A stretch of 64,000 nt of DNA from Hyphomicrobiales bacterium (GTDB lineage: Bacteria > Pseudomonadota > Alphaproteobacteria > Rhizobiales > Xanthobacteraceae), in the NCBI GenBank assembly GCA_017305715.1, contig JAFKKG010000008.1, positions 1-64,000 of the forward strand. Reading direction: 5' to 3'. A program made the translations under genes and the position numbers. This document shows, piece by piece, positions 1-64,000 of this stretch; the stretch's first letter is position 1; every line of letters begins with the position of its first letter. Below the pieces are notes generated by a model. It saw only the letters and a program-made list of their open reading frames with translations, was not told the origin of the DNA and did no database searches.

Positions 1-431
1 GCGCGCTGCACCCGCGGTCTCATGTGCAATGTGCACAAGGAAGTGCGCACATGAGCATACAGGGCAGCGGAGAACATCCGACATTCCCTGCGCGATGGCT
101 TTACGGCTTATCACGTGCTCTCCCCGGAGAACGGCTCTTTTGCCTCCGTAGCGCCCTGGGAAGTCGAACGCCCCCAGGTGGATGGACGCCAGCAACGCGG
201 CGTCAGGACCACACGTCTTTGCCGTACGCTTTGGCCGCGCTCGTCAGGCGACAACCTCCACGTCCACCGCTCCCCGCCCAACGTCCGTGACGACGGCCGA
301 CGCCCTTCTGACCAGGGCGGGATGGGCAACATATGCCCCTGATTTACACTTCTGTAAATACGAAATATATTTTATTTTGAGGCTTGACATGACTTCCGAA
401 ATTCGGAAGTCATGATTTGCCCGTCGGGCTT
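1..431 (+). repeat. Dispersed repeat, copy 1 (left end cut by window)
   Basis: This stretch is nearly identical to a second copy in the same orientation near the right end of the window, and to an inverted copy near 50.1-50.6 kb. It holds a perfect 9-bp stem, CTCATGTGC with GCACATGAG at 19-27 and 47-55, present in all three copies. Its right end is a perfect 13-bp inverted repeat, CATGACTTCCGAA with TTCGGAAGTCATG at 388-400 and 402-414. The sequence GATTTGCCCGTCGGG that follows is also shared. Reading frames inside it look protein-like only because the repeat is conserved, and I do not call them genes. Confidence 0.85.
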
Positions 432-489
432 GGTATGCCAGGTCGCCAAGGTTACGCCCCGCGGCCGTTGAGCCTCGGCTCAAATCCAT

Positions 490-505
490 CGTGACCTGGA
501 TCACG
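490..505. promoter_or_regulatory. CRP-type palindrome upstream of the first double-glycine peptide
   Basis: The sequence CGTGA-CCTGGA-TCACG is a symmetric match to the CRP/FNR-superfamily pattern GTGA-N6-TCAC. It ends 76 nt before the ATG of the peptide gene. A near-identical site sits 78 nt before the second peptide gene near 31.2 kb. The binding protein is not encoded in the window, and assignment to the CRP family is inference. Confidence 0.55.
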
Positions 506-581
506 GCCCCCGCGGCGGGCCGGTCCTACCCTCTCCGGCACGGTGGATCAGACATCCATCAAATGGAGAGGAGATCAACAC

Positions 582-725
582 ATGCGTGACGATCAAGAGT
601 TGAGCATCGACCAGTTGTCCGCCGTGATCGGCGGCGCCACCAACAATAATAACGGCTCGCTGCCGCATCCGAAGCCTTCGCCAGTGGACGTGCTGATCAA
701 GTGGATTCTCAGCAAGCTCACCTGA
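582..725 (+). CDS. Double-glycine-leader peptide precursor 1 (bacteriocin-like, 47 aa)
   Basis: The ATG at 582 follows a strong ribosome site (GGAGAGGAG), so an in-frame start further upstream is unlikely. Residues 6-18 read ELSIDQLSAVIGG, the leader pattern cut after Gly-Gly by C39-peptidase ABC exporters. The predicted 29-residue core begins after residue 18. It holds an Asn run, a proline-rich stretch with His and Lys, and an amphipathic cationic tail (VDVLIKWILSKLT) like that of membrane-active peptides. It has no cysteine. No exporter, immunity or modification gene lies beside it; the next gene, a TTT permease, runs the other way. Whether the peptide is antimicrobial or a signal cannot be told from sequence. 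Leader class is fairly sure; function is inference. Confidence 0.75.
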   Translation: MRDDQELSIDQLSAVIGGATNNNNGSLPHPKPSPVDVLIKWILSKLT

Positions 726-818
726 CGACAGCCCGCGGAGCGGACTGCCCCGCGGCCGTGGGTCAGGATTTCGAGACGCTGCCCGAACCTGCCATAAAGG
801 CTTGCCGCAGTCGCAAGC

Positions 819-2318
819 CTAGTCCTCGTTCGCCTTGAACCGCCCCAGGCCCTTCATCACGAACGGCGCCAACAGGGCGATCAGCGCGATGCCGAGCAGC
901 GTGGCCGACATCGGGCTTTGCAGCAGCACCATGGGATCGCCGAGGCTGATCGCGAGCGCGCGGCGCAACTGGCTTTCGGCGATCGGCCCGAGGATGAGGC
1001 CGATGACGACGGGCGCGATCGGAAAATCGAACCGGCGCATCAGAAAGCCCATCACGCCGAAGCCGGCCAGCATCGACAGTTCGACCACCGACGGTTTTGC
1101 CGCGATGGTGCCCATGCACGCGAACACCAGAATGCCGGCGTAAAGCCATGGCTGCGGAATCGCGAGCAGTTTCACCCACAGGCCGACCAGCGGCAAATTG
1201 AGCACCAGCAGCATGACGTTGGCGATGAACAGGCTGGCGATCAGTCCCCACACCAGATCGGGGCGCTCGGCGAACAGCAGCGGTCCCGGGTTGAGGCCAT
1301 ACTGCTGAAACCCCGCCAGCATCATCGCGGCGGTGGCCGAGGTCGGAAGCCCGAGCGTCAACAGCGGCACCAGCGTGCCGGCGGCGGAAGCGTTGTTGGC
1401 GGCTTCCGGTCCCGCGACGCCTTCAATCGCGCCCTTGCCGAATTCTTCCGGATATTTCGTCAACCGCTTCTCGGTTGAGTACGACAGGAAGGTCGGAATT
1501 TCAGCGCCGCCGGCGGGAAGCGCGCCGATCGGAAAGCCGAACAGCGTGCCGCGCAGCCATGGTTTCCATGAGCGCTGCCAGTCCTGCCTGGTCATCCAGA
1601 GCGAGCCGCGGATCGGCTCCAGCTTCTCCTCGGTGTGATGACGGCGCGAGGCGACGTAGAGCGCCTCCCCCACCGCGAACAGGCCGACCGCCAGCGTCGT
1701 CACTTCGACGCCGTCGAGCAGTTCGGGGATGCCGAACGCTAGGCGCGGCTGGCCGGTGAGCTTGTCGATGCCAATCAGGCCGAGGATCAGCCCGATGAAC
1801 AGGCTGGTCAGGCCGCGGATCGGGGAGTCGCCAAAGGTGGCCGACACCGTGACGAAGGCGACGCACATCAGCGCGAAATAGTCTTCCGGTCCAAAGCGCA
1901 CCGCGAAATCGACCAGCCATGGCGCGAGGAACGCCAGACCGATGGTGGCGATGGTGCCGGCGACGAACGATCCGATCGCGGAGGTCGCAAGGGCCGGACC
2001 GCCGCGGCCGGCTTTCGCCATCTTGTTGCCTTCGAGCGCGGTCGCCATCGATGCGCTCTCGCCGGGCGTGTTGATGAGGATGGCGGTGGTCGATCCGCCA
2101 TACATGCCGCCATAATAGATGCCGGCGAACATGATCAGCGAACCGCCGGGATCGAGCTTGTAGGTGACTGGCAACAACAGCGCGACGGTCAGCGCGGGGC
2201 CGATGCCGGGCAGCACGCCCACGACGGTGCCGAGGAACACGCCGATCAGCGCGTACAGGAGATTCATCGGCTGCATGGCAACCGCCATGCCATGCGCGAG
2301 GGCGGCGAAGGTTTCCAT
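819..2318 (-). CDS. TTT transporter large permease (TctA family)
   Basis: This 499-residue polytopic membrane protein matches the usual length of TctA. It carries the family's glycine-rich early segment ([20 protein letters not shown]), then the [22 protein letters not shown] region that follows it in the family. Further on come repeated hydrophobic segments and the [20 protein letters not shown] motif. It would form the channel of a secondary transporter driven by a cation gradient. The start overlaps the stop of the small-permease gene (TAATG), so the two are translationally coupled. A longer in-frame extension upstream runs through that gene in another frame and is not real. The substrate cannot be read from sequence; citrate is only the founding example. 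Confidence 0.93.
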
Positions 2319-2815
2319 TACAGCAGCCTTTCCAGGGGGCCGGCGGGAAGGCTCAAGGTCAATAGCCGATCGAAGGCGAGATAGATCAGCGTGGTCATGA
2401 CCAGCGCGATGGCGGTATCGACCAGGATGGCGCGCCGGCCAAAGGCTCGCGACGTCGTGACGAACAGCGCCGACGTCGCCAGGATGAAGCCGCCGCCGAG
2501 ACCGATGATGGCGATCAGCAGCGCGAGGCCGGCGAGGATCAGCAGCACCGCCTTGGGATCGGCACTTTCGCGCGCCGGCAGGTTGCCGCGCAGCGCGTCG
2601 ATCAGATTGCCGATCGCGAGAAGGCCGAGCCCGATCGCGATGACGACCGGCATCACCTCCGGCCCCATCCCATACATCGTCGTGGTCTGCAGTTGCCTGG
2701 AATCCCACACCAGCACCGCGGCAAGGGCCGCGAGCACCAGCGCAATGACGACGCCCGCGGCATCGACGCGCCGCCGCGCCGGCGCTGAATCGCTCGACGC
2801 GCTGTCCAGTGTCAT
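2318..2815 (-). CDS. TTT transporter small permease (TctB family)
   Basis: A 165-residue membrane protein with four hydrophobic segments: about 20-40, 54-72, 88-110 and 130-150. It ends in [14 protein letters not shown], the LPxGP-type tail common in TctB. TctB pairs with TctA in the membrane. It sits between the binding-protein and large-permease genes and overlaps both, with ATGA at the upstream gene's stop and TAATG at its own end. This gives the canonical C-B-A order. The subunit is poorly conserved between systems and gives no clue to the substrate. Confidence 0.9.
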
Positions 2816-3780
2816 GATTTGACGAGACCGACCGACTTCAACACGTCGGTGACGCGGGCATTTTCCTTTTTCAGGAAGTCAGCGAACGCATCGCCGGAGA
2901 GATAGGCGTCATCCCAGCCCTTCTGCTTGAGGATGTCCTTCCAGGCGTCGGATTTGACCATCTTCTCCACCGCGTCGTTCAGCTTCTGCTTCTGTTCAGG
3001 GGTGATGCCGGGAGGTGCGACCACCGAACGCCAATTGGCCAGCACGAGATCGATGCCCTGCTCCTTGAAGGTCGGAATATCGCTGCCGGCGATCCGCTTT
3101 TCCGACGTCACGCCGAGCGCGCGCAATTTGCCGGACTTGATCTGGCCTTCATATTCGCTGAGGCCCGAAATGCCCGCGGTGACCTTGGCGCCAAGAATGG
3201 CGGCAAGCGACTCGCCGCCGCCGGAAAACGGAATGTAGTTGACCTTCTTGGCGTCGGCGCCGATCGCGCCCGCGAACAGCGCCGCCATCACATGGTCGAC
3301 GCCACCGGCCGAACCGCCGGCAAAGGTGACCTTGGCGATATCGGCCTTGAGCGCCGCGGCGAGATCCTGCGCGGTCTTGAGCGGCGAATTCGCCGGCACG
3401 ACGATGACCTGGATTTCCTCGGTGAGGCGCGCGATCGGTGTTACCTGCTCCAGCGTCACCGGCGACTTGTTCATGGCGAGCGCGCCGACCATGACGAAGC
3501 CGTTCACCATCATCTGATTACCGTCGCCCTTGGCGCCGTTGACGAACTGCGCGATGCCGACGCTGCCACCGGCGCCGGCAACATTGGTGACCTGGACGCT
3601 GCGCGCGACACCGGAGGCGACGAGCGCCTGCTGCATCGCACGGGCGGTCTGGTCCCATCCGCCGCCGGGCGCGGCGGGCGCCATCACCTTGAGTTCGAGT
3701 TGCTGCGCGAGGGCGGGGCTGGCTGCCGCGAGCGTCAATGCGACGGCCGCGCCGAGCAGGCGCGCATGATACTGTAGCAT
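2812..3780 (-). CDS. TTT periplasmic binding protein (TctC/Bug family)
   Basis: The chosen ATG at 3780 follows GGAGGAAC and begins a clear signal peptide ([25 protein letters not shown]), giving 322 residues. The mature part shows Bug-family features: an early [19 protein letters not shown] segment and the [10 protein letters not shown] loop that usually contacts a carboxylate. A central [15 protein letters not shown] stretch and IPFSGGGES follow. It would catch an organic acid in the periplasm for the two permeases encoded just downstream. An in-frame start 18 codons further up lacks a ribosome site. The ligand is unknown. Three other Bug-type proteins occur in the window. Confidence 0.92.
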
Positions 3781-3918
3781 TCGGGGTTCCTCCAGGCGTA
3801 TGCGAAAGCGGCGATGGCAAGCGATTTGCCGCATCGGTCATTTCGTCGCATATCAACCGGAAAACCCGCCGCTGTCCAGACGGGCCGTTCGCCGCGTCGT
3901 ATTCCCGGCAAAGCTGCT

Positions 3919-4509
3919 TCAGCCTCGCTCGGCGACGCGTTCGAGCTTCCTGCTCAGAATCCAGGAGATGCCGAGGAACACGGCCAGCAGCGCGAAAGCC
4001 GCACCCGAGGAAGCATCGTTCAAAACCTTTTCCGAGACGTGGCCGAAGGAATAGCCAGCCGAGACCATCGCCAAGGACCAGAGGCCCGCCGCAACGAAAT
4101 TGAACGCCAGGAACGTCGACCACGGCAACTGCGACATTCCGTACGCAAAGCCGGCGAAGCTGCGGATGCCGTTCGGGTAACGATGGAACAGGATCATCCA
4201 GGCATAGTGACGGTCGGCCAGCCGGGCTGCGGTCTGGACAAGGCGCGCGAGCTTGGGAAAAGATGCCAGCCATCGTGTGCCATAGCGCCGCCCGATCCAG
4301 AACCGGACCACGTCACCGGTAAAGCTGCCGGCCCAGCACACCATGATGAGCGTGCCATAATCGAGCGCGCCCGAATGCACCGCGTAGCCCCCGAACAGCG
4401 CCAGCAGCAGACTGTGCGCGGACGCATAGGCGAACATGAAGCTGTAGGCGGCATCGCCGTGCTGGCGTATGACATCGAGAAACGAGGCAAGATCGGTCGG
4501 AAACAGCAA
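3919..4509 (-). CDS. DedA family inner-membrane protein
   Basis: A 196-residue DedA/SNARE-associated-type membrane protein. The RYPNGIRSFAGFAYGMSQLPW segment matches the family's F-x-R-x-x-PGxR signature with Asn in place of the usual Gly. The SFTGDVVRFWIGRRYG segment carries the acidic and basic residues needed for membrane activity in DedA proteins. Members act in phospholipid flipping and proton-motive-force homeostasis. The start is TTG at 4509, with GGGGCTGA upstream; no ATG exists in this frame nearby, so the start is uncertain by a few codons. It lies 138 nt before the TTT binding-protein gene in the same direction and may be transcribed separately. Confidence 0.85.
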   Translation of the reverse strand: MLFPTDLASFLDVIRQHGDAAYSFMFAYASAHSLLLALFGGYAVHSGALDYGTLIMVCWAGSFTGDVVRFWIGRRYGTRWLASFPKLARLVQTAARLADRHYAWMILFHRYPNGIRSFAGFAYGMSQLPWSTFLAFNFVAAGLWSLAMVSAGYSFGHVSEKVLNDASSGAAFALLAVFLGISWILSRKLERVAERG

Positions 4510-4672
4510 ATCAGCCCCATTTTTATGTCACCCCGCGACACATCGTCACGACCGGGGCCGGGGCGAATACTACTATGTGGCCTCCGCGATTGGAAGCGGC
4601 GGCCGTTGGCGGCGGAAAAAGCGTGGAAGCGCACGTTCATGCCGGACCGGCGCACGGGCACTCTTGCCCATT

Positions 4673-5764
4673 CTATCCCCGGATCGCGATGCCACGTCCG
4701 CACGCGTCGTTGACGAAGCAGGCCAGGATCGCATCGTCGAGCTGATCCGATCGCACCCCGTCAAGTTTCACATCCGGAAAGCCGTGACTGCGAAGATAGA
4801 GCTGCATCCGCGACACGGCGCGCGCGCCTCCATACCTGACGATGGACTCCAAATCCCGCTTTGCTTCGGCTGGTTTCCCGGTTCGCACCAACGCAAGCGC
4901 ACGCTGGATGTAGAGGTCCACGAATTCGGGCCTGCCCGAAACCATTGGACTTGGGTCTTCCGGTTTTCCGAGAATGGCGTTCAAATCATCGAGTGCACCG
5001 GCATAATTGCCAGACGTCGCACGAACGACCGCGCGTATCTGAAGGGCTTCGCTGGCGTGGCGCAAAGCAAGCACGGCCGTCGCGTCATTTTCGGCCTCGC
5101 TGGCCTTGCCAAGCATCATGCGAATCTGGGCGCGGGACAGCAACGTCCTGGGTTCGTCCGGCTCAACGGCGATCGCAGAATTCAAATCCCGCTCGGCTTC
5201 ATCGAGGCCGTCGAGCCGGGACAGAATCACTGCGCGAATCCAGAAGGCGTCAACGTTCTCAGGACCGAGCGCAACCGCCCTGGTTGCGTCGCGAAGGGCG
5301 ATCTGGTCGTTCTGCCCCTGAAGCAAATAGGCTCGCGTCGCCAACGCACTGGAATTTTCGGGGTCAATCCGAAGCACCCGTTCGATGTCGGTAATGGCTC
5401 CGTTCAGATCGCCCGGTATCTTCAGGCGTCCGCGCAGCAGCAGCGCAGCGCTGTTGGAGGGGTCATCGGCGATGGCGGCATCCAGTTCGAGGATTGCCTG
5501 CTCAACCCGGGGAACAGAAATCAACTGGCGAGCGCGTTCGACCCGCGCTTGTGACCGGTGTTCGGCAGGAAGCGGCGAAGCGACCGGAGGTGGATCGCAC
5601 TCGCCTCTCATGACGGCCTTGAAATCGATGTTGCAAACTTTGCCGCCGAACGAACGGATGGGCCCAGCCGTCCCCAGGCGATCGGCTGCGAGACACGGCG
5701 CCACCAGCAATCCGGCCGCAAGGATGGTCACGGATGCAAGACGACGATTGTGTCCAAATGACAT
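4673..5764 (-). CDS. Secreted TPR-repeat protein
   Basis: A 363-residue protein with a signal peptide (cleavage likely after ...LLVAPCLA), so probably periplasmic. Residues about 85-300 hold tandem tetratricopeptide repeats, visible as spaced A-L-x-L-x-P and D-L-x-x-A-I patterns (ELDAAIADDPSN, DIERVLRIDPEN, RDLNSAIAVEPDE). TPRs serve as protein-docking surfaces, and no catalytic domain is present. The final 60 residues include three cysteines. It starts 8 nt after the stop of another TPR gene and is the last gene of a three-gene operon. The role is unknown; the context suggests an envelope complex with its two neighbours. Confidence 0.85.
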   Translation of the reverse strand: MSFGHNRRLASVTILAAGLLVAPCLAADRLGTAGPIRSFGGKVCNIDFKAVMRGECDPPPVASPLPAEHRSQARVERARQLISVPRVEQAILELDAAIADDPSNSAALLLRGRLKIPGDLNGAITDIERVLRIDPENSSALATRAYLLQGQNDQIALRDATRAVALGPENVDAFWIRAVILSRLDGLDEAERDLNSAIAVEPDEPRTLLSRAQIRMMLGKASEAENDATAVLALRHASEALQIRAVVRATSGNYAGALDDLNAILGKPEDPSPMVSGRPEFVDLYIQRALALVRTGKPAEAKRDLESIVRYGGARAVSRMQLYLRSHGFPDVKLDGVRSDQLDDAILACFVNDACGRGIAIRG

Positions 5765-5772
5765 CGTTCGGC

Positions 5773-6948
5773 TCAGTTGCAGCGCTTATCGAGCATGCAA
5801 GCCCTGATGGCATCCTGCAATGCCGGCGTCAGTTCGGTCGGCTCTTTGCTCGATCGCCAATATCCGGCAGCGTTCAGTGCGGCCAAGGTGCCCTGCCGCG
5901 CCGACGCGCTGACGCTCACCGCATGGATCGTGTCGGCGACCGCGAGGTCGGTTTGATCCAGTTCCCGGTGCACGCGGGCACGCATGAGCAAGGCCATGCC
6001 GAAATGCGGATCGATCTTCAGCGCACCGTCAAAGGCGGCCAGGGCGGCCTCCACCTTGCGAAATTGCATGTGCGTCGTACCCTGCGCATAAAAGGCGTCA
6101 GAGTCGACTGAACCAAGCGATATCGCTTCATCCAGGTCTGAAAGCGCCTCCTTTTCCCGGCCGGTCCTGTAAGCGAGGAATTTGCCCCGAGCCGCCAGCG
6201 AGAGCGCCGAACGGCTATAGGATACGGCAGTAGTGAGATCCTGTTCGGCGCGATCGGGCTGGCCGGAGGCTTCGTAGACGCTGGCGCGATTCTCCAGGGC
6301 TATGATGTGAAAGTCCAAACGATCTCCTCTGCCGTCGAGGTAGCCCTGACGATTGATCTCGGCGGGCGGCATGGCGACCAGATCATCGGCATCCTTCAGC
6401 GCCTCGCTGAACTGCCGCAGCTCGGCGTAACTCTTGCTGCGGAACAACAGCGCATAGGCGTCCTTCGGGTTTGCCGCCAATGCCATCGTGTAGTGACGAA
6501 TAGCCTCTTCCAGTTGGCCCGAGCGGTCGAACAAGGTCCCGATCATCCGCAAAGCAGGCCCGTTGGACGGGTTCAGCGCCAGCGCCTTCTCGAGGAAGGA
6601 CATGCCCTCCTCATAGCGTCCGCCGCGAAATGCGATGTTGGCACGCGATACGAATAGTCCCTCATTGGTCGGCGTCAGCTCGATCGCCGCGTCGTAGTCC
6701 CGCTGCGCGAGATCGAAGCGCTTGGTGCTGTGATAGCCCTTGCCCCGAATGAACAGGGCGTAGCCGCGATCGGCAGGTGATGTCGTCGTTTCAGCGATGA
6801 TCTTCGAGCACGGCTCAATCACTTCGCCGGGGCTGATTTCGACATCCGAAAGCTTGCAACTGGCCGGTTTCTCGGCGGCGAAGGCCGCCTCCCCGCCTGC
6901 AATCCCCGCCATCAACAGGAAGGTCCACACTGCGTGCCGGATCATCAT
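5773..6948 (-). CDS. Secreted TPR-repeat protein
   Basis: The ATG at 6948 overlaps the stop of the upstream small gene (ATGA), which fixes the start better than longer in-frame options. The 391-residue product begins with a signal peptide (MMIRHAVWTFLLMAGIAGGEAAFA). At least seven TPR units follow, for example RDYDAAIELTPTNEGLF, FLEKALALNPSNG and AFDGALKIDPHFGMALL. The C-terminus has a Cys pair (CMLDKRC) close to the tail of its downstream neighbour, which suggests the two TPR genes arose by duplication. No enzymatic motif is visible. Confidence 0.85.
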   Translation of the reverse strand: MMIRHAVWTFLLMAGIAGGEAAFAAEKPASCKLSDVEISPGEVIEPCSKIIAETTTSPADRGYALFIRGKGYHSTKRFDLAQRDYDAAIELTPTNEGLFVSRANIAFRGGRYEEGMSFLEKALALNPSNGPALRMIGTLFDRSGQLEEAIRHYTMALAANPKDAYALLFRSKSYAELRQFSEALKDADDLVAMPPAEINRQGYLDGRGDRLDFHIIALENRASVYEASGQPDRAEQDLTTAVSYSRSALSLAARGKFLAYRTGREKEALSDLDEAISLGSVDSDAFYAQGTTHMQFRKVEAALAAFDGALKIDPHFGMALLMRARVHRELDQTDLAVADTIHAVSVSASARQGTLAALNAAGYWRSSKEPTELTPALQDAIRACMLDKRCN

Positions 6949-7283
6949 GGCAGCCTCGACAAGAGATACGACACCGGAACGAATGCGTTGGTTCCGGCGC
7001 ACATGTTTTGATGTACGGTGCGAATCCGCGTGAGCGCCGTGAAACTGGCTATGCTCGAACTGGTGCGAATGGTACGGCCGCCGCAAATACCGGACCGGCC
7101 GGAGAGTTCGATCCCCGCCTCGGCTGTGCTCGAGCAACTGCCCGCAACACCGTTGTCGCGCTGGGCGTGCAGAACGACGCAGTTGGCGCCGACCTCGCGA
7201 AAAGACGCCGCCAGCGATGGTTGACTCCAGACTCCCAGAGCAGCCAGAGTGATCGCGGTTCCCGCGATGTTTCGGATGATCAT
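6945..7283 (-). CDS. Small secreted protein with four cysteines
   Basis: The 112-residue product starts with a signal peptide (MIIRNIAGTAITLAALGVW, cleavage near SLA-AS). The mature part of about 85 residues has four cysteines (in ANCVV, GSCSS, GICGG and NMCAG), enough for two disulfides in the periplasm. The GG-rich middle resembles no family I can name. A GTG 12 nt upstream is an alternative start; neither has a strong ribosome site. Its stop overlaps the next gene's start, so it heads an operon with two TPR proteins and may be their partner. Confidence 0.65.
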   Translation of the reverse strand: MIIRNIAGTAITLAALGVWSQPSLAASFREVGANCVVLHAQRDNGVAGSCSSTAEAGIELSGRSGICGGRTIRTSSSIASFTALTRIRTVHQNMCAGTNAFVPVSYLLSRLP

Positions 7284-7433
7284 GCTCAGCCCCACATTTT
7301 CAACTGGAGGGATACACGCACGAGTTGACTGCCCGACTAACCTGATCGTTAAACTTTTACCGGGGTGACCCGCAAACGGAGCTGCGCTAGCTTCCTTGCA
7401 ACAACAAGATCAACAACCAGAGGAAATGCCAAA

Positions 7434-9128
7434 GTGTATGACACGATCATCGTAGGCGGCGGCTCGGCGGGTTCTGTCATGGCGCACCGGCTATCGGCGA
7501 AGAGCAGTCACAAGGTCCTGCTGTGCGAGGCCGGCCAGGACACGCCGCCCGGCAACGAGCCGGCCGAGATCCGGGACAGCTATCCCGGCACGGCCTATTT
7601 CGATCCGCGCTTCCACTGGACCGAACTCAAGGTCACGACGCAGGTCGTCAGCCACAACAATCCCGACGAGGGGCGTCCGCCCTTGCGCAAATATGAGCAG
7701 GCGCGGGTGCTGGGCGGCGGCTCGTCGATCAACGGCCAGATGGCCAACCGCGGCGCACCGACCGACTACGACGAATGGGACGCGCGGGGCGCCACCGGAT
7801 GGGGCTGGAAGGACGTGCTGCCTTACTTCAAAAAGGTCGAACGCGACCTCGATTTCGACGGTCCATATCATGGCAAGGATGGCCGCATCCCGGTGCGGCG
7901 AATTCCGCGCGAACACTGGACACGGCACTCGCAAGCCTTTGCGGAGGCCTTCCAGCAGGCCGGCCATCCCTTCGTGGCGGACCAGAACGGCGAGTTCGTC
8001 GACGGATATTTCCCGGTGACGCACTCCAATCAGGCCGAGCAACGCGTCTCGGCGGCGATGGGCTATCTCGACCGCGACACGCGCAAGCGCGCCAATCTCA
8101 CGATCTCCACCAACACGCAGGTCCGGGAATTGCTGTTCGAAGGCACGCAATGCGTCGGCGTGAAGGCTGTTGTCGACGGCCGTGAACAGGAATTCCGCGG
8201 CCGCGAGATCATTCTGTGCAGCGGCGCGATCCATTCGCCGGCGCATCTGCTCCGCGCCGGCATCGGCCCGGTCGGCCATCTCAAGGACATGGGCATCCCG
8301 GTCCGGATGGGGCTGGCGGGCGTCGGCCAGCGCCTGATGGATCATCCCTCGATTTCGCTGTCGTCCTTCATCCGCCGCGGCGCGCGCATGAACGAGCATA
8401 CCAGGCGTCACATGCAGCTCGGCCTGCGCTATTCGTCCGGGCTGCCCGATGTGCCAAGGGGCGACATGTTCGTCGTGGTGCTGAGCAAATCGGCCTGGCA
8501 TGCGGTCGGCGCGCAGATCGGCTCGCTGCTGACCTTCGTCAACAAGACCTATTCGGAGACCGGCCAGATCAAGCTCGCCTCGCGCGATCCGGCTGCCGAA
8601 CCGACCGTCGAGTTCAACCTGTTGTCCGACCGGCGCGACCTCGACCGGCTGATGAGCGGTTTCCGCAAGATGGCGGCGGTGCAAATGAGCGAGGCCGTGC
8701 GGGCGGTCACCGACAAGCCATTCCCCGCCTCCTATACCGACCGCGTGCGCAAGATCGGCGTGGTCAACACCCGGAACCGGATTCTCACCAAAATCGCCGC
8801 CGCCCTGATGGACGGGCCGGCGGCGCTGCGCAGCTACATGATCGACAATTTCGTGGTCGAGGGATTTACCTTCGAGCAGGTGATCAACGACGACGAGGCG
8901 CTGGAAGCCTTCGTGCGCAAGGCAACCATCGGCGTGTGGCACGCCTCGTGCTCCTGCCGCATGGGCCGCGCCGACGATCCGATGGCGGTCGTCGACAACC
9001 AGGGCCGCGTCAAGGGCGTGCAGGGCCTGCGCGTGGTCGATGCCTCGATCTTCCCCGTCGTGCCCTGCGCCAACACCAATTTTCCGGTGCTGATGTCGGC
9101 GGAGAAGATCGCGCAAGCGATGCAGTGA
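7434..9128 (+). CDS. GMC-family FAD oxidoreductase (choline-dehydrogenase-like)
   Basis: The GTG at 7434 follows AGAGGAAAT and puts the FAD-binding motif IIVGGGSAGSVMAHRLS at residues 5-21. This start is preferred over an upstream in-frame ATG. The 564-residue enzyme shows GMC signature 1 (YEQARVLGGGSSINGQMANRG), signature 2 (GAIHSPAHLLRAGIGP) and the C-terminal catalytic region with WHASCSCRMG and CANTNFPVLMSAEKIA. The His in WHAS and the Asn in ANTNFP occupy the usual active-site positions. GMC enzymes oxidise alcohols with FAD, and the substrate here is open. It stands alone, divergent from the TPR operon. Confidence 0.93.
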   Translation: MYDTIIVGGGSAGSVMAHRLSAKSSHKVLLCEAGQDTPPGNEPAEIRDSYPGTAYFDPRFHWTELKVTTQVVSHNNPDEGRPPLRKYEQARVLGGGSSINGQMANRGAPTDYDEWDARGATGWGWKDVLPYFKKVERDLDFDGPYHGKDGRIPVRRIPREHWTRHSQAFAEAFQQAGHPFVADQNGEFVDGYFPVTHSNQAEQRVSAAMGYLDRDTRKRANLTISTNTQVRELLFEGTQCVGVKAVVDGREQEFRGREIILCSGAIHSPAHLLRAGIGPVGHLKDMGIPVRMGLAGVGQRLMDHPSISLSSFIRRGARMNEHTRRHMQLGLRYSSGLPDVPRGDMFVVVLSKSAWHAVGAQIGSLLTFVNKTYSETGQIKLASRDPAAEPTVEFNLLSDRRDLDRLMSGFRKMAAVQMSEAVRAVTDKPFPASYTDRVRKIGVVNTRNRILTKIAAALMDGPAALRSYMIDNFVVEGFTFEQVINDDEALEAFVRKATIGVWHASCSCRMGRADDPMAVVDNQGRVKGVQGLRVVDASIFPVVPCANTNFPVLMSAEKIAQAMQ

Positions 9129-9158
9129 GGGCCACCGCCGAACCCAGGTATTCACCGG

Positions 9159-9184
9159 CCGGATGTGACGTCGTTCACATCCGG
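9159..9184. promoter_or_regulatory. Perfect palindrome containing a CRP-type site
   Basis: CCGGATGTGA and TCACATCCGG form perfect 10-bp arms around six bases. The core TGTGA-N6-TCACA at 9164-9179 matches the E. coli CRP consensus exactly. It lies just after the GMC gene and 65 nt before the next gene's likely ATG, so it could be an operator for that gene. It lacks a T run and is a poor terminator candidate. The regulator is unknown. Confidence 0.6.
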
Positions 9185-9244
9185 AAATCCGGCTTTGAGC
9201 TACGCTGACAAAGGAGGTCATTGCTTTCTGCACGGAAGAAATCG

Positions 9245-9595
9245 ATGACGATGAGAAACCTGATTGCGTCCCGTTCGATCGTCGCTGTGCTGGTATTTTC
9301 GCCTCTGCCCGCTGCGAGTCCGGTACGCGCGGATCCCAATGAATCCGCGCAATTTTGCTGGGCGTTCGGCAAATACGATCACACGGTCTACTACGCCGAG
9401 GCCGAGGGCCGCGAGGACCGGCAGGCGAGCTTCGCAAGCCTGATGGAGATATCCGGGCTGTATCCGCAAACCATCGAATGCCGGATCGAAGACCTCAAAT
9501 CGCATCGATCGACGCGCGCGGCGCTGATGAAGCAATGGCGGGACTCCGAACTCGAAATCGTCAACACGACGTTCCTGTCGGACCTCGACTATTGA
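9245..9595 (+). CDS. Small secreted protein, unknown function
   Basis: With the ATG at 9245 the product has 116 residues, a signal peptide (MTMRNLIASRSIVAVLVFS, cleavage near VRA-DP) and a mature region of about 88 residues. The mature part has two cysteines (QFCWAFG and IECRI), an acidic and aromatic middle (YYAEAEGREDRQ) and a helical tail. A TTG at 9221 sits right behind a perfect AAGGAGG with only three bases between, and could instead be the start. I do not recognise a family. The protein probably acts in the periplasm. It ends 3 nt before the convergent IclR gene's stop. Confidence 0.65.
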   Translation: MTMRNLIASRSIVAVLVFSPLPAASPVRADPNESAQFCWAFGKYDHTVYYAEAEGREDRQASFASLMEISGLYPQTIECRIEDLKSHRSTRAALMKQWRDSELEIVNTTFLSDLDY

Positions 9596-9598
9596 CGC

Positions 9599-10447
9599 TC
9601 AGGCCGATGTCGCTTCCGGCATCACGCCGCCGAGCGCCGCCGTCAATTCCGCCGCCACCTCGCGCACGGTCGCTCCCAACGATGGCAGGCGATCGTCGGT
9701 GATACGGCTGGTCATGCCGGACACCGAGATCGCCGCCAAGGGTTCGCTGCAATCATTGTAGACCACGGCGGCAATGCAGCGCAGGCCCATGCAGGCCTCC
9801 TCGTCGTCGATCGCAAAACCCTGGCGCCGGATTTTTTCGAGCTCCCTGAACAACTCGCTCGGCCGCACGATCGATTTCTCCGTCAGCCGCGGCATGCCGT
9901 GGTGGCGGATGATGGTATGGACATCCTCGTCGGCATAGGTCGCCAGCACGGCCTTGCCGACGCCGGACGCCACCATCGCGACGCGGCCGCCGACCTGCGT
10001 CAGTGACCGCATGATCTCGCGGCTTTCCATCCGCGTCAGCACGACGATGAACTCGTCGTCGACCACGGCCAGATTGGCGGTCTCGCGCGTGAGGTCGCGC
10101 AGCTTGCGCAAATACGGCACGGCCTGCGCGGAAAAATTGCGGCGGCGGGCGAAGGTCGCGCCGACCGTAAAGGCCCGTGCGCCGACATGCCATTTCGATT
10201 CGGCGCGGTCGAACTGCACGAAACGCCGGCTTTCCAGCGTCGCCAGCAGACGATGCACGGTGGAGGTCGACAGTCCGGTGCGGATGGCGAGATCGCTGAG
10301 GCGATAGCCCTCGTCGTCCTCGGCAAGCGTTTCGATGATCGAGAGCGCGCGGTCGACGGACTGGACGCCGCCGTCCCGTGACTCAGGCTCGACGTCCGCG
10401 CCTGATTTCGGCTCGGGTGGTTTGCGCCGGATCACGTTTCGCTTCAT
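9599..10447 (-). CDS. IclR-family transcriptional regulator
   Basis: A 282-residue regulator with an N-terminal winged helix-turn-helix at about 28-90 (QSVDRALSIIETLAEDD, then LSTSTVHRLLATLESRRFV). The effector domain has the typical AMVASGVGKAVLATY stretch and the C-terminal EEACMGLRCIAAVVYN and AAISVSGMTSRI motifs. Such proteins bind small organic acids; the glyoxylate-responsive BhcR belongs to this type. Given the oxalate genes next door, a C2-acid ligand is plausible but unproven. The ATG at 10447 was chosen because upstream codons lie in repeat sequence. Confidence 0.9.
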   Translation of the reverse strand: MKRNVIRRKPPEPKSGADVEPESRDGGVQSVDRALSIIETLAEDDEGYRLSDLAIRTGLSTSTVHRLLATLESRRFVQFDRAESKWHVGARAFTVGATFARRRNFSAQAVPYLRKLRDLTRETANLAVVDDEFIVVLTRMESREIMRSLTQVGGRVAMVASGVGKAVLATYADEDVHTIIRHHGMPRLTEKSIVRPSELFRELEKIRRQGFAIDDEEACMGLRCIAAVVYNDCSEPLAAISVSGMTSRITDDRLPSLGATVREVAAELTAALGGVMPEATSA

Positions 10448-10455
10448 CGCGACCT

Positions 10456-10613
10456 GCCCGTTCTCCCTCGCCCCCTTGCGGGGAGAGGGTCGGGATGAAG
10501 GGGAGCTTCCACGGGTACGGTGAGAATTGGACTCGCGGAGAATCCCCCTCACCGTCCGACTTCGGTGCGCTTCGCGGGACGACCTCTCCCCGCAAGCGGG
10601 GAGAGGTCAGAAA
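10456..10613. repeat. Intergenic palindromic repeat (REP-type) pair
   Basis: Two inverted arms built on CTCCCCGC and GCGGGGAG face each other: CCCCTTGCGGGGAGAGGG near 10470 and CCTCTCCCCGCAAGCGGGGAGAGG near 10586-10610. About 90 bases with CCCCTCACCGTCCGACTTCG lie between them. This is a common repeat type in rhizobial intergenic DNA. It fills the space between the IclR and acyl-CoA synthetase genes and may also stop transcription. Confidence 0.65.
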
Positions 10614-10614
10614 A

Positions 10615-12744
10615 TCAGAGCAACCCCGCGCCCCTCGCCCATTTGTACTTGGCCCCCAACACTTCGACCGGCAGTTCGGTCGAGTAGGCATAGGCCGGGA
10701 TGCCGTTCTGGTAGAGATATTCGGCGGCCTCCTCGACCTCGACGTCGCCGGCGAGCGAGGCGACGATCGGCTTTACAAAGCCCTTGGCCTCCATCTCCTT
10801 CTTCACCTCGACCATGTTGCGGGCGAACACCATCGGCGGCGTGACGATGGTGTGCCAGTAACCGAGGATCAGCGAATGGATGCGCTCGTCCGACAGGCCG
10901 AGCTTCACCGTGTTGATGTAGGTGATCGGGGGCTCGCCGCCGGTGATATCCACGGGATTTCCGGCCGCACCGAATGGCGGGATGAATTTGCGGAACGCCG
11001 CATCGAGGTCCGGCGGCATCGCCATCAGCGACAGGCCGTTGTCCACGCAGGAATCCGACAGCAGCACGCCGGAGCCGCCGGCGCCGGTGATGATCAGCAC
11101 GTTCTCGCCCTTCGGCGTCGGCAACACCGGCATGCCGCGTGCGAATTCGAGCAATTGGCGAAGCGAGCGCGCGCGGATCACGCCGGATTGCTTGAAGACG
11201 TCCTCATAAATCTTGTCGTTGCCGGCGAGCGCGCCGGTGTGCGACGACGCCGCCTTCGCGCCGGCCGAGGTGCGGCCGGCCTTGAGCACGACAACCGGCT
11301 TCTTCTTGGAGACGCGCTTGGCGGCGTCGGCAAAGGCGCGGCCGTCTTTCAGGTCCTCGCAGTGCTGGGCGATCAGGTTGGTGTTGGGATCCTGCTCGAA
11401 GAACGCGAGCAGATCGTCCTCGTCGATATCGGACTTGTTGCCGAGGCCGACGATCGCCGAGACGCCCATTTTCGCCGAGCGCGAAAAACCGATGATCGCC
11501 ATGCCGATGCCGCCGGACTGCGACGACAGCGCCGCATGGCCCTTGACGTCGTAGGCGGTACAGAACGTGGCGCAGAGGTTCGACCAGGTATAGTAGAAGC
11601 CGTAGATGTTCGGCCCCATCAGGCGGACGTTGTACTTCTGGCCGATCTCGACGATCTCGGCCTGCAATTCCGGCGCGCCGGCTTCGGCGAAGCCCGACGG
11701 AATCAGCACGGCACCCGGGATTTTCTTCTCGCCGCATTCGATCAGTGCGCCGGCGACGAATTTGGCGGGGATCGCGAACACCGCGGTGTCGATGACACCG
11801 GGCACGTCCTTGACGCTCTTGTAGGCCTTGTAGCCCAGGATCTCGGCAGCCTTGGGGTGGATCGGATAGATGTCGCCCTTATAGCCGCCGTTGATCAGGT
11901 TCTTCATCACGGAATTGCCGATCTTGCCGTCCTCGGCGGAGGCGCCGATCACGGCGACCGCCTTCGGCTGCATGATGCGGTTCATCGCGGTGACGATTTC
12001 TTCGGTCGGGCGCGGCGCCGGCCGCGGCTTGTAGTCGAAGTCGACGACGATGCGCACGTCGGCAGCGATGGCGTCGTTCTTGGTGGCGAACACCGGGTTG
12101 AGGTCGAGCTCGACGATTTCGGGGAAGTCGCTGACGAGCTGCGACACTTTGACGATGACGGAAGCCAGCGCCTCGCGGTTGACGGGGTCGCCGCCGCGCA
12201 CGCCCTTCAACATGTCATGCGCCTGGATGCCATCGAGCATCGAGAGCGCGTCGTCCTTGGTGGCGGGCGCCAGGCGGAAGGTGATGTCCTTCAAAACTTC
12301 GACCAGCACGCCGCCGAGGCCGAAGGCGACCAGCTTGCCGAACGAGCCGTCGGTAATCGAGCCGACGATGACCTCGGTGCCGCCAGCCAGCATCTGCTGG
12401 ACCTGGATGCCCTCGATCTTGGCGTCCGCCTTGTATTTCTTCGCATTGGCCAGAATGGTGTCGTAGTTCTTTTCCGCATCCTGTGCGGTCTTGATGCCGA
12501 CCACGACGCCGCCGGCCTCGGTCTTGTGGAGAATGTCCGGCGAGACGATCTTCATCACGACCGGAAAACCCATATCGGATGCGAGTTTGGCCGCCTCCGC
12601 GGCGGACTTCGCAACGCCTTCCTTCGGCACGGGAATTCCGTAGGCATCGCAGACCAGCTTGCCCTCCGGAGCCGTCAGGCTGGTGCGTTTATCGGCCTTC
12701 ACCGCATCGAGAACCTTGCGGACCGCATCTTTGGGATTCGACAT
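10615..12744 (-). CDS. NDP-forming acyl-CoA synthetase (acetate-CoA ligase family)
   Basis: The ATG at 12744 follows AGGAGGAAG and gives 709 residues. Domains run in an unusual order. An ATP-grasp domain comes first (about 1-225, with FPVVMKIVSPDILHKTEAGGV and ELDLNPVF). A Rossmann CoA-binding domain follows (about 240-345, VAVIGASAEDGKIGNSVMKNL), then the succinyl-CoA-ligase-like half (ALSSQSGGIGMAIIGFS; AASSHTGALAGNDKIYEDVF). The usual fused order is CoA-binding first. Such enzymes make acyl-CoA from acid, CoA and ATP. It is transcribed away from the GntR-oxc-frc operon, with an operator of the shared type in its leader. It may therefore prime oxalyl- or formyl-CoA formation, which is inference. 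Confidence 0.9.
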   Translation of the reverse strand: MSNPKDAVRKVLDAVKADKRTSLTAPEGKLVCDAYGIPVPKEGVAKSAAEAAKLASDMGFPVVMKIVSPDILHKTEAGGVVVGIKTAQDAEKNYDTILANAKKYKADAKIEGIQVQQMLAGGTEVIVGSITDGSFGKLVAFGLGGVLVEVLKDITFRLAPATKDDALSMLDGIQAHDMLKGVRGGDPVNREALASVIVKVSQLVSDFPEIVELDLNPVFATKNDAIAADVRIVVDFDYKPRPAPRPTEEIVTAMNRIMQPKAVAVIGASAEDGKIGNSVMKNLINGGYKGDIYPIHPKAAEILGYKAYKSVKDVPGVIDTAVFAIPAKFVAGALIECGEKKIPGAVLIPSGFAEAGAPELQAEIVEIGQKYNVRLMGPNIYGFYYTWSNLCATFCTAYDVKGHAALSSQSGGIGMAIIGFSRSAKMGVSAIVGLGNKSDIDEDDLLAFFEQDPNTNLIAQHCEDLKDGRAFADAAKRVSKKKPVVVLKAGRTSAGAKAASSHTGALAGNDKIYEDVFKQSGVIRARSLRQLLEFARGMPVLPTPKGENVLIITGAGGSGVLLSDSCVDNGLSLMAMPPDLDAAFRKFIPPFGAAGNPVDITGGEPPITYINTVKLGLSDERIHSLILGYWHTIVTPPMVFARNMVEVKKEMEAKGFVKPIVASLAGDVEVEEAAEYLYQNGIPAYAYSTELPVEVLGAKYKWARGAGLL

Positions 12745-12768
12745 CGACTTCCTCCTGGGCAAATTTTA

Positions 12769-12785
12769 TGGCATTTGGTATGCCA
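12769..12785. promoter_or_regulatory. Oxalate-regulon operator candidate, site 1
   Basis: TGGCATTTGGTATGCCA has perfect 6-bp arms (TGGCAT and ATGCCA) around five bases. It lies 24 nt before the acyl-CoA synthetase ATG on the minus strand. It shares 16 of 17 bases with site 2, about 80 bp away in the same divergent intergenic region, the usual layout for a regulator that controls itself and its neighbour. Confidence 0.7.
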
Positions 12786-12849
12786 GCGACGAGAAAGTCA
12801 AGTCACCTGATGCCCCGGAAACGCTGAAAATACTGCCAACTTGACACGG

Positions 12850-12866
12850 TGGTATTTGGTATGCCA
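12850..12866. promoter_or_regulatory. Oxalate-regulon operator candidate, site 2
   Basis: TGGTATTTGGTATGCCA lies 3 nt after TTGACA, a perfect -35 hexamer at 12841-12846. It would therefore occupy the core promoter of the GntR-oxc-frc operon. This placement suggests repression by the GntR protein encoded 56 nt downstream. Confidence 0.7.
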
Positions 12867-12921
12867 AAAATATTAGACGTTATTCCTGTTACAACACGTC
12901 TCCCACTGGAGGAGACGAATC

Positions 12922-13653
12922 GTGCCCGCACGCAAACAACCCAAGGCGACGCCTGCCATGGCTGATGCAGATATCGCAATCGTCCGGATCGCACCTGAGA
13001 CGAGCTTCAAGAACAAGGCCTATGAGGCCTTGAAGGAAGCCATTCTCAAGATGGATATCTATGCGACCCCCGAGCAGGTGATGCTCGACGAACGCGCGCT
13101 GTCCGAACGCCTCGGCGTCAGCCGCACCCCCATTCGCGAAGCCATCGCGATGCTCGAGCAGGACGGCTTCGTCAAGACCGTGCCACGCCGCGGCATCGTC
13201 GTGGTCCGCCGCACCAAGACCGAAATCGTCGACATGATCCGCGCCTGGGCGGCGCTCGAAAGCATGGCGGCGCGGCTGATCACGACCACCGCGCGCAAGA
13301 AGGACATCACGGCGCTGCGTGACTTCTTCAAGGATTTCGGCAAGGACCGCCTGCCGCAGGATCATGTCGAGGAATATTCCAAGGCCAATATCGCCTTCCA
13401 TCAGGCGCTGATCTCGCTTTCGGAATCGCCGGTGCTGGTCGACATGACCAACGATATCCTGCTGCATGTGCGCGGCTACCGGCAACTGACGATCGGCCGC
13501 ACCGATCGCACCGCGACCTCGCTGCCCGAACATATGGGCATCATCGAAGCGCTCGAAGCGCGCGATACCGAACTCGCCGAAAAACGCGCGCGCGACCATA
13601 CGCTGGGGCTTGCCGCTTATGTCGAAGCGCACGGCCAGGAATTGTTCAGTTAG
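12922..13653 (+). CDS. GntR/FCD-family regulator of the oxalate operon
   Basis: The GTG start at 12922 follows TGGAGGAGAC. The 243-residue protein has a GntR winged helix at about 30-95 ([38 protein letters not shown]). An FCD effector domain covers about 105-230, with the metal- or acid-binding pattern of spaced Asp/Arg/His residues: [38 protein letters not shown] regulators usually bind carboxylic acids and release DNA. It sits upstream of oxc and frc in the same direction, 59 nt before oxc, and next to two copies of the shared operator. It is the obvious candidate to bind all six sites. Oxalate, oxalyl-CoA or formate could be the ligand. Confidence 0.92.
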
Positions 13654-13712
13654 AGAATTCACAGCAGAAGACGACCAACTCGTCCGAACCACGAGATCAG
13701 GGAGAAAGTGGA

Positions 13713-15446
13713 ATGTCCGTCACCGCAGCCAAGAGCATCGATCCCAATCAAGCCGAGCGTGAACTCACCGACGGCTTTAATCTGATGATCGATGCGCTGA
13801 AGCTCAACGGGCTCACCACGATCTATGGCGTACCCGGCATTCCGATCACGGATTTCGGCCGCATGGCGCAGGCCGCGGGCATCCGCGTGATCTCGTTCCG
13901 CCACGAACAGAACGCCGGCAACGCCGCCGCGATCGCCGGCTATTTGACCAAGAAACCCGGCGTTTGCCTCACGGTTTCGGCGCCGGGCTTCCTCAACGGC
14001 CTCACGGCGCTGGCCCACGCCACCACCAACTGCTTCCCGATGATCCTGATCTCGGGCTCTTCCGAACGCGAGATCGTCGACCTGCAGCAGGGCGACTATG
14101 AAGAGATGGACCAGCTCGCGATCGCCAAGCCGCTGTGCAAGGCGGCGTTCCGCGTGCTGCACGCCCAGGATATCGGCATTGGCCTTGCGCGCGCCATCCG
14201 CGCCGCGGTGTCGGGCCGTCCGGGCGGTGTCTATCTCGATCTGCCGGCAAAATTGTTCGGCCAGGTGATGGACGCCGAGGCCGGACAGAAATCATTGGTG
14301 AAGGTGATCGACGCCGCGCCGGCGCAGATCCCCGCCCCTTCGGCGGTGAAGCGCGCGCTCGACGTGCTCAAAAGCGCAAAGCGTCCGCTCATCATCCTCG
14401 GCAAGGGCGCGGCCTACGCCCAGGCCGATGAGGCCATCAAGAGTTTCGTCGAGAAGAGCGGCGTTCCGTTCCTGCCCATGAGCATGGCCAAGGGATTGCT
14501 GTCCGACCTGCATCCGCAATGCGCCGGTGCCGCGCGTTCGACCGTCCTGAAAGACGCCGACGTCGTGATGCTGATCGGCGCGCGCCTCAACTGGCTGTTG
14601 TCGCACGGCAAGGGCAAGACCTGGGGCGAAGCTCCGAAGAAATTCATCCAGATCGACATCGAGCCCAGGGAAATGGACTCCAACGTCGAGATCGTCGCTC
14701 CCGTGGTCGGCGACATCGGCTCCTGCGTCTCGGCACTGCTCGAAGGCATGGGCGCGAACTGGACCGCGGCGCCGTCCGACTGGACCGCGGCGGTTGCCAG
14801 GAAGCGCGAGGAGAACGTCGCCAAGATGGCGCCGCGGCTGATGAACAACAATTCGCCGATGGATTATCATGGCGCGCTCGGCGTGCTCAGGACCATCATC
14901 AAGGAACGGCCGGACGCCATCCTCGTCAACGAAGGCGCCAACACGCTCGATCTCGCCCGCGGCGTGATCGACATGCACCAGCCGCGCAAGCGCATCGACG
15001 TCGGCACCTGGGGCGTGATGGGCATCGGCATGGGCTATTGCATTGCGGCTGCGATCGAGACCGGCAAGCCGGTGCTCGCGGTCGAAGGCGACTCGGCGTT
15101 CGGTTTCTCCGGCATGGAGGTCGAGACGATCTGCCGGTACAATTTGCCGGTCTGCATCGTGATCTTCAACAATGACGGCATCTATCGCGGCACCGACGTC
15201 AATTCGGCGGGCTCCGATCCGGCGCCCACGGTGTTCGTCAAGGGCTCGCGCTACGACAAGATGATGGAAGCGTTCGGCGGCGTCGGCGTCCACGCCACCT
15301 CCCCGGACGAACTGAAGCGCGCCGTCAACGCCGCGATGGATTCCGGCAAGCCGACGCTGATCAACGCCGTGATCGATCCTGCGGCCGGCTCCGAGAGCGG
15401 CCGTATCGGCAACCTCAATCCGCAAAGCGTGCTGAAGAAGAAGTAA
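13713..15446 (+). CDS. oxc: Oxalyl-CoA decarboxylase
   Basis: This thiamine-diphosphate enzyme converts oxalyl-CoA to formyl-CoA and CO2 in the cytosol. The 577-residue length fits the family. Glu65 in [12 protein letters not shown] is the TPP-activating glutamate. The TPP/Mg motif runs from GDS (Asp460) to NND (Asn486-Asn487), and the [13 protein letters not shown] start is typical of Oxc. The C-terminal lid (GRIGNLNP) is also present. A ribosome site GGGAGAAAG precedes the ATG. Together with frc, 60 nt downstream, it forms the catalytic core of oxalate breakdown. Acetolactate synthase and related TPP enzymes are the alternatives, but the pairing with frc makes Oxc nearly certain. Confidence 0.97.
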
Positions 15447-15506
15447 TTCATTTCATTTCCCGATCCATCCTGCGTTGCAGGGCAGACAGAGTACGGAGCA
15501 TAGACG

Positions 15507-16784
15507 ATGACAAAGGCGCTCAAGGGCGTTCGCATTCTCGACTTCACCCACGTCCAGTCGGGACCGACCTGCACGCAGTTGCTGGCCTGGTTCGGCGCCG
15601 ACGTGATCAAGGTCGAGCGTCCCGGCGTCGGCGACATCACGCGTGGCCAGTTGCAGGACATCCCCAATGTGGACAGCCTGTATTTCACCATGCTGAACCA
15701 CAACAAGCGCTCGATCACGCTCGACACCAAGAACCCGAAGGGCAAGGAAGTCCTCACCGCGCTGATCAAGACCTGCGACGTGCTGGTGGAGAATTTCGGT
15801 CCCGGCGTGCTCGATCGCATGGGTTTTCCGTGGGAGAAGATCCAGGCCATCAACCCGAAGATGATCGTGGCCTCGATCAAGGGCTTTGGCCCCGGCCCCT
15901 ATGAAGACTGCAAGGTGTATGAGAACGTCGCCCAGTGCACCGGCGGCGCGGCGTCGACCACCGGCTTTCGCGACGGCCTGCCGCTGGTCACCGGCGCGCA
16001 GATCGGCGACAGCGGCACCGGGTTGCATCTCGCGCTCGGCATCGTCACCGCGCTCTATCAGCGCACCGTCACCGGCAAGGGCCAGAAGGTCACGGCTGCG
16101 ATGCAGGACGGCGTACTGAATCTCGCGCGCGTCAAACTGCGCGACCAGCAGCGCCTCGCCCATGGCCCGCTGAAGGAATACAGCCAGTTCGGCGAAGGCA
16201 TTCCGTTCGGCGACGCGGTGCCGCGCGCCGGCAACGATTCCGGCGGCGGCCAGCCCGGCCGCATCCTCAAATGCAAGGGCTGGGAGACCGATCCGAACGC
16301 CTACATCTATTTCATCACCCAGGCGCCGGTGTGGGAGAAGATCTGCGACGTGATCGGCGAGCCGACCTGGAAGACCGATCCGAACTACGCCAAGCCCCCG
16401 GCCCGCCTGCCGCGCCTCAACGAGATTTTTGCCCGCATCGAACAATGGACGATGACGAAGACGAAATTCGAGGCGATGGAGATTCTCAACAAGGACGACA
16501 TCCCCTGCGGGCCGATCCTGTCGATGAAGGAACTGGCGGAAGACCAGTCGCTGCGCGCCACCGGCACCGTCGTCGAGGTCGATCATCCGACCCGCGGCAA
16601 GTACATCTCGGTCGGCAACCCGATCAAGCTGTCGGACTCGCCGTCGGAAGTGACGCGCTCCCCGCTGCTCGGCGAACACACCGACGAAATCCTGCGCCAG
16701 GTGCTCGGCTTCTCGGACCATCAGGTCGCCGAGATTCATGACTCCGGCGCGCTCGATCCGCCGCGCAAGCAGGCGGCCGAGTAA
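15507..16784 (+). CDS. frc: Formyl-CoA:oxalate CoA-transferase
   Basis: A class III CoA-transferase of 425 residues, the usual Frc length. It moves CoA from formyl-CoA to oxalate, giving oxalyl-CoA for Oxc and free formate. The catalytic aspartate is Asp168 in [16 protein letters not shown]. The glycine loop that closes over the intermediate reads [11 protein letters not shown], and Frc-like stretches include [18 protein letters not shown]. It follows oxc in one operon, and a strong terminator lies 30 nt after its stop. The formate it releases is the substrate of the fds dehydrogenase encoded further right. Confidence 0.97.
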
Positions 16785-16813
16785 GCCGTCGGTTCAGTGT
16801 TTGGAAAATAGCA

Positions 16814-16839
16814 GGCCGCCGGTTTTCCGGCGGCCTTTT
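16814..16839 (+). terminator. Rho-independent terminator after frc
   Basis: GGCCGCCGG and CCGGCGGCC form a perfect 9-bp stem with a TTTT loop, followed by TTTT. It should end the GntR-oxc-frc transcript. Confidence 0.85.
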
Positions 16840-16919
16840 CGCTATCGGAACAGCTCAACACCCCCTTATGTTGCGATGCAAAAGACTAATTGCTGCCATG
16901 CAAACAAATGCGTTGTGTG

Positions 16920-16936
16920 TGGTATCTGGTATACAT
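16920..16936. promoter_or_regulatory. Oxalate-regulon operator candidate, site 3
   Basis: TGGTATCTGGTATACAT matches TGGYAT-N5-ATRCCA except for one base in the right arm (CAT for CCA). It lies 59 nt before the ATG of the 45-residue gene, with TTGTGT one base upstream as a possible -35. Confidence 0.6.
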
Positions 16937-16995
16937 AAATTCACGCCAGATGATGAAGCGGAGTTGCTCCGCACCTTCGAAAAAGGCGCCCCTCA

Positions 16996-17133
16996 ATGTC
17001 CAAGACTGCATCCATCGGCCTCGCCCCCTCCAGCACCCTGTTCGCCCGGCTGATGGCCACCATCGACCGCCTTCTGACCGCGAGCGCCCGCATCGCCGTG
17101 CGCAACGGCGACCTGCCCCGTTTCGGCCTCTGA
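16996..17133 (+). CDS. Small protein in the oxalate island (45 aa)
   Basis: A 45-residue reading frame sits alone between its own candidate operator and its own terminator. This is strong structural evidence that it is expressed. The product begins MSKTASIGLAPSSTLFARL, has an amphipathic helix in the middle (LMATIDRLLTASARIAVR) and ends RNGDLPRFGL. It has one short basic helix, no cysteine and no membrane segment. The tail is loosely like that of DUF1127-type small alphaproteobacterial proteins, but I cannot assign it firmly. The ribosome site is weak (AAAAGGCGCC). A role in oxalate growth, or as a small RNA-binding or regulatory protein, is guesswork from location. Confidence 0.6.
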   Translation: MSKTASIGLAPSSTLFARLMATIDRLLTASARIAVRNGDLPRFGL

Positions 17134-17203
17134 GCCGATAAAACAAGGCGCGGCCAACGCTGCGCCTTCGGTTCGACGACTTCAGGTTTCCTCCCAGACT
17201 AAA

Positions 17204-17233
17204 AGGCCCTGGTTTTCCGGGGCCTCTTTTTTT
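17204..17233 (+). terminator. Rho-independent terminator after the 45-residue gene
   Basis: AGGCCCTGG and CCGGGGCCT pair over 9 bp, with one G-T wobble, around a TTTT loop. A run of seven T residues follows. Confidence 0.85.
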
Positions 17234-17319
17234 GTGTGCCTCGCGACCGCGAACCGGCGCCGCATCTGCGACAAATCAGCCCGGAGCCATGCATCGGCAT
17301 CACTATTCGTTTGCAGTCT

Positions 17320-17336
17320 TGGCATATCGCATACCA
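17320..17336. promoter_or_regulatory. Oxalate-regulon operator candidate, site 4
   Basis: TGGCATATCGCATACCA matches TGGYAT-N5-ATRCCA fully. TTGCAG lies three bases upstream as a possible -35. The next gene, a TTT binding protein, starts 377 nt downstream, so the leader would be long. Confidence 0.65.
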
Positions 17337-17713
17337 ATATGCGTGCAAGCGTTCCGGATTTGAAAACGGGTGCGGTGACGGGATGGGATGGGTTTTCACG
17401 GCGCCAATTTTCACGGCGCCAAGGCGACTGGTCGGCGGTTTGACCGTTTGTCACGCACGGACCATCGCGAAGGCCCGCCCGCGCGTCGGCTCGCCATTCA
17501 AGCTTATCCGAAAGACGCGGATGCTGCGCGATCAGGTCGGCATTACAGTCATATCTGCCACTCTAACCTGCAATGTCACCTGACTAAACTTCACGATAAG
17601 GCTGGAAAACTGCCAGGACTTGAAGTGGATTCGAAGTGTTGAGTTGAGAGTTACGTTAAAGGCAAAGCCGGCAAAGAACGGTGCGTCTAAAATCCTGATG
17701 GGGAGTAAGCCAA
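17337..17713. other. Long leader before the second TTT operon, with a 15-bp tandem duplication
   Basis: No convincing gene lies here. The only notable structure is a perfect tandem copy of TTTTCACGGCGCCAA at 17393-17407 and 17408-17422, each unit holding the palindrome GGCGCC. A minus-strand reading frame covers part of the region, but it also runs through the upstream terminator and operator, so I reject it. The last bases hold the ribosome site (GGGGAGTAAG) of the binding-protein gene. Confidence 0.6.
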
Positions 17714-18718
17714 ATGAAGCACTCTGTATTGCATGTTGCGTTAGCCGCCGTCGCAATATCAGGCGCCGGCACGTTCGGCGCGACGGCTGCCTGGGAACCG
17801 GTCCGGCCGGTCGAATTCATCGTGCCCGCGGGCACCGGCGGCGGCGCCGATCAGATGGCCCGCACCATCCAGGGCATCGTCACCAAGCATAATCTGATGA
17901 AGCAGCCGATGGTCGTCATCAACAAGTCCGGTGGCGCCGGCGGCGAAGGCTTCCTCGACGTCAAGAGCTCGGCAAACAACCCCCACAAGATCATCATCAC
18001 TTTGTCGAACCTGTTCACGACGCCGCTCGCGACGGGCATTCCCTTCAACTGGAAGGACATGACGCCGGTCGCGATGCTCGCGCTCGATGAGTTCGTGCTC
18101 TGGGTCAATGCCGAGAAGCCGTACAAGAGCGTCAAGGAATTCGTCGACGCCGTGAAGCAGGCGCCTGCCGGCAGCATCAAGATGGGCGGCACCGGATCGA
18201 AGCAGGAAGACCAGATCATCACGGTTGCCGTCGAGAAGGCCACCGGCACGAAATTCACCTACATTCCCTACAAGGGCGGCGGCGAAGTCGCGGTCCAGCT
18301 GGTCGGCAACCACGTCGATTCGACGGTCAACAATCCGATCGAGGCGGTGGCGCAATGGCGCGGCGGCAAGCTTCGTCCGCTCTGCGTGTTCGACGGCAAG
18401 CAGATGGCCTATGACGAGGTGATTGCGGACGGCAAGGGCTGGAAGGATATTCCGACCTGCAAATCCCAGGGCCTCGACATGGAATATCTGATGCTGCGCG
18501 GCATCTTCATGTCGCCAAAGGCCACCAAGGACCAGGTCGAATACTACATCGATCTGTTCAAGAAGGTGCGCGCCACGCCCGAGTGGCAGGACTTCATGAA
18601 GAGCGGCGCCTTCAACACCACCTTCCTGACCGGGGCGGACTACGCCAAATGGGTCGAGACCGAAGAAAAACGTCACGAAACCCTGATGAAGGAAGCCGGT
18701 TTCCTCGCCACCAACTGA
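17714..18718 (+). CDS. TTT periplasmic binding protein, oxalate island
   Basis: A 334-residue TctC/Bug-type protein with a signal peptide (MKHSVLHVALAAVAISGAG, cleavage near ATA-AW). The mature part shows the EFIVPAGTGGGADQMARTIQ opening and the NKSGGAGGEGFLDVKSS loop, followed by FTYIPYKGGGEVAVQLVG. It diverges from the usual Bug pattern, with KQEDQIITVAVEKATG in the centre, like the subgroup found beside non-citrate TTT systems. It would feed the permeases encoded downstream. The candidate operator far upstream ties it to oxalate control, so oxalate or a related C2-C4 acid is a possible ligand, though formate and glyoxylate cannot be excluded. Confidence 0.92.
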   Translation: MKHSVLHVALAAVAISGAGTFGATAAWEPVRPVEFIVPAGTGGGADQMARTIQGIVTKHNLMKQPMVVINKSGGAGGEGFLDVKSSANNPHKIIITLSNLFTTPLATGIPFNWKDMTPVAMLALDEFVLWVNAEKPYKSVKEFVDAVKQAPAGSIKMGGTGSKQEDQIITVAVEKATGTKFTYIPYKGGGEVAVQLVGNHVDSTVNNPIEAVAQWRGGKLRPLCVFDGKQMAYDEVIADGKGWKDIPTCKSQGLDMEYLMLRGIFMSPKATKDQVEYYIDLFKKVRATPEWQDFMKSGAFNTTFLTGADYAKWVETEEKRHETLMKEAGFLATN

Positions 18719-18732
18719 CCGAACCAGCGCAC

Positions 18733-18860
18733 CAGAGCGTCTTCCAGCGAAGTGGACACCGGTTCGCGTGAAGAAAATGCCTCCCATCAAGAAACGAGAG
18801 CCCCGTTCCGATCTGATCGGAACGGGGAAGCTTCCAGCGAAGGCGTGACGCGCACGGCGC
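18733..18860. repeat. Mosaic intergenic repeat inside the TTT operon
   Basis: The segment starts with AGCGTCTTCCAGCGAAGTGG and continues with ACCGGTTCGCGTGAAGAAAA, a repeat type common between rhizobial genes. Perfect 12-bp arms CCCCGTTCCGAT and ATCGGAACGGGG follow at 18801-18826, separated by two bases. The same arms recur after the oxlT gene near 22.5 kb. Here the hairpin lies between the binding-protein and permease genes, so it could trim or stabilise the upstream message and set a high binding-protein ratio. Confidence 0.7.
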
Positions 18861-18898
18861 CCGCGAACCCACACCTGCGATTCCGCAACGGAGATTGA

Positions 18899-19393
18899 AT
18901 GACCACGAATAGCTCTGACGCCGGCCCGACCCACAAGGCCGTGGAAGCCGGCGTTACGCTGCTGATCGCGCTGTTCGGGGCGATCGTGATCTACGGCAGC
19001 GTGAAGGCCGGCATCAACTGGGGCGCCGAAGGGCCGCGCGCCGGTTTCTTCCCCTTCTACATCGGAATTTTCATCGTCGTCGCCAGCGCGGTCAATCTCT
19101 GGAACGGGCTGCGTGACGGAGATGACGGGTTGTTCGCCGAGTGGGGACAACTGCGCCAGGTCATGAGCGTCGTCGTGCCGACCTCGATCTATGTCGGCGT
19201 GATGCCGTTCACCGGCCTCTATCTCGCTTCCATCATCTTCATCGGCTGGTTCATGCGCTGGCTGGGGAAATACAGCTGGCCGATCGTCGCCGCGGTGGCG
19301 CTCGGCATGCCCGTCGTCACCTACCTGATTTTCGAGCGCTGGTTTCTGGTCCCGCTGCCCAAGGGACCGATCGAGGAATGGCTCGGTCTGTAG
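18899..19393 (+). CDS. TTT small permease (TctB family), oxalate island
   Basis: A 164-residue membrane protein with four hydrophobic segments: about 17-37, 47-66, 83-110 and 121-142. It ends LVPLPKGPIEEWLGL, the LPxGP tail of the family, and the early AGINWGAEGPRAGFFPFYIG segment is typical of TctB. A GGAG ribosome site precedes the ATG. It lies between the binding-protein and TctA genes, completing a C-B-A operon. Substrate choice rests with its partners. Confidence 0.9.
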   Translation: MTTNSSDAGPTHKAVEAGVTLLIALFGAIVIYGSVKAGINWGAEGPRAGFFPFYIGIFIVVASAVNLWNGLRDGDDGLFAEWGQLRQVMSVVVPTSIYVGVMPFTGLYLASIIFIGWFMRWLGKYSWPIVAAVALGMPVVTYLIFERWFLVPLPKGPIEEWLGL

Positions 19394-19444
19394 AAATCTC
19401 GCTCGCTGGAATTGTCGTTAGCCCCGCCTTGCAGGACCTGAAGC

Positions 19445-20944
19445 ATGGAAGAACTCGTCAATCTGTTTCACGGCTTTGCAGTCGCCCTGCAGCCCTTCAA
19501 CATCATGGTGATGATTCTCGGCATCGTGCTCGGCGTCATCATCGGCGTGCTGCCGGGGCTGGGCGGCGCCAACGGGGTCGCGATCCTGCTGCCGCTGACC
19601 TTCAGCATGCCGCCGACCTCGGCCATCATCATGCTGTCCTGCATCTATTGGGGTGCTTTGTTCGGCGGCGCCATCACGTCGATCCTCTTCAACATCCCCG
19701 GCGAGCCATGGTCGGTGGCGACGACCTTCGACGGCTATCCGATGGCCCAGCAGGGCAAGGCCGGCGAGGCCCTGACGGCCGCCTTCACCTCCTCCTTCGT
19801 CGGCGCGCTGTTCGCCGTCATCATGATCACGCTGGTCGCGCCGCTGGTCGCCAGCTTCGCGCTGCAGTTCGGCCCGGCGGAAAAATTCGCGGTGTATTTC
19901 CTCGCGTTCTGCAGTTTCGTCGGCCTCAGCAAGGAACCGCCGTTCAAGACCATCGCCGCGATGATGATCGGCTTTGCGCTCGCCGCGGTCGGCCTCGATT
20001 CCATCACCGGCCAATTGCGGCTGACCTTCGGCTCGACTGAACTCTTGAACGGCTTCGACTTCCTGATCGCCGTCATCGGCCTGTTCGGCATCGGCGAGAT
20101 CCTCCTGACCATGGAGGAAGGCCTGAGCTTCCGCGGCGGCAAGGCCAAGATCGATCTGCGCGTCGTGCTGCAGACCTGGAAGGAGATGCCCAGATACTGG
20201 GTGACGTCGCTGCGCTCCTGCATCATCGGCTGCTGGATGGGCATCACGCCGGCGGGCGCCACACCGGCGTCGTTCATGAGTTACGGCATCGCCAAGCGGG
20301 TCTCCCCGAAGGGCGAAAATTTCGGCAAGGGCGAGATCGAAGGCGTGGTCGCGCCGGAGACCGCGGCGCATGCCGCCGGTACCGCGGCGCTGCTGCCGAT
20401 GCTGTCGCTCGGCGTGCCGGGCTCGCCGACGGCGGCCGTGCTGCTCGGCGGCCTCTTGATCTGGGGCCTGCAACCCGGCCCGATGCTGTTCGTCGAGCAG
20501 AAGGAATTCGTCTGGGGGCTGATCGCTTCGATGTATCTTGGCAATCTCGTCGGCCTGATCGTCGTGCTGACCTGCGTACCGATCTTCGCGGCGATCCTGC
20601 GCGTGCCGTTCAGCATCATCGCGCCGCTGATCCTGGTGCTGTGCGCGATCGGCGCCTACTCGGTCCACTCTTCGACCTTCGACGTCGTCATGATGCTGGT
20701 GTTCGGCGTGGTCGGCTATCTCCTGAAGAAGTGCAATTACCCGCTGGCGCCGCTGGTGCTGGCCATCGTGCTCGGCGACAAGGCCGAGGAAGCGTTCCGG
20801 CAATCGCTGCTGGGATCGCAGGGCTCGCTCGGCGTGTTCTTCTCGAACACGCTGGTCGGCACCATCATGGTGCTTGGATTGATCGCGCTGTTCTGGTCGC
20901 TGATCCAGCAGGGTTACAGCCGCTTGCGGACGGCTGCCGCCTAA
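19445..20944 (+). CDS. TTT large permease (TctA family), oxalate island
   Basis: At 499 residues it has the same length as the other TctA in the window but is clearly diverged. Family marks are GVLPGLGGANGVAILLPLTF, the IYWGALFGGAITSILFNIPGE segment and LSLGVPGSPTAAVLLGGLLI. About twelve hydrophobic segments are visible. It is the translocating subunit of the second TTT system. A hairpin terminator 39 nt after its stop ends the operon. Whether it brings in oxalate alongside the OxlT protein encoded next, or handles a product such as glyoxylate or formate, is open. Confidence 0.93.
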   Translation: MEELVNLFHGFAVALQPFNIMVMILGIVLGVIIGVLPGLGGANGVAILLPLTFSMPPTSAIIMLSCIYWGALFGGAITSILFNIPGEPWSVATTFDGYPMAQQGKAGEALTAAFTSSFVGALFAVIMITLVAPLVASFALQFGPAEKFAVYFLAFCSFVGLSKEPPFKTIAAMMIGFALAAVGLDSITGQLRLTFGSTELLNGFDFLIAVIGLFGIGEILLTMEEGLSFRGGKAKIDLRVVLQTWKEMPRYWVTSLRSCIIGCWMGITPAGATPASFMSYGIAKRVSPKGENFGKGEIEGVVAPETAAHAAGTAALLPMLSLGVPGSPTAAVLLGGLLIWGLQPGPMLFVEQKEFVWGLIASMYLGNLVGLIVVLTCVPIFAAILRVPFSIIAPLILVLCAIGAYSVHSSTFDVVMMLVFGVVGYLLKKCNYPLAPLVLAIVLGDKAEEAFRQSLLGSQGSLGVFFSNTLVGTIMVLGLIALFWSLIQQGYSRLRTAAA

Positions 20945-20983
20945 CCAAAAATACCAGACTCAAAAACTTTCCACTCATCCCGC

Positions 20984-21012
20984 GCCGCCGGCTCGCAAAT
21001 CGGGCCGGCGGC
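20984..21012 (+). terminator. Terminator after the second TTT operon
   Basis: GCCGCCGGC and GCCGGCGGC form a perfect 9-bp stem with an 11-base loop. A T-rich tail (TAAATCATTTGTTTT) follows. Confidence 0.7.
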
Positions 21013-21115
21013 TAAATCATTTGTTTTACGTCGCTTTTGGCGAAACCCGCGAAAAAGAACATTTCCAGGAAAATCCATGATACTGCGGCAAAACGGCAAG
21101 ATTTCCCTTGTCTAC

Positions 21116-21132
21116 TGGCATATCATATACCA
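21116..21132. promoter_or_regulatory. Oxalate-regulon operator candidate, site 5
   Basis: TGGCATATCATATACCA matches TGGYAT-N5-ATRCCA fully and is close to site 4. TTGTCT lies two bases upstream, and the antiporter ATG follows 50 nt downstream. The site would overlap the promoter. Confidence 0.7.
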
Positions 21133-21182
21133 AACTCCGCCCTCAGAGCTGTCGGGCGACAGAACAGCCATCAGGAGGGAAT

Positions 21183-22475
21183 ATGACGGACACAGTTCAC
21201 GGTGCGGCCCCTGCGGTGGCCCGCGTCAGCGACACCTACCGCTGGACCCAATTGGCGATCGGCGTCGGCGCGATGGTGATGATCGCGAACTATCAATACG
21301 GCTGGACGTTCTTTGTCCCCGACATCCAGAAGAAATTCGGTTGGGATCGCGCGTCGATCCAGTGGGCGTTCACCCTCTTCGTTCTGTTCGAGACCTGGCT
21401 GGTGCCGGTTGAAGGCTGGTTCGTCGACAAATACGGCCCGCGCATCGTCGTGCTCGTCGGCGGCATCCTCTGCGCCGTCGGCTGGGTGATCAATGCCCAG
21501 GCAGAAACGCTCAACGGCTTCTATCTCGGCATGATCATCGCGGGCATCGGCGCCGGCGGCGTCTACGGCACCTGCGTCGGCAACGCGCTGAAATGGTTTC
21601 CCGACAAGCGGGGCCTTGCCGCCGGCATCACCGCCGCAGGTTTTGGCGCGGGCTCAGCGCTGACGGTCGCGCCGATCCAGGCGATGATCAAGGACTCCGG
21701 CTTCCAGTCCACCTTCCTCTATTTTGGTCTCGGACAGGGCATCATCATCGTGCTGCTCGCCTTCTTCCTGTTCGCGCCGAAATCGGGACAGGTCCCCGCA
21801 GTGATCCAGAACGCCAACGTGATCCAGAGCCGGCGCAACTACCAGCCGACCGAGGTGATCCGTCAGCCGATCTTCTGGCTGATGTATTTCATGTTCGTGA
21901 TCGTCGGCGCCGGGGGCCTGATGGTCACCGCCAACCTCAAGCCGATCGCGGTCGACTGGAAGGTTGACGCCATCCCGGTCACCCTCGTCGGCATGACCAT
22001 GACCGCCGTGACCTTCGCGGCCACCATCGACCGCGTCCTCAACGGCCTGACGCGGCCGTTCTTCGGCTGGATCTCCGACATGATCGGCCGCGAGAACACC
22101 ATGTTCATCGCGTTCGGCATGGAAGGCATCGGCATCTGGGGACTGTACATGCTGGGCCACGATCCGGTCTGGTTCGTGCTGCTCTCCGGCTTCGTGTTCT
22201 TTGCCTGGGGCGAAATCTACTCGCTGTTCCCCTCGACCTGCACGGACACGTTCGGTGCGAAATTCGCCACCACCAATGCCGGCCTGCTCTATACCGCCAA
22301 AGGCACCGCGGCGCTCCTGGTGCCGGTTGCGAACTACATGCAGCAATCATCGGGCAATTGGGACGGCGTGTTCATCATCGCGGCCGGCGCCAATATCCTC
22401 GCCTCGCTGCTGGCGATCGCCGTGCTCAAGCCGTGGCGCAAGATGGTGGTCGCGAACGCACAGACGTCAGGCTAG
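21183..22475 (+). CDS. oxlT: OxlT-type MFS oxalate:formate antiporter
   Basis: A 430-residue major facilitator protein with twelve hydrophobic segments. It has the OxlT-like N-terminus (RWTQLAIGVGAMVMIANYQYGWTFFV) and the MFS loop WFVDKYGPRIV between helices 2 and 3. The GIGAGGVYGTCVGNALKWFPDKRGLAAGI region is characteristic of the oxalate/formate antiporter family. A second loop motif (GWISDMIGRENT) follows the centre. The ATG at 21183 follows AGGAGGG. OxlT exchanges oxalate for formate across the inner membrane. The symbol rests on family resemblance plus location 4.4 kb from oxc-frc and the shared operator. It could carry a related dicarboxylate. Confidence 0.88.
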   Translation: MTDTVHGAAPAVARVSDTYRWTQLAIGVGAMVMIANYQYGWTFFVPDIQKKFGWDRASIQWAFTLFVLFETWLVPVEGWFVDKYGPRIVVLVGGILCAVGWVINAQAETLNGFYLGMIIAGIGAGGVYGTCVGNALKWFPDKRGLAAGITAAGFGAGSALTVAPIQAMIKDSGFQSTFLYFGLGQGIIIVLLAFFLFAPKSGQVPAVIQNANVIQSRRNYQPTEVIRQPIFWLMYFMFVIVGAGGLMVTANLKPIAVDWKVDAIPVTLVGMTMTAVTFAATIDRVLNGLTRPFFGWISDMIGRENTMFIAFGMEGIGIWGLYMLGHDPVWFVLLSGFVFFAWGEIYSLFPSTCTDTFGAKFATTNAGLLYTAKGTAALLVPVANYMQQSSGNWDGVFIIAAGANILASLLAIAVLKPWRKMVVANAQTSG

Positions 22476-22481
22476 AACTGC

Positions 22482-22511
22482 CCCCGTTCCGATGCATCCA
22501 TCGGAACGGGG
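22482..22511 (+). terminator. Hairpin after oxlT, shared with the TTT-operon repeat
   Basis: CCCCGTTCCGATG and CATCGGAACGGGG form a perfect 13-bp stem around four bases. No T run follows, so it may be an intergenic repeat that also ends transcription. The same arms occur at 18801-18826. Confidence 0.6.
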
Positions 22512-22690
22512 CTCTGTCATCTTGTCATGAGCGTATGAGCCCCGCGAACGACCAATTTGCGCCACCCGGTCTTCAAGATCGAACGACCGCGACAGCGCCG
22601 TTTCGACGTTGCCGCGTGTCTCCCGGAGCACTTGGCCAGTTGTTGGCCCGTCAGACGATCCGCTTGCTTGGGGCGGACCGCCCTTCCCGA

Positions 22691-23746
22691 TTATGGTTTG
22701 AACACGAACCCGGGTCCGATGGCGGCATCTGCCGGAATCGGCGGCAAATCGGAGAACAGTTCGGGATTGTCCTTCATGACCTTCAAGATCGGCTTCGGCT
22801 CGATGTTCTTGTTGACGTCAAATGTCGCCTTGAGAACGCCCAACCGCTCCAGTCTGTCCTGCGCACTCCAGAGCGCCCGATAGCTGTTGGCTGATAGCCG
22901 CCGATCCAATTGCTGTACGTTGAATTCCATCGCAGCTTCGGCGACTTCAGGCTTCAGACCGGGAATCCATCGGGTGCCGATCAGAGCCGCCTGCTTGGGA
23001 TTCTTGCGCATCCACTGGTCGGCTTCCGAGGTGGCGGCCAGGAACTTCTCGGTGGTTTCAGCATTCTTCTCCACCCAGGAGCGGGGCGCGACCACAAAGC
23101 CGAGATAGGCGATGGCATCTCCCCCCCGAACAACCTGGAAGGCACCCGGCACATCCTTCAGAGCAATGATCGGCCACGGATCCCAACCGGCGAAAGCATC
23201 AATGCCCTTGGCGAGCAGGGCAACCGTCATATCGGGCGGCGGCGTATTGACCAACGTGACGTCGTCCGGTTTCAGTCCGGCCTTTTCAAGCAGCGCAAGA
23301 ATATAGAGATGGTTGATCGTCCCGAACGAGGTTGCGATTTTCTTGCCCTTCAGGCTCTTCAAGTCCCCCTTCTCGATCCCCGACCCTTCGCGGGCGACGA
23401 CTGCCATGGTCGCATCGGATCCCGTCTTGGTGGCGCTACCGCTGAAATTGCCGAGCGCCACGATATCCATGCCACGCAGGACGGCACCGATCATCGGCAC
23501 CCCGACCTGGATGATACTGGTTTCTCCGGCTTGAAGCGCATTGAGCGCATCGACGCCGGTCGCGTACGGCCTTGCGATGGTGACATCAAGTCCCCTCTTC
23601 TCGAAAAACCCGCGCTCAAGCGCGATCGGTATCGCCAGCATGTCGATCGCGCTGACCATCCCGACATTCAACTTCGTCAACGATTGCGATTGCGCCGGCG
23701 CACAGGCCATTGCAATCGCAACTACAAACAGGAACAGGCGTTTCAT
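22691..23746 (-). CDS. NitT/TauT-type ABC substrate-binding protein
   Basis: The ATG at 23746 follows GAGGGAGAC and starts a signal peptide (MKRLFLFVVAIAMACAPAQS). The 351-residue protein fits the SsuA/TauA/ThiY-like family: LNVGMVSAIDMLAIPIALE, FFEKRGLDVT and ALQAGETSIIQVGVPM near the N-terminus, with LKGKKIATSFGTINHLYILALLEKAG later. These receptors carry sulfonates, nitrate, pyrimidine precursors or aromatic acids. It is the last gene of an operon whose earlier genes encode two permeases, an ATPase and a small membrane protein. The substrate is unknown. Confidence 0.9.
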   Translation of the reverse strand: MKRLFLFVVAIAMACAPAQSQSLTKLNVGMVSAIDMLAIPIALERGFFEKRGLDVTIARPYATGVDALNALQAGETSIIQVGVPMIGAVLRGMDIVALGNFSGSATKTGSDATMAVVAREGSGIEKGDLKSLKGKKIATSFGTINHLYILALLEKAGLKPDDVTLVNTPPPDMTVALLAKGIDAFAGWDPWPIIALKDVPGAFQVVRGGDAIAYLGFVVAPRSWVEKNAETTEKFLAATSEADQWMRKNPKQAALIGTRWIPGLKPEVAEAAMEFNVQQLDRRLSANSYRALWSAQDRLERLGVLKATFDVNKNIEPKPILKVMKDNPELFSDLPPIPADAAIGPGFVFKP

Positions 23747-23748
23747 AC

Positions 23749-24081
23749 TCAGTCTCCCTCTTTTATTGGCCCCACGCTCGTCACCCAATAGGGCCGGGCA
23801 ACGGCGTTGAGGTCCGTTCGTTTGACACCTCTTAGCCCTATCGAATGATCGTCAGCTCCGGCGATCCGTCCATATTTCTGAAATGCGAGAACATGAAAGC
23901 GCTCCGGCGTGAACGGCAACTCGATCTGCACGTTCACCTTTTCGGACGTGCCGGCGAGTTGCGCCGACACTTTTCCTGGCGCGGTCAGCGTCAGCCAGAG
24001 TTGGAAGCCAAGCCAGACCGCGACCACGGCCAGAACCGCCCGCCCCCGCGTCGAACGCACGACATCGCGCGCAATGCTCAT
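23749..24081 (-). CDS. Small single-pass membrane protein in the ABC operon
   Basis: A 110-residue protein whose start overlaps the ATPase gene's stop (ATGA) and whose stop lies 2 nt before the binding-protein start. It is locked into the operon. It has one N-terminal membrane anchor (about 13-33, RAVLAVVAVWLGFQLWLTL). A soluble periplasmic part then begins APGKVSAQLAGTSEKVNVQIELPFTPERFHVLAFQKYGR. I recognise no family. Such a subunit is not part of standard NitT/TauT transporters. It might tether the binding protein or assist assembly. Confidence 0.7.
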   Translation of the reverse strand: MSIARDVVRSTRGRAVLAVVAVWLGFQLWLTLTAPGKVSAQLAGTSEKVNVQIELPFTPERFHVLAFQKYGRIAGADDHSIGLRGVKRTDLNAVARPYWVTSVGPIKEGD

Positions 24082-24836
24082 GCCGAACGCACCATCTGCA
24101 ATACCTGCGCCGAAAGACGTTTGAAGGTCTCATCCTGCATCAGGTGATCCCACACGCGCGGTCGCGGCAGATCGACCTTGATCTGGTCGAGCACCCGGCC
24201 CTTCGACAGGACCACCACGCGGTTGGCGAGGAAAACCGCCTCCGCCACGTCATGGGTGATGAAGATGACGGTGGGCTTGCGCTCCTGCCAAATCCGGGTG
24301 AGTTCTTCCTGCAACGTCATGCGGGTCTGGGCGTCGACGCTGGCAAACGGCTCATCCATCAGCAATACCGCCGGATTGTTCGCGAGCGCACGGACGACGC
24401 CGACCCGCTGCTGCATGCCGCCCGAGAGCTCGTTCGGGTAACGATCCGCCGCGTGAGACAACCCGGCAAGCTCGAGATATTCGCGAGCAATGCGGTCGCG
24501 ATCGGCCTTGGGCACCCCGCGCATTTTTGGCCCGAATCCGACGTTTTCCAGAACCGTCTTCCAGGGAAACAGCGCGAACGACTGGAATACCACGCCGCGA
24601 TCGGGACCAGGTCCTTTGACGGCAGCTCCGTCCAGCAGGATCTCACCGCCGGAATAGGGGATAAAGCCGGCAACCATGTTGAGGATGGTGGTCTTGCCAC
24701 AACCGGAGGGCCCGACCACCGAAACGAACTCGCCCTGTTCGACGTCGAGCGAGACGTCGTGAACAGCCGTGACCTGCGATCCGGCGTAGGGATCGAAGTA
24801 AGTCTTCTGGAGGTTCCGCAGCGATAGCGTCTTCAT
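24078..24836 (-). CDS. ABC transporter ATPase (NitT/TauT type)
   Basis: A 252-residue nucleotide-binding protein with Walker A GPSGCGKTT (about 41-49), Q-loop FQSFALFPW, signature LSGGMQQR, Walker B VLLMDEPF and the switch His in FITHDVAEA. It energises import by the two permeases encoded just upstream. The start overlaps the permease stop by an ATGA. The residues around AVHDVSLDVEQGEFVSVVG place it with SsuB/TauB rather than with polar amino-acid ATPases. Confidence 0.95.
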   Translation of the reverse strand: MKTLSLRNLQKTYFDPYAGSQVTAVHDVSLDVEQGEFVSVVGPSGCGKTTILNMVAGFIPYSGGEILLDGAAVKGPGPDRGVVFQSFALFPWKTVLENVGFGPKMRGVPKADRDRIAREYLELAGLSHAADRYPNELSGGMQQRVGVVRALANNPAVLLMDEPFASVDAQTRMTLQEELTRIWQERKPTVIFITHDVAEAVFLANRVVVLSKGRVLDQIKVDLPRPRVWDHLMQDETFKRLSAQVLQMVRSA

Positions 24837-25639
24837 GATGTAACCAACCCCCAGCGGCGACCCGTGGCGCGTTCGATCGGTGCCAGGATCCAGGCATCCA
24901 CGATGTACCAGAGAGTTCCGAGCACGATCATTCCAAGAATAATTTCGACGGTCGAACCGGCGCGACGCGCATCAAACATCATGAAGCCGATGCCGCTCGT
25001 GCCCACGATGATTTCGACGGCGATCAGCGCGCGCCAGCCGTAGCCGAGCCCGTTGCGAAGTCCCGTGATGATGTTGGGCAGCGCTCCGGGCAATGTCACC
25101 TCCCACAGCACGCGCATGCGCGAAGCACCGAGACTTTGGGCGGCACGCGCCAGGTCCCGATGCACGGACTCAACGCCGAGTACCGTATTCAGCACGATTG
25201 GAAACAGCACGGTGTAGACGATGACGAACGTCATCGTCGTCAGGCCGAAGCCGAACCAGATCAGCAGGATCGGCAACCAGGCGATATCGCCAATGGCCTG
25301 GAAGAACAGCAGGACAGGCCAGCACACGCGATGGGCCCACTTGCTTGAGCCGATCAGAAGCCCCAGCGGGATACCGAGCACGACGCCGATCGTGGCGCCT
25401 GTCAGGAGCCGGATCAGACTGTCCTGCAAATAGTCAGGCAGGATTCCCTTGTAGGTCAGGGCAACAAATGTTCGCGCGACATCGGCCGGCGCGGGAAAGA
25501 ACGCGCGTGGAAACATTCCGGAATTGGCGGCGATGCTCCAAAGCGCGACGACCGGGATGAACGGAACGATGGTTGCAATGACCGGCCACCGGTTGGTCCC
25601 CCGGACGTAGAGGCTCCAAAGCTTCAGGACGATGCTCAT
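24833..25639 (-). CDS. ABC permease 2 (NitT/TauT type)
   Basis: A 268-residue BPD-type permease with six hydrophobic segments and the cytoplasmic coupling motif EVTLPGALPNIITGLRNGLG (EAA loop). The ATG at 25639 overlaps the upstream permease stop. It is clearly homologous to that permease, sharing the EAA loop, the GWRALIAVEII stretch and the ending RWGLV. The pair thus arose by duplication and probably forms a heterodimeric channel, unlike the usual SsuC homodimer. Confidence 0.93.
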   Translation of the reverse strand: MSIVLKLWSLYVRGTNRWPVIATIVPFIPVVALWSIAANSGMFPRAFFPAPADVARTFVALTYKGILPDYLQDSLIRLLTGATIGVVLGIPLGLLIGSSKWAHRVCWPVLLFFQAIGDIAWLPILLIWFGFGLTTMTFVIVYTVLFPIVLNTVLGVESVHRDLARAAQSLGASRMRVLWEVTLPGALPNIITGLRNGLGYGWRALIAVEIIVGTSGIGFMMFDARRAGSTVEIILGMIVLGTLWYIVDAWILAPIERATGRRWGLVTS

Positions 25640-26469
25640 GTGCGCCTCACCAGGCCCCAGCGCTCGATCGTTGCGCGCTCCAAAGGAACCAGCAGAAGCC
25701 GGTCGATCAGCAGCCACAACAGGCCAATCACAATCATGCCGAGGACAATGACCTCGGTCCGATAGAAGTCGCGAGCGACGAAAAGCATGTATCCAAGGCC
25801 GACATTCGTGGCGATCATCTCGGCCGCGATCAAGCCGCGCCAGGCAAAGCCAAGTCCGGTGCGAACGCCGGTGACAATATTCGGCAGGGCACCCGGAAGA
25901 AGAACCTCCGTGAGCAGAGCCCACCGTCTGGCGCCCAGCGAGGCGGCCGCGTTGCGGATGGTCATCGGGATCGTCGACACGCCCAGCAGCGTGTTATAAG
26001 CGACGACAAAGAACACCGCGTTGAAAATCACAAACACGATCGCGCCGAACCCGTACCCGAACCAGAGCGTCGCGATGGGTATCCACGCGATGCCCGCGAG
26101 AACCGAAAAGAAACGGAACAGCGGCGTCAGGAACGACGAAACCGCGGGGCTGACACCCATCGCGATTCCCAAGGGGACGGCCGTCACCACTCCGATGAGC
26201 GTACCCAGCCCTACCCGCAACAGACTTGCTCCGATGTGACGGATCAACGAACCATCGCGAATCGAATCGGCGGCGGCATCCGCGACGGAGGCGACCGACG
26301 GAAATATCCTGGGATTGACCTCGAACAACGGAACCACGATCGCCCAGATCGCCACCAGCGCGAGTAGCGGCGCAACAAACACAGCGGCGCCCGCCAGCGA
26401 ATTCATTGTTCGCCAGACCCACCCTGATCCCGGCGTCTTCGATCCAGTTCTTTGACCGGACGCGATCAC
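25636..26469 (-). CDS. ABC permease 1 (NitT/TauT type)
   Basis: The first structural gene of the operon encodes 277 residues. It starts at a GTG (26469) behind GGGAGGAGG. Six membrane segments follow a short basic N-terminus. The EAA loop reads EVLLPGALPNIVTGVRTGLG, followed by FAWRGLIAAEMIATNVGLGYML. It differs from permease 2 mainly in the N-terminal third. A GntR regulator gene lies 93 nt upstream in the same direction. Confidence 0.93.
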   Translation of the reverse strand: MIASGQRTGSKTPGSGWVWRTMNSLAGAAVFVAPLLALVAIWAIVVPLFEVNPRIFPSVASVADAAADSIRDGSLIRHIGASLLRVGLGTLIGVVTAVPLGIAMGVSPAVSSFLTPLFRFFSVLAGIAWIPIATLWFGYGFGAIVFVIFNAVFFVVAYNTLLGVSTIPMTIRNAAASLGARRWALLTEVLLPGALPNIVTGVRTGLGFAWRGLIAAEMIATNVGLGYMLFVARDFYRTEVIVLGMIVIGLLWLLIDRLLLVPLERATIERWGLVRRT

Positions 26470-26562
26470 GAAGCCTCCTCCCTCTGATCAGTTATCTGAT
26501 CTTTTTTCGTCCCGCCTCACCAACAGCGGTCGATCTTTTTTCTTCGCCTCTCGAGCCCCGTC

Positions 26563-27366
26563 TCAGAACCGGGCCGCGGTCTCCCGTATCTTTCGTTTGG
26601 ATAGTTTGAATTGCGTGTAGCCAAGAACCTGCTCCATCGCGGCCTTGGCTTTTTTGGCGTTGCCCGAACCGATGGCGCGCGCTGCTGCCGCATGATTTGG
26701 CAGGTTGTCTTCAAACCAGCCCGAGCTTCCGACAGCGACAAGGAAAACGGTGCTGAGCATCGTGTCGATTGTTCCCCTGAAACCCTGCAGGACCGGATTA
26801 TGCGTTGCGTCCAGGATCGCCAAATGGAATGCCTTGTCGGCGGCGATGGCGCTTGCCTGATCGTGCGAGGTTTCCATCGCCACGAGAGCAGCCTCGATCC
26901 GCGAACGATCCGCCTTGGTGCTGCGCTCGGCCGCCATGGCCGCGGCAGCCGGCTCAATGATCATGCGAACTTCCTGGATGGCGAGAAGAAGGTCGGGGTC
27001 CGGTTCATCGGTCCCGACCAGCCAGCCGAGGACATCCCGATCGAGGAGACTCCAATCCCTGCGCGGCAGCACATGCGTGCCGTGTCGGGGACGTACGCTC
27101 ACAAGTCCCTTGCCGGCCAGTATCTTGATCGCTTCGCGTATGACGCCGCGCCCGACGCCAAATCGACTTTCCAGACTCGGCTCCGGCGGCAACGCCGCTC
27201 CCACCGGAATGACGTCTTGCGCAATCTCGCGGCCGAGCGTCGTCAGCACCGTTTGAATGCGACCAGGCTTGGTTCGTTTCTCGGAAGGCTTTGTACGATG
27301 AGGAGCCACGGCGTTCGCCTCGCTGACAAGCAAGCTATTCCACAAATAGCCGACCCTGACAATCAT
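26563..27366 (-). CDS. GntR/FCD-family regulator of the ABC operon
   Basis: A 267-residue regulator whose winged helix at about 35-100 reads LGREIAQDVIPVGAALPPEPSL, then FGVGRGVIREAIKILAGKGL and RPRHGTHVLPR. The FCD domain carries the spaced residues of the FadR-like group (EVRMIIEPAAAAMAAER, DKAFHLAILDATHNP, NHAAAARAI). It is only distantly like the oxalate GntR protein and its DNA-recognition helix differs, so it likely controls the ABC operon that follows. The ATG at 27366 has no clear ribosome site, and the true start may be a few codons further in. Confidence 0.88.
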   Translation of the reverse strand: MIVRVGYLWNSLLVSEANAVAPHRTKPSEKRTKPGRIQTVLTTLGREIAQDVIPVGAALPPEPSLESRFGVGRGVIREAIKILAGKGLVSVRPRHGTHVLPRRDWSLLDRDVLGWLVGTDEPDPDLLLAIQEVRMIIEPAAAAMAAERSTKADRSRIEAALVAMETSHDQASAIAADKAFHLAILDATHNPVLQGFRGTIDTMLSTVFLVAVGSSGWFEDNLPNHAAAARAIGSGNAKKAKAAMEQVLGYTQFKLSKRKIRETAARF

Positions 27367-28069
27367 CCGACGTTAAACATCCGATGATGGGACGTGCAGC
27401 GCGGCAATGCCGCCCAATGTCCTGCGGCATTTTGTCAGGGCCGGCCGACGCGCTTCACGCCGCGCAGGAGCGCTTGCAACTTAGGACTTCGCGAATATCG
27501 GTGAGTGGCGTCTGCCTGCCCAGTACCGCTTTGCGCCACAAAAGCTGTCGTTCAAACTATGCGTACAGCGGCGAGGTCGAGGATTGAGTCCCTCCCCGCC
27601 CGGAACGGGAAAGATGGCCCACTCGCCCGCTACATCAGCGCGGCGTTGATCCACAGATGGGTATATCGGGGTTCATGGGAGGACCGCGAACATCAGCGGG
27701 ATGTTGACGAACGCCCGCCCAGCACGCCAGACGCCTGATCTCCCGGAAGGAGTCGAATGCCATGTCGTTGTCGCCCCGGCGGCGCCCGATGCGCTGGAGA
27801 CGGCGGTGGCGATGGTGGCCACGAACAGCCCGATCACGACGCCCTCGCCGTGCTTTAGTCTTCTGGTCTCGGTTACCGGCTCCGGCATTCCTTTCGGCAC
27901 GCTGAAATGGAGGACGCCTGACCTGGTATATCTGAAGGCTTCCGGACCGCCCTCGACCGACCTGATCCACTCGCCTCCCATCGCGCCAGACATTCAAAAA
28001 ACGTCAACAATACTGCCTATTTTTATCCCTCACCCGGCACGAGGACGGGCCTCTTTTCGTGTTGACTTG
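27367..28069. other. Intergenic region without a convincing gene
   Basis: About 700 bases separate the ABC-operon regulator from the CBS-protein gene. A short inverted pair, ATCATC and GATGAT around CGACGTTAAACATCC at 27362-27388, overlaps the regulator's start and may be its own operator. A minus-strand reading frame of 106 codons (27673-27993) has one hydrophobic stretch but no ribosome site and no recognisable family, so I do not call it. TTGACT at 28063-28068 is the likely -35 for the CBS gene. Confidence 0.5.
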
Positions 28070-28086
28070 TGGCATTATGTATACCA
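28070..28086. promoter_or_regulatory. Oxalate-regulon operator candidate, site 6
   Basis: TGGCATTATGTATACCA matches TGGYAT-N5-ATRCCA fully. TTGACT lies two bases upstream, the same arrangement as at the antiporter gene. It lies 33 nt before the CBS-protein ATG, 5.6 kb from the rest of the island and beyond an unrelated operon. Confidence 0.7.
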
Positions 28087-28119
28087 CAATTGCTGACAGT
28101 TCATCCCAAGGAGGTTGCC

Positions 28120-28548
28120 ATGCAAGTCGGAGATATCCTGCGCAAGAAAGCCGCCCGCGTCGCAACGGTTCGCATGAACGAGACGGTTGCCATCGCCGCC
28201 CAGCTGATGCGCTCCGGCAATATCAGCGCGCTCGTGGTCAAGGACGTCGTTCGCACCGAGGGCAATACGGCGGTCGGCATGTTCACCGAGCGCGACGTGG
28301 TGCGCGCGATCGCCGAGCATGGCGCGGCCGGCGCCAATCTGCGCGTCTCGCAACTCATCTCGGTGCAGCAGCTGGTGTCGTGCAGTTCACGGGATTCGCT
28401 CGAGCATGTTCGCCATCTCATGAACCGGCATCACATCCGCCATTTGCCGGTCATCGACAATTACAGCCTGATCGGCGTCGTCAGCATCCGCGACATCTCG
28501 ACCGCGTTCGACGAGGAAGCCAACGCCCAGTTGGCGATTTCGGCCTGA
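28120..28548 (+). CDS. Stand-alone CBS-pair protein
   Basis: The ATG follows AAGGAGG. The 142-residue protein is a single Bateman module: CBS 1 at about 8-65 (ARVATVRMNETVAIAAQLM, VGMFTERDVVRAI) and CBS 2 at about 78-135 (LVSCSSRDSLEHVRHLMNRHHIRHLPVID, LIGVVSIRDIS). CBS pairs bind adenine nucleotides or SAM and sense energy state. No enzymatic or membrane domain is attached. It lies 107 nt before a PanE-like reductase and carries a candidate oxalate operator, so it may tune oxalate or CoA metabolism. Confidence 0.92.
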   Translation: MQVGDILRKKAARVATVRMNETVAIAAQLMRSGNISALVVKDVVRTEGNTAVGMFTERDVVRAIAEHGAAGANLRVSQLISVQQLVSCSSRDSLEHVRHLMNRHHIRHLPVIDNYSLIGVVSIRDISTAFDEEANAQLAISA

Positions 28549-28655
28549 CATTCGTTTCAAACGGCTAGCGGCAACGCGCCGTTCCGAGTCGACCTTTTGC
28601 GCCGGCCTCGCCTCGATGCCGGAAGCGTCAACCATTGGCCTTTGCGGAACACCTC

Positions 28656-29675
28656 ATGAAGATCTGCATCTACGGCGCCGGCGCGATCGGCGGCTATCTC
28701 GGTGTGCAGCTGGCGCGCGCCGGCGTCGACGTCAGCCTGGTGGCGCGCGGCGCCCATCTCGCCGCGATGCGCGCGGGTGGGCTCAAGCTGCTGATCGGCG
28801 ATGAGGAGCGCGTGGTGCATCCGCGCTGCACCGACGATCCGGCGGAACTCGAGGTGCAGGATTACGTCATCATCTGCCTGAAGGCGCATTCCATCACCGG
28901 CGTACTCGGCCAGATGCAGCCGCTGCTCGCACCGCACACCCGCATCGTCACCGCGGTCAACGGCATTCCCTACTGGTACTTCCATAGGCACGGCGGCGCG
29001 CTCGAGGGTTCGACGCTGGAGAGCATCGATCCCGGCGGACGACAATGGCGCGAACTGACACCGCAGCGTGCGATCGGCTGCATCGTCTATCCCGCGACCG
29101 AGATCGAGGCGCCCGGCGTGATCCGCCACGTCTATGGCGACCGCTTCCCGCTCGGCGAGCCCTCCGGGGAGACCACCAACAGCGTGCAGCGGCTGGCGGA
29201 CGTCTTCGTCAAGGCCGGCATGCAGGCGCCGGTGCTCGATCGCATCCGGGACGAAATCTGGCTCAAGCTGTGGGGCAATGTCTGCCTCAACCCGATCAGC
29301 GCCCTCACCCACGCCACGCTCGATGTGATCTGCAGCGATCCGGCAACGCGCGCGCTGTCGAAGGCGATCATGGTCGAGGCGCAGACCATTGCGGAAAGCT
29401 TTGGCGTCAAGTTCCGCGTCGATGTCGAACGCCGCATCGAGGGCGCGCGTAAAGTCGGCGCGCACAAGACGTCAATGCTGCAGGATCTCGAACGCAGCCG
29501 CCCGATGGAGATCGATCCCCTGGTCACCGTGGTGCAGGAAATGGGACGGCTCACCAAAATTCCGACGCCGGCGCTCGACGCCGTGCTGGCGCTGGTCGCC
29601 CAGCGCGCCACCATCGCCGGCCTCTATGACGGCACGGTCCGTCCCGCGGACAGGCGAGCCCCGGCCTTCGCATGA
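28656..29675 (+). CDS. PanE-like reductase (ketopantoate reductase family; candidate oxalyl-CoA reductase)
   Basis: A 339-residue NADP-dependent reductase. The Rossmann motif CIYGAGAIGGYLGVQLARAG lies at residues 4-23. The C-terminal domain has the catalytic-lysine helix (RDEIWLKLWGNVCLNPISALT) and the ERSRPMEIDPLV motif found in ketopantoate reductases. The family includes PanE (pantothenate synthesis) and PanE2 of Methylobacterium extorquens, which reduces oxalyl-CoA to glyoxylate. Its position after a CBS gene with an oxalate-type operator favours the second role, which would add an assimilation branch. The chosen ATG opens the Rossmann fold; a TTG seven codons upstream is less likely. Confidence 0.85.
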   Translation: MKICIYGAGAIGGYLGVQLARAGVDVSLVARGAHLAAMRAGGLKLLIGDEERVVHPRCTDDPAELEVQDYVIICLKAHSITGVLGQMQPLLAPHTRIVTAVNGIPYWYFHRHGGALEGSTLESIDPGGRQWRELTPQRAIGCIVYPATEIEAPGVIRHVYGDRFPLGEPSGETTNSVQRLADVFVKAGMQAPVLDRIRDEIWLKLWGNVCLNPISALTHATLDVICSDPATRALSKAIMVEAQTIAESFGVKFRVDVERRIEGARKVGAHKTSMLQDLERSRPMEIDPLVTVVQEMGRLTKIPTPALDAVLALVAQRATIAGLYDGTVRPADRRAPAFA

Positions 29676-29898
29676 CCCGCCAGGCCCGCTTCAAGAGATC
29701 AACGTGAAGACTGCCGCGCGATTGTATTGCCGATCGACTTGCGATAAGCACGGCCGCCCCTTGCCCAGGGGGCTGCCGCATCCATGCCACGGCCCATTCC
29801 GTTCTTTCGCGCAACGCGCATCGTGGACGGAAATTCCGGGCCCGGCGCCGGGCTCAACAAAAATCCAGCACAACCAGTGAACCAGTGAAAGAGAAAGT

Positions 29899-30960
29899 AT
29901 GGCGCGCAACATTCTGATCCTCGGGGCCTCGTACGGTTCGTTGCTGGGAACGAAACTCCTGATGGCCGGCCACAACGTCACCCTGGTCTGCCGGAAGAAG
30001 ACGGCGGACCTGATCAACCGCGACGGCACCGAAGTCCGCATCAAGCTGCGCGACGAGCCCAATCACCGCTCGATCTTCTCGCGCGACCTGCCCGGCAAGC
30101 TCGACGCGGTCACGCCCGCCGAGGTCGACGTCTCCCGTTACGACCTGGTCGGCCTTGCGATGCAGGAGCCGCAATATACCAACCACACGATCCGGGTCCT
30201 GATGATCAAGATCGCCGAGGCGAAGCTGCCTTGCCTGTCGATCATGAACATGCCGCCGCTGCCCTATCTGAAGCGGATCCCGGCATTGGCGGACATGGAC
30301 CTCGAAGAGGCCTACACCAATGCGCTGGTGTGGGAGCGGTTCAAGCCCGGGCTGGTGTCGCTCTGCTCGCCCGACCCGCAGGCCTTCCGTCCGCCGGAAG
30401 AGCCGGCGAATGTCCTGCATGTCGGCCTGCCCACCAATTTCAAGGCGGCGGCCTTCGAAGACGAGACGCACAACAGACTGCTGCGCGAATTGGAAAGCGA
30501 TATCGACGCGGTGAAGCTGGATGGCCAGGACGTCCCGGTGAAGCTGAAAGTGTTCGATTCCCTGTTCGTCCCACTCGCAAAATGGTCGATGCTGCTGACC
30601 GGAAACTACCGTTGCATCACGCCGAACGAACCGCAGTCGATCCGCGACGCGGTGCATGGCGACCTGAAACGGTCGCAGGCGATCTATGACCATGTCGACG
30701 GCATCGCGCGGCGTCTCGGCGCCGATCCGCAGGATCAGGTGCCTTTCGCCAAATACGCAAAAGCCGCCGAAAGCCTGCTCAAGCCGTCATCGGCGGCACG
30801 CGCCGTCGCCAGCGGCGCCCCGTTCATCGAACGGGTCGATCTGCTGGTGAAGCTGATTTCGCATCAGCTTGGTGCGCCGAATGCCGAGATCGACAACACG
30901 GTTCAGGTCGTCGACCAGAAACTGAGCGAGAAGATCGTCGGAGGCGGATACGGCGCGTAA
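29899..30960 (+). CDS. Ketopantoate-reductase-like dinucleotide-binding protein
   Basis: A 353-residue protein beginning NILILGASYGSLLGTKLLMAG, a Rossmann nucleotide motif in which the usual GxGxxG is GASYGS. The TLVCRKKTADLIN stretch that follows is typical of PanE-like proteins. The rest (PPLPYLKRIPALADMDLEEAY; FDSLFVPLAKWSMLLTGNYRC) differs from PanE and lacks the ERSRPMEID motif seen in the gene upstream. It lies 223 nt after that gene in the same direction, with no feature I can name between them. The substrate is unknown. A terpene- or sugar-acid reductase role is as likely as pantothenate synthesis. Confidence 0.75.
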   Translation: MARNILILGASYGSLLGTKLLMAGHNVTLVCRKKTADLINRDGTEVRIKLRDEPNHRSIFSRDLPGKLDAVTPAEVDVSRYDLVGLAMQEPQYTNHTIRVLMIKIAEAKLPCLSIMNMPPLPYLKRIPALADMDLEEAYTNALVWERFKPGLVSLCSPDPQAFRPPEEPANVLHVGLPTNFKAAAFEDETHNRLLRELESDIDAVKLDGQDVPVKLKVFDSLFVPLAKWSMLLTGNYRCITPNEPQSIRDAVHGDLKRSQAIYDHVDGIARRLGADPQDQVPFAKYAKAAESLLKPSSAARAVASGAPFIERVDLLVKLISHQLGAPNAEIDNTVQVVDQKLSEKIVGGGYGA

Positions 30961-31006
30961 CGCGGGATGGCGGCCACGTGGCAACGGCCACGCGGCCACC
31001 CGCCTG

Positions 31007-31201
31007 CTACCACCGCCAGACCGATCCGAGCCAGGGATTGATGGTGATCGTTCCCGGGGGATAGCCGCCGAACGGCGGGGGCGTCGTGCAGCCGACGATA
31101 ACGACCGTTTCGCGGCCGCCGCTGACGGTCTCGAGCTGTTCGAGGCTTAGATTTTCGCAATCTGCGTCCGTCTTCAGATTCAGGGAATTGCTCATGATCA
31201 T
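31007..31201 (-). CDS. Double-glycine-leader peptide precursor 2 (bacteriocin-like)
   Basis: The product has 62 or 64 residues, depending on which of two ATGs (31195 or 31201) is used; neither has a strong ribosome site. Residues NLSLEQLETVSGG end a leader of the same type as the peptide at 582, sharing LS-x-x-QL-x-x-V-x-GG. The 35-residue core starts RETVVIVGC. It holds one Cys, a Pro/Gly-rich middle (TTPPPFGGYPPG) and an aromatic tail (NPWLGSVWRW). It is unlike the first peptide's core. It follows the hydrolase gene on the same strand with a CRP-type site between. No exporter gene is nearby. Confidence 0.7.
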   Translation of the reverse strand: MIMSNSLNLKTDADCENLSLEQLETVSGGRETVVIVGCTTPPPFGGYPPGTITINPWLGSVWRW

Positions 31202-31279
31202 CTTGTCCGTTCGCCAGGGTTGATGTTCCGGGCCTCTGCGGCCCTTGGTCCCAACATGCCTCACCTCTTGCGGACAGAC

Positions 31280-31295
31280 CGTGACCTCGATCACC
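31280..31295. promoter_or_regulatory. CRP-type palindrome upstream of the second double-glycine peptide
   Basis: CGTGA-CCTCGA-TCACC differs from the site before the first peptide gene at only two positions of sixteen. It lies 78 nt before the outer ATG (84 before the inner one), against 76 nt at the first peptide gene. Shared spacing makes chance unlikely, though the regulator is unknown. Confidence 0.55.
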
Positions 31296-31322
31296 CAGCG
31301 AATGGCCTCGCCGCCCGGCTTC

Positions 31323-32321
31323 TCAGCGAGCCGCACCCGCAGCGGCAAGATGCTCGCGAAAGAACCTGACGATGCTGGAGTCGAAATCGCGGTGAAAACC
31401 TGCCCTGTCGAAGCCGGCCGGATCAGAACAAAAGCGCGGCAGGTTGGCCGCGAACTGCGGTGTGCAAGGCGGCAGAAATGCAAAGTGTCCGGCCGGCACG
31501 ACGTGAACATCCGGCTTGCCCGGCAGGCGGCTGGCGGTAAGCGCGGAGTGTTTCGGATCGACGCCGGCGCCTCCCAATTCAGATCGCCAGATCAGCAGCG
31601 GGATGTGGATCCCTGCCAGACCTTCCGAACTAAACGCAAAATTCACGGCCGTGTCGGCCAGTGCCGCGGCCCGGATTCGAGGCTCGTGCGGCAGGTTGGA
31701 TGGAATGTCGCCGCTGCGAAACTGCTCGCAACCTGGCGACTTGTTCGACTCCGGACAATAAGGCGCGATCCCGCGGAAATCCGGGTTGCCTCCCGCCAAC
31801 ACCAGGCCGGTATAGGCGCCGGCAGAGAAGCCGAAGAAGCCGATCCTGGCAGGATCGATGGCTGCGCGATCCTTCCAGTCGTCCAGCATGAAATCGAGCA
31901 AGCGGATGATATCGACCGGACGTGATGCCAGGACCGACAGGCTGTCGCGCTGCGACGAGTCCTTGCCGTTATCGCCGGGATGGTTGATGGCGGCCACGAC
32001 AAAGCCTGCATCGACCAAGGCTTCGACCACGTCGTCGTGACCGCCGAACCAGCCGCCACGGCCGTGCGAAACGACGACCAGCGGCAGCCCGGTGCCCGTG
32101 ACAGGACAATCCTTCGCGCCCGGAACCGAATCGATGAATTGCACCGTAAGATTGCCAAGCGGCACACGCTGCGGCTCCGCCGCGCACGGATACCAGATGG
32201 CGCCAGCCAGGCCGGGTGCGGAATCGAGAAGCTGGATGCCCGCCGCCTGCACGGGAGTGCCCAGGCAACAGAGCAGAACGGCGTAAGCCCAGCACCTCCT
32301 CGGCATCCATGCCCCAAGCAT
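31323..32321 (-). CDS. Secreted alpha/beta hydrolase (dienelactone hydrolase/PAF-acetylhydrolase-like)
   Basis: The 332-residue product begins with a signal peptide (MLGAWMPRRCWAYAVLLCC, cleavage near VQA-AG). The nucleophile elbow is GFSAG in RIGFFGFSAGAYTG. The oxyanion region is VVSHGRGGWFGGHDD, and the catalytic His lies in VVPAGHFAFLPPC. The order and spacing fit the PAF-acetylhydrolase/dienelactone hydrolase group, which cut esters in the periplasm. GGGAG before the ATG at 32321 supports this start; longer versions run into sequence shared with the divergent gene. The natural ester is unknown. Confidence 0.85.
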   Translation of the reverse strand: MLGAWMPRRCWAYAVLLCCLGTPVQAAGIQLLDSAPGLAGAIWYPCAAEPQRVPLGNLTVQFIDSVPGAKDCPVTGTGLPLVVVSHGRGGWFGGHDDVVEALVDAGFVVAAINHPGDNGKDSSQRDSLSVLASRPVDIIRLLDFMLDDWKDRAAIDPARIGFFGFSAGAYTGLVLAGGNPDFRGIAPYCPESNKSPGCEQFRSGDIPSNLPHEPRIRAAALADTAVNFAFSSEGLAGIHIPLLIWRSELGGAGVDPKHSALTASRLPGKPDVHVVPAGHFAFLPPCTPQFAANLPRFCSDPAGFDRAGFHRDFDSSIVRFFREHLAAAGAAR

Positions 32322-32457
32322 CGCGCTGTCTCCCTGATCCGGCGAGGCAAGTGTTTGAAAGACTGCGACTGAACTATGTCCGAATGTTCCGCTCTGCGGA
32401 AACAACAGCCTGCTTTTGCATGCTGGCGATGCCCTGACCCCCGCCCCGATCAGGTAG

Positions 32458-33540
<1,083 letters not shown>

Positions 33541-33560
33541 AGTTGGAGCGGCATCGGGAA

Positions 33561-33589
33561 GTTCACCTCTCCGATCGGGAGAGGTGAAC
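33561..33589. repeat. Perfect hairpin repeat
   Basis: GTTCACCTCTCC and GGAGAGGTGAAC form a perfect 12-bp stem around five bases. The CCTCTCC core resembles the REP arms near 10.5 kb. There is no T run, so termination is possible but not clear. Confidence 0.6.
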
Positions 33590-33638
33590 CGAAATCCGGG
33601 GCGAAGCGATTGGCGCCGACAAAAAAAGAGAAGAGCCC

Positions 33639-34607
33639 ATGAAAGCCTATGTGTACGGCGCCAACGGCCCTGAAATCACCGACGTTGCAAAACCCTCGCC
33701 AAAAGGCACGCAGGTGCTGGTCAAGGTCAGCGCCTGCGGCCTCAACCGCGCCGATCTCGGCATGACCAAGGGCCACGCCCATGGCGCTGCCGGCGGCGTC
33801 GGCACGGTGCTCGGCATGGAATGGGCCGGCGAAGTTGCCGCGCTCGGGCCGGACGCCAAGGGCGTCAAGGTCGGCGACAAGATCATGGGTTCGGGCGGCG
33901 CGGCATTTGCCGAATACACGCTCGCCGACCACGGAAGACTGTTCCGCGCGCCCTCCAACATGAATTTCGAGGAGGCCGCCACGCTGCCCGTGGCACTTGC
34001 CACCATGCACAATGCGGTCGTCACCAATGGCGCGCTGCAGGCGGGCCAGACCGTGCTGATCCAGGGCGCCAGTTCCGGCGTCGGCCTGATGGCGATGCAG
34101 ATCGCAAAATACAAGGGCGCGAAACTCGTGATCGGCTCCTCGACCGACGCGATGCGCCGCGGCCGCCTGAAGGAATTCGGCGCCGATCTTGCGGTGGATT
34201 CGAAAGATCCCGGCTGGGTCGATGAAGTGCTGAAGGCAACGGGTGGCGAGGGTGTCGACCTGATCGTCGACCAGGTTTCAGGCCCGGTCGCGAACCAGAA
34301 TCTCAAGGCCACCAGGGTCAAGGGCCGCATCGTCAATGTCGGCCGGCTCGGCGGCACCCACGGCGATTTCAACTTCGATCTGCACGCCGCGCGCCGCATC
34401 AACTATATCGGCGTCACCTTCCGCACCCGCACCATGGAAGAAGTCCGTGAAATCTTTGACGAGGTCCGGAAAGATATCTGGCCGGCGGTGGAATCCCGAA
34501 CACTGCAATTGCCGATCGACAAGGTTTTTCCGTTTGACGAGATCGGAAAAGCATTCGAGCACATGGAAGCCAACAAGCATCTTGGGAAGATCGTGGTGAC
34601 GCTGTAG
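33639..34607 (+). CDS. Zinc-less medium-chain dehydrogenase (NADPH:quinone reductase-like)
   Basis: A 322-residue MDR protein. The N-terminal GroES-like domain (about 1-125) lacks the structural and catalytic zinc cysteines, as in quinone oxidoreductases, and has LGMEWAGEVAALG. The nucleotide domain has the motif VLIQGASSGVGLMAMQIAKYKG and then GSSTDAMRRGRLKEFGADLAVDS. NADPH would be the donor, with quinones, enones or related compounds as acceptors. A long lysine- and glutamate-rich linker precedes the C-terminus. It lies in line with the nitronate monooxygenase and an orphan Bug protein, possibly as one transcription unit. Confidence 0.9.
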   Translation: MKAYVYGANGPEITDVAKPSPKGTQVLVKVSACGLNRADLGMTKGHAHGAAGGVGTVLGMEWAGEVAALGPDAKGVKVGDKIMGSGGAAFAEYTLADHGRLFRAPSNMNFEEAATLPVALATMHNAVVTNGALQAGQTVLIQGASSGVGLMAMQIAKYKGAKLVIGSSTDAMRRGRLKEFGADLAVDSKDPGWVDEVLKATGGEGVDLIVDQVSGPVANQNLKATRVKGRIVNVGRLGGTHGDFNFDLHAARRINYIGVTFRTRTMEEVREIFDEVRKDIWPAVESRTLQLPIDKVFPFDEIGKAFEHMEANKHLGKIVVTL

Positions 34608-34640
34608 CTTCGCGTCCCGGGCGCGGCGTAGCGCGTCCTC

Positions 34641-35633
34641 ATGGGGAGGCTCAGCGTGGTTCTTCGTCGCACGGCGATCTTTCTGATCGCAACCGGTATT
34701 CTGGCAATCGCTTCGATCGGCGGCGCGGCGGCGCTGGATTATCCGACGCGGCCGGTGCGCTGGGTGGTCGGCTTCGCGCCAGGCGGCGCCAACGATATTT
34801 TGGCGCGGTTGATCGGCGCGCGGCTGTCGGAGCGGCTCGGCCAGCCATTCGTGATCGAGAACAAGCCCGGCGCGGGCGGCAATATCGGCGCGGAATCGGT
34901 GATCAATGCCGAACCCGACGGCTACACCGTGCTGCTGGTCAACCCTTCCAACTTCATCAACACCTCGCTCTACGCCAATCTGAAATTCTACTTCCCGCGC
35001 GATGTCGCACCGGTCGCTTCGTTCATCCGGGTGCCGAACGTGATGACGGTCGGCAAGGCCGTCGAGGCGAAGACGCTTCCCGAGTTCATCGCTTACGCCA
35101 AGGCCAATCCGGGCAAGGTCAACATGGCGTCGGCCGGCACCGGCACGTCGACGCATCTATCCGGCGAATTGTTCATGGTGATGGCCGACGTCAAAATGCA
35201 GCACGTGCCCTACCGCGGCGCAGGACCCGCGGTGTCGGACATGCTCGGCGGCCAGGTCCAGCTCATCTTCGACAGCATGCCCTCGATCATCCCGCACATC
35301 CGCTCCGGCGCCCTGCGCGCGCTGGCGGTCACGACGGCCGCACGGTCTTCCCAATTGCCGGACGTTCCGGCCATTGCCGAAGCCGTGCCGGGCTATGAGG
35401 CCAGCGCGCTGTTCGGCATGGCCGCGCCGAAAAACACGCCGAAGGAAATCATCGACAGGCTGAACAGGGAAATCAATGCGGTGCTGGCCGACCCCGACAC
35501 GCAGAAGCGGCTGGTCGAACTCGGCGGCGACCCCGTGATAGGCCCGCCGGAAGCGTTTGGGGCGCTGATATCGGCCGAAACCGAAAAATGGAAAAGGGTG
35601 ATCGAGGGCGCCGGGATCGCGAAGGTGGAGTAG
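34641..35633 (+). CDS. Orphan Bug-family binding protein
   Basis: A 330-residue TctC/Bug-type protein with a signal peptide (about 1-30, RRTAIFLIATGILAIASIGG). The mature part shows LDYPTRPVRWVVGFAPGGANDILAR, the NKPGAGGNIGAESVINAEPDGYT motif and VPYRGAGPAVSDMLGGQVQL. No permease lies nearby. Such orphan receptors are abundant in Bradyrhizobium and related bacteria and probably share permeases or serve as sensors. It starts 33 nt after the quinone-reductase-like gene. A basic N-terminal start a few codons downstream is possible. Confidence 0.92.
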   Translation: MGRLSVVLRRTAIFLIATGILAIASIGGAAALDYPTRPVRWVVGFAPGGANDILARLIGARLSERLGQPFVIENKPGAGGNIGAESVINAEPDGYTVLLVNPSNFINTSLYANLKFYFPRDVAPVASFIRVPNVMTVGKAVEAKTLPEFIAYAKANPGKVNMASAGTGTSTHLSGELFMVMADVKMQHVPYRGAGPAVSDMLGGQVQLIFDSMPSIIPHIRSGALRALAVTTAARSSQLPDVPAIAEAVPGYEASALFGMAAPKNTPKEIIDRLNREINAVLADPDTQKRLVELGGDPVIGPPEAFGALISAETEKWKRVIEGAGIAKVE

Positions 35634-35723
35634 CGGCGGACGAAAAGCGGATGCCGTCATGCCCGGCGCCGGATCGCGACAAAAACATATTTATTTTCAA
35701 TATGTTATAACGCAGCCGCGCTG

Positions 35724-35739
35724 TGTGACGTAGGTCACG
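35724..35739. promoter_or_regulatory. CRP-type palindrome upstream of the TPR gene
   Basis: TGTGA-CGTAGG-TCACG matches GTGA-N6-TCAC and lies 63 nt before the TPR gene's ATG. It is one of four such sites in the window, all 63-78 nt before genes for secreted or peptide products. Confidence 0.5.
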
Positions 35740-35802
35740 GCGACGTCAGGCAATAAGAGCGACATTCCGGCCAACAAATGATTTGGCAAACAGGGGTGTC
35801 CA

Positions 35803-36573
35803 ATGATTGTGAAATCCAGTCTCTTCGCCGGTTTGGCTCTGACGATCGTGGCCCTCACCTGGCCGCTGCGGCTGTTCGACGGCAACGTCGCCGCCTGCAA
35901 GGACACCACAAGCACCACCCGCGTCGAAGCCTGCAGCCGGGCCATCAACGCCACCGGCTGGCACTACGACAATCTGGCCTGGGCCTATGCCAACCGCGGC
36001 GATGCCCACCGGCTGAAGGGCGAAGCCGATCTGGCGATTGCCGATTACGACCAGGCCATCCAGCTCGAGCCCCATCGCAGCATCAACCATCACAACCGCG
36101 GCCTCGCCTATCAGGCGAAGGGCGATCTCGACCGCGCCATTGCCGATTACAGTGAGGCGATCAGCCGGTGGAACCTGCGGAAAAATTCCAGCAAGGGTGA
36201 TTATCTGAGCCACCGCGCCGATGCCTACAAGCAGAAGGGCGATCTGGCGCTGGCGATGACCGATTACAACGCGGCGATCCGCCTCTCCTCGCACGACAGC
36301 GATCTCTATTACAATCGCGGCCTGCTGTTCAAGGCCATGAACGAGACCGATCGCGCCATCACCGACTTCACCCGCGCCATCGCCGAGTTCGATCCCGCCG
36401 AACATCCGCTGACCGACAAGCGCGAATACTTCTCGGAGCGCGGCGAAGCCTACAAGGCCAAGGGAGAAGCCAAGCTCGCCCTGGCCGATTTCGCCCAGGT
36501 CAGCTCGATCGACGCCTCCCTCGCCCGTACCGTCAAGGCGCGGCCCCGGCTGGCGAGCGTGATCACCCGATAA
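35803..36573 (+). CDS. TPR-repeat protein with N-terminal anchor
   Basis: A 256-residue protein with a hydrophobic N-terminus (MIVKSSLFAGLALTIVALTW) that may be a signal peptide or an anchor. Tandem TPR units follow: NRGDAHRLKGEADLAIADYD, HNRGLAYQAKGDLDRAIADY, HRADAYKQKGDLALAMTDYN and more, about six in all. It has a Cys pair near residues 31-46 and no catalytic domain. It would act in the periplasm as a docking protein. It resembles the two TPR proteins near 5-7 kb in plan but not closely in sequence. A strong terminator follows. Confidence 0.88.
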   Translation: MIVKSSLFAGLALTIVALTWPLRLFDGNVAACKDTTSTTRVEACSRAINATGWHYDNLAWAYANRGDAHRLKGEADLAIADYDQAIQLEPHRSINHHNRGLAYQAKGDLDRAIADYSEAISRWNLRKNSSKGDYLSHRADAYKQKGDLALAMTDYNAAIRLSSHDSDLYYNRGLLFKAMNETDRAITDFTRAIAEFDPAEHPLTDKREYFSERGEAYKAKGEAKLALADFAQVSSIDASLARTVKARPRLASVITR

Positions 36574-36596
36574 GCAGCATCTGCGGCCAACGGACA

Positions 36597-36635
36597 GAGA
36601 GCGGATTAGCGTCAGCTAATCCGCTCTCGCTTTTT
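36597..36635 (+). terminator. Strong terminator after the TPR gene
   Basis: GAGAGCGGATTAGC and GCTAATCCGCTCTC form a perfect 14-bp stem with a GTCA loop. TTTTT follows two bases later. Confidence 0.9.
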
Positions 36636-36849
36636 CACGACAATCAAACTTTATCGCGCGCGATTACAAAACCTCGTCCTCTCGATGGCGAGGCGTAGCC
36701 GCGTTTTCCGGCTGCCAAAAACAAAACGACGTTGGACGGGTGATCTTCAAATCGGGTTCGACCTCGACGATCCCCAACGTGACGTCACGCACAGATGGCG
36801 CCACGCTCCTGTGGCAAAAGCCCTCATCATTCAAACACAGGAGGCGACA

Positions 36850-39171
36850 ATGGGCTTTTTTGATTCAGTAGTGAAAGTTGTAACCGCGCCGGTGAAGGCC
36901 GTCGTGCACACCGTGCAGAACGTGGCGTCCGACGTGGGTCATGCCGCCAGTTCGGCGGCGAGCGCGGTCGTCCACACCGCGGAACAGGCGGTTGGCACCG
37001 TGACGCATGCAATTGGCAATACCGCCACCTGGGCGCTCGGCGCTGCTCATACCGCCTTCACCGGGGTCGAGCACGCGATCAGCGCCACGGCCTTTGGAGC
37101 AGGATTTGCCGCAAAATCGATGTTGAATTTTGGCGTCCACGCGGTCGACCAGGCCGCCCATTCGGTGGTCAACGCCGGGCATCAAATCGTCGATCTCGGA
37201 ATCCACGAAGCCTCGTCCGTCGCCAAGTCCATCGGCCACACCGCCGTCGACATCGGACAGACGGTGGCCAAGGACGCCGCGCATGTCTTCACCACAGTGA
37301 CGCATGGCGTCAGCACGCTCGGCAGCGAAGCCGCCCACACGGTCGGCGGCATTACCCACGCGATCGGCGACGGCGCGAGCGCCATCGGCAAGGGCATCGT
37401 CCACACCGCCGGTGACGCGCTGAGCACCGTCGGCAAGGTCGGCGGCGACATCGTTCACACCGCCGGCAGCGTCGTCGGCGATATCACCCATGGCAACCTC
37501 GGACATATCGGCAAGGATATCGTCGCCGGTGCAGGCAAGACCGCCTCCGATCTGGCTCACGGCGCCAGCGCAATTGCACACGACGCTGGACAGACGGCGG
37601 CCGGCGTCGGCCATGCGGTCGTCGAGGCCGGCTCCGCCGCAGCTTCCGGCGCACTCAACATGATCGGCACCGCGGCCGGTGTCGCAGGCTCGGTCGCCAA
37701 GGATTACGAGCACTCGATGGGCGTTCTGGTGAAGGATGCCGTCGATTCGGTGGCGCAGATCGCCAAGAGCGAGGTCGCGGTCGGTTACGGCGTGGCGGGT
37801 ATCGCCGCGAGCACGGTCGGCACACCGGTCGGCGATTTCTACGCCAACGTCGCCAAGCACTATGGCGATGCCGCGATCGGCACGCTGGACCATGTCAACC
37901 AGGCGATCGACGACGCCGTCGTCAAGGCCACCACCGCGGGCGGCGATCTCGCCAACTCGGTCGGACATGGCGCCGACGTGCTCAGCCATGACAGCAGCAA
38001 GGTGATCGGCGATATCTCGCGCGGCGACTACGCTGCCGCGCTGCATGACGCCGGTCAGTTTGGCCACGATGCCCTCCAGGTCGGCAAGGACTTTGCCGGC
38101 GCGGAAGTGGAAGGCGCCAAGGCGCTGGCCGCGATCGCCACCGGCATCGGAACCGTGCTGGGCGGCCTGAACGAAGCCATGGCCCGGGCCGGCGGCGGCT
38201 TCGTCTCGGCTGTCGGCGAGACGGTCGGCGGCAAGGTCGGTCATGCGATCGGCGATGCCGGTGACGCGCTCGGCAAGACCACCGCCATGACCGCTGACCT
38301 CGTCGAGGGCAATGTCGAGGGCGCCGCCGTGGAAGGCGCCAAGCAGCTCGGCGGCCTCGCCGGCCAGTGGGTCGGTGACCACGTCATCAAGGACCTTGCA
38401 AGCTCGCTCGGCGACAAGGTTGGCGGTGTCGTCGGTGACGGCATCAAGGCAGCCGGCGATGCAGCCGCCGACGCCGTCAAGGATGGGTTGAAGGATCTCG
38501 CGGGCTCGGCCGCCGGCAAGGGCATCGACGCCATCAAGGGTGGCGACGACCATGCGCCGAAATCTGACGGGCATGGCGACGCGGCGACCCCGCCCGTCAA
38601 GGCCGACCACGACCAGTCGCTGCTCGAAAAGGCCCAGCACGCCGTTGACGACGCCGCCCATCACGCGATCGACAAGGCGGGCGACATCCTCGAGAAGGCG
38701 ACCCATGATCCGACCTGGCTGCTCAACCAGGCCGCCGACGCGATCAAGGATCACTTCGGCAAGGGTGCGACCGACGCGCTCGCCAAGCTGCACGGCATGA
38801 CCGACGGTTCGCATGACGCCAGCTCGTCTGCGCACACTGCGGACGGCGCCCACACCGGACAGACGCATTCGGCCCTCACCGAGGCGCCGGCGGCGACGGG
38901 CGGCAACGAGGCGGGTCACGACCTGCACGCGCTGCTGCAAAATGCCCTGCACGGCATCTCCTTCTCGGATCCGCAGCTGCTGGGTCTCGATGGGCAGAGC
39001 CATGGCGCTGCTGGCGGCATGATCGTCATCGGCGGCCACGAAATGGCGCTGGAAAGCCTGACGCAGGTTTCGCAGCCGCACGTGCCGGTCTACGATCACG
39101 ATATGCCGGCGCACTTCGAAATGCCGTCGCTGGCGGCGCTGGACAGCCACTTCGCCCACCATCTCGTGTAA
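36850..39171 (+). CDS. Large Ala/Gly/His-rich amphipathic repeat protein (773 aa)
   Basis: The ATG follows ACAGGAGGCGAC, so the in-frame codons further up are left out. The 773-residue product has no cysteine and no signal peptide. Its first 220 residues hold 19 histidines; 11 of them (20, 31, 42, 53, 75, 97, 119, 130, 152, 163 and 185) share one phase of an 11-residue repeat. Units read like HTAEQAVGTVTHAIG. Such hendecads form long helices with one constant face, as in LEA proteins and apolipoproteins. The middle is Ala/Gly-rich, the region 545-650 is acidic and Lys/His-rich, and the tail ends HFEMPSLAALDSHFAHHLV. A role in membrane binding, desiccation or metal binding is guesswork. It stands alone between terminators. 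Confidence 0.8.
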   Translation: MGFFDSVVKVVTAPVKAVVHTVQNVASDVGHAASSAASAVVHTAEQAVGTVTHAIGNTATWALGAAHTAFTGVEHAISATAFGAGFAAKSMLNFGVHAVDQAAHSVVNAGHQIVDLGIHEASSVAKSIGHTAVDIGQTVAKDAAHVFTTVTHGVSTLGSEAAHTVGGITHAIGDGASAIGKGIVHTAGDALSTVGKVGGDIVHTAGSVVGDITHGNLGHIGKDIVAGAGKTASDLAHGASAIAHDAGQTAAGVGHAVVEAGSAAASGALNMIGTAAGVAGSVAKDYEHSMGVLVKDAVDSVAQIAKSEVAVGYGVAGIAASTVGTPVGDFYANVAKHYGDAAIGTLDHVNQAIDDAVVKATTAGGDLANSVGHGADVLSHDSSKVIGDISRGDYAAALHDAGQFGHDALQVGKDFAGAEVEGAKALAAIATGIGTVLGGLNEAMARAGGGFVSAVGETVGGKVGHAIGDAGDALGKTTAMTADLVEGNVEGAAVEGAKQLGGLAGQWVGDHVIKDLASSLGDKVGGVVGDGIKAAGDAAADAVKDGLKDLAGSAAGKGIDAIKGGDDHAPKSDGHGDAATPPVKADHDQSLLEKAQHAVDDAAHHAIDKAGDILEKATHDPTWLLNQAADAIKDHFGKGATDALAKLHGMTDGSHDASSSAHTADGAHTGQTHSALTEAPAATGGNEAGHDLHALLQNALHGISFSDPQLLGLDGQSHGAAGGMIVIGGHEMALESLTQVSQPHVPVYDHDMPAHFEMPSLAALDSHFAHHLV

Positions 39172-39195
39172 GCCGGTTGGCGGTAACGAAGATCA

Positions 39196-39223
39196 GCCCC
39201 ATCACGCGCCAGCGTGGTGGGGC
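39196..39223. terminator. Bidirectional hairpin between convergent genes
   Basis: GCCCCATCACGC and GCGTGGTGGGGC pair over 12 bp with one wobble around GCCA. It lies between the convergent amphipathic-protein and Liv-type binding-protein genes and could serve both. The T run is weak. Confidence 0.6.
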
Positions 39224-39230
39224 CGCATCT

Positions 39231-40457
39231 TTAGTTGACCCGCTTGATCAACGGGCATTCGCTCTCGGCCAATGATGAGTAAACCTCGCCGCCCGGCACT
39301 TTTTCGAGGACGTTATAATACTCCCAGGGCGCCTTGACGTCGGATGGATCCTTCACCTGCACGAGGTAGAAGTCATGCACCAGCTTGCCGTCCTCGCGCA
39401 CCTTCGCCCCTCTGGCGTAGAAATCATCGACCGGCATCGAGCGCATTTTCTCCAGCACCGGATCGGTGGCATCCGACCCGACCGCTGCGACGGATTTCAG
39501 ATAATGGCTGACGCCTGAGTAGACCGCTGCCTGCGGTGCGGTGGGCATGGCGCCGCGCAGCTTGAAGAAGCGCTGGCCGAATGCCCGGGTCTCGTCGTTG
39601 AGCGCCCAGCACCACGCCGTGAGCGTCGTCAGGCCCTTTGCGATTTTCGGGCCCATGGCATGAACGTCCGTGAGGAACATCAGTTCGGCGACAGGCTTTT
39701 GCTTGCCCGTGTTCATGCCGAACTCGTTCCATTGTTTCATCAGGTTCACGAGCTGATCGCCGGCATTGGCGAAGGCGATGATCTTGGCGCCGGACGCCTG
39801 GGCCTGCAGGATGAAGGAACTGTAGTCCGCATTGCCGATCGGGTGGTAGACGGCGCCGAGCGACTTGCCCCCTGTCGCCGTCAGCACGCGCTGCGACTCC
39901 ATCACCATGTTCTTGCCGAACGCATAATCGGCCGCGATGAAGAACCAGGTGTCAAAGCCCTGATTGACCAGCGTGCGGATCGGCCCCGACACCAGATTGT
40001 AGGAATCGTGCAGCCAGGCCAGGCCGTTGCGGGAACATTGCTTGCCGCTGAGTTCGGTGGTCGCAACGGCCGAATAGACCACGATCTTGTTCTTGTCCCG
40101 CGCCAGTGACTGGATGGCAAGGCCGACCGCCGAGTTGGAGACGTCGGCGACCATATCGACGCCGTCGACATCGAACCATTTGCGGACGATGCCGACGCCG
40201 ATGTCCGGCTTGTTCTGGTGATCGGCGGATACGATCTCGACCCTCATCGACGGCACCAGCTTCTGAAAATCTTCCGCCGCCATTTTGGCGGCCGTGACGG
40301 AGCCCGGCCCGCTCAGATCGGACAATGGCCCGGTCTGGTCATTGATGATTCCGATCCGGATGACGCCATCGGAAAGTTCGCCGGCACGCGCGGCCGGCAA
40401 GCTTCCAGTGACAATTCCGACGACGAGAAGGATAGCGATGCGGCCGTTCCAGATCAT
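39231..40457 (-). CDS. Branched-chain amino-acid-type (Liv) ABC binding protein, orphan
   Basis: The ATG at 40457 follows GGAAAGGTG. The 408-residue protein has a signal peptide (about 1-24) and then the type I periplasmic fold: VIRIGIINDQTGPLSDLSGPGSV at the start of the mature part and VDMVADVSNSAVGLAIQSLA. FIAADYAFGKNMVMESQRVL and NADYSSFILQAQASGAKIIAF follow. Members bind amino acids, amides or aromatic acids. No permease or ATPase gene is near. Its partner may be encoded elsewhere. Confidence 0.9.
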   Translation of the reverse strand: MIWNGRIAILLVVGIVTGSLPAARAGELSDGVIRIGIINDQTGPLSDLSGPGSVTAAKMAAEDFQKLVPSMRVEIVSADHQNKPDIGVGIVRKWFDVDGVDMVADVSNSAVGLAIQSLARDKNKIVVYSAVATTELSGKQCSRNGLAWLHDSYNLVSGPIRTLVNQGFDTWFFIAADYAFGKNMVMESQRVLTATGGKSLGAVYHPIGNADYSSFILQAQASGAKIIAFANAGDQLVNLMKQWNEFGMNTGKQKPVAELMFLTDVHAMGPKIAKGLTTLTAWCWALNDETRAFGQRFFKLRGAMPTAPQAAVYSGVSHYLKSVAAVGSDATDPVLEKMRSMPVDDFYARGAKVREDGKLVHDFYLVQVKDPSDVKAPWEYYNVLEKVPGGEVYSSLAESECPLIKRVN

Positions 40458-40509
40458 GCGAACACCTTTCCAATATGGCGCTATGGTTTCCTTCCCTTTC
40501 ACGAACGGC

Positions 40510-41217
40510 TTAAGCTGCCGTCTTCGCCTTCGACTTCAGCTTTGCGACGGCCTTCTGCACCGCCTCCGCGCGCTTCTTCAGCCATGGTTCGGCCTCGCGG
40601 CGCATGTTGGCAATCAGTTCGGGCGGCGCGTTCTGCACGGTGAGATCGAATGGCGGCTGCGGCTGATATTCCAGCATCAGCTGGAGCTTTTTCGCGACGT
40701 CTTCGCCGCACAGTTCGGAGGCGACCTGGAAGCCGAAATCGATGCCGGCGGTCACCCCGCCGCCGGAGATGCGGTTGCGGTCGATCACGACGCGCTCATC
40801 CACCGCAATCGCACCGAAGGCGGCAAGCTGGTCGCTCATCAGCCAGTGGCAGGCGGATTTGTAGCCGTCGAGCAGCCCGGCGGCGCCGAGGATCAGGCAG
40901 CCGGCGCACACCGACGTGATGTAGCGCGCCGAGCCGCCCTTGTCGCGAACGAACGCGACCAGTTCATCATCGTCCATGGAGGCGACCTGGCCCGGCCCAC
41001 CGCCGATACAGAACACGTCCAGCTCCGGACAGTCGGCAAAGGTGGTGGTCGGCAGCAACGGCAGGCCGACATCGCTGACGACGGGTTCGATGCGTTTCCA
41101 GAGCAGATGCACGCGAACATTCGGCAGGCGGGCCCAGACTTCGAAAGGCCCGGTGACATCCAGTTGGGTCATCCCGGGATAGAACAGAATTCCGATCTCG
41201 ATCCGCTTGTCGGACAT
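40510..41217 (-). CDS. DJ-1/PfpI-family protein (isonitrile-hydratase-like)
   Basis: A 235-residue protein of the DJ-1/PfpI superfamily. It opens IEIGILFYPGMTQLDVTGPFEVWAR. It has the acidic GGGPGQVASMDDDELVAFVRD region and the nucleophile Cys in ITSVCAGCLILGAAGLLDG. The same layout is seen in isonitrile hydratases, which convert isonitriles to N-formamides. The C-terminus is a Lys/Ala-rich helix (EAVQKAVAKLKSKAKTAA) not needed for the fold. It is divergent from an AraC/GlxA regulator 103 bp away, which probably controls it. Confidence 0.85.
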   Translation of the reverse strand: MSDKRIEIGILFYPGMTQLDVTGPFEVWARLPNVRVHLLWKRIEPVVSDVGLPLLPTTTFADCPELDVFCIGGGPGQVASMDDDELVAFVRDKGGSARYITSVCAGCLILGAAGLLDGYKSACHWLMSDQLAAFGAIAVDERVVIDRNRISGGGVTAGIDFGFQVASELCGEDVAKKLQLMLEYQPQPPFDLTVQNAPPELIANMRREAEPWLKKRAEAVQKAVAKLKSKAKTAA

Positions 41218-41320
41218 GCAGCATTCTCCGCTTTTCAATCCGGCGATGTTGACAGGCGGACCGCTTTGCCGAAATGTCATAATACACGCAATTCCTGCCA
41301 ACCTCCGCCAAGGCGCTGTC

Positions 41321-42310
41321 ATGGCCCGTGCCGCCCCTGCCCGCCGTGTGGTCTTCGTCCTGTTCGAGGATTGCCTGCTGCTCGACTTCGCCGGGCCATT
41401 GCAGGCCTTCGAGCTGGCCTGCGAAACCGCCGAGCCCGGCCGTGCGCCCTATGTCTGGCAGATCTGCTCGCTGAAGGGCGGGCCGGTCCGCACCTCGTCC
41501 GGCCTGGAGGTGATGACGACGTCCCTTGCCGACTGCAACCGCACCGGTATCGACACCCTGATCGTCGGTGGCGGGCCCGGCGTTCATCGCGCCGCGGCGG
41601 AGGCTGCGCTGGTCAAGTGGTTCGCTCTGGCTGCGCCGAAGGTCAGGCGGGTCTGCTCGGTCTGTACCGGCACGTTCATTCTGGCGGCGGCCGGCCTGCT
41701 GCACGGGCGGCGCGCGGTCACGCATTGGGGCTCCTGCGAGCTGTTGCGCGCAAAATATCCTGACGTGTCGGTTCAGGTCGATCCGGTCTATGTGCACGAC
41801 CGCGGCATCTGGACATCGGCCGGCGTCACGGCCGGCATCGACCTGGCGCTCACGCTGCTGGAAGACGATCTCGGCCACCGCGAGGCCATGCGCATCGCGC
41901 GGCGGCTGGTGGTGTTTCTCAAGCGGCCCGGCGGGCAGGCCCAGTTCAGCGTGCCGTTGTCGCTGCAATCGTCCGAAGATACCGCGTTCGAAAACATCTC
42001 GAGCTGGATGCAGGATAATCTGCGCCGCGATTTGCGCGTCGAGAGTCTGGCCGAACGCGCAGGCATGAGCCCCCGCACCTTCGCGCGGGTGTTTCGGCAG
42101 AAGACCGGCCGCACGCCGGGCAAGGCGGTGGAAGAGTTCCGGGTCGAGGCCGCCCGCCGGGCGCTGGAAGAATCCGCCTCCAGCATCAAGGAAATCGCGG
42201 CACGCTCCGGCTTTCAAAGCGAGGAGCATCTGCGCCGCGCCTTCCGCCGCCGCCTGAACGTGCTGCCGCAGGACTATCGCGTGCGGTTTTATCAGGGGCA
42301 GCGGCCCTAA
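41321..42310 (+). CDS. GlxA-type AraC regulator with DJ-1/PfpI domain
   Basis: A 329-residue regulator with an N-terminal DJ-1/PfpI domain (about 8-180) and a C-terminal AraC domain. The first has the opening VVFVLFEDCLLLDFAGPLQAFELA and the Cys region RRVCSVCTGTFILAAAGLL. The second (about 225-325) has LAERAGMSPRTFARVFRQKTG and IAARSGFQSEEHLRRAFRR. The DJ-1 half senses a small ligand. Its gene is divergent from that of an enzyme with the same fold, so the substrate of that enzyme may be the inducer. The ATG at 41321 gives the standard domain start. Confidence 0.92.
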   Translation: MARAAPARRVVFVLFEDCLLLDFAGPLQAFELACETAEPGRAPYVWQICSLKGGPVRTSSGLEVMTTSLADCNRTGIDTLIVGGGPGVHRAAAEAALVKWFALAAPKVRRVCSVCTGTFILAAAGLLHGRRAVTHWGSCELLRAKYPDVSVQVDPVYVHDRGIWTSAGVTAGIDLALTLLEDDLGHREAMRIARRLVVFLKRPGGQAQFSVPLSLQSSEDTAFENISSWMQDNLRRDLRVESLAERAGMSPRTFARVFRQKTGRTPGKAVEEFRVEAARRALEESASSIKEIAARSGFQSEEHLRRAFRRRLNVLPQDYRVRFYQGQRP

Positions 42311-42376
42311 GCCGCTGGCTCACCCGCCCGCCCCTGCCGCCGTGGAACCACGCAGCGGGCCGGACGTTGACGTCCC

Positions 42377-42538
42377 ATGAAGATGGCCAAGGCAATCCGC
42401 CAGCAGGCAGCCACCGCGGAGCGGGTCGCGGCGCGCACCGCCGATGTGGTTGTCGCCGGCCAGATGACATCGCTGGCACGGGCTTTCCGCACCCAGGCCG
42501 AGATCATCAAGAAGCAGAAGAAAAAGAAGAAGAAATGA
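42377..42538 (+). CDS. Small basic protein with poly-lysine tail (53 aa)
   Basis: A 53-residue frame whose stop overlaps the next gene's start (ATGA). The product is helical and basic (MKMAKAIRQQAATAERVAAR at the start) and ends in KKQKKKKKKK. It has no cysteine and no membrane segment. A nucleic-acid or membrane-surface role is suggested only by charge. Coupling to the next frame argues that it is real. I recognise no family. Confidence 0.6.
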   Translation: MKMAKAIRQQAATAERVAARTADVVVAGQMTSLARAFRTQAEIIKKQKKKKKK

Positions 42539-42759
42539 GCTTTTCCGTAACAGCCAAATGCCGCCACGGCGAATTGCTGCATCGCCGGAAGACGGCGGAA
42601 GCTGCGCTCAGAAAAGCCCGGGAAATGTCACGCGCCGGCTGTTACGACATCACGATCACGACGCCGCAGGGGCGCAGCTACCACTCGTCCGAATTCGCGG
42701 ACTTGCCGCGTACGCCCGCAGAGCGGCCGGTTCGGAAATCGCATTCATCGCACCCTTGA
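42535..42759 (+). CDS. Small hypothetical protein (74 aa)
   Basis: Coupled to the preceding gene by ATGA. The 74-residue product has a compact fold-like N-terminal half (SFSVTAKCRHGELLHRRKTAEAALRKAREM) with two cysteines in the whole chain. A strand-rich middle (DITITTPQGRSYHSSEF) is followed by a basic Pro/His tail. The pattern resembles small alphaproteobacterial proteins of unknown function. No enzyme motif is visible. Confidence 0.65.
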   Translation: MSFSVTAKCRHGELLHRRKTAEAALRKAREMSRAGCYDITITTPQGRSYHSSEFADLPRTPAERPVRKSHSSHP

Positions 42760-42784
42760 TTGGAATTGATCCGGAGATTTACCC

Positions 42785-43033
42785 ATGACCGACGATATCC
42801 CGACCCAGCCGTTTGTTTACGAAGGCCTCGACCCCGTCCCTGAACCCAAATCCACCATCGCGGAGGTCTCCGACGCCGTCAAAGGCGCAGCCGGCCGGGT
42901 CAGCGATGCCATCAAGACCGGCCGAAAACCCGGCATGCCGCTGAGCATCCTCAGCAACATCGCGCGTGAAGCACCGCTCGGATCGCTCCTGGCCGCGTTC
43001 TTGCTGGGCGTCGCGGTGGCCAGGCGGCGGTGA
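42785..43033 (+). CDS. Small tail-anchored protein (82 aa)
   Basis: An 82-residue protein with an acidic N-terminus (MTDDIPTQPFVYEGLDPVPE), a basic amphipathic middle (AVKGAAGRVSDAIKTGRKPG) and a C-terminal membrane segment (LGSLLAAFLLGVAVARRR) ended by three arginines. This build resembles ElaB/YqjD-type inner-membrane proteins that anchor through the C-terminus. It lies 25 nt after the previous small gene and may be the third member of an operon. Confidence 0.65.
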   Translation: MTDDIPTQPFVYEGLDPVPEPKSTIAEVSDAVKGAAGRVSDAIKTGRKPGMPLSILSNIAREAPLGSLLAAFLLGVAVARRR

Positions 43034-43273
43034 AGCGGTGCGCCGCCCCCGTTTGGATCCAGCGACGTGGTCGCGGGCCTGGCCGTGGGGCCCTGACGGA
43101 ACGCCCGCTCAGATGGTTGGCCGGTTACGGACGCCGCCGCGCAGCGCATAACACGGATTAGCGACTTCCGCGTAGTGCGAGGAGCAGCCGAGACGGAGCG
43201 TAATCCGCCATCTTGTTTCGCATGCAGCGGGTGATTACGCTTCGCCCCGCCCGCTTCACGACGAAAGCGCTCC
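43034..43273. other. Intergenic DNA with GGATTA/TAATCC repeat
   Basis: No gene is seen. The inverted words GGATTA and TAATCC occur about 50 bases apart (around 43154-43208), and a further copy TGATTACGCTTCGCCCCGCC follows. The words resemble those of the terminator near 36.6 kb. This looks like a degenerate intergenic repeat. Confidence 0.4.
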
Positions 43274-43990
43274 ATGCGACCCACCATCATCTGCCACATG
43301 AGCACGTCGATCGACGGACGCCTGCATCCCAGCCGCTTCACCCGCGCGGCGCCGGGGATTTCGTGGGACGTTTTGCGCAGCCACTACGAAAAAGTGCATG
43401 ACAGCTTCGAGGCCGATGGCTGGATCATCGGCCGCCGAACCGCCAGTGAAATGGCCAAGGGCGCCGAACGGAATATCGCCTCGGCGCCGAAATGGCCGCG
43501 TGAAGCGCATATTGGCGACGTTAAAGCCCGCAAGCTTGCCGTCACGATCGACCCATCGGGCCAGGTCCATTACGGCAAGGACAATATCGGCGGCGACCAT
43601 GTCGTTGCGGTACTCGGTGAGCAGGTTTCCGACGCCTACCTCGCTGAGCTCAGAGAGGATGGCGTGTCATATATCTTTGCCGGCGCCAAAGGCGGTGATC
43701 TCTCCGGCGCGATGCAGCAACTGGCCGCGCATTTCGGCGCCCAAAAGCTGCTGCTCGAAGGCGGCGGCAAGATCAATGGCGCCTTCCTCAAGCACAGACT
43801 GATCGATGAGTTCAGCACCTTGATCTACCCGGGCGTCGATGGGGTCGCCGGCTCGGACAGCATTGTCGATTACACCGGGCCGGAGGGCGATCGTCCGGGC
43901 GCCGGGCAGACATTACGGCTGATCCATTGCGAAGCGCTGGAGGGCGGGATGGTGTGGCTGCGGCATAAGGTGGAGCGCAGGGCGGATTAG
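43274..43990 (+). CDS. RibD C-terminal/dihydrofolate-reductase-like protein
   Basis: A 238-residue protein of the RibD_C/DHFR fold. It starts PTIICHMSTSIDGRLH and has the WIIGRRTASEMAKG segment. The nucleotide-binding stretch is ILEGGG-like (KLLLEGGGKINGAFL), followed by LIDEFSTLIYPGVDG. In riboflavin synthesis such domains reduce a pyrimidinone with NADPH, but the deaminase domain of RibD is absent. The function is thus an unspecified NADPH reductase. Its stop lies shortly before the heme oxygenase gene. Confidence 0.88.
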   Translation: MRPTIICHMSTSIDGRLHPSRFTRAAPGISWDVLRSHYEKVHDSFEADGWIIGRRTASEMAKGAERNIASAPKWPREAHIGDVKARKLAVTIDPSGQVHYGKDNIGGDHVVAVLGEQVSDAYLAELREDGVSYIFAGAKGGDLSGAMQQLAAHFGAQKLLLEGGGKINGAFLKHRLIDEFSTLIYPGVDGVAGSDSIVDYTGPEGDRPGAGQTLRLIHCEALEGGMVWLRHKVERRAD

Positions 43991-44094
43991 GTGTGGTCCG
44001 CGCGGGCCGGTTGAAATGCTGCGGCTTGCGAGTTTTTTCGGCTATACGAACGGGGGAACTGTTTCAGCCGTCCAGCGTTGCATTTCGGCTATCT

Positions 44095-44658
44095 TTGATT
44101 TCTCGGGATGCATTTGCCTTGCGACAATACTTGAAGGGTAGAACGGCGCCGCTCCACAGCGAACTGGACGCCATTGTTGGGAAACTGGATACTCTCAGAA
44201 GCTACAAGCACTATTTGGATGCTTTGCTTTCCTTTCGGGAGCCCCTTGAGCGGGCGGTCAGGCAAGCGCGGCCCCTCGCGCGGCTCGGCTTGCGTCCGAA
44301 ATTCATCGCCAGTGCGATCCGCCGGGACATGGATGATCTCGGCCTCCCCGCCCCGGCTCCGGATATGGGCACCACAACCATCATCGATACGTCCCAACTG
44401 GTTGGAACGCTCTATGTGCTCGAAGGTTCTGCGCTAGGCGCGCGAATGGTTTTTCGGCGCGCGCTTGACCTCGGACTTTCAGCCCAATTCGGCGCGCGGC
44501 ATCTGGCTTGCCAGATGCAAGACAAAGCCAGTTGGGCGGAGTTTCTCGCCGTCCTCGACCGGCACGACCAATCGAATGCCGAAGACACGGCCCGGGCCTC
44601 TGTTGCCGCATTCGAACACGCCCTGATCGCGTTCAGGGGCTCGCCCAGTGAACATTAA
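44095..44658 (+). CDS. bphO: Heme oxygenase for the bacteriophytochrome (BphO type)
   Basis: Heme oxygenase opens heme to biliverdin, the chromophore needed by the phytochrome encoded next. The proximal-ligand helix reads LKGRTAPLHSELD, with the His in its standard place. The distal helix has VGTLYVLEGSALGARMV, which carries the family's glycine pair region. The 187-residue form starts at TTG 44095. Another TTG (44119) and a GTG (43993) are in frame, and none has a good ribosome site, so the start is uncertain. The stop overlaps the phytochrome start by 11 nt, which marks a joint operon. Confidence 0.88.
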   Translation: MISRDAFALRQYLKGRTAPLHSELDAIVGKLDTLRSYKHYLDALLSFREPLERAVRQARPLARLGLRPKFIASAIRRDMDDLGLPAPAPDMGTTTIIDTSQLVGTLYVLEGSALGARMVFRRALDLGLSAQFGARHLACQMQDKASWAEFLAVLDRHDQSNAEDTARASVAAFEHALIAFRGSPSEH

Positions 44659-47215
44659 TCAACCCGTCGACCTCAATAATTGCGATCGCGAACCCATCCA
44701 TATCCCGGGCAGCATCCAGCCGCATGGTTGCCTGCTGGCCTGCGATCAATCGTTTCGCTCGGTGATACGCCATTCCGCCAACGCGGCTGCGGTTCTCAGC
44801 TTCGGCAATGAAATCAATGGCAGAATGATCGACGATTTGCTCGGCGAAGAAATCGTGCATGCGATCCGCAATGCGCTGGCGCGCTCGAATGATCCCACTC
44901 GCCCGGCGCTGAGCTTTTCCTTAGGCCTTCCCTCAGGTCAGTTGTTCGACATCGCCGTGCACAACTTCAAGGCCACGATTATCGTCGAGTTGGAACCTGC
45001 AAAGCCTGACATCGCTCAGCCGCTCGAGCTCGCCCGGACGATGATCGGGCGCATTAACTCCATCGACCAGATCGACCGGCTGGTTCGCGATACGGCCCGC
45101 CTAGTTCAGGCGATGCTGAACTACGATCGCGTCATGATCTACCAGTTCGAGGCTGACGGCGCCGGTCGGGTCGTCAGTGAATCAAAGCGCGGGGATCTGG
45201 AGAGCTTTTTCGGGCAATATTTTCCCGCCAGCGACATACCTCAACAGGCGCGCGCGCTCTACCTGCGCAACACCATTCGCATCATTTCCGACGCCAATGC
45301 GGCGCGGATTCCGATCGTTCCCGAACTCGATGCCTCGGGCGAGCCGCTCGACCTGTCGTTCGCGCACCTGCGCAGTGTCTCGCCGATCCATTGCGAATAT
45401 CTGCGCAACATGGGCGTCGGCGCCTCGATGTCGATCTCGATCATCATCGACGGACAATTATGGGGCCTGATCGCCTGCCATCGTTATGAGCCGCGGACGC
45501 TCACCATGGCCGAGCGCGTGGCGGCCGAGATGTTCGGCCAGTTTTTCTCCCTGCATCTGAGCGCGCTGAAGCGGAAGCAGAAACTGGAGGCGGCGGCAAA
45601 AGCCCGCCAATCGCTGGATCGTTTCCTGCAACTGACGGCCCGCGCACCTGAGATTGACGACGTCCTGCGTGACAATCTTCCGGAATTCGCTTCGCTCGTC
45701 CGGAGCGACGGCGCCGCCATCTGGCTGCGCGGGCGATGGCATCAGTTCGGGGAAACGCCGCCCGAGTCCGACATCACCGGCCTGCTATCGCTCGCCGAAA
45801 CGGTCGCCGACGGACATATCTGGGCTACCCACAAGCTCTCGAATTACGCGCTCGATGCCGAGCATTACGCCGACGTGGCGTCCGGCGTCCTGATCGTGCC
45901 GTTGTCGCAGCGGCCCCGCGACTATTTATTCTTCTTTCGAAAGGAAATCGTCCACACGCTCGACTGGGCAGGCAACCCGGAAAAATCCTACGAAACCGGG
46001 CCGCTGGGCGATCGGCTGACGCCACGCAAGAGTTTTGCGATCTGGAAGGAGACGGTGCGCCGCCAGTCGGCGCCGTGGACCGACGAGGAGCGCGAGATCG
46101 CCGAGGCGACGCGGATGGTGCTGATCGAAATCGTGCTCCGCCAGAATGAGCTGATCGAGGAAGAGCGGTCAAAATCCGCTGTTCGCCAGCGCATGCTCAA
46201 CGAAGAGCTCAACCATCGCGTCAAGAATATCCTTGCCATCATCAAGTCGCTGGTCAATCGTCCGGAGCGCGCCGGGCAGGATATCGAAAGCTATGTCCAC
46301 TCGCTGCAGGGTCGAATCCAGGCATTGGCTCACGCGCACGATCAGGTCGTGCGAGGCGACGGCGGCGGTTCGCTCGCCGAATTGATGAATGCAGAGCTCT
46401 CGCCCTACCGGGCTTCGCATTCCAGCATCGTCATCGACGGACCGCCGGTCTGGCTCGATACGCGCGCGTTCTCGGTGATGGCGTTGATGCTGCACGAATT
46501 GTCGACCAACGCCGCCAAATATGGCGCTCTATCGCGTGCGGGCGGCTCGCTCTCGGTGCGCTGGCGGTTGGACGGGCTGACCGGCTGTCACATCGAATGG
46601 GTTGAAAGCGGCGGACCGCCGGTTGTCCCACCGGGCAGGAGGGGGTTCGGGACAGTTCTGATCGATCGCAGCGTACCGTTTGACCTCGGCGGAGAAAGCG
46701 ACCTTGTGTTCCGGCCCGAAGGCCTGTATGGGCGCTTCCGCATTCCCGCAAAATTTGTCTCCGCGCGGGCCGCCTCGGCCAGAACGCCTGAACGTCATCC
46801 AACCGTCGGCCCGCCCATGGCTGCAGAGCAAAGCCTCGGCACGACGCGGGTGCTGATCGTCGAAGATCAGATGTTGATCGCCATGAATCTTGAGCAAATT
46901 CTCGCCGACGCGGGCGTCAAGGACGTCATGGCAACCGCATCGGTCGCCGAGGCGCTGCGATGTTTGCAGAAGGATCGACCGGACGTAGCAATACTGGACG
47001 TCAATCTGGGCGGTGAGACTTCGGAGTCCCTGGCGCAGGAACTGAAGCACCGCGGCATCCCCTTCATGTTCGCGACAGGCTATGGCGACAACATGATACC
47101 TGTCCACAAATTCCCACGAACTCCCGTGGTGCAAAAGCCCTACGAGGCCGCAACCATTATCGGACACATCGGACGGCTGATAAGCCCGCGTCGCGACCCA
47201 CGACGAGACGCTTGA
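44648..47215 (+). CDS. bphP: Bacteriophytochrome with HWE kinase and C-terminal receiver
   Basis: An 855-residue red/far-red photoreceptor. The biliverdin-binding Cys12 lies in the N-terminal extension before EPIHIPGSIQPHG. The PAS-GAF core has PASDIP (Asp196) and SPIHCEYLRNMGVGASMSIS. The PHY tongue has PRKSFAIWKETVR. The output is an HWE-type histidine kinase, with His523 in NEELNHRVKNILAIIKSL and the LHELSTNAAKYGALS N-box. A fused receiver domain follows, with phospho-acceptor Asp784 in VAILDVNLGG. Such hybrids pass phosphate on through another protein. The GTG start overlaps the heme oxygenase gene. It likely controls photosynthesis- or light-related genes not seen here. Confidence 0.95.
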   Translation: MNINQPVDLNNCDREPIHIPGSIQPHGCLLACDQSFRSVIRHSANAAAVLSFGNEINGRMIDDLLGEEIVHAIRNALARSNDPTRPALSFSLGLPSGQLFDIAVHNFKATIIVELEPAKPDIAQPLELARTMIGRINSIDQIDRLVRDTARLVQAMLNYDRVMIYQFEADGAGRVVSESKRGDLESFFGQYFPASDIPQQARALYLRNTIRIISDANAARIPIVPELDASGEPLDLSFAHLRSVSPIHCEYLRNMGVGASMSISIIIDGQLWGLIACHRYEPRTLTMAERVAAEMFGQFFSLHLSALKRKQKLEAAAKARQSLDRFLQLTARAPEIDDVLRDNLPEFASLVRSDGAAIWLRGRWHQFGETPPESDITGLLSLAETVADGHIWATHKLSNYALDAEHYADVASGVLIVPLSQRPRDYLFFFRKEIVHTLDWAGNPEKSYETGPLGDRLTPRKSFAIWKETVRRQSAPWTDEEREIAEATRMVLIEIVLRQNELIEEERSKSAVRQRMLNEELNHRVKNILAIIKSLVNRPERAGQDIESYVHSLQGRIQALAHAHDQVVRGDGGGSLAELMNAELSPYRASHSSIVIDGPPVWLDTRAFSVMALMLHELSTNAAKYGALSRAGGSLSVRWRLDGLTGCHIEWVESGGPPVVPPGRRGFGTVLIDRSVPFDLGGESDLVFRPEGLYGRFRIPAKFVSARAASARTPERHPTVGPPMAAEQSLGTTRVLIVEDQMLIAMNLEQILADAGVKDVMATASVAEALRCLQKDRPDVAILDVNLGGETSESLAQELKHRGIPFMFATGYGDNMIPVHKFPRTPVVQKPYEAATIIGHIGRLISPRRDPRRDA

Positions 47216-47263
47216 GACCGGAGTGGCACGTCTGCCGCGCCGCTGCGAAGCGCGACGTCTCTT

Positions 47264-48283
47264 CTATTTTGACGCGACGCCGAGCTCGCGCGCCCAACGC
47301 TGCTGAACGGCGAAATCGCGCTCTAGGAAGCTCGCAAATTCCTGCGGCGGCGTGGCGTTCGTCGCCGCTCCGAGTGTCGAAAGCAGTTCCCGAATGCTGG
47401 CACGCGCAAGCGCTTCCTTGACGGCGTCGAACAGACGCGCCACGACCTCCTTCGGCGTATCGCGCGGGGCCCACAGGCCGATATAGCCGAACACCACGAA
47501 ATCCGGAAAGCCGGCTTCACGCATCGTCGGCACGCCGGAAAGAACAGGGGCACGTTCCGTGCCGGTCGAGGCGAGGACCTTGACCTGTCCACTGTCGATG
47601 TAACCGCGCACACCGGAAATGCCGATGAAACATAGATCGACCTGCCCGGCGATCAAATCGCTCAAGGCGGCGGCCGTGCCGCGATACGGAATTCCGGACA
47701 ACGGCATGCCAGCCTGCAGCTTGAGCAATTCGCCGGCGATATATGAAATGTTGCCGATGCCGGCATGGCCGTAGGTCAGGCCATTCGGCCTGGTTTTCGC
47801 GTAGGAAGTGAGCGCGGAAACCGAGTCGGCCGGAATGTCCTTGCGTGCAACAAGCACGATACCGTTGGATTCGATCAGGGCCGTTATGGGCGTGAAGCTC
47901 TGCAAGGGGTCGTATCGAACCTGTGCGGCGTTGAACACCTTGTTTCCGATGTGCGATCCCGTCGTCATCAGGAGCGTGTATCCGTCGGGCGCGGCACTGG
48001 CGACGGATTCGCTTCCGATGATGCCACCGGCGCCGGAGCGGTTTTCGACGACGACGGTCGCGCCCATGATTTCCTGCATCGCCGCGGCCAGGGGTCGTGC
48101 GATGGCGTCGATCGGGCCACCGGGAGCGAACGGCACGATGATCTTGATCGTGCGGTCCGGGTATGCGGCGGCATCGGCGTTCCCGGCCCCCAAGGCTGAC
48201 CCAAGGAGCGTGACGACGAGGACCGACAGTAGCGCGAGATGACGCGCAGCATTTGTCTGCCAAAAGCCTGCCTGTGCGACCAT
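47264..48283 (-). CDS. Bug-family binding protein paired with a flavin monooxygenase
   Basis: A 339-residue TctC/Bug protein with a signal peptide (about 1-38, LALLSVLVVTLLGSALGAG). Motifs are YPDRTIKIIVPFAPGGPIDAIAR, the ENRSGAGGIIGSESVASAAPDG loop and IPYRGTAAALSDLIAGQVDL. The start lies 2 nt after the monooxygenase stop, so the pair is one operon. No permease is nearby. It probably captures the substrate, perhaps an aromatic acid, that the monooxygenase hydroxylates. Confidence 0.9.
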   Translation of the reverse strand: MVAQAGFWQTNAARHLALLSVLVVTLLGSALGAGNADAAAYPDRTIKIIVPFAPGGPIDAIARPLAAAMQEIMGATVVVENRSGAGGIIGSESVASAAPDGYTLLMTTGSHIGNKVFNAAQVRYDPLQSFTPITALIESNGIVLVARKDIPADSVSALTSYAKTRPNGLTYGHAGIGNISYIAGELLKLQAGMPLSGIPYRGTAAALSDLIAGQVDLCFIGISGVRGYIDSGQVKVLASTGTERAPVLSGVPTMREAGFPDFVVFGYIGLWAPRDTPKEVVARLFDAVKEALARASIRELLSTLGAATNATPPQEFASFLERDFAVQQRWARELGVASK

Positions 48284-48285
48284 GG

Positions 48286-49905
48286 CTAGACTGCCTGCTT
48301 CAAGACGGGGCGTGCGAATATCCGGCCAAAGGCATCGGCGAGAGCCCGCCCCGGATCGCCGGGCTTGAACGCGACACGCCATGCGACATAGCCATCCGGG
48401 CGCACGAGGACGGCGCCGCCGTCCTGCACACCGTAGGCGGCCATCCATGTCTGATCCGTGTCGTGAATGTCTTCTCCCAAGACCCACACGTCCATGCGCG
48501 GCAGGCCGCCCTGGCGGGCCACGGACCGCCAGCACGCGCCGCCGGGCGCGGCAAGCAAAACGAAACCACGTCCGAACAGATCGATCGTCGAAACCCGTTG
48601 GCCCTTGTTGTCCAGCCAGACATGCGGCGCACGGCATCCGGGATGCGCCGACGGCACATACTCGGTTACGGGATCGCTCACCTCCGGTGGATTCGACCCG
48701 TCAGGCACGACGGCGAGCGACTGATATCGCGCGCCGAAGATCAGGCCGCGTTCGTTGAGGAACTCCTTGCGTGGCAGCCGCGCCTCGGTCTGACGCTTGG
48801 AGCGGTCGAAACTCTGCATGTTGAGCAGTGTCGCGCCCACGACCTCGAGGGCATGAGGCCGGCGTTCCGCCTCAAAGCTGTCGAGGAGCGAGGCATCCGC
48901 CTCGCCACGAAGCACGGCCGCGATCTTCCAGGCCAGGTTCTGCGCATCCTGCACGCCGATATTCATGCCGAAGCCGCCGCTCGGCGTGGTCTCATGGGCG
49001 GCGTCCCCGACCAGAAAGATATTGCCGCTGCGAAAACTGTCCGAGACCATCGCCGAGCAATTCCAGAAGTTGATGCCGAGCACCTCGACCTGGAGGACGG
49101 CGACCCCGACGGCCCGGCGAACCAGCTCGATACATCGCTCCGGCGTGAGGTTCTCCTTCGTAAAGCCATAGGCGCTGAGACTGTGGACCAGGAAGCCCCA
49201 CCGGTCGGCGCCATTCACCGTGAGAAACGTCGCCCGCAGTTCCGGCTGCTCGATGAGGTAGAGCGCGGCCGGACGATCTTCGACCCACGGCCGCAGGTCG
49301 GCACGAAAATGCACGTTCACCGAATCGTAGATATCCTTTTCGCCGGTTCGGCCGATCCCAAGCTTCTCCCGGACGACACTGCGCGTGCCGTCGGCGGCGA
49401 TGACGTAGCGCGCGCGAAATGGGCTGGTCTCGTCGCTGACCTGGTCCTTCAGCACGCCGGTCACACCGCTTCCTTCCTGCTTCAGGTCGCAGAGCTCGGT
49501 GTTGAACCTGATGCCTCCCTGGGCCAATGCTTCCGCATGACGGCGCAGCACCGGTTCGAGGACATCCTGGGAGCAGCCACAATTGGTGACCGGGGACATC
49601 GCCTTCCCCTCCGGCGTCGCCCTGCCCGGCGTGAGACGGTTGATCTCCTTCCCGGCAAGGCTTTCTGCCCAGAGGATCATTCCCCCGAATCTCGCAGGCA
49701 TCCCCGCAGCACGGATGTCGTCTTCGACGCCCATCTGCCGGTACATTTCCATGGTGCGCGCGTTGATCCCGCGGGCTTTGGGCGCGACGGAGGTGCCGGG
49801 ATGGCGCTCGACCAGAACGTGCCTGACGCCATGCTGAGAAAGAGCGATGGAAGTCGTCAACCCAACGGGTCCGGCACCGACGACCAGGACATCGGTCTCA
49901 AGCAT
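48286..49905 (-). CDS. FAD-dependent aromatic monooxygenase (PheA/TfdB type)
   Basis: A 539-residue flavoprotein hydroxylase. It has the FAD motif DVLVVGAGPVGLTTSIALSQ (about 5-24), the ARGINARTMEMYRQMG segment and the DG motif AADGTRSVV. The GD motif is NIFLVGDAAHETTPSGGFGMNIGVQDAQNL. A thioredoxin-like C-terminal domain (about 400-535) marks the phenol-hydroxylase/TfdB branch. These enzymes hydroxylate phenols or aromatic acids with NAD(P)H and oxygen. The substrate is unknown; the paired Bug protein suggests a carboxylated one. Confidence 0.92.
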   Translation of the reverse strand: MLETDVLVVGAGPVGLTTSIALSQHGVRHVLVERHPGTSVAPKARGINARTMEMYRQMGVEDDIRAAGMPARFGGMILWAESLAGKEINRLTPGRATPEGKAMSPVTNCGCSQDVLEPVLRRHAEALAQGGIRFNTELCDLKQEGSGVTGVLKDQVSDETSPFRARYVIAADGTRSVVREKLGIGRTGEKDIYDSVNVHFRADLRPWVEDRPAALYLIEQPELRATFLTVNGADRWGFLVHSLSAYGFTKENLTPERCIELVRRAVGVAVLQVEVLGINFWNCSAMVSDSFRSGNIFLVGDAAHETTPSGGFGMNIGVQDAQNLAWKIAAVLRGEADASLLDSFEAERRPHALEVVGATLLNMQSFDRSKRQTEARLPRKEFLNERGLIFGARYQSLAVVPDGSNPPEVSDPVTEYVPSAHPGCRAPHVWLDNKGQRVSTIDLFGRGFVLLAAPGGACWRSVARQGGLPRMDVWVLGEDIHDTDQTWMAAYGVQDGGAVLVRPDGYVAWRVAFKPGDPGRALADAFGRIFARPVLKQAV

Positions 49906-49968
49906 GGCAGCCTCCCTTGCTCAACCTGGCGAAGCTTTCCGCTTCCGCCCTTCGCTTTGTAGCGATGT

Positions 49969-49996
49969 TGTAGTTGATGTAGTTCTCGCTGCGAGA
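49969..49996. promoter_or_regulatory. Direct repeat and palindrome before the monooxygenase operon
   Basis: TGTAGTT occurs twice (49969 and 49978). The perfect palindrome TCTCGC-T-GCGAGA follows at 49984-49996. The block lies 63 nt before the monooxygenase ATG on the minus strand. It may bind a regulator or form a hairpin; I cannot name it. Confidence 0.4.
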
Positions 49997-50121
49997 GCCT
50001 GTCAACATTCAACAGGAATGGTCTGATATGCGGGGTTGGCCCCATCGCCAGCAAATCGTCTGCCGGGCAACGGACACGCCTCCATTGGCGCCCTCAACCG
50101 GGTTCAGACAAACCCCGCCAC

Positions 50122-50632
50122 AGCCCGACGGGCAAATCACCTTCTGATATTCGGAATTCATGTCAAGACCCAGAATAAAAAATATTTTGCTTTTCCGAAG
50201 TAACAAACCGGTGCATATCCATGCCCATCCCGTCCCGCTCAGAGGGGCGTTGGCCATCGTCACAACGAGGGACGGGGAGCGGTGGACGCTGAAATTGCGC
50301 TTGACGCGCGCAACTGAGGCGTACGGTGAAGACGTGTGGTCCTGACGCCGCGTTGCTGGCGTCCATGCACTTGGGGGCGTTCGACTTCCCAGGGCGCAAC
50401 GGAGGCAAAAGAGCCGTTCTCCGGGGAGAGCACGTGATAAGCCGTAAAGCCATTGCGCAGGGAATGTCGGATTGCCTCCGCTGCCCTGTATGCTCATGTG
50501 CGCACTTCTCTGTGCACACTGCACATGAGACCGCGGGTGCAGCGTGCATCCGGCATTCCCTGCACCCTCTGAATTGAAGAGGGTGAGAAATAACAGCAAA
50601 ACTCGGGCGCGATGCGCCGCGAGAATGCGGAC
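50122..50632 (-). repeat. Dispersed repeat, copy 2 (inverted)
   Basis: The minus strand matches copies 1 and 3 over about 500 bases. It includes AATTCAGAGGG near its 5-prime end, the conserved CTCATGTGC/GCACATGAG stem and the final GATTTGCCCGTCGGG. The terminal inverted repeat has decayed here (GAATTCCGAATATCAGAAGG). Copy 2 differs from the other two more than they differ from each other. It fills the gap between the monooxygenase operon and the cation efflux gene and holds no gene. Confidence 0.85.
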
Positions 50633-50639
50633 ACATATC

Positions 50640-50767
50640 CTCGTCGTCCCTGCGAACGCAGGGACCCATACGCCGCGGCCATTGTTGTTGAAAATGGAAG
50701 ATAACGACTTGCGTGCAAAACAACCAGCGCCGGTGGTTATGGGGTCCCTGCGTTCGCAGGGACGACG
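50640..50767. repeat. Pair of inverted GTCCCTGCGAACGCAGGGAC repeats
   Basis: Two copies of the palindromic word GTCCCTGCGAACGCAGGGAC (near 50646-50665 and, as its reverse complement, 50744-50763) face each other about 80 bases apart. A variant, GTCCCGGCGAACGCCGGGAC, lies beside copy 3 of the long repeat near 63.4 kb. These are rhizobial intergenic palindromes and tend to sit next to the long repeat. Confidence 0.75.
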
Positions 50768-50901
50768 AAACGGATAAGCCTTCGGATGACCGCATATTCA
50801 ACTCAGAACAATTCGCAACAAGCCTGCTTCTGCAAACCAGTTGCGACTGGCGTTGTGGATGGCCGCTTGATGTTGACGGAAGCCCTGCTAAACCGCCGGT
50901 C

Positions 50902-52290
50902 ATGACAACAGCCCACGCCCACCCTTCCCGCGTCAAGACCAGCGTCGCCGCGATCTCGATCTTCGTCAGCGGCGGGATGGCCGCCGCAAAACTCGCGGTC
51001 GGGATCGCCATCGGCTCGCTGGCGCTGATTTCCGAAGCGCTGCATTCGGCGATCGACATGGTCGCGACCGTCATCACCTGGGCGGTGGTGCGGGTTTCCG
51101 ACAGTCCGGCCGACGACGAGCATCATTACGGCCACGGCAAGTTCGAAAGCCTGTCGGCGCTCGGCGTCACCGCCCTGCTCTATCTGCTCGCCGGCGGCAT
51201 CCTGGTCGAGGCGTACGGCCATTTGCGCGAAGGCAAGCCGCCGCCGACCCTCTCGGCGATCCCCTTCGTCGTGCTGGTGGTCGATATCGCGCTGAATTTC
51301 TGGCGGGCGCGCGCGCTGCACCGCGCCGCCAGCGAGACAAGAAGCCAGGCGCTCGCCGCCGACGCGCTGCACTTTGCCTCCGACGTGCTCGGCTCGCTCG
51401 CCGTCATCACGGGCCTCGTGCTCGCCGCGTTCGGCTTCTGGTGGGGCGACGCCGCGGCCGCCATCGCCGTCGCGCTGATGATCGGGGTGCTCGGCCTGAA
51501 GATGACGCGCGCCACCGTGGAAACGCTGCTCGATCGCGCCCCCGCCGGCGTCACCGAAAAGGCCGACGCCGCGATCCGGTCCGTGCCCGGCGTGGTCGAC
51601 ATCGCGCGGACGCGGGTGCGCATGGTTGGGCCCACCTATTTCATCGAGACCATCGCCGAGGTGCCGCGCACCTATCCGATCGACCGCGTCGAGGCGATCA
51701 AGAAGGCGGCGCAGGCGGCCGTCAGTTCGGCACTGGGCGACGCCGACCTGACCTTCACCGCCGTGCCGGTCGCGCGCGACAATGAGAGCGTGCGCGAGCG
51801 CATCATGGTGATCGCCCGCAATTCCGGCCTCGCGGTCCACCATGTCACGGTGCACGATCTCGGCGGCAAGCTCACCGTCGGCATCGACCTCGAGGTCGAC
51901 GGCGACATGGCGCTGACATCGGCGCACGACATCGCCCATGAACTGGAGCGCAGCATCCGCGAGGATTTCGGCGAAGACGTCGAGGTCGACACCCATATCG
52001 AGCCGCTGGAACCGGAACTGCCCATCGGCACCGACGCTTCACCCGAACGGGTGGAAGTCATCAGGGCCGCGCTGGCGGGCTTTGCCGGCGATGGCGCGAT
52101 CCATGACATCCACAATGTGCGGGTACGCGACACCGAGGCCGGCGAAATCGTCAACTTCCATTGCCGCGCCGCGCCCTCGATGAGCGTCATCAAGGTGCAC
52201 GAGAATGCCGACGAGATCGAGCGCGCGCTGCGGCGCGCGTTTCCGACCATCAAGCGCGTCATCAGTCACGCCGAACCGACGCGGGGGTAA
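50902..52290 (+). CDS. Cation diffusion facilitator with extended C-terminus
   Basis: A 462-residue CDF transporter. Six hydrophobic segments cover about 15-200. The metal site has SEALHSAIDMVATV in helix 2 and ADALHFASDVLGS in helix 5, both HxxxD. The HYGHGKFES loop follows helix 2. CDFs export Zn, Fe, Co or Mn with proton exchange. Residues about 205-460 are longer than in standard CDFs and hold two related cytoplasmic ferredoxin-like domains, so the tail may be duplicated. The ATG at 50902 was chosen because upstream codons lie in repeat DNA. The metal cannot be told from HxxxD alone. Confidence 0.9.
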   Translation: MTTAHAHPSRVKTSVAAISIFVSGGMAAAKLAVGIAIGSLALISEALHSAIDMVATVITWAVVRVSDSPADDEHHYGHGKFESLSALGVTALLYLLAGGILVEAYGHLREGKPPPTLSAIPFVVLVVDIALNFWRARALHRAASETRSQALAADALHFASDVLGSLAVITGLVLAAFGFWWGDAAAAIAVALMIGVLGLKMTRATVETLLDRAPAGVTEKADAAIRSVPGVVDIARTRVRMVGPTYFIETIAEVPRTYPIDRVEAIKKAAQAAVSSALGDADLTFTAVPVARDNESVRERIMVIARNSGLAVHHVTVHDLGGKLTVGIDLEVDGDMALTSAHDIAHELERSIREDFGEDVEVDTHIEPLEPELPIGTDASPERVEVIRAALAGFAGDGAIHDIHNVRVRDTEAGEIVNFHCRAAPSMSVIKVHENADEIERALRRAFPTIKRVISHAEPTRG

Positions 52291-52482
52291 AATGACGGAG
52301 CCGTTCCTGTTTCGGACTCTTTTTGGAGTCCCGATTCTCCATTGGACAAGAATTATTTCACGTTAACGAATCGTTGACTCTCGACAGGGCGGGAAAAACG
52401 GATTCAAATCTTCCCATGATTCGGAAGCAACGTGGGGTTCTTCCGGACGGTGTACAGAAAGCATCCGGTGGGGGTCTACAGC

Positions 52483-54783
52483 ATGGCGCGTGCGCATGCG
52501 GCGAACGCGTGCGTCCAATCCGATTCGATCAAGGGATTGGCGCAATCGATCGCGAAGCCGGCCTATCACAGGCTGCTGGTTGCCGAACCGGCCTTGCGCC
52601 GAGCCGTCCCGACGCTGATCATCGCCTTCCTGATCACGATCTGCCTCGGCGCCGTCGTGCAGGTGATCGACCAGAACCGCCAGAAGCGCGCCGCGCTGAA
52701 GCGCGACCTCGCCGCCGTCACGGACCTGCTGGCCGAACGCATCGATCGCCTCGTCTCGGTCCGGCAGGACCGCGCGGTCAATATCGAGCGGCTGCAAAGC
52801 CTGCTGCCGGAACTCATTCCCTCCTGGGGCATCGCGGCCGGCCGCAATTACATCATCACCGGCGTGGAACATCGCGTGCTGGCGCGCCTGCCGGTCGAAC
52901 AACCCGGCGAGAGCGACCGTGTGCTGGACGTGATCTCCACCGCGCAATTGCTGGCCGCGCCCGGTCAGCAGGGCATCGTCAGCGACATGACGCTGCCGAA
53001 CGGTTCCGGCGCGCTGGCGATTTCCCAACTGGTCAAGACGCTGCCCGGCCAGATCATCGTGATCCAGGAGAAGAACGATCCCTTGTGGGGATCCGATGCC
53101 GCGCTGTCGGTGACGCTGTCCGCAACCACGGGGTTCGTCGTGCTGATCCTCGGTTTCGCGTTCCACTGGCAATCGACCCGCGCCCGCGAGGGCGATTTGA
53201 TCAATGATGCGGTGCGCGGCCGCATCGATACCGCGCTCAACCGCGGCCGCTGCGGCCTGTGGGACTGGGATCTCTCGCGCGGCAGGATCTTCTGGTCGCA
53301 GTCGATGTTCACCATGCTCGGCCTCGACACCCGCAACGATTTGCTCACCTTCGGCGAAGTCAACGCGCTGGTGAAATCCGACGACATCGACCTGTTCGCC
53401 ATCGCCGACCAGTTGATCTCGGGCAAGCTCGACCATATCGACCAGACTTTCCGCATGCAGCACACCGACGGCCACTGGATCTGGCTGCGCGTGCGCTGCG
53501 AACTCAGCCAGGCCGCCGCTGATTCAGGCCTGCATCTGATCGGGATCGCCGTCGACATCACCGAGCAGAAGAGCCTCGCCGAAAAGACGGTCGAGGCGGA
53601 TTTGCGGCTGCGCGACGCGATCGAGACCATCCCGGAAGCCTTCGTGCTGTGGGACGCCGAGGACCGCCTCGTGCTCTGCAACTCGCATTTCCAGCGCCTG
53701 CACAAATTGCCGGACTCGGCCGTGACGCCCGGCACCTCCTATGAGACCGTGATCGAGGTCGGCAGCATGCCGGAGGTCCGCACCCGGCTGCAGGAGACCG
53801 GCGCACAGGCGCCGGGCGCGCGCACCTTCGAAGCCCAGCTCGACGACGGCAGCTGGCTGCATATCAGCGAGCGCCGCACCAAGGACGGCGGCTACGTCTC
53901 GGTCGGCACCGACATCACCCGCATCAAGGAGCACGAGCAGAAGCTGGTCGAGAACGAGGCCCGCCTGCGCGCCAACGTGCTCGACCTCAAGCGCTCAAAG
54001 GACGAGCTTGCGGATGTCGCGGAAAAATACTCGCGCGAGAAGACCCGCGCCGAGGACGCCAACCAGGCCAAGTCGAAATTCCTCGCCAATATGAGCCACG
54101 AATTGCGCACGCCGCTCAACGCCATCATCGGGTTTTCCGAGATCATGGGCAGCGGCATGTTCGGCGTGCTCGGCTCCGACAAGTATCAGGAGTACTGCCA
54201 CGACATCCTGACATCGGGCAAATATCTGCTCGAAGTCATCAACGACATCCTCGACATGTCGAAGATCGAGGCCGGCCGCATGAAGCTCGACCTGGAGACG
54301 CTCGATCTGTCGAAGATCCTGGCGGAGTCGGTGCGCGTGGTATCGGGGCGCGCCGAGGACAAGCATCTGACGCTTGACGCCGATATCGAAAGCACCATCT
54401 CGGTGATGGCCGACCGCCGCGCGGTCAAGCAGATCTTCGTCAATCTGTTGTCCAATGCCGTCAAATTCACCCCCGACGACGGCAAGGTGACCGTCCGCGG
54501 CCAGGTGCTCAGCGATTCAATCGTGCTGGTCATCGCCGACACCGGGATCGGCATCGCCCCGGATTCGCTGCGCCGGCTCGGCAAACCGTTCGAGCAGGTG
54601 GAAAGCCAGCTGACCAAGACCTACCAGGGTTCGGGCCTCGGGCTCGCCATCGCGCGGTCGCTGACCAATCTGCACGGCGGAACGATGCGGCTGCGCTCCA
54701 AACTCGGCCGCGGAACGGTGGTCCGCATCAAGCTGCCGCGCGAGCCGCAAATCCCGAAAGCCAGGATGTCGGTGGCGGCGTGA
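52483..54783 (+). CDS. Membrane PAS-domain histidine kinase
   Basis: A 766-residue sensor kinase. Two membrane helices (about 42-62 and 208-228) flank a periplasmic sensing region. Cytoplasmic PAS domains cover about 250-365 (GLWDWDLSRGRIFWSQSM) and 380-490 (DAIETIPEAFVLWDAEDRLV). A coiled coil leads into the HisKA domain with phospho-acceptor His539 in FLANMSHELRTPLNAIIGF. An HATPase domain follows with NAVKFTPDDG, DTGIGI and GSGLGLAIARSL. The plan matches Rhizobiales PleC/PdhS-like kinases. No response regulator gene is adjacent. A GTG 17 codons upstream is an alternative start. Confidence 0.9.
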   Translation: MARAHAANACVQSDSIKGLAQSIAKPAYHRLLVAEPALRRAVPTLIIAFLITICLGAVVQVIDQNRQKRAALKRDLAAVTDLLAERIDRLVSVRQDRAVNIERLQSLLPELIPSWGIAAGRNYIITGVEHRVLARLPVEQPGESDRVLDVISTAQLLAAPGQQGIVSDMTLPNGSGALAISQLVKTLPGQIIVIQEKNDPLWGSDAALSVTLSATTGFVVLILGFAFHWQSTRAREGDLINDAVRGRIDTALNRGRCGLWDWDLSRGRIFWSQSMFTMLGLDTRNDLLTFGEVNALVKSDDIDLFAIADQLISGKLDHIDQTFRMQHTDGHWIWLRVRCELSQAAADSGLHLIGIAVDITEQKSLAEKTVEADLRLRDAIETIPEAFVLWDAEDRLVLCNSHFQRLHKLPDSAVTPGTSYETVIEVGSMPEVRTRLQETGAQAPGARTFEAQLDDGSWLHISERRTKDGGYVSVGTDITRIKEHEQKLVENEARLRANVLDLKRSKDELADVAEKYSREKTRAEDANQAKSKFLANMSHELRTPLNAIIGFSEIMGSGMFGVLGSDKYQEYCHDILTSGKYLLEVINDILDMSKIEAGRMKLDLETLDLSKILAESVRVVSGRAEDKHLTLDADIESTISVMADRRAVKQIFVNLLSNAVKFTPDDGKVTVRGQVLSDSIVLVIADTGIGIAPDSLRRLGKPFEQVESQLTKTYQGSGLGLAIARSLTNLHGGTMRLRSKLGRGTVVRIKLPREPQIPKARMSVAA

Positions 54784-54784
54784 A

Positions 54785-55675
54785 CTATTCCAGGGTCGGC
54801 GCGACTTCGCGCGCGATCTGCACCAGGGCGGCGATCAGCGGCGTCATCGGATCGCGCTGCGGGATCACCATGCCGATGCTGTAATCGACGACGGGATCGA
54901 CGATCGGAATGCTGCGGACGGTGTCGGCGAGCCCCAGCGTCTCGGCGAGTTTCGCCGGCATCACGCTCGCCCAGCGCCCGGTCTTGACGTGGGTATAGAG
55001 CACCAAGAGCGAATTCGACGTCAGCGTCGGCATCGCCTCCGCCCCGACCGATTTCAGCGCGCGATCGATGATGCGGCGGTTCTGCATATCCGGCGTCAGC
55101 AGGCACAGCGGCACCTCGCCGACCTCTTTCCACGTCACCTGCGCGCGATCGCCGAACATGCCGTCGGGCGCCGTCAGCAGCCGGTAGCTCTCGTTGTAGA
55201 GCGGAATGGTGCGAACCTTGCCGATCGGCTCGTTCTCGATATAGGTCAGCCCGGCATCGACCTCGAGATTTTCCAGTAGCCCCAGCACTTCGGCCGACGT
55301 GCAGGAGCGGATCTGGAAGCGGACCTCCGGATGGCGGGCGCGGAACGGTGTGGTGAGCTGGGCCACCATGCCGAGCACGGTGGGAATCGCGGCCAGCCTG
55401 ATCTCGCCGGAAAGCTTGTCCTTGAGCCCGTTGATCTCCTGCCGCATCGCGCGGGTATCGCCGACGATGCGCCGCGCCCAGTCGAGCGTGCGCTCGCCCT
55501 CGGGCGTAAAGCCCTGAAAGCGCGAGCCGCGCTGCACCAGCATGACGCCGAGGATTTCCTCGAGCTGCTTGAGGCTGGTCGACATCGTCGGCTGGGTGAC
55601 GCCGCAGGCCTCCGCGGCCCGTCCGAAATGCCGCTCCTTGGCCAGCGCCAGCAATAGTTCAAGCTTGTCGATCAA
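54785..55675 (-). CDS. LysR-family regulator of the formate dehydrogenase operon
   Basis: A 296-residue LysR protein from a TTG at 55675, which puts the helix-turn-helix (ALAKERHFGRAAEACGVTQPTMSTSLKQLEE) at the usual distance from the start. A TTG 29 codons upstream is also in frame. The effector domain begins EIRLAAIPTVLGMVAQLTTPF, and TLTSNSLLVLYTHVKTGRWASVMP lies near the C-terminus. The gene is divergent from fdsG, with a LysR-type box between them, so it most likely activates the fds operon in response to formate. It ends 1 nt after the kinase stop on the other strand. Confidence 0.9.
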   Translation of the reverse strand: MIDKLELLLALAKERHFGRAAEACGVTQPTMSTSLKQLEEILGVMLVQRGSRFQGFTPEGERTLDWARRIVGDTRAMRQEINGLKDKLSGEIRLAAIPTVLGMVAQLTTPFRARHPEVRFQIRSCTSAEVLGLLENLEVDAGLTYIENEPIGKVRTIPLYNESYRLLTAPDGMFGDRAQVTWKEVGEVPLCLLTPDMQNRRIIDRALKSVGAEAMPTLTSNSLLVLYTHVKTGRWASVMPAKLAETLGLADTVRSIPIVDPVVDYSIGMVIPQRDPMTPLIAALVQIAREVAPTLE

Positions 55676-55859
55676 GTCGAAGGCCCCAGTGAATCCGGTC
55701 GTGTCGCCGTCACGAATACCACGCCCGCCGCGGGAGCCATACGGCAAAACTGCATCCGACAAGCCCGGCGCGGGCGCTCATTGGAGTTTCAAATCACCCT
55801 ATTTCACAAGCGCATTGATCGGCTTTCCGTATCGCAGCATGAGACAGCTTTATTGATAC

Positions 55860-55874
55860 TTGGAGCGATTCCAA
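55860..55874. promoter_or_regulatory. LysR-type box upstream of fdsG
   Basis: TTGGA-GCGAT-TCCAA is a symmetric T-N11-A site. It ends 42 nt before the fdsG ATG and lies between divergent regulator and operon genes, the normal place for a LysR binding site. A weaker partner site could not be seen. Confidence 0.55.
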
Positions 55875-55916
55875 TTCTGATCGGAGGCGAAAGTAACCTC
55901 CTGATCGAGAACGCGG

Positions 55917-56393
55917 ATGACATCGGCTTACGAACCCTGGAACGAAGCGCGCGGCGCCGAAATCATCGCCGAACACGACACGCTCGAAGGCGCCACGCTG
56001 GTGATCCTGCACGCGATGCAGGCAGCGTTCGGCTACGTGCCGGAACCGGCCGTTCCGATGATCGCGACCGCGCTCAGCCTGTCGCGCGCGGAGGTCCACG
56101 GCGTGCTCACTTTCTACCACGACTTCCGTCACGCGCCCGCCGGCCGCCACGTGCTGAAACTGTGCCGCGCCGAAGCCTGTCAGGCCGCGGGTGGCGACGC
56201 GCTCGCCGCGCGCGCGCAAGCCAGACTCGGCATTGCGCTCGGCGATACGACGGCAGATTCGCGCGTGACACTGGAGCCGATCTACTGCCTCGGCCTCTGC
56301 GCCTCCGCGCCGTCGGCGATGCTGGACGGCCGTGTGGTCGGACGGCTCGACGAAGCGCGGATCGACGCGCTGGTTGCGGAGGCGCAGCGATGA
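55917..56393 (+). CDS. fdsG: NAD-dependent formate dehydrogenase gamma subunit
   Basis: A 158-residue 2Fe-2S protein of the NuoE type. The four cluster cysteines lie in LKLCRAEACQAAGG (two) and IYCLGLCASAPS (two). The N-terminal helical part reads ILHAMQAAFGYVPEPAV and VHGVLTFYHDFRHAPAG. It passes electrons between the alpha subunit's clusters and the FMN subunit. Its stop overlaps the start of fdsB (ATGA). It is the first gene of the operon. Confidence 0.95.
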   Translation: MTSAYEPWNEARGAEIIAEHDTLEGATLVILHAMQAAFGYVPEPAVPMIATALSLSRAEVHGVLTFYHDFRHAPAGRHVLKLCRAEACQAAGGDALAARAQARLGIALGDTTADSRVTLEPIYCLGLCASAPSAMLDGRVVGRLDEARIDALVAEAQR

Positions 56394-57946
56394 CGATGCG
56401 CATTTTCGTATCCCGCGACGCTGGTGCCGTCGCGGTCGGCGCCGACGAGGTCGCCCTTGCGCTCGAGACCGCCGCCGGCCATCGCAGCCTTGCGATCGAG
56501 ATCGTCAGGACCGGATCGCGCGGGCTCTATTGGCTGGAGCCGATGGTCGAGGTCGCGACGCCGAACGGCCGGATCGCATTCGGTCCGGTGACCGTGGCTG
56601 ACGCTGCGTCCGTGCTTGACGCGATGGCGACCGATGGTCCCCACGCGCTGCGGCTGGGCGTCGCGGACGAGATTCCCTGGCTGAAGCGGCAGACCCGCCT
56701 GACCTTCGCGCGCTGCGGTGTGATCGATCCGCGCTCGGTCGCGGCCTATCGCGCCCACAACGGTTACAAGGGATTGGCGCGGGCCTTGACGCTGGCCCCG
56801 GACGAGATCCTCGCCGACGTCACCGCTTCCGGACTGCGCGGACGTGGCGGCGCCGGCTTTCCGACCGGCATCAAGTGGAAGACCGTGGCGCAGGCCAGCG
56901 CCGACCGCAAATTCATCGTCTGCAACGCCGACGAGGGCGACAGCGGCACGTTTGCCGATCGCATGATTATGGAAGGCGATCCTTTCGTGGTCATCGAGGG
57001 CATGACGATCGCCGGCATCGCGGTCGGCGCCGCGTATGGTTACATCTACATCCGCTCGGAATATCCGCACGCGGTTGAGGCTATGAACGCCGCAATCATC
57101 GCGGCCAGGCGCGATGGTTCGCTTGGAGCCCGTATCGGCGGTTCCAGCCACAGCTTCGACCTCGAAGTCCGCGTCGGCGCCGGCGCCTATGTCTGCGGCG
57201 AAGAGACCTCGCTGCTGGAGAGTCTCGAAGGTCGCCGCGGCATCGTCCGCGCCAAGCCGCCGCTGCCCGCGCATAAGGGCCTGTTCGGCAAGCCAACCGT
57301 GATCAACAACGTGCTGTCGTTCGCGGCGATCCCCTTCATCCTCGCCGGCGGCGCCAAGGCCTATGCTGATTTCGGCATGGGCCGTTCGCGCGGCACGATG
57401 CCGATCCAGCTCGCCGGCAATATCAGGCACGGCGGGCTGTTCGAGACGGCGTTCGGCATCACGCTCGGCGAACTGATCGACGATATCGGCGGAGGCACCG
57501 CAAGTGGCCGTCCGGTGCGCGCCGTGCAGGTCGGTGGACCGCTCGGCGCATATTTCCCCCGCGCGCTGTTCGACACCCCGTTCGATTACGAGGCGTTCGC
57601 GGCGCGCGATGGCCTGATCGGCCACGGCGGCATCGTGGTGTTCGACGACAGCGTCGATATGGCCAAACAGGCACGCTTTGCGATGGAATTCTGCGCCGTC
57701 GAATCCTGCGGCAAATGCACGCCGTGCCGGATCGGCTCCACGCGCGGCGTCGAGACCGTCGACAAGATCCGCCGCGGCGAACGCGTCGCCGAGAATATCG
57801 CGCTGGTCGAGGACCTCTGCAACACCATGAAGTTCGGCTCGCTGTGCGCGCTCGGCGGCTTCACGCCCTACCCCGTCATGAGCGCATTGAAACATTTCCG
57901 GGAAGATTTCGGCGTTGCGCCGACAACCCTGCAAGCTGCGGAATAA
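56390..57946 (+). CDS. fdsB: NAD-dependent formate dehydrogenase beta subunit
   Basis: A 518-residue protein with an N-terminal thioredoxin-like 2Fe-2S-fold domain (about 1-110) that lacks obvious cluster cysteines. A NuoF-like domain follows. The NADH/FMN sites are GLRGRGGAGFPTGIKW and NADEGDSGTFADR. The 4Fe-4S site is ESCGKCTPCRIGSTRG with a later Cys (DLCNTM). It takes electrons from formate oxidation and reduces NAD. It starts at an ATG coupled to fdsG. Any reading frame starting further left runs through fdsG and is not used. Confidence 0.95.
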   Translation: MTMRIFVSRDAGAVAVGADEVALALETAAGHRSLAIEIVRTGSRGLYWLEPMVEVATPNGRIAFGPVTVADAASVLDAMATDGPHALRLGVADEIPWLKRQTRLTFARCGVIDPRSVAAYRAHNGYKGLARALTLAPDEILADVTASGLRGRGGAGFPTGIKWKTVAQASADRKFIVCNADEGDSGTFADRMIMEGDPFVVIEGMTIAGIAVGAAYGYIYIRSEYPHAVEAMNAAIIAARRDGSLGARIGGSSHSFDLEVRVGAGAYVCGEETSLLESLEGRRGIVRAKPPLPAHKGLFGKPTVINNVLSFAAIPFILAGGAKAYADFGMGRSRGTMPIQLAGNIRHGGLFETAFGITLGELIDDIGGGTASGRPVRAVQVGGPLGAYFPRALFDTPFDYEAFAARDGLIGHGGIVVFDDSVDMAKQARFAMEFCAVESCGKCTPCRIGSTRGVETVDKIRRGERVAENIALVEDLCNTMKFGSLCALGGFTPYPVMSALKHFREDFGVAPTTLQAAE

Positions 57947-57956
57947 GGGACGATCC

Positions 57957-60830
57957 ATGTCGCTGATCCAGGAAACCGATTTCGGAACGCCCCGCTCCAA
58001 ATCCGAAACCATGATCACGCTCACCATCGATGGGCAGAGCGTGACGGTGCCCGAAGGCACCTCGATCATGCGCGCGGCGATGGAAGCCGGCACGCAGATC
58101 CCCAAACTCTGCGCCACCGACATGGTCGACGCCTTTGGCTCCTGCCGCCTCTGCCTGATCGAGATCGAGGGCCGCGCCGGCACGCCGGCCTCCTGCACCA
58201 CACCCGCGATGAACGGCCTCGTGGTCCATACCCAGACCGAGCGGCTGAAGAAGCTGCGCAAGGGCGTGATGGAATTGTACATCTCCGACCATCCACTGGA
58301 CTGCCTGACCTGTGCCGCCAATGGCGACTGCGAATTGCAGGACATGGCCGGTGCGGTCGGCCTGCGTGACGTGCGCTATGGCTATGAGGGCGAGAACCAC
58401 GTTTTTGCGAAAACCGGCGGCTGCACCAACGACAATTGGTTGCCGAAGGACGAGTCCAACCCCTACTTCACCTACGACCCCTCCAAATGCATCGTCTGCT
58501 CGCGCTGCGTGCGCGCCTGCGAGGAAGTGCAAGGCACGTTCGCGCTGACCATCTCCGGCCGCGGTTTTGACAGCCGGGTGTCGCCCGGCATGAGCGAGAG
58601 CTTTCTCGGCTCCGAATGCGTCTCCTGCGGCGCCTGCGTGCAGGCCTGCCCGACCGCGACGCTGACGGAAAAATCCGTGATCGCGATCGGCCAGCCCGAA
58701 CATTCGGTGGTCACGACCTGCGCCTATTGCGGCGTCGGCTGCACCTTCAAGGCGGAAATGCGCGGCGAGGAAGTCGTGCGCATGATGCCGTACAAGGACG
58801 GCAAGGCCAATCGCGGCCATTCCTGCGTCAAGGGCCGCTTCGCCTGGGGCTACACCACCCACAAGGAGCGCATCCTCAAGCCGATGATCCGCGAGGACAT
58901 CGCCGATCCCTGGCGCGAGGTGTCGTGGGACGAAGCCTTCAACTTTGCCGCCGCCAAGTTCAAGGGTATTCAGGCCAAATACGGCCGCGATGCCGTCGGC
59001 GGTATCACGTCTTCCCGCTGTACCAATGAAGAGACCTATCTGGTGCAGAAGCTGATCCGCGGCGGTTTTGGCAACAACAATGTCGACACCTGCGCCCGCG
59101 TCTGTCACTCGCCGACCGGTTATGGCCTCTCGACGACGTTCGGCACCTCGGCCGGCACGCAGGATTTCGACTCGGTCGAACGTACGGATGTGGTCATGAT
59201 CATCGGCGCCAACCCGGCCTCCGCGCATCCGGTGTTTGCCTCGCGGCTGAAAAAGCGGCTGCGCCAGGGCGCCAAGCTGATCGTGGTCGATCCGCGCCGC
59301 ACAGAGATGGTGGAAGGGCCGCACCTCAAGGCGAGCCATCTGCGCCTGATGCCCGGCACCAACGTCGCCGTGCTGACGGCGCTCGCCCATGTCATCGTCA
59401 CCGAGGGCCTCGTTGACGAAGCCTTCGTGCGCGAGCGCTGCGGCTGGAGCGAATTCGAGGAATGGGCCGCCTTCGTCGCGCTGCCGAAGAACAGCCCGGA
59501 ATCGACCGCGATCATGACCGGCGTCAACCCGAAGGATCTTCGCGAAGCCGCGCGGCTGTTCGCCACCGGCGGCAATGGCGCGATCTATTACGGCCTCGGC
59601 GTCACCGAGCACAGCCAGGGCTCCACCACCGTGATCGCGATCGCCAACCTTGCGATGGCGACCGGCAATATCGGCCGTCCCGGCGTCGGCGTGAACCCGC
59701 TGCGCGGCCAGAATAACGTCCAGGGCTCCTGCGACATGGGCTCGTTCCCGCATGAGCTGCCCGGCTATCGCCATATCTCGGGTGATGCGGTCCGCGACCA
59801 GTTCGAGGCGATGTGGAACGTCAAGCTCAACCCTGAACCGGGCCTGCGCATTCCCAACATGTTCGATGCCGCGATCGAAGGCACCTTCATGGGCATCTAC
59901 GTGCAGGGCGAGGACATCCTGCAGTCCGACCCCAACACCAAGCATGTGGTGGCGGCGCTCTCCTCGATGGAATGCGTCATCGTGCACGACCTCTTCCTCA
60001 ACGAGACCGCGAACTATGCGCACGTGTTTCTGCCGGGATCGACCTTCCTCGAGAAGGACGGCACCTTCACCAATGCCGAGCGGCGCATCCAGCGCGTCCG
60101 CAAGGTGATGACGCCGCGCAACGGCCTCGCCGACTGGGAAGTCACCATCCGTCTCGCCAAGGCGATGGGCTACGAAATGCATTACGACCATCCGTCGCAG
60201 ATCATGGACGAGATCGCGGCGCTGACGCCGACCTTTGCCGGGGTCTCCTATGCCAAGCTGGAAGAGCTCGGCTCGGTGCAGTGGCCCTGCAACGAGAAGG
60301 CGCCCGAGGGCACACCGATCATGCATATCGGCGGCTTCGTCCGCGGCAAGGGCAAGTTCGTCATCACCGAATATATCCCGACCGACGAGCGCACCGGGCC
60401 GCGTTACCCGCTGCTGCTGACCACGGGCCGCATCCTCAGCCAGTACAATGTCGGCGCACAGACCCGCCGCACCGAGAACGTGGTCTGGCACAGCGAGGAT
60501 CTGCTCGAAATGCATCCGCACGACGCCGAGCAGCGCGGCGTGCGCGACGGCGACTGGGTGCGGCTGGCGAGCCGCGCCGGCGAAACCACGCTGCGGGCGC
60601 TGATCACCGACCGCGTGGCGCCGGGCGTCGTCTACACCACCTTCCATCACCCGGACACCCAGGCCAACGTGATCACGACGGAGTATTCGGACTGGGCCAC
60701 CAACTGTCCGGAATACAAGGTGACCGCCGTGCAGATCTCGCCGTCGAACGGCCCGTCCGACTGGCAGAAGTCCTATGACGAGCAGGCCCGCCACTCCCGC
60801 CGTATCGCGCCGGCCGAGGCTGCGGAGTAA
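57957..60830 (+). CDS. fdsA: NAD-dependent formate dehydrogenase alpha subunit (Mo/W)
   Basis: The 957-residue catalytic subunit. The ATG follows AAGGGACGATCC. The N-terminus holds a 2Fe-2S domain (CATDMVDAFGSCRLC, then ASCTTP) and the His/Cys3 4Fe-4S site HPLDCLTCAANGDC. Two ferredoxin clusters (CIVCSRCVRACEE and CVSCGACVQACPT) and the CAYCGVGC cluster follow. Formate is oxidised at the bis-MGD site by Cys383 and His384 in DTCARVCHSPTGYG, the cysteine version rather than selenocysteine. It produces CO2 and feeds fdsB. The molybdenum-guanine-dinucleotide genes are not in the window. Confidence 0.97.
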   Translation: MSLIQETDFGTPRSKSETMITLTIDGQSVTVPEGTSIMRAAMEAGTQIPKLCATDMVDAFGSCRLCLIEIEGRAGTPASCTTPAMNGLVVHTQTERLKKLRKGVMELYISDHPLDCLTCAANGDCELQDMAGAVGLRDVRYGYEGENHVFAKTGGCTNDNWLPKDESNPYFTYDPSKCIVCSRCVRACEEVQGTFALTISGRGFDSRVSPGMSESFLGSECVSCGACVQACPTATLTEKSVIAIGQPEHSVVTTCAYCGVGCTFKAEMRGEEVVRMMPYKDGKANRGHSCVKGRFAWGYTTHKERILKPMIREDIADPWREVSWDEAFNFAAAKFKGIQAKYGRDAVGGITSSRCTNEETYLVQKLIRGGFGNNNVDTCARVCHSPTGYGLSTTFGTSAGTQDFDSVERTDVVMIIGANPASAHPVFASRLKKRLRQGAKLIVVDPRRTEMVEGPHLKASHLRLMPGTNVAVLTALAHVIVTEGLVDEAFVRERCGWSEFEEWAAFVALPKNSPESTAIMTGVNPKDLREAARLFATGGNGAIYYGLGVTEHSQGSTTVIAIANLAMATGNIGRPGVGVNPLRGQNNVQGSCDMGSFPHELPGYRHISGDAVRDQFEAMWNVKLNPEPGLRIPNMFDAAIEGTFMGIYVQGEDILQSDPNTKHVVAALSSMECVIVHDLFLNETANYAHVFLPGSTFLEKDGTFTNAERRIQRVRKVMTPRNGLADWEVTIRLAKAMGYEMHYDHPSQIMDEIAALTPTFAGVSYAKLEELGSVQWPCNEKAPEGTPIMHIGGFVRGKGKFVITEYIPTDERTGPRYPLLLTTGRILSQYNVGAQTRRTENVVWHSEDLLEMHPHDAEQRGVRDGDWVRLASRAGETTLRALITDRVAPGVVYTTFHHPDTQANVITTEYSDWATNCPEYKVTAVQISPSNGPSDWQKSYDEQARHSRRIAPAEAAE

Positions 60831-60833
60831 CCG

Positions 60834-61679
60834 ATGTCCAATCCGGTCCAGTCGGTCGATCGGCAGGTCTGGCGCCAAGGCAGCCTTGACAAGGGCAGCT
60901 TCGGCGAAGGCCCGCGCCAGATCCCGGAGGAGACGGCGCTGGCGCTGACCTATAATGGCGGCACCTACGCCGTGATGATGGGCACGCCGCAGAATTTGCG
61001 GGATTTCGCGATCGGTTTCAGCCTCAGCGAAGGCATCGTGCAATCGGCCGACGAAGTCGACTCGCTCGATATCGTCGAGCTCGACGACGGCATCGAGCTG
61101 CGGATGTGGCTGGCGCCCGCCAAGGCCGAACGGATCAACGAGCGGCGGCGGCAGATCGCCGGCCCGACCGGCTGCGGCATCTGTGGCATCGACTCGATTG
61201 CCGAAGCCATCAGGCCTGCAGCCGTCGTCGGCCAGGGGCGTTCGTTCGCACCGCGCGAGATCATGACCGCGATGGCCGCGATCGCCCCGTTGCAGGCGAT
61301 CAATATCGAGACCCGCGCAGTGCACGCCGCCGCATTCTGGACGCCTGCGCGCGGCATCATCGCGCTGCGCGAAGACGTCGGCCGCCACAATGCCCTCGAC
61401 AAGCTTGCCGGCGCGCTGGCGCAACAACAGGTCCTGACCAGCGACGGCATGGTGCTGCTGACCAGCCGCGTCTCGGTCGAGATGGTGCAGAAGACCGCCG
61501 CGATGGGCGCGCCGCTGCTGGTCGCGGTGTCGGCGCCGACGGCGCTGGCGGTCCGGATGGCGGAAGCCGCCGGCATCACGCTGGCCGCGGTCGCGCGCTC
61601 CGATGGGTTTGAAATCTTCACGCATCCCGAGCGGATCGTTGCGTGTGTCGATGTCAAGGAAGCTGCGCATGTCGCCTGA
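60834..61679 (+). CDS. fdhD: Formate dehydrogenase sulfurtransferase FdhD
   Basis: A 281-residue FdhD protein, which loads sulfur onto the molybdenum cofactor of formate dehydrogenases. Its CxxC is Cys114-Gly-Ile-Cys117 in GPTGCGICGID, part of the transfer loop. Other family stretches are ALTYNGGTYAVMMGTPQNLRDFAIGF and the EDVGRHNALDKLAGA motif near 180-195. The last gene, fdsD, starts inside its end, with 11 nt of overlap. Its place between fdsA and fdsD differs slightly from the fdsGBACD order seen elsewhere, where fdhD is named fdsC. Confidence 0.96.
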   Translation: MSNPVQSVDRQVWRQGSLDKGSFGEGPRQIPEETALALTYNGGTYAVMMGTPQNLRDFAIGFSLSEGIVQSADEVDSLDIVELDDGIELRMWLAPAKAERINERRRQIAGPTGCGICGIDSIAEAIRPAAVVGQGRSFAPREIMTAMAAIAPLQAINIETRAVHAAAFWTPARGIIALREDVGRHNALDKLAGALAQQQVLTSDGMVLLTSRVSVEMVQKTAAMGAPLLVAVSAPTALAVRMAEAAGITLAAVARSDGFEIFTHPERIVACVDVKEAAHVA

Positions 61680-61881
61680 CCGCCTGATCTACATGGCCAA
61701 CCAGATCGGAAAATTCTTCCAGAGCCAGGGCCATGACAAGGCCGTGCCTGGGATCGCCGAGCACATCAAAAAGTTCTGGGACCCGCGGATGCGCAAGGCG
61801 ATCTTTGCCCACCTCGAAGGTGGCGGCGCCGGGCTCGACCCCAACGTGCGCGATGCGCTGGAGACGCTGAAGCAGGCGTAA
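61669..61881 (+). CDS. fdsD: Formate dehydrogenase delta subunit
   Basis: A 70-residue protein at the end of the operon. Features of the family are the start SPDRLIYMANQIGKFF, the basic helix AEHIKKFWDPRMRKAIFAHLE and the ending DPNVRDALETLKQA. It is a small stabilising subunit of the dehydrogenase. It overlaps the end of fdhD. Length and position fit fdsD. Confidence 0.92.
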   Translation: MSPDRLIYMANQIGKFFQSQGHDKAVPGIAEHIKKFWDPRMRKAIFAHLEGGGAGLDPNVRDALETLKQA

Positions 61882-62213
61882 CAATTGCCGGCCGAACCGG
61901 GCGGCCGTCCGTAAAAGCACGGAATGTGCTGCGCCATTTTGTCCCAGAATCCCCTCCATTTGTAATGTCACGGGCCGGACATTGCCTTGCGCGGCCGGCC
62001 TGCCGGAACTATTGGTAGTCCTCCTGATTTCCGACCGATCGACTTGGCCTCGCCCATAGTGCGCGTGACTTACGAGCCACAGCCACTCTCGACCAACATC
62101 GTCCGGCCTTTCAGCAGGTCTTTAACCGGTGGATGCGATCATCACCTCATCCATCATCCGTCAGTCATGCTTGGGAGACGCCGGCATGCGCCAGGGAGCC
62201 GAGTACGTCTTAG
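61882..62213. other. Intergenic region before the desaturase gene
   Basis: About 330 bases separate the fds operon from the desaturase gene. I see no tRNA, small reading frame or strong hairpin. AGGGAGC near 62193 lies too far from the next ATG for a normal ribosome site. Confidence 0.5.
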
Positions 62214-63380
62214 ATGTCCCAACACCCCGATAATGCCGACGCGCGCACCGACGACGCACATGACGACATCATGTATCCGTCCACGCTGCCCTTCATCCTG
62301 TTGCACCTCGGCTGCTTTGCGGCGTTCTGGTCCGGCATCACCTGGCAGGCCGTTGCGATCGGCGTGACGCTGTACTGGCTGCGGATGTTCGCGATCACGG
62401 CGGGATATCACCGCTATTTCTCGCACCGCGCCTATTCGACCAGCCGGCTGTTTCAATTCGTGCTGGCGTTTCTCGCCCAGAGCACCACCCAGAAGAGCGT
62501 GCTGTGGTGGGCCGCCAAGCACCGCCACCATCATCTGCATTCCGATACGGCCCATGACGTGCATTCGCCGCGCCATAAGGGCTTCTTTTACAGCCATGTC
62601 GGCTGGATTTTCTACCGGCAGCATGATCTGACCGACCTGGTCAAGGTGGCGGATTTTGCAACCTTCCCGGAATTGAAATGGCTGCACCGGTTCGAGCAGC
62701 TGCCGGGAGTGATCCTCGCTTTCATCTGTTTCCTGATCGGAGGATGGTCCGGGCTCGTGGTCGGTTTTGTCTGGAGCACGGTGCTGCTCTATCACGCGAC
62801 CTTCTGCATCAATTCGCTGGCGCATGTTCACGGCCGCAAGCGCTACGTCACCGGCGACGATTCCCGCAACAACTGGCTGCTGGCGTTTTTCACCATGGGC
62901 GAAGGCTGGCACAATAACCACCACGCCTATCAGAGCAGCGCCCGGCAGGGTTTTAGATGGTGGGAAATCGACGCCACGTATTATATCCTTAAAGTCCTGT
63001 CTTGCGTCAGCGTGGTCTGGGATCTGAAGGCGCCGCCTGCCGAGGTGCTGCGCAACGAACAACGGCTCGGTTCGCGCGTCATCAATCGCGCCGCCGATGA
63101 ACTCGTCGCATGGTATAATCCTGAGCGGATTGCGCTCGCCGTTTCGGCGGCGCTGCACTCGTCCGAGCTGGTGGCCCTGCAGGAGACGCTGAGCCAGGCC
63201 CGGTCGCAAACCGCCGAGATACTGGCGTCCTTCCATCCGAGGATACCGACGCGCGACGAGTTGTTCGCCCAGGCGCAGGCCATGTTCGCGCGCACCCGCT
63301 CGCTCGACGAAATCGTCGATCGTGCGCACCAGATCCTGCTCGGTGCGGTCGGCTCGCGGCTGATTGCGGTGCGGGCGTAG
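62214..63380 (+). CDS. Membrane fatty-acid (acyl-CoA type) desaturase with C-terminal extension
   Basis: A 388-residue di-iron membrane desaturase. The three histidine boxes are HRYFSH (about 67-72), HRHHH (about 103-107) and HNNHH (about 239-243), as in delta-9 desaturases. Four membrane segments lie around them. Residues about 290-388 form an extra helical tail (SSELVALQETLSQARSQTAEIL, MFARTRSLDEIVDRAHQILL) beyond the usual catalytic length. The tail could regulate or dock the enzyme. It introduces a double bond into saturated acyl chains of membrane lipids. The ATG has only a weak ribosome site. Confidence 0.9.
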   Translation: MSQHPDNADARTDDAHDDIMYPSTLPFILLHLGCFAAFWSGITWQAVAIGVTLYWLRMFAITAGYHRYFSHRAYSTSRLFQFVLAFLAQSTTQKSVLWWAAKHRHHHLHSDTAHDVHSPRHKGFFYSHVGWIFYRQHDLTDLVKVADFATFPELKWLHRFEQLPGVILAFICFLIGGWSGLVVGFVWSTVLLYHATFCINSLAHVHGRKRYVTGDDSRNNWLLAFFTMGEGWHNNHHAYQSSARQGFRWWEIDATYYILKVLSCVSVVWDLKAPPAEVLRNEQRLGSRVINRAADELVAWYNPERIALAVSAALHSSELVALQETLSQARSQTAEILASFHPRIPTRDELFAQAQAMFARTRSLDEIVDRAHQILLGAVGSRLIAVRA

Positions 63381-63454
63381 CTGGATTTCTCTCGTCGTCC
63401 CGGCGAACGCCGGGACCCATACCGTCTGCTGTTGCCCCATCATCCAAAACACGG

Positions 63455-63967
63455 ATTCGCATTCTCGCGACGCCTTGCGCCCGAGCTTTGCTGGAAACTT
63501 CCCGCCCTCCAATTCAGAGGGCGCAGGGAATGCCGGATGCGCGCTGCACCCGCGGTCTCATGTGCAATGTGCACAAAAGAGTGCGCACATGAGCATACAG
63601 GGCAGCGGAGAACATCCGACATTCCCTGCGCGATGGTTTTACGGCTTATCACGTGCTCTCCCCGGAGAACGGCTCTTTTGCCTCCGTTGCGCCCTGGGAA
63701 GTCGAACGCCCCCCGGTGCATGGACGCCAGCGTCGCGGCGTCGGGACCACACGTCTTTACCGTACGCTTCAGCCGCGCGCGTCAAGCGCAACTGTCACGT
63801 CCACCGCTCCCCGCCCAACGTCCGTGACGACGGCCGACGCCCTTCTGACCAGGACGGGATGGGCAAACATGTGCCAGTGATTTGCCATTCTTTAAAACAG
63901 AAATATTTTTTACTCCGGGACTTGACATGACTTCCGCAAATCGGAATTCGTGATTTGCCCGTCGGGT
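63455..63967 (+). repeat. Dispersed repeat, copy 3
   Basis: Same orientation as copy 1 and about 63 kb away. It starts near GCATTCTCGCGACGCC and ends at GATTTGCCCGTCGGG, with the conserved CTCATGTGC/GCACATGAG stem inside. The terminal inverted repeat is imperfect here (CATGACTTCCGC and CGGAATTCG). The palindrome GTCCCGGCGAACGCCGGGAC lies just upstream near 63398-63417. The word GTCATTGCGAG at 63988-63998 opens what may be a further repeat cut by the window end. Confidence 0.85.
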
Positions 63968-64000
63968 CAGGATGCCGCAGGCAGGCCGTCATTGCGAGTG

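Follow-up and report, generated by a model that had tools for sequence, protein, structure and literature searches.

A composite 17-bp operator with the search pattern TGGYAT-N5-ATRCCA precedes oxalate genes in the 64-kb stretch of DNA analysed here (64,000 nucleotides, the window), and one regulator adjoining these genes probably controls the whole oxalate process. In the reading that we consider likely, the dedicated FCD/GntR protein encoded at 12922-13653 would bind this operator before each oxalate transcription unit, repress by occupying the -35/-10 spacer, and be released when an oxalate-derived ligand enters its metal-type FCD pocket. The predicted regulon would include the uptake systems (the TTT transporter and OxlT), the genes for charging with CoA and for decarboxylation (acs, frc, oxc), the PanE-like protein and its CBS partner for reduction to glyoxylate, the 45-residue protein and the regulator itself and, in trans, fdhBA (NAD-linked formate dehydrogenase) and sucCD in the mdh-suc operon. 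What the analysis shows directly is the sequences of the sites, their fixed spacing and conservation, how they accompany the gntR gene, and the further sites elsewhere in the genome; that GntR binds them, that it represses, which ligand it takes and what part sucCD plays are inferences.

The gene identities proposed in the first-pass annotation (acyl-CoA synthetase, GntR, oxc, frc, TTT, oxlT and CBS-PanE) hold by family profiles (Table 1). The protein PanE2 is described as an oxalyl-CoA reductase (PMC12686821), and by analogy the PanE-like protein of the window is a candidate for this function. In 24 genus loci the 45-residue protein aligns over its full length without gaps (L055, a partial match, was left out), with 212/129/364 substitutions by codon position. 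An Rfam search of region 12600-29000 gave nothing at the gathering threshold.

Table 1. Oxalate genes, operator sites and promoter-like hexamers in the window.
Feature	Positions	Strand	Evidence or context
acs, acyl-CoA synthetase, NDP-forming type	10615..12744	-	Pfam ATP-grasp_5, Succ_CoA_lig, Ligase_CoA_2; start set at ATG 12744 (mechanical ORF begins 12762)
gntR, GntR wHTH + FCD regulator	12922..13653	+	proposed operator binder; PF00392 49.9 bits, PF07729 80.5 bits, both above cut-off
oxc, oxalyl-CoA decarboxylase	13713..15446	+	TIGR03254, 1031.6 bits vs cut-off 739.4
frc, formyl-CoA:oxalate CoA-transferase	15507..16784	+	TIGR03253, 752.7 bits vs cut-off 504.2
45-residue protein	16996..17133	+	no match in NCBIfam and Pfam searches
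tctC-tctB-tctA, tripartite tricarboxylate-type (TTT) transporter	17714..20944	+	PF03401, PF07331, PF01970
oxlT, oxalate/formate antiporter	21183..22475	+	TIGR04259, 653.2 bits vs cut-off 335
second FCD GntR gene	26563-27366		0.7 kb from 28070 site
CBS-domain protein	28120..28548	+	PF00571, two stretches
PanE-like reductase, candidate oxalyl-CoA reductase	28635..29675	+	PF02558/PF08546; NF005089 above cut-off
operator O1	12769..12785	.	TGGCATTTGGTATGCCA; exact; before acs (on - strand)
operator O2	12850..12866	+	TGGTATTTGGTATGCCA; exact; before gntR-oxc-frc
variant operator	16920..16936	+	TGGTATCTGGTATACAT; two mismatches; before 45-aa gene
operator	17320..17336	+	TGGCATATCGCATACCA; exact; before TTT operon
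operator	21116..21132	+	TGGCATATCATATACCA; exact; before oxlT
operator	28070..28086	+	TGGCATTATGTATACCA; exact; before CBS-panE
-35-like TTGACA	12841..12846	+	3 bp before O2; TTG at same offset in 30/30 genus loci
-35-like TTGTGT	16913..16918	+	1 bp before 16920 site; TTG at offset in 12/25 genus loci only
-35-like TTGCAG	17311..17316	+	3 bp before 17320 site; TTG 8 or 9 bases before site in 10/11 genus loci
-35-like TTGTCT	21108..21113	+	2 bp before 21116 site; TTG at same offset in 25/25 genus loci
-35-like TTGACT	28062..28067	+	2 bp before 28070 site; TTG at same offset in 24/25 genus loci

Operator sites in the window, the genus and the genome

Five exact sites lie in the window (12769, 12850, 17320, 21116 and 28070), as the first-pass annotation had reported, and none arose when the window was dinucleotide-shuffled 100 times. 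The annotation had credited the remaining site with a single mismatch, but 16920 carries two. Its statement that all six sites are intergenic is borne out, each falling outside likely genes; the mechanical ORFs spanning 21116 and 28070 begin upstream of the likely starts of oxlT (21183) and CBS (28120).

Conservation was followed in 30 genomes of Bradyrhizobium, the genus of the source, with fewer loci where a gene was not found. O1 and O2, which stand before acs and gntR and together occupy the promoter region of gntR itself, are exact in 30/30 loci. The TTT, oxlT and CBS sites show at most one mismatch in 60 of the 61 cases with the gene found: six exact and five with one mismatch for TTT (11 loci), 14 and 11 for oxlT (25 loci), and 22 and 2, plus one with two mismatches, for CBS (25 loci). 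Upstream of the 45-aa gene the best match has two mismatches in 23/25 loci and one in 2/25, and the two-mismatch variant is conserved. Upstream of the operon-internal genes (oxc, frc, tctB, tctA, panE), by comparison, the best match has 2-5 mismatches. The half-site spacing is fixed at N5, with 106 exact matches against 7 for the twelve other spacings (0 to 12) together, counted over 80 named loci, among which many are related. Among 58 distinct intergenic sequences, 49 place O1 and O2 81 bp apart and the others 71-90 bp; this is suggestive of DNA looping but confounded by common descent, and looping is not claimed.

A scan of the whole genome (7,452,781 bases) for the 17-bp pattern, the check proposed with the first-pass annotation, returned eight exact sites, and the reversed-pattern control none. 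Five are those of the window, one precedes fdhBA on another contig, one precedes sucC (succinyl-CoA ligase), in trans to the oxalate cluster, and one lies apparently inside coding sequence. The pattern is not widespread in unrelated promoters: exact sites are very rare and stand before oxalate genes, fdhBA and sucC. The oxalate regulon of 15 kb that had been proposed is supported as such, but its extent is larger, with members on other contigs. The exact site apparently within coding sequence (C16:18785, in L007) was set aside as chance; it falls within a 332-aa short-chain-dehydrogenase-like frame (1193-2191 of L007) judged by eye, and a codon-usage script begins the gene after the site. With up to one mismatch the genome holds 38 matches against 15 for the reversed-pattern control, so that one-mismatch matches alone say little and many of them are chance. 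One of the one-mismatch sites overlaps the sucC site; of the remaining 29 (L039, L040, L042-L045, L265-L287), a rough codon-usage script puts 23 inside a likely gene and six (L266, L271, L273, L274, L275, L278) outside.

Site architecture and promoter geometry

The simple N5 palindrome is a useful search pattern and an inadequate full description, because its middle is not random: position 10 is a G in 125 of 146 distinct exact sites (related sequences, collected from anywhere in the loci) versus 30-40% expected when the better of two orientations is chosen in the same way. The operator reads as asymmetric, with a half-site upstream of a canonical FCD 10-mer, and would consist of the half-site TGGYAT, one base and the FCD-type 10-mer, whose best form is TGGYAT-RCCA. 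Of the 146 sites, 64 have a perfect inner 10-mer (1.3-1.6% expected), and so do 30/30 gntR-side sites and 30/30 fdhB loci; in sites of this kind TGGYAT is directly repeated with a 7-bp period. The inner 10-mer is perfect in none of the oxlT (0/25), CBS (0/25) and tctC (0/11) sites, where it has 1-3 mismatches.

This architecture can be compared with operators known from other FCD regulators. Comparative genomics of FadR-subfamily operators describes TKGT/ACMA boxes with a GT-AC distance that is usually 3, and 2 in some groups, as well as additional half-sites at a distance of 7-12 nt from the centre (PMC4494728); the inner 10-mer here has a distance of 2, and its centre is 9 nt away from the extra half-site. 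That work regards the extra box as weaker, whereas the outer half-site is intact here in 24/25 oxlT and 22/25 CBS loci, the same sites in which no inner 10-mer is perfect. The direct-repeat operators of NanR and NagQ, cited in the same work, have half-sites (TGGTATAW and TGGTATT) close to the repeated TGGYAT, but the site described here is, unlike them, closed by the inverted half-site RCCA.

A TTG-type hexamer 1-3 bp upstream of five of the six sites had been noted at the first pass, and reading the hexamers from the sequence agrees (Table 1); at tctC, TTG stands at one fixed offset in 9/11 genus loci. The oxlT, CBS and TTT sites fall within the -35/-10 spacer, and for the sucC site no clear -10 element can be placed. 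Since the site fills this spacer at several promoters, we favour repression by occlusion, which oxalate would relieve, with both polarity and effector putative.

The regulator and competing explanations

The AlphaFold model of GntR (mean pLDDT 79.3) has as its closest solved structure in Foldseek Atu1419/VanR (6z74, E 1.3e-09, about 25% sequence identity), a VanR-group FCD/GntR repressor of hydroxycinnamate catabolism in Agrobacterium fabrum (PMC7797058). The putative metal-ligand residues N156, H160, H204 and H226 of the FCD pocket, invariant in 10 aligned relatives, correspond by spacing to N137/H141/H192/H214 of Atu1419, and the invariant E57/R68/T69/R72 likewise to its DNA residues E34/R45/T46/R49. 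As here, the Atu1419 palindromes overlap -10 or fall between -10 and -35, and two of them lie in its own promoter region, 190 bp apart versus 81 bp here. The Atu1419 operator is the bare 10-mer ATGTATACAT, to which a third half-site is added here, and its effector is methylene-tetrahydrofolate (PMC7797058), whereas an oxalate-derived one is predicted for GntR.

We infer the link between GntR and the site from conservation and co-occurrence. Sixteen family genomes with a close GntR ortholog (16/254, picked from genera with close orthologs) hold 66 exact sites, versus one in 14 genomes without it (the most complete of 20 listed, among 42 without a match at 1e-40); several GntR-bearing genomes (G146, G184, G189) have one exact site only. 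The absence of cis sites from GntR-less genomes is partly trivial, because most would vanish along with the genes they precede. Only the sucC contrast escapes this, with few, related genomes behind it: in one other genus (that of G138) a sucC site with 0 or 1 mismatch is found in 2/2 genomes with GntR and 0/7 without. Near gntR in 55 loci of distant relatives, 17 sites are exact, 29 have at most one mismatch and 38 at most two (among the 38 is L217, whose upstream stretch was wrongly cut, at 10.6 kb), while 150 permuted half-sites give means of 0.07 (exact) and 0.5 (at most one mismatch). The remaining 17 of the 55 have nothing near gntR at two mismatches or fewer.

That a loose palindrome was simply drawn by chance from 64 kb has a negligible probability: the abundance of near matches genome-wide is what such a draw would give, but the empty shuffles and the spacing specificity speak against it, and conservation across genomes refutes it. 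Sigma-54 promoters have -24/-12 elements with an invariant GC at -12, and TGGCAT-N5-ATGCC resembles these in spacing. At 12769 and 12850 the GG/GC dinucleotides agree as well, but 17320, 21116 and 28070 have AC at the -12 position, where the base is A in 45% of the 146 distinct sites, and sigma-70-type TTG hexamers precede the sites at oxlT, CBS, gntR and mostly tctC. The AC at three sites and these hexamers speak against a reading of the sites as sigma-54 promoters, which is very improbable and was rejected.

The number of GntR-like matches, 27 in the source genome and 3-31 per genome in 48 Bradyrhizobium genomes, means that other readers of the site exist. A different FCD/GntR protein could be the one that matters, for example the product of the second FCD gene, so close to the 28070 site, with the neighbouring GntR controlling only itself; operators of FCD groups do resemble one another (PMC4494728). 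We regard this as improbable, since the 14 GntR-less family genomes have 3-54 first-look GntR-like candidates, yet the one exact site in all; the CBS site is kept with 0-1 mismatch in 24/25 genus loci, none of which gave a match to the second FCD gene or to the genes around it (the sole match in the 25 loci, in L052, is gntR itself); and it is this gntR that exact sites flank throughout the genus, with sites near distant relatives too. An activator that needs its ligand to bind, in place of a ligand-released repressor, is unlikely too. Such ligand-dependent binding is known from the FCD protein CitO, which binds with citrate and activates (PMC4746285), and the sucC site, with its unclear promoter arrangement, would suit it; the spacer position of the oxlT, CBS and TTT sites fits occlusion instead.

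Succinyl-CoA ligase and the wider oxalate process

Repression by the adjoining GntR may extend to succinyl-CoA ligase by more than one arrangement. A sucCD copy lies inside the oxalate cluster in 5/16 GntR-bearing family genomes, from three related genera, and 3/5 have a one-mismatch operator directly before it; the site stands before the other sucC in 0/5. One Bradyrhizobium has an extra sucCD copy outside the oxalate cluster, with operators, and 7/16 of the GntR-bearing family genomes have neither a site-linked sucC nor a cluster-borne sucCD. Tentatively, and at less than even probability, succinyl-CoA ligase may be a true regulator-controlled oxalate step, supplying the CoA thioester that primes oxalate activation. 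Two routes would have wired it in. In Bradyrhizobium, Tardiphaga and some members of another genus an operator stands inside the housekeeping mdh-suc operon; the alternative is an additional sucCD copy, which three other genera carry in the oxalate cluster and one Bradyrhizobium has elsewhere, with operators. The regulator would read the three-half-site operator, perhaps with more than one dimer bound. It follows as a prediction that oxalate catabolism needs succinyl-CoA ligase.

B. diazoefficiens growing on L-arabinose oxidises oxalate via Frc/Oxc; in proteomics on arabinose Frc and Oxc are raised in the cytoplasmic fraction, Oxc is not different in the membrane fraction, and the NuoF-like protein blr2316 is detected only on arabinose (PMC5996035). 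blr2316 would be the formate dehydrogenase subunit of fdhBA. The passages of PMC5996035 on arabinose and oxalate name no regulator or operator, and 'GntR' is absent from its main text, as 'oxalate' is from that of PMC4494728. The literature searched gave no description of this oxalate regulon and, among the matches listed, no regulator or operator for alphaproteobacterial oxc-frc genes.

Soil and plants are rich in oxalate, and published work ties its use by bacteria to the carbon cycle and to root colonisation. For the oxc-frc genes the analysis provides a candidate regulator, a defined putative operator and a target list, which, besides a 45-residue protein without known family, names formate dehydrogenase and succinyl-CoA ligase as two unexpected targets in trans.

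Sites in the window, the genome and the genus

The pattern TGGYAT-N5-ATRCCA, proposed as the operator of the GntR protein encoded at 12922-13653, occurs in exact form five times in the window (see table), whereas the sixth site, before the 45-residue gene, was credited with a single mismatch in the first-pass annotation and has two; the gene identities assigned there around the sites were borne out. No exact match appeared in 100 dinucleotide shuffles of the window. A scan of the whole genome (7,452,781 bases, 51 contigs) yielded eight exact copies, the three beyond the window lying on contigs 2, 16 and 36, and the control, the pattern read backwards, gave none. Own-genome one-mismatch sites at six loci (L266, L271, L273, L274, L275 and L278) lie outside likely genes by a rough codon-usage test, and could be further regulon members or chance occurrences.

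Operators and neighbouring features in the window, elsewhere in the genome and at related loci (L-numbers)
Feature	Sequence	Position	Strand	Remark
acs/gntR divergent region	window	12769-12866
Operators of this region	window	12769, 12850		exact
Operator, small gene	window	16920		variant
45-residue gene	window	16996-17133
Operator, tctC	window	17320		exact
Operator, oxlT	window	21116		exact
Second FCD GntR and two ABC-transporter permeases	window	24833-27366		between oxlT and CBS
Second FCD GntR	window	26563-27366	minus
Operator, CBS-panE	window	28070		exact
Weak ApbA-like protein	window	29899-30960		after panE
Operator, fdhB	contig 36			ends 46 bp before fdhB
Operator, sucC	contig 2			between mdh and sucC; sucA further along, same strand
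Second antiporter	L064	11543-12889
Two consecutive proteins similar to the ApbA-like protein	L046	14563-15684, 15919-16983		by eye
Operator before the second of these	L046	15746		exact
Site near second sucCD copy	L295 (G015)	6625-6641		exact

In the genus of this genome, most likely Bradyrhizobium, a close GntR ortholog is found in 47 of 48 genomes (own included), the sole exception, G035, being 80% complete. Exact sites number 2-10 per genome in all 72 genus genomes (own included) among 120 relatives, against 0-2 for the control, and in each of the 30 fetched loci, own genome included, the acs/gntR region has two exact sites. A per-gene survey covered up to 20 kb of sequence in each of 30 other genus genomes and recorded the best upstream site wherever the gene was found. 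The site is exact before acs and before gntR (30/30 loci each), and mostly so before CBS (25 loci: 22 exact, 2 with one mismatch, 1 with two), oxlT (25 loci: 14 exact, 11 one-mismatch) and tctC (11 loci: 6 exact, 5 one-mismatch), the small gene showing one mismatch in 2 and two in 23 of 25 loci. For operon-internal genes the same search gave at best 3-4 mismatches for frc (30 loci), 3-5 for oxc (30 loci), 3-4 for tctB (10 loci), 2-4 for tctA (10 loci, 2 in five) and 2-5 for panE (13 loci, 2 in one). In rearranged loci the sites travel with their genes, and where the TTT genes are absent oxlT adjoins the small gene and retains its own site. L064 encodes a second antiporter, judged by eye to resemble oxlT, that is preceded by a one-mismatch operator (TGGAATATGGTATACCA), and sites like it also lie between oxlT and CBS in several other strains.

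The 45-residue protein (MSKT...NGDLPRFGL) is without known family; its alignment is gap-free in 24 genus loci, with substitutions by codon position of 212/129/364, so judged from sequence the ORF is very likely a real small gene, which probably belongs to the oxalate regulon. The second FCD GntR and the permeases were unmatched in 30 genus loci, except for one match to gntR itself, so the segment appears to have been inserted in the present genome.

Operator architecture and promoter geometry

In the best 80 named loci around GntR relatives among the matches listed, half-sites at spacing 5 occurred 106 times, the twelve other spacings (0 to 12) totalling 7. A distant set of 55 loci (L171-L225), labelled mostly Alphaproteobacteria with a few Gammaproteobacteria and one Mycobacterium, has GntR proteins 46-63% identical, except L175 at 80%. 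In the 400 bp preceding gntR and the first 40 bases of the gene, an exact site is present in 17 of these loci and a site with no more than one mismatch in 29, compared with means of 0.07 and 0.5 for 150 permuted half-sites, the highest-scoring of which were near-copies of the real one; 17 loci have no site within two mismatches near gntR.

When 146 distinct exact sites were pooled, each in its better orientation, the five central bases proved to be constrained (T fills position 8 in 73% of sites, G position 10 in 85%, and T or C position 11 in 94%), and the inner 10-mer TGGYATRCCA was perfect in 64. Random middles under the same orientation choice gave 1.3-1.6% perfect 10-mers and 30-40% G at position 10. 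Because the middle is non-random against this control, the operator reads as a half-site TGGYAT, one base and a 10-mer of the FCD type described in PMC4494728, in which GT and AC stand two bases apart. The inner 10-mer is perfect on the gntR side and at fdhB (30/30 loci each; the full 17-mer is exact in 20/30 at fdhB), and in none of the oxlT (25), CBS (25) or tctC (11) sites, which show 1-3 mismatches there with the outer TGGYAT intact in 24, 22 and 11, respectively.

A TTG starts 8 bases before TGG at oxlT (25/25), CBS (24/25) and tctC (9/11), and 9 bases before it at gntR (30/30); it precedes only 12/25 small-gene sites, the acs-side site has no adjacent TTG hexamer, and the sucC site no clear TTG/spacer arrangement. 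Assuming a 17-base spacer, the -10 would begin at the final CA of the site at oxlT and CBS, so that the operator fills the -35/-10 spacer there, an arrangement that fits repression, which would act through occlusion of the spacer. In 49 of the 58 distinct sequences of the divergent region, 81 bp separate the two operators (exceptions 71, 79, 80, 82, 83 and 90), possibly reflecting helical phasing.

Formate dehydrogenase, succinyl-CoA ligase and co-occurrence with GntR

Outside the window, fdhB encodes a NuoE-NuoF fusion; the next gene is fdhA, which scores above the cut-off of TIGR01591. From 39 genus genomes with a match, 30 loci (own included) were inspected for the sucC site, and 29 of them carry it in exact form. 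In the remaining one, G015, a second sucCD pair is preceded by a one-mismatch site, with an exact copy farther upstream; this exact copy, at a distance of 195 bp from the second pair's operator, perhaps serves a divergent gene.

At 1e-40, GntR is matched in 254 of 296 Xanthobacteraceae genomes. Fourteen genomes without it hold 1 exact site, compared with 66 in 16 genomes with a close ortholog. Most sites would disappear together with the genes they precede, which makes the sucC site a better test of the link to GntR: with 0-1 mismatch it is present in 4/16 and 0/14, respectively. Among nine genomes of the genus of G138, few and related, it is found in both with GntR (0 and 1 mismatch) and in none of the seven without (best 3-5 mismatches). 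FDH of the fdhBA type (matches at E up to 1e-100) is found in 7/16 versus 0/14. In five of the seven the match start is preceded, at 41-88 bp, by an exact site; of the others, one is cut at a contig start and G252 lacks an exact site.

A second sucC is present in 5 of the 16 GntR-bearing genomes (three genera), always with sucD inside the oxalate cluster and in 3/5 with a one-mismatch site directly before it; none of the five has a site before the other sucC. None of the four genomes with the sucC site has a second copy, and 7/16 have neither form. Comparison of these genomes thus suggests that sucCD was joined to the regulon by two routes, which argues that succinyl-CoA ligase matters for oxalate use. 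A likely reason would be that succinyl-CoA donates the CoA with which oxalate is activated. YfdE and UctC, both related CoA-transferases, showed no succinyl-CoA/oxalate activity (PMC3720670), a result that cuts against a general form of the donor idea, although Frc itself is a different enzyme.

The proposed regulator and the extent of the regulon

The regulator combines GntR and FCD domains, and its structure model (mean pLDDT 79.3) has Atu1419/VanR as its nearest solved fold; the metal ligands and base-reading residues of Atu1419 match, by spacing, residues that are invariant among this GntR and its aligned relatives. According to PMC7797058, Atu1419 is a tetramer, can loop DNA and responds to methylene-THF, not to its substrate, which warns against simply taking oxalate as the ligand of this GntR. 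A separate hint comes from protein levels: for B. diazoefficiens on L-arabinose versus mannitol, PMC5996035 reports higher Frc and Oxc in the cytoplasmic fraction, no difference for Oxc in the membrane fraction, glyoxylate convertible to oxalate during growth on L-arabinose, and detection of the NuoF-like blr2316 only on L-arabinose; we infer that blr2316 is this FDH subunit.

The oxalate regulon that the first-pass annotation had placed over 15 kb is thus real and conserved, and its extent exceeds that view, taking in the fdhB and sucC sites. No description of it was found among the matches listed in searches of open-licence literature or in the passages of the papers cited above. The regulon is ordinary in kind, probably that of an FCD catabolic regulator, but its operator is composite and the presence of a TCA-cycle member was unexpected.
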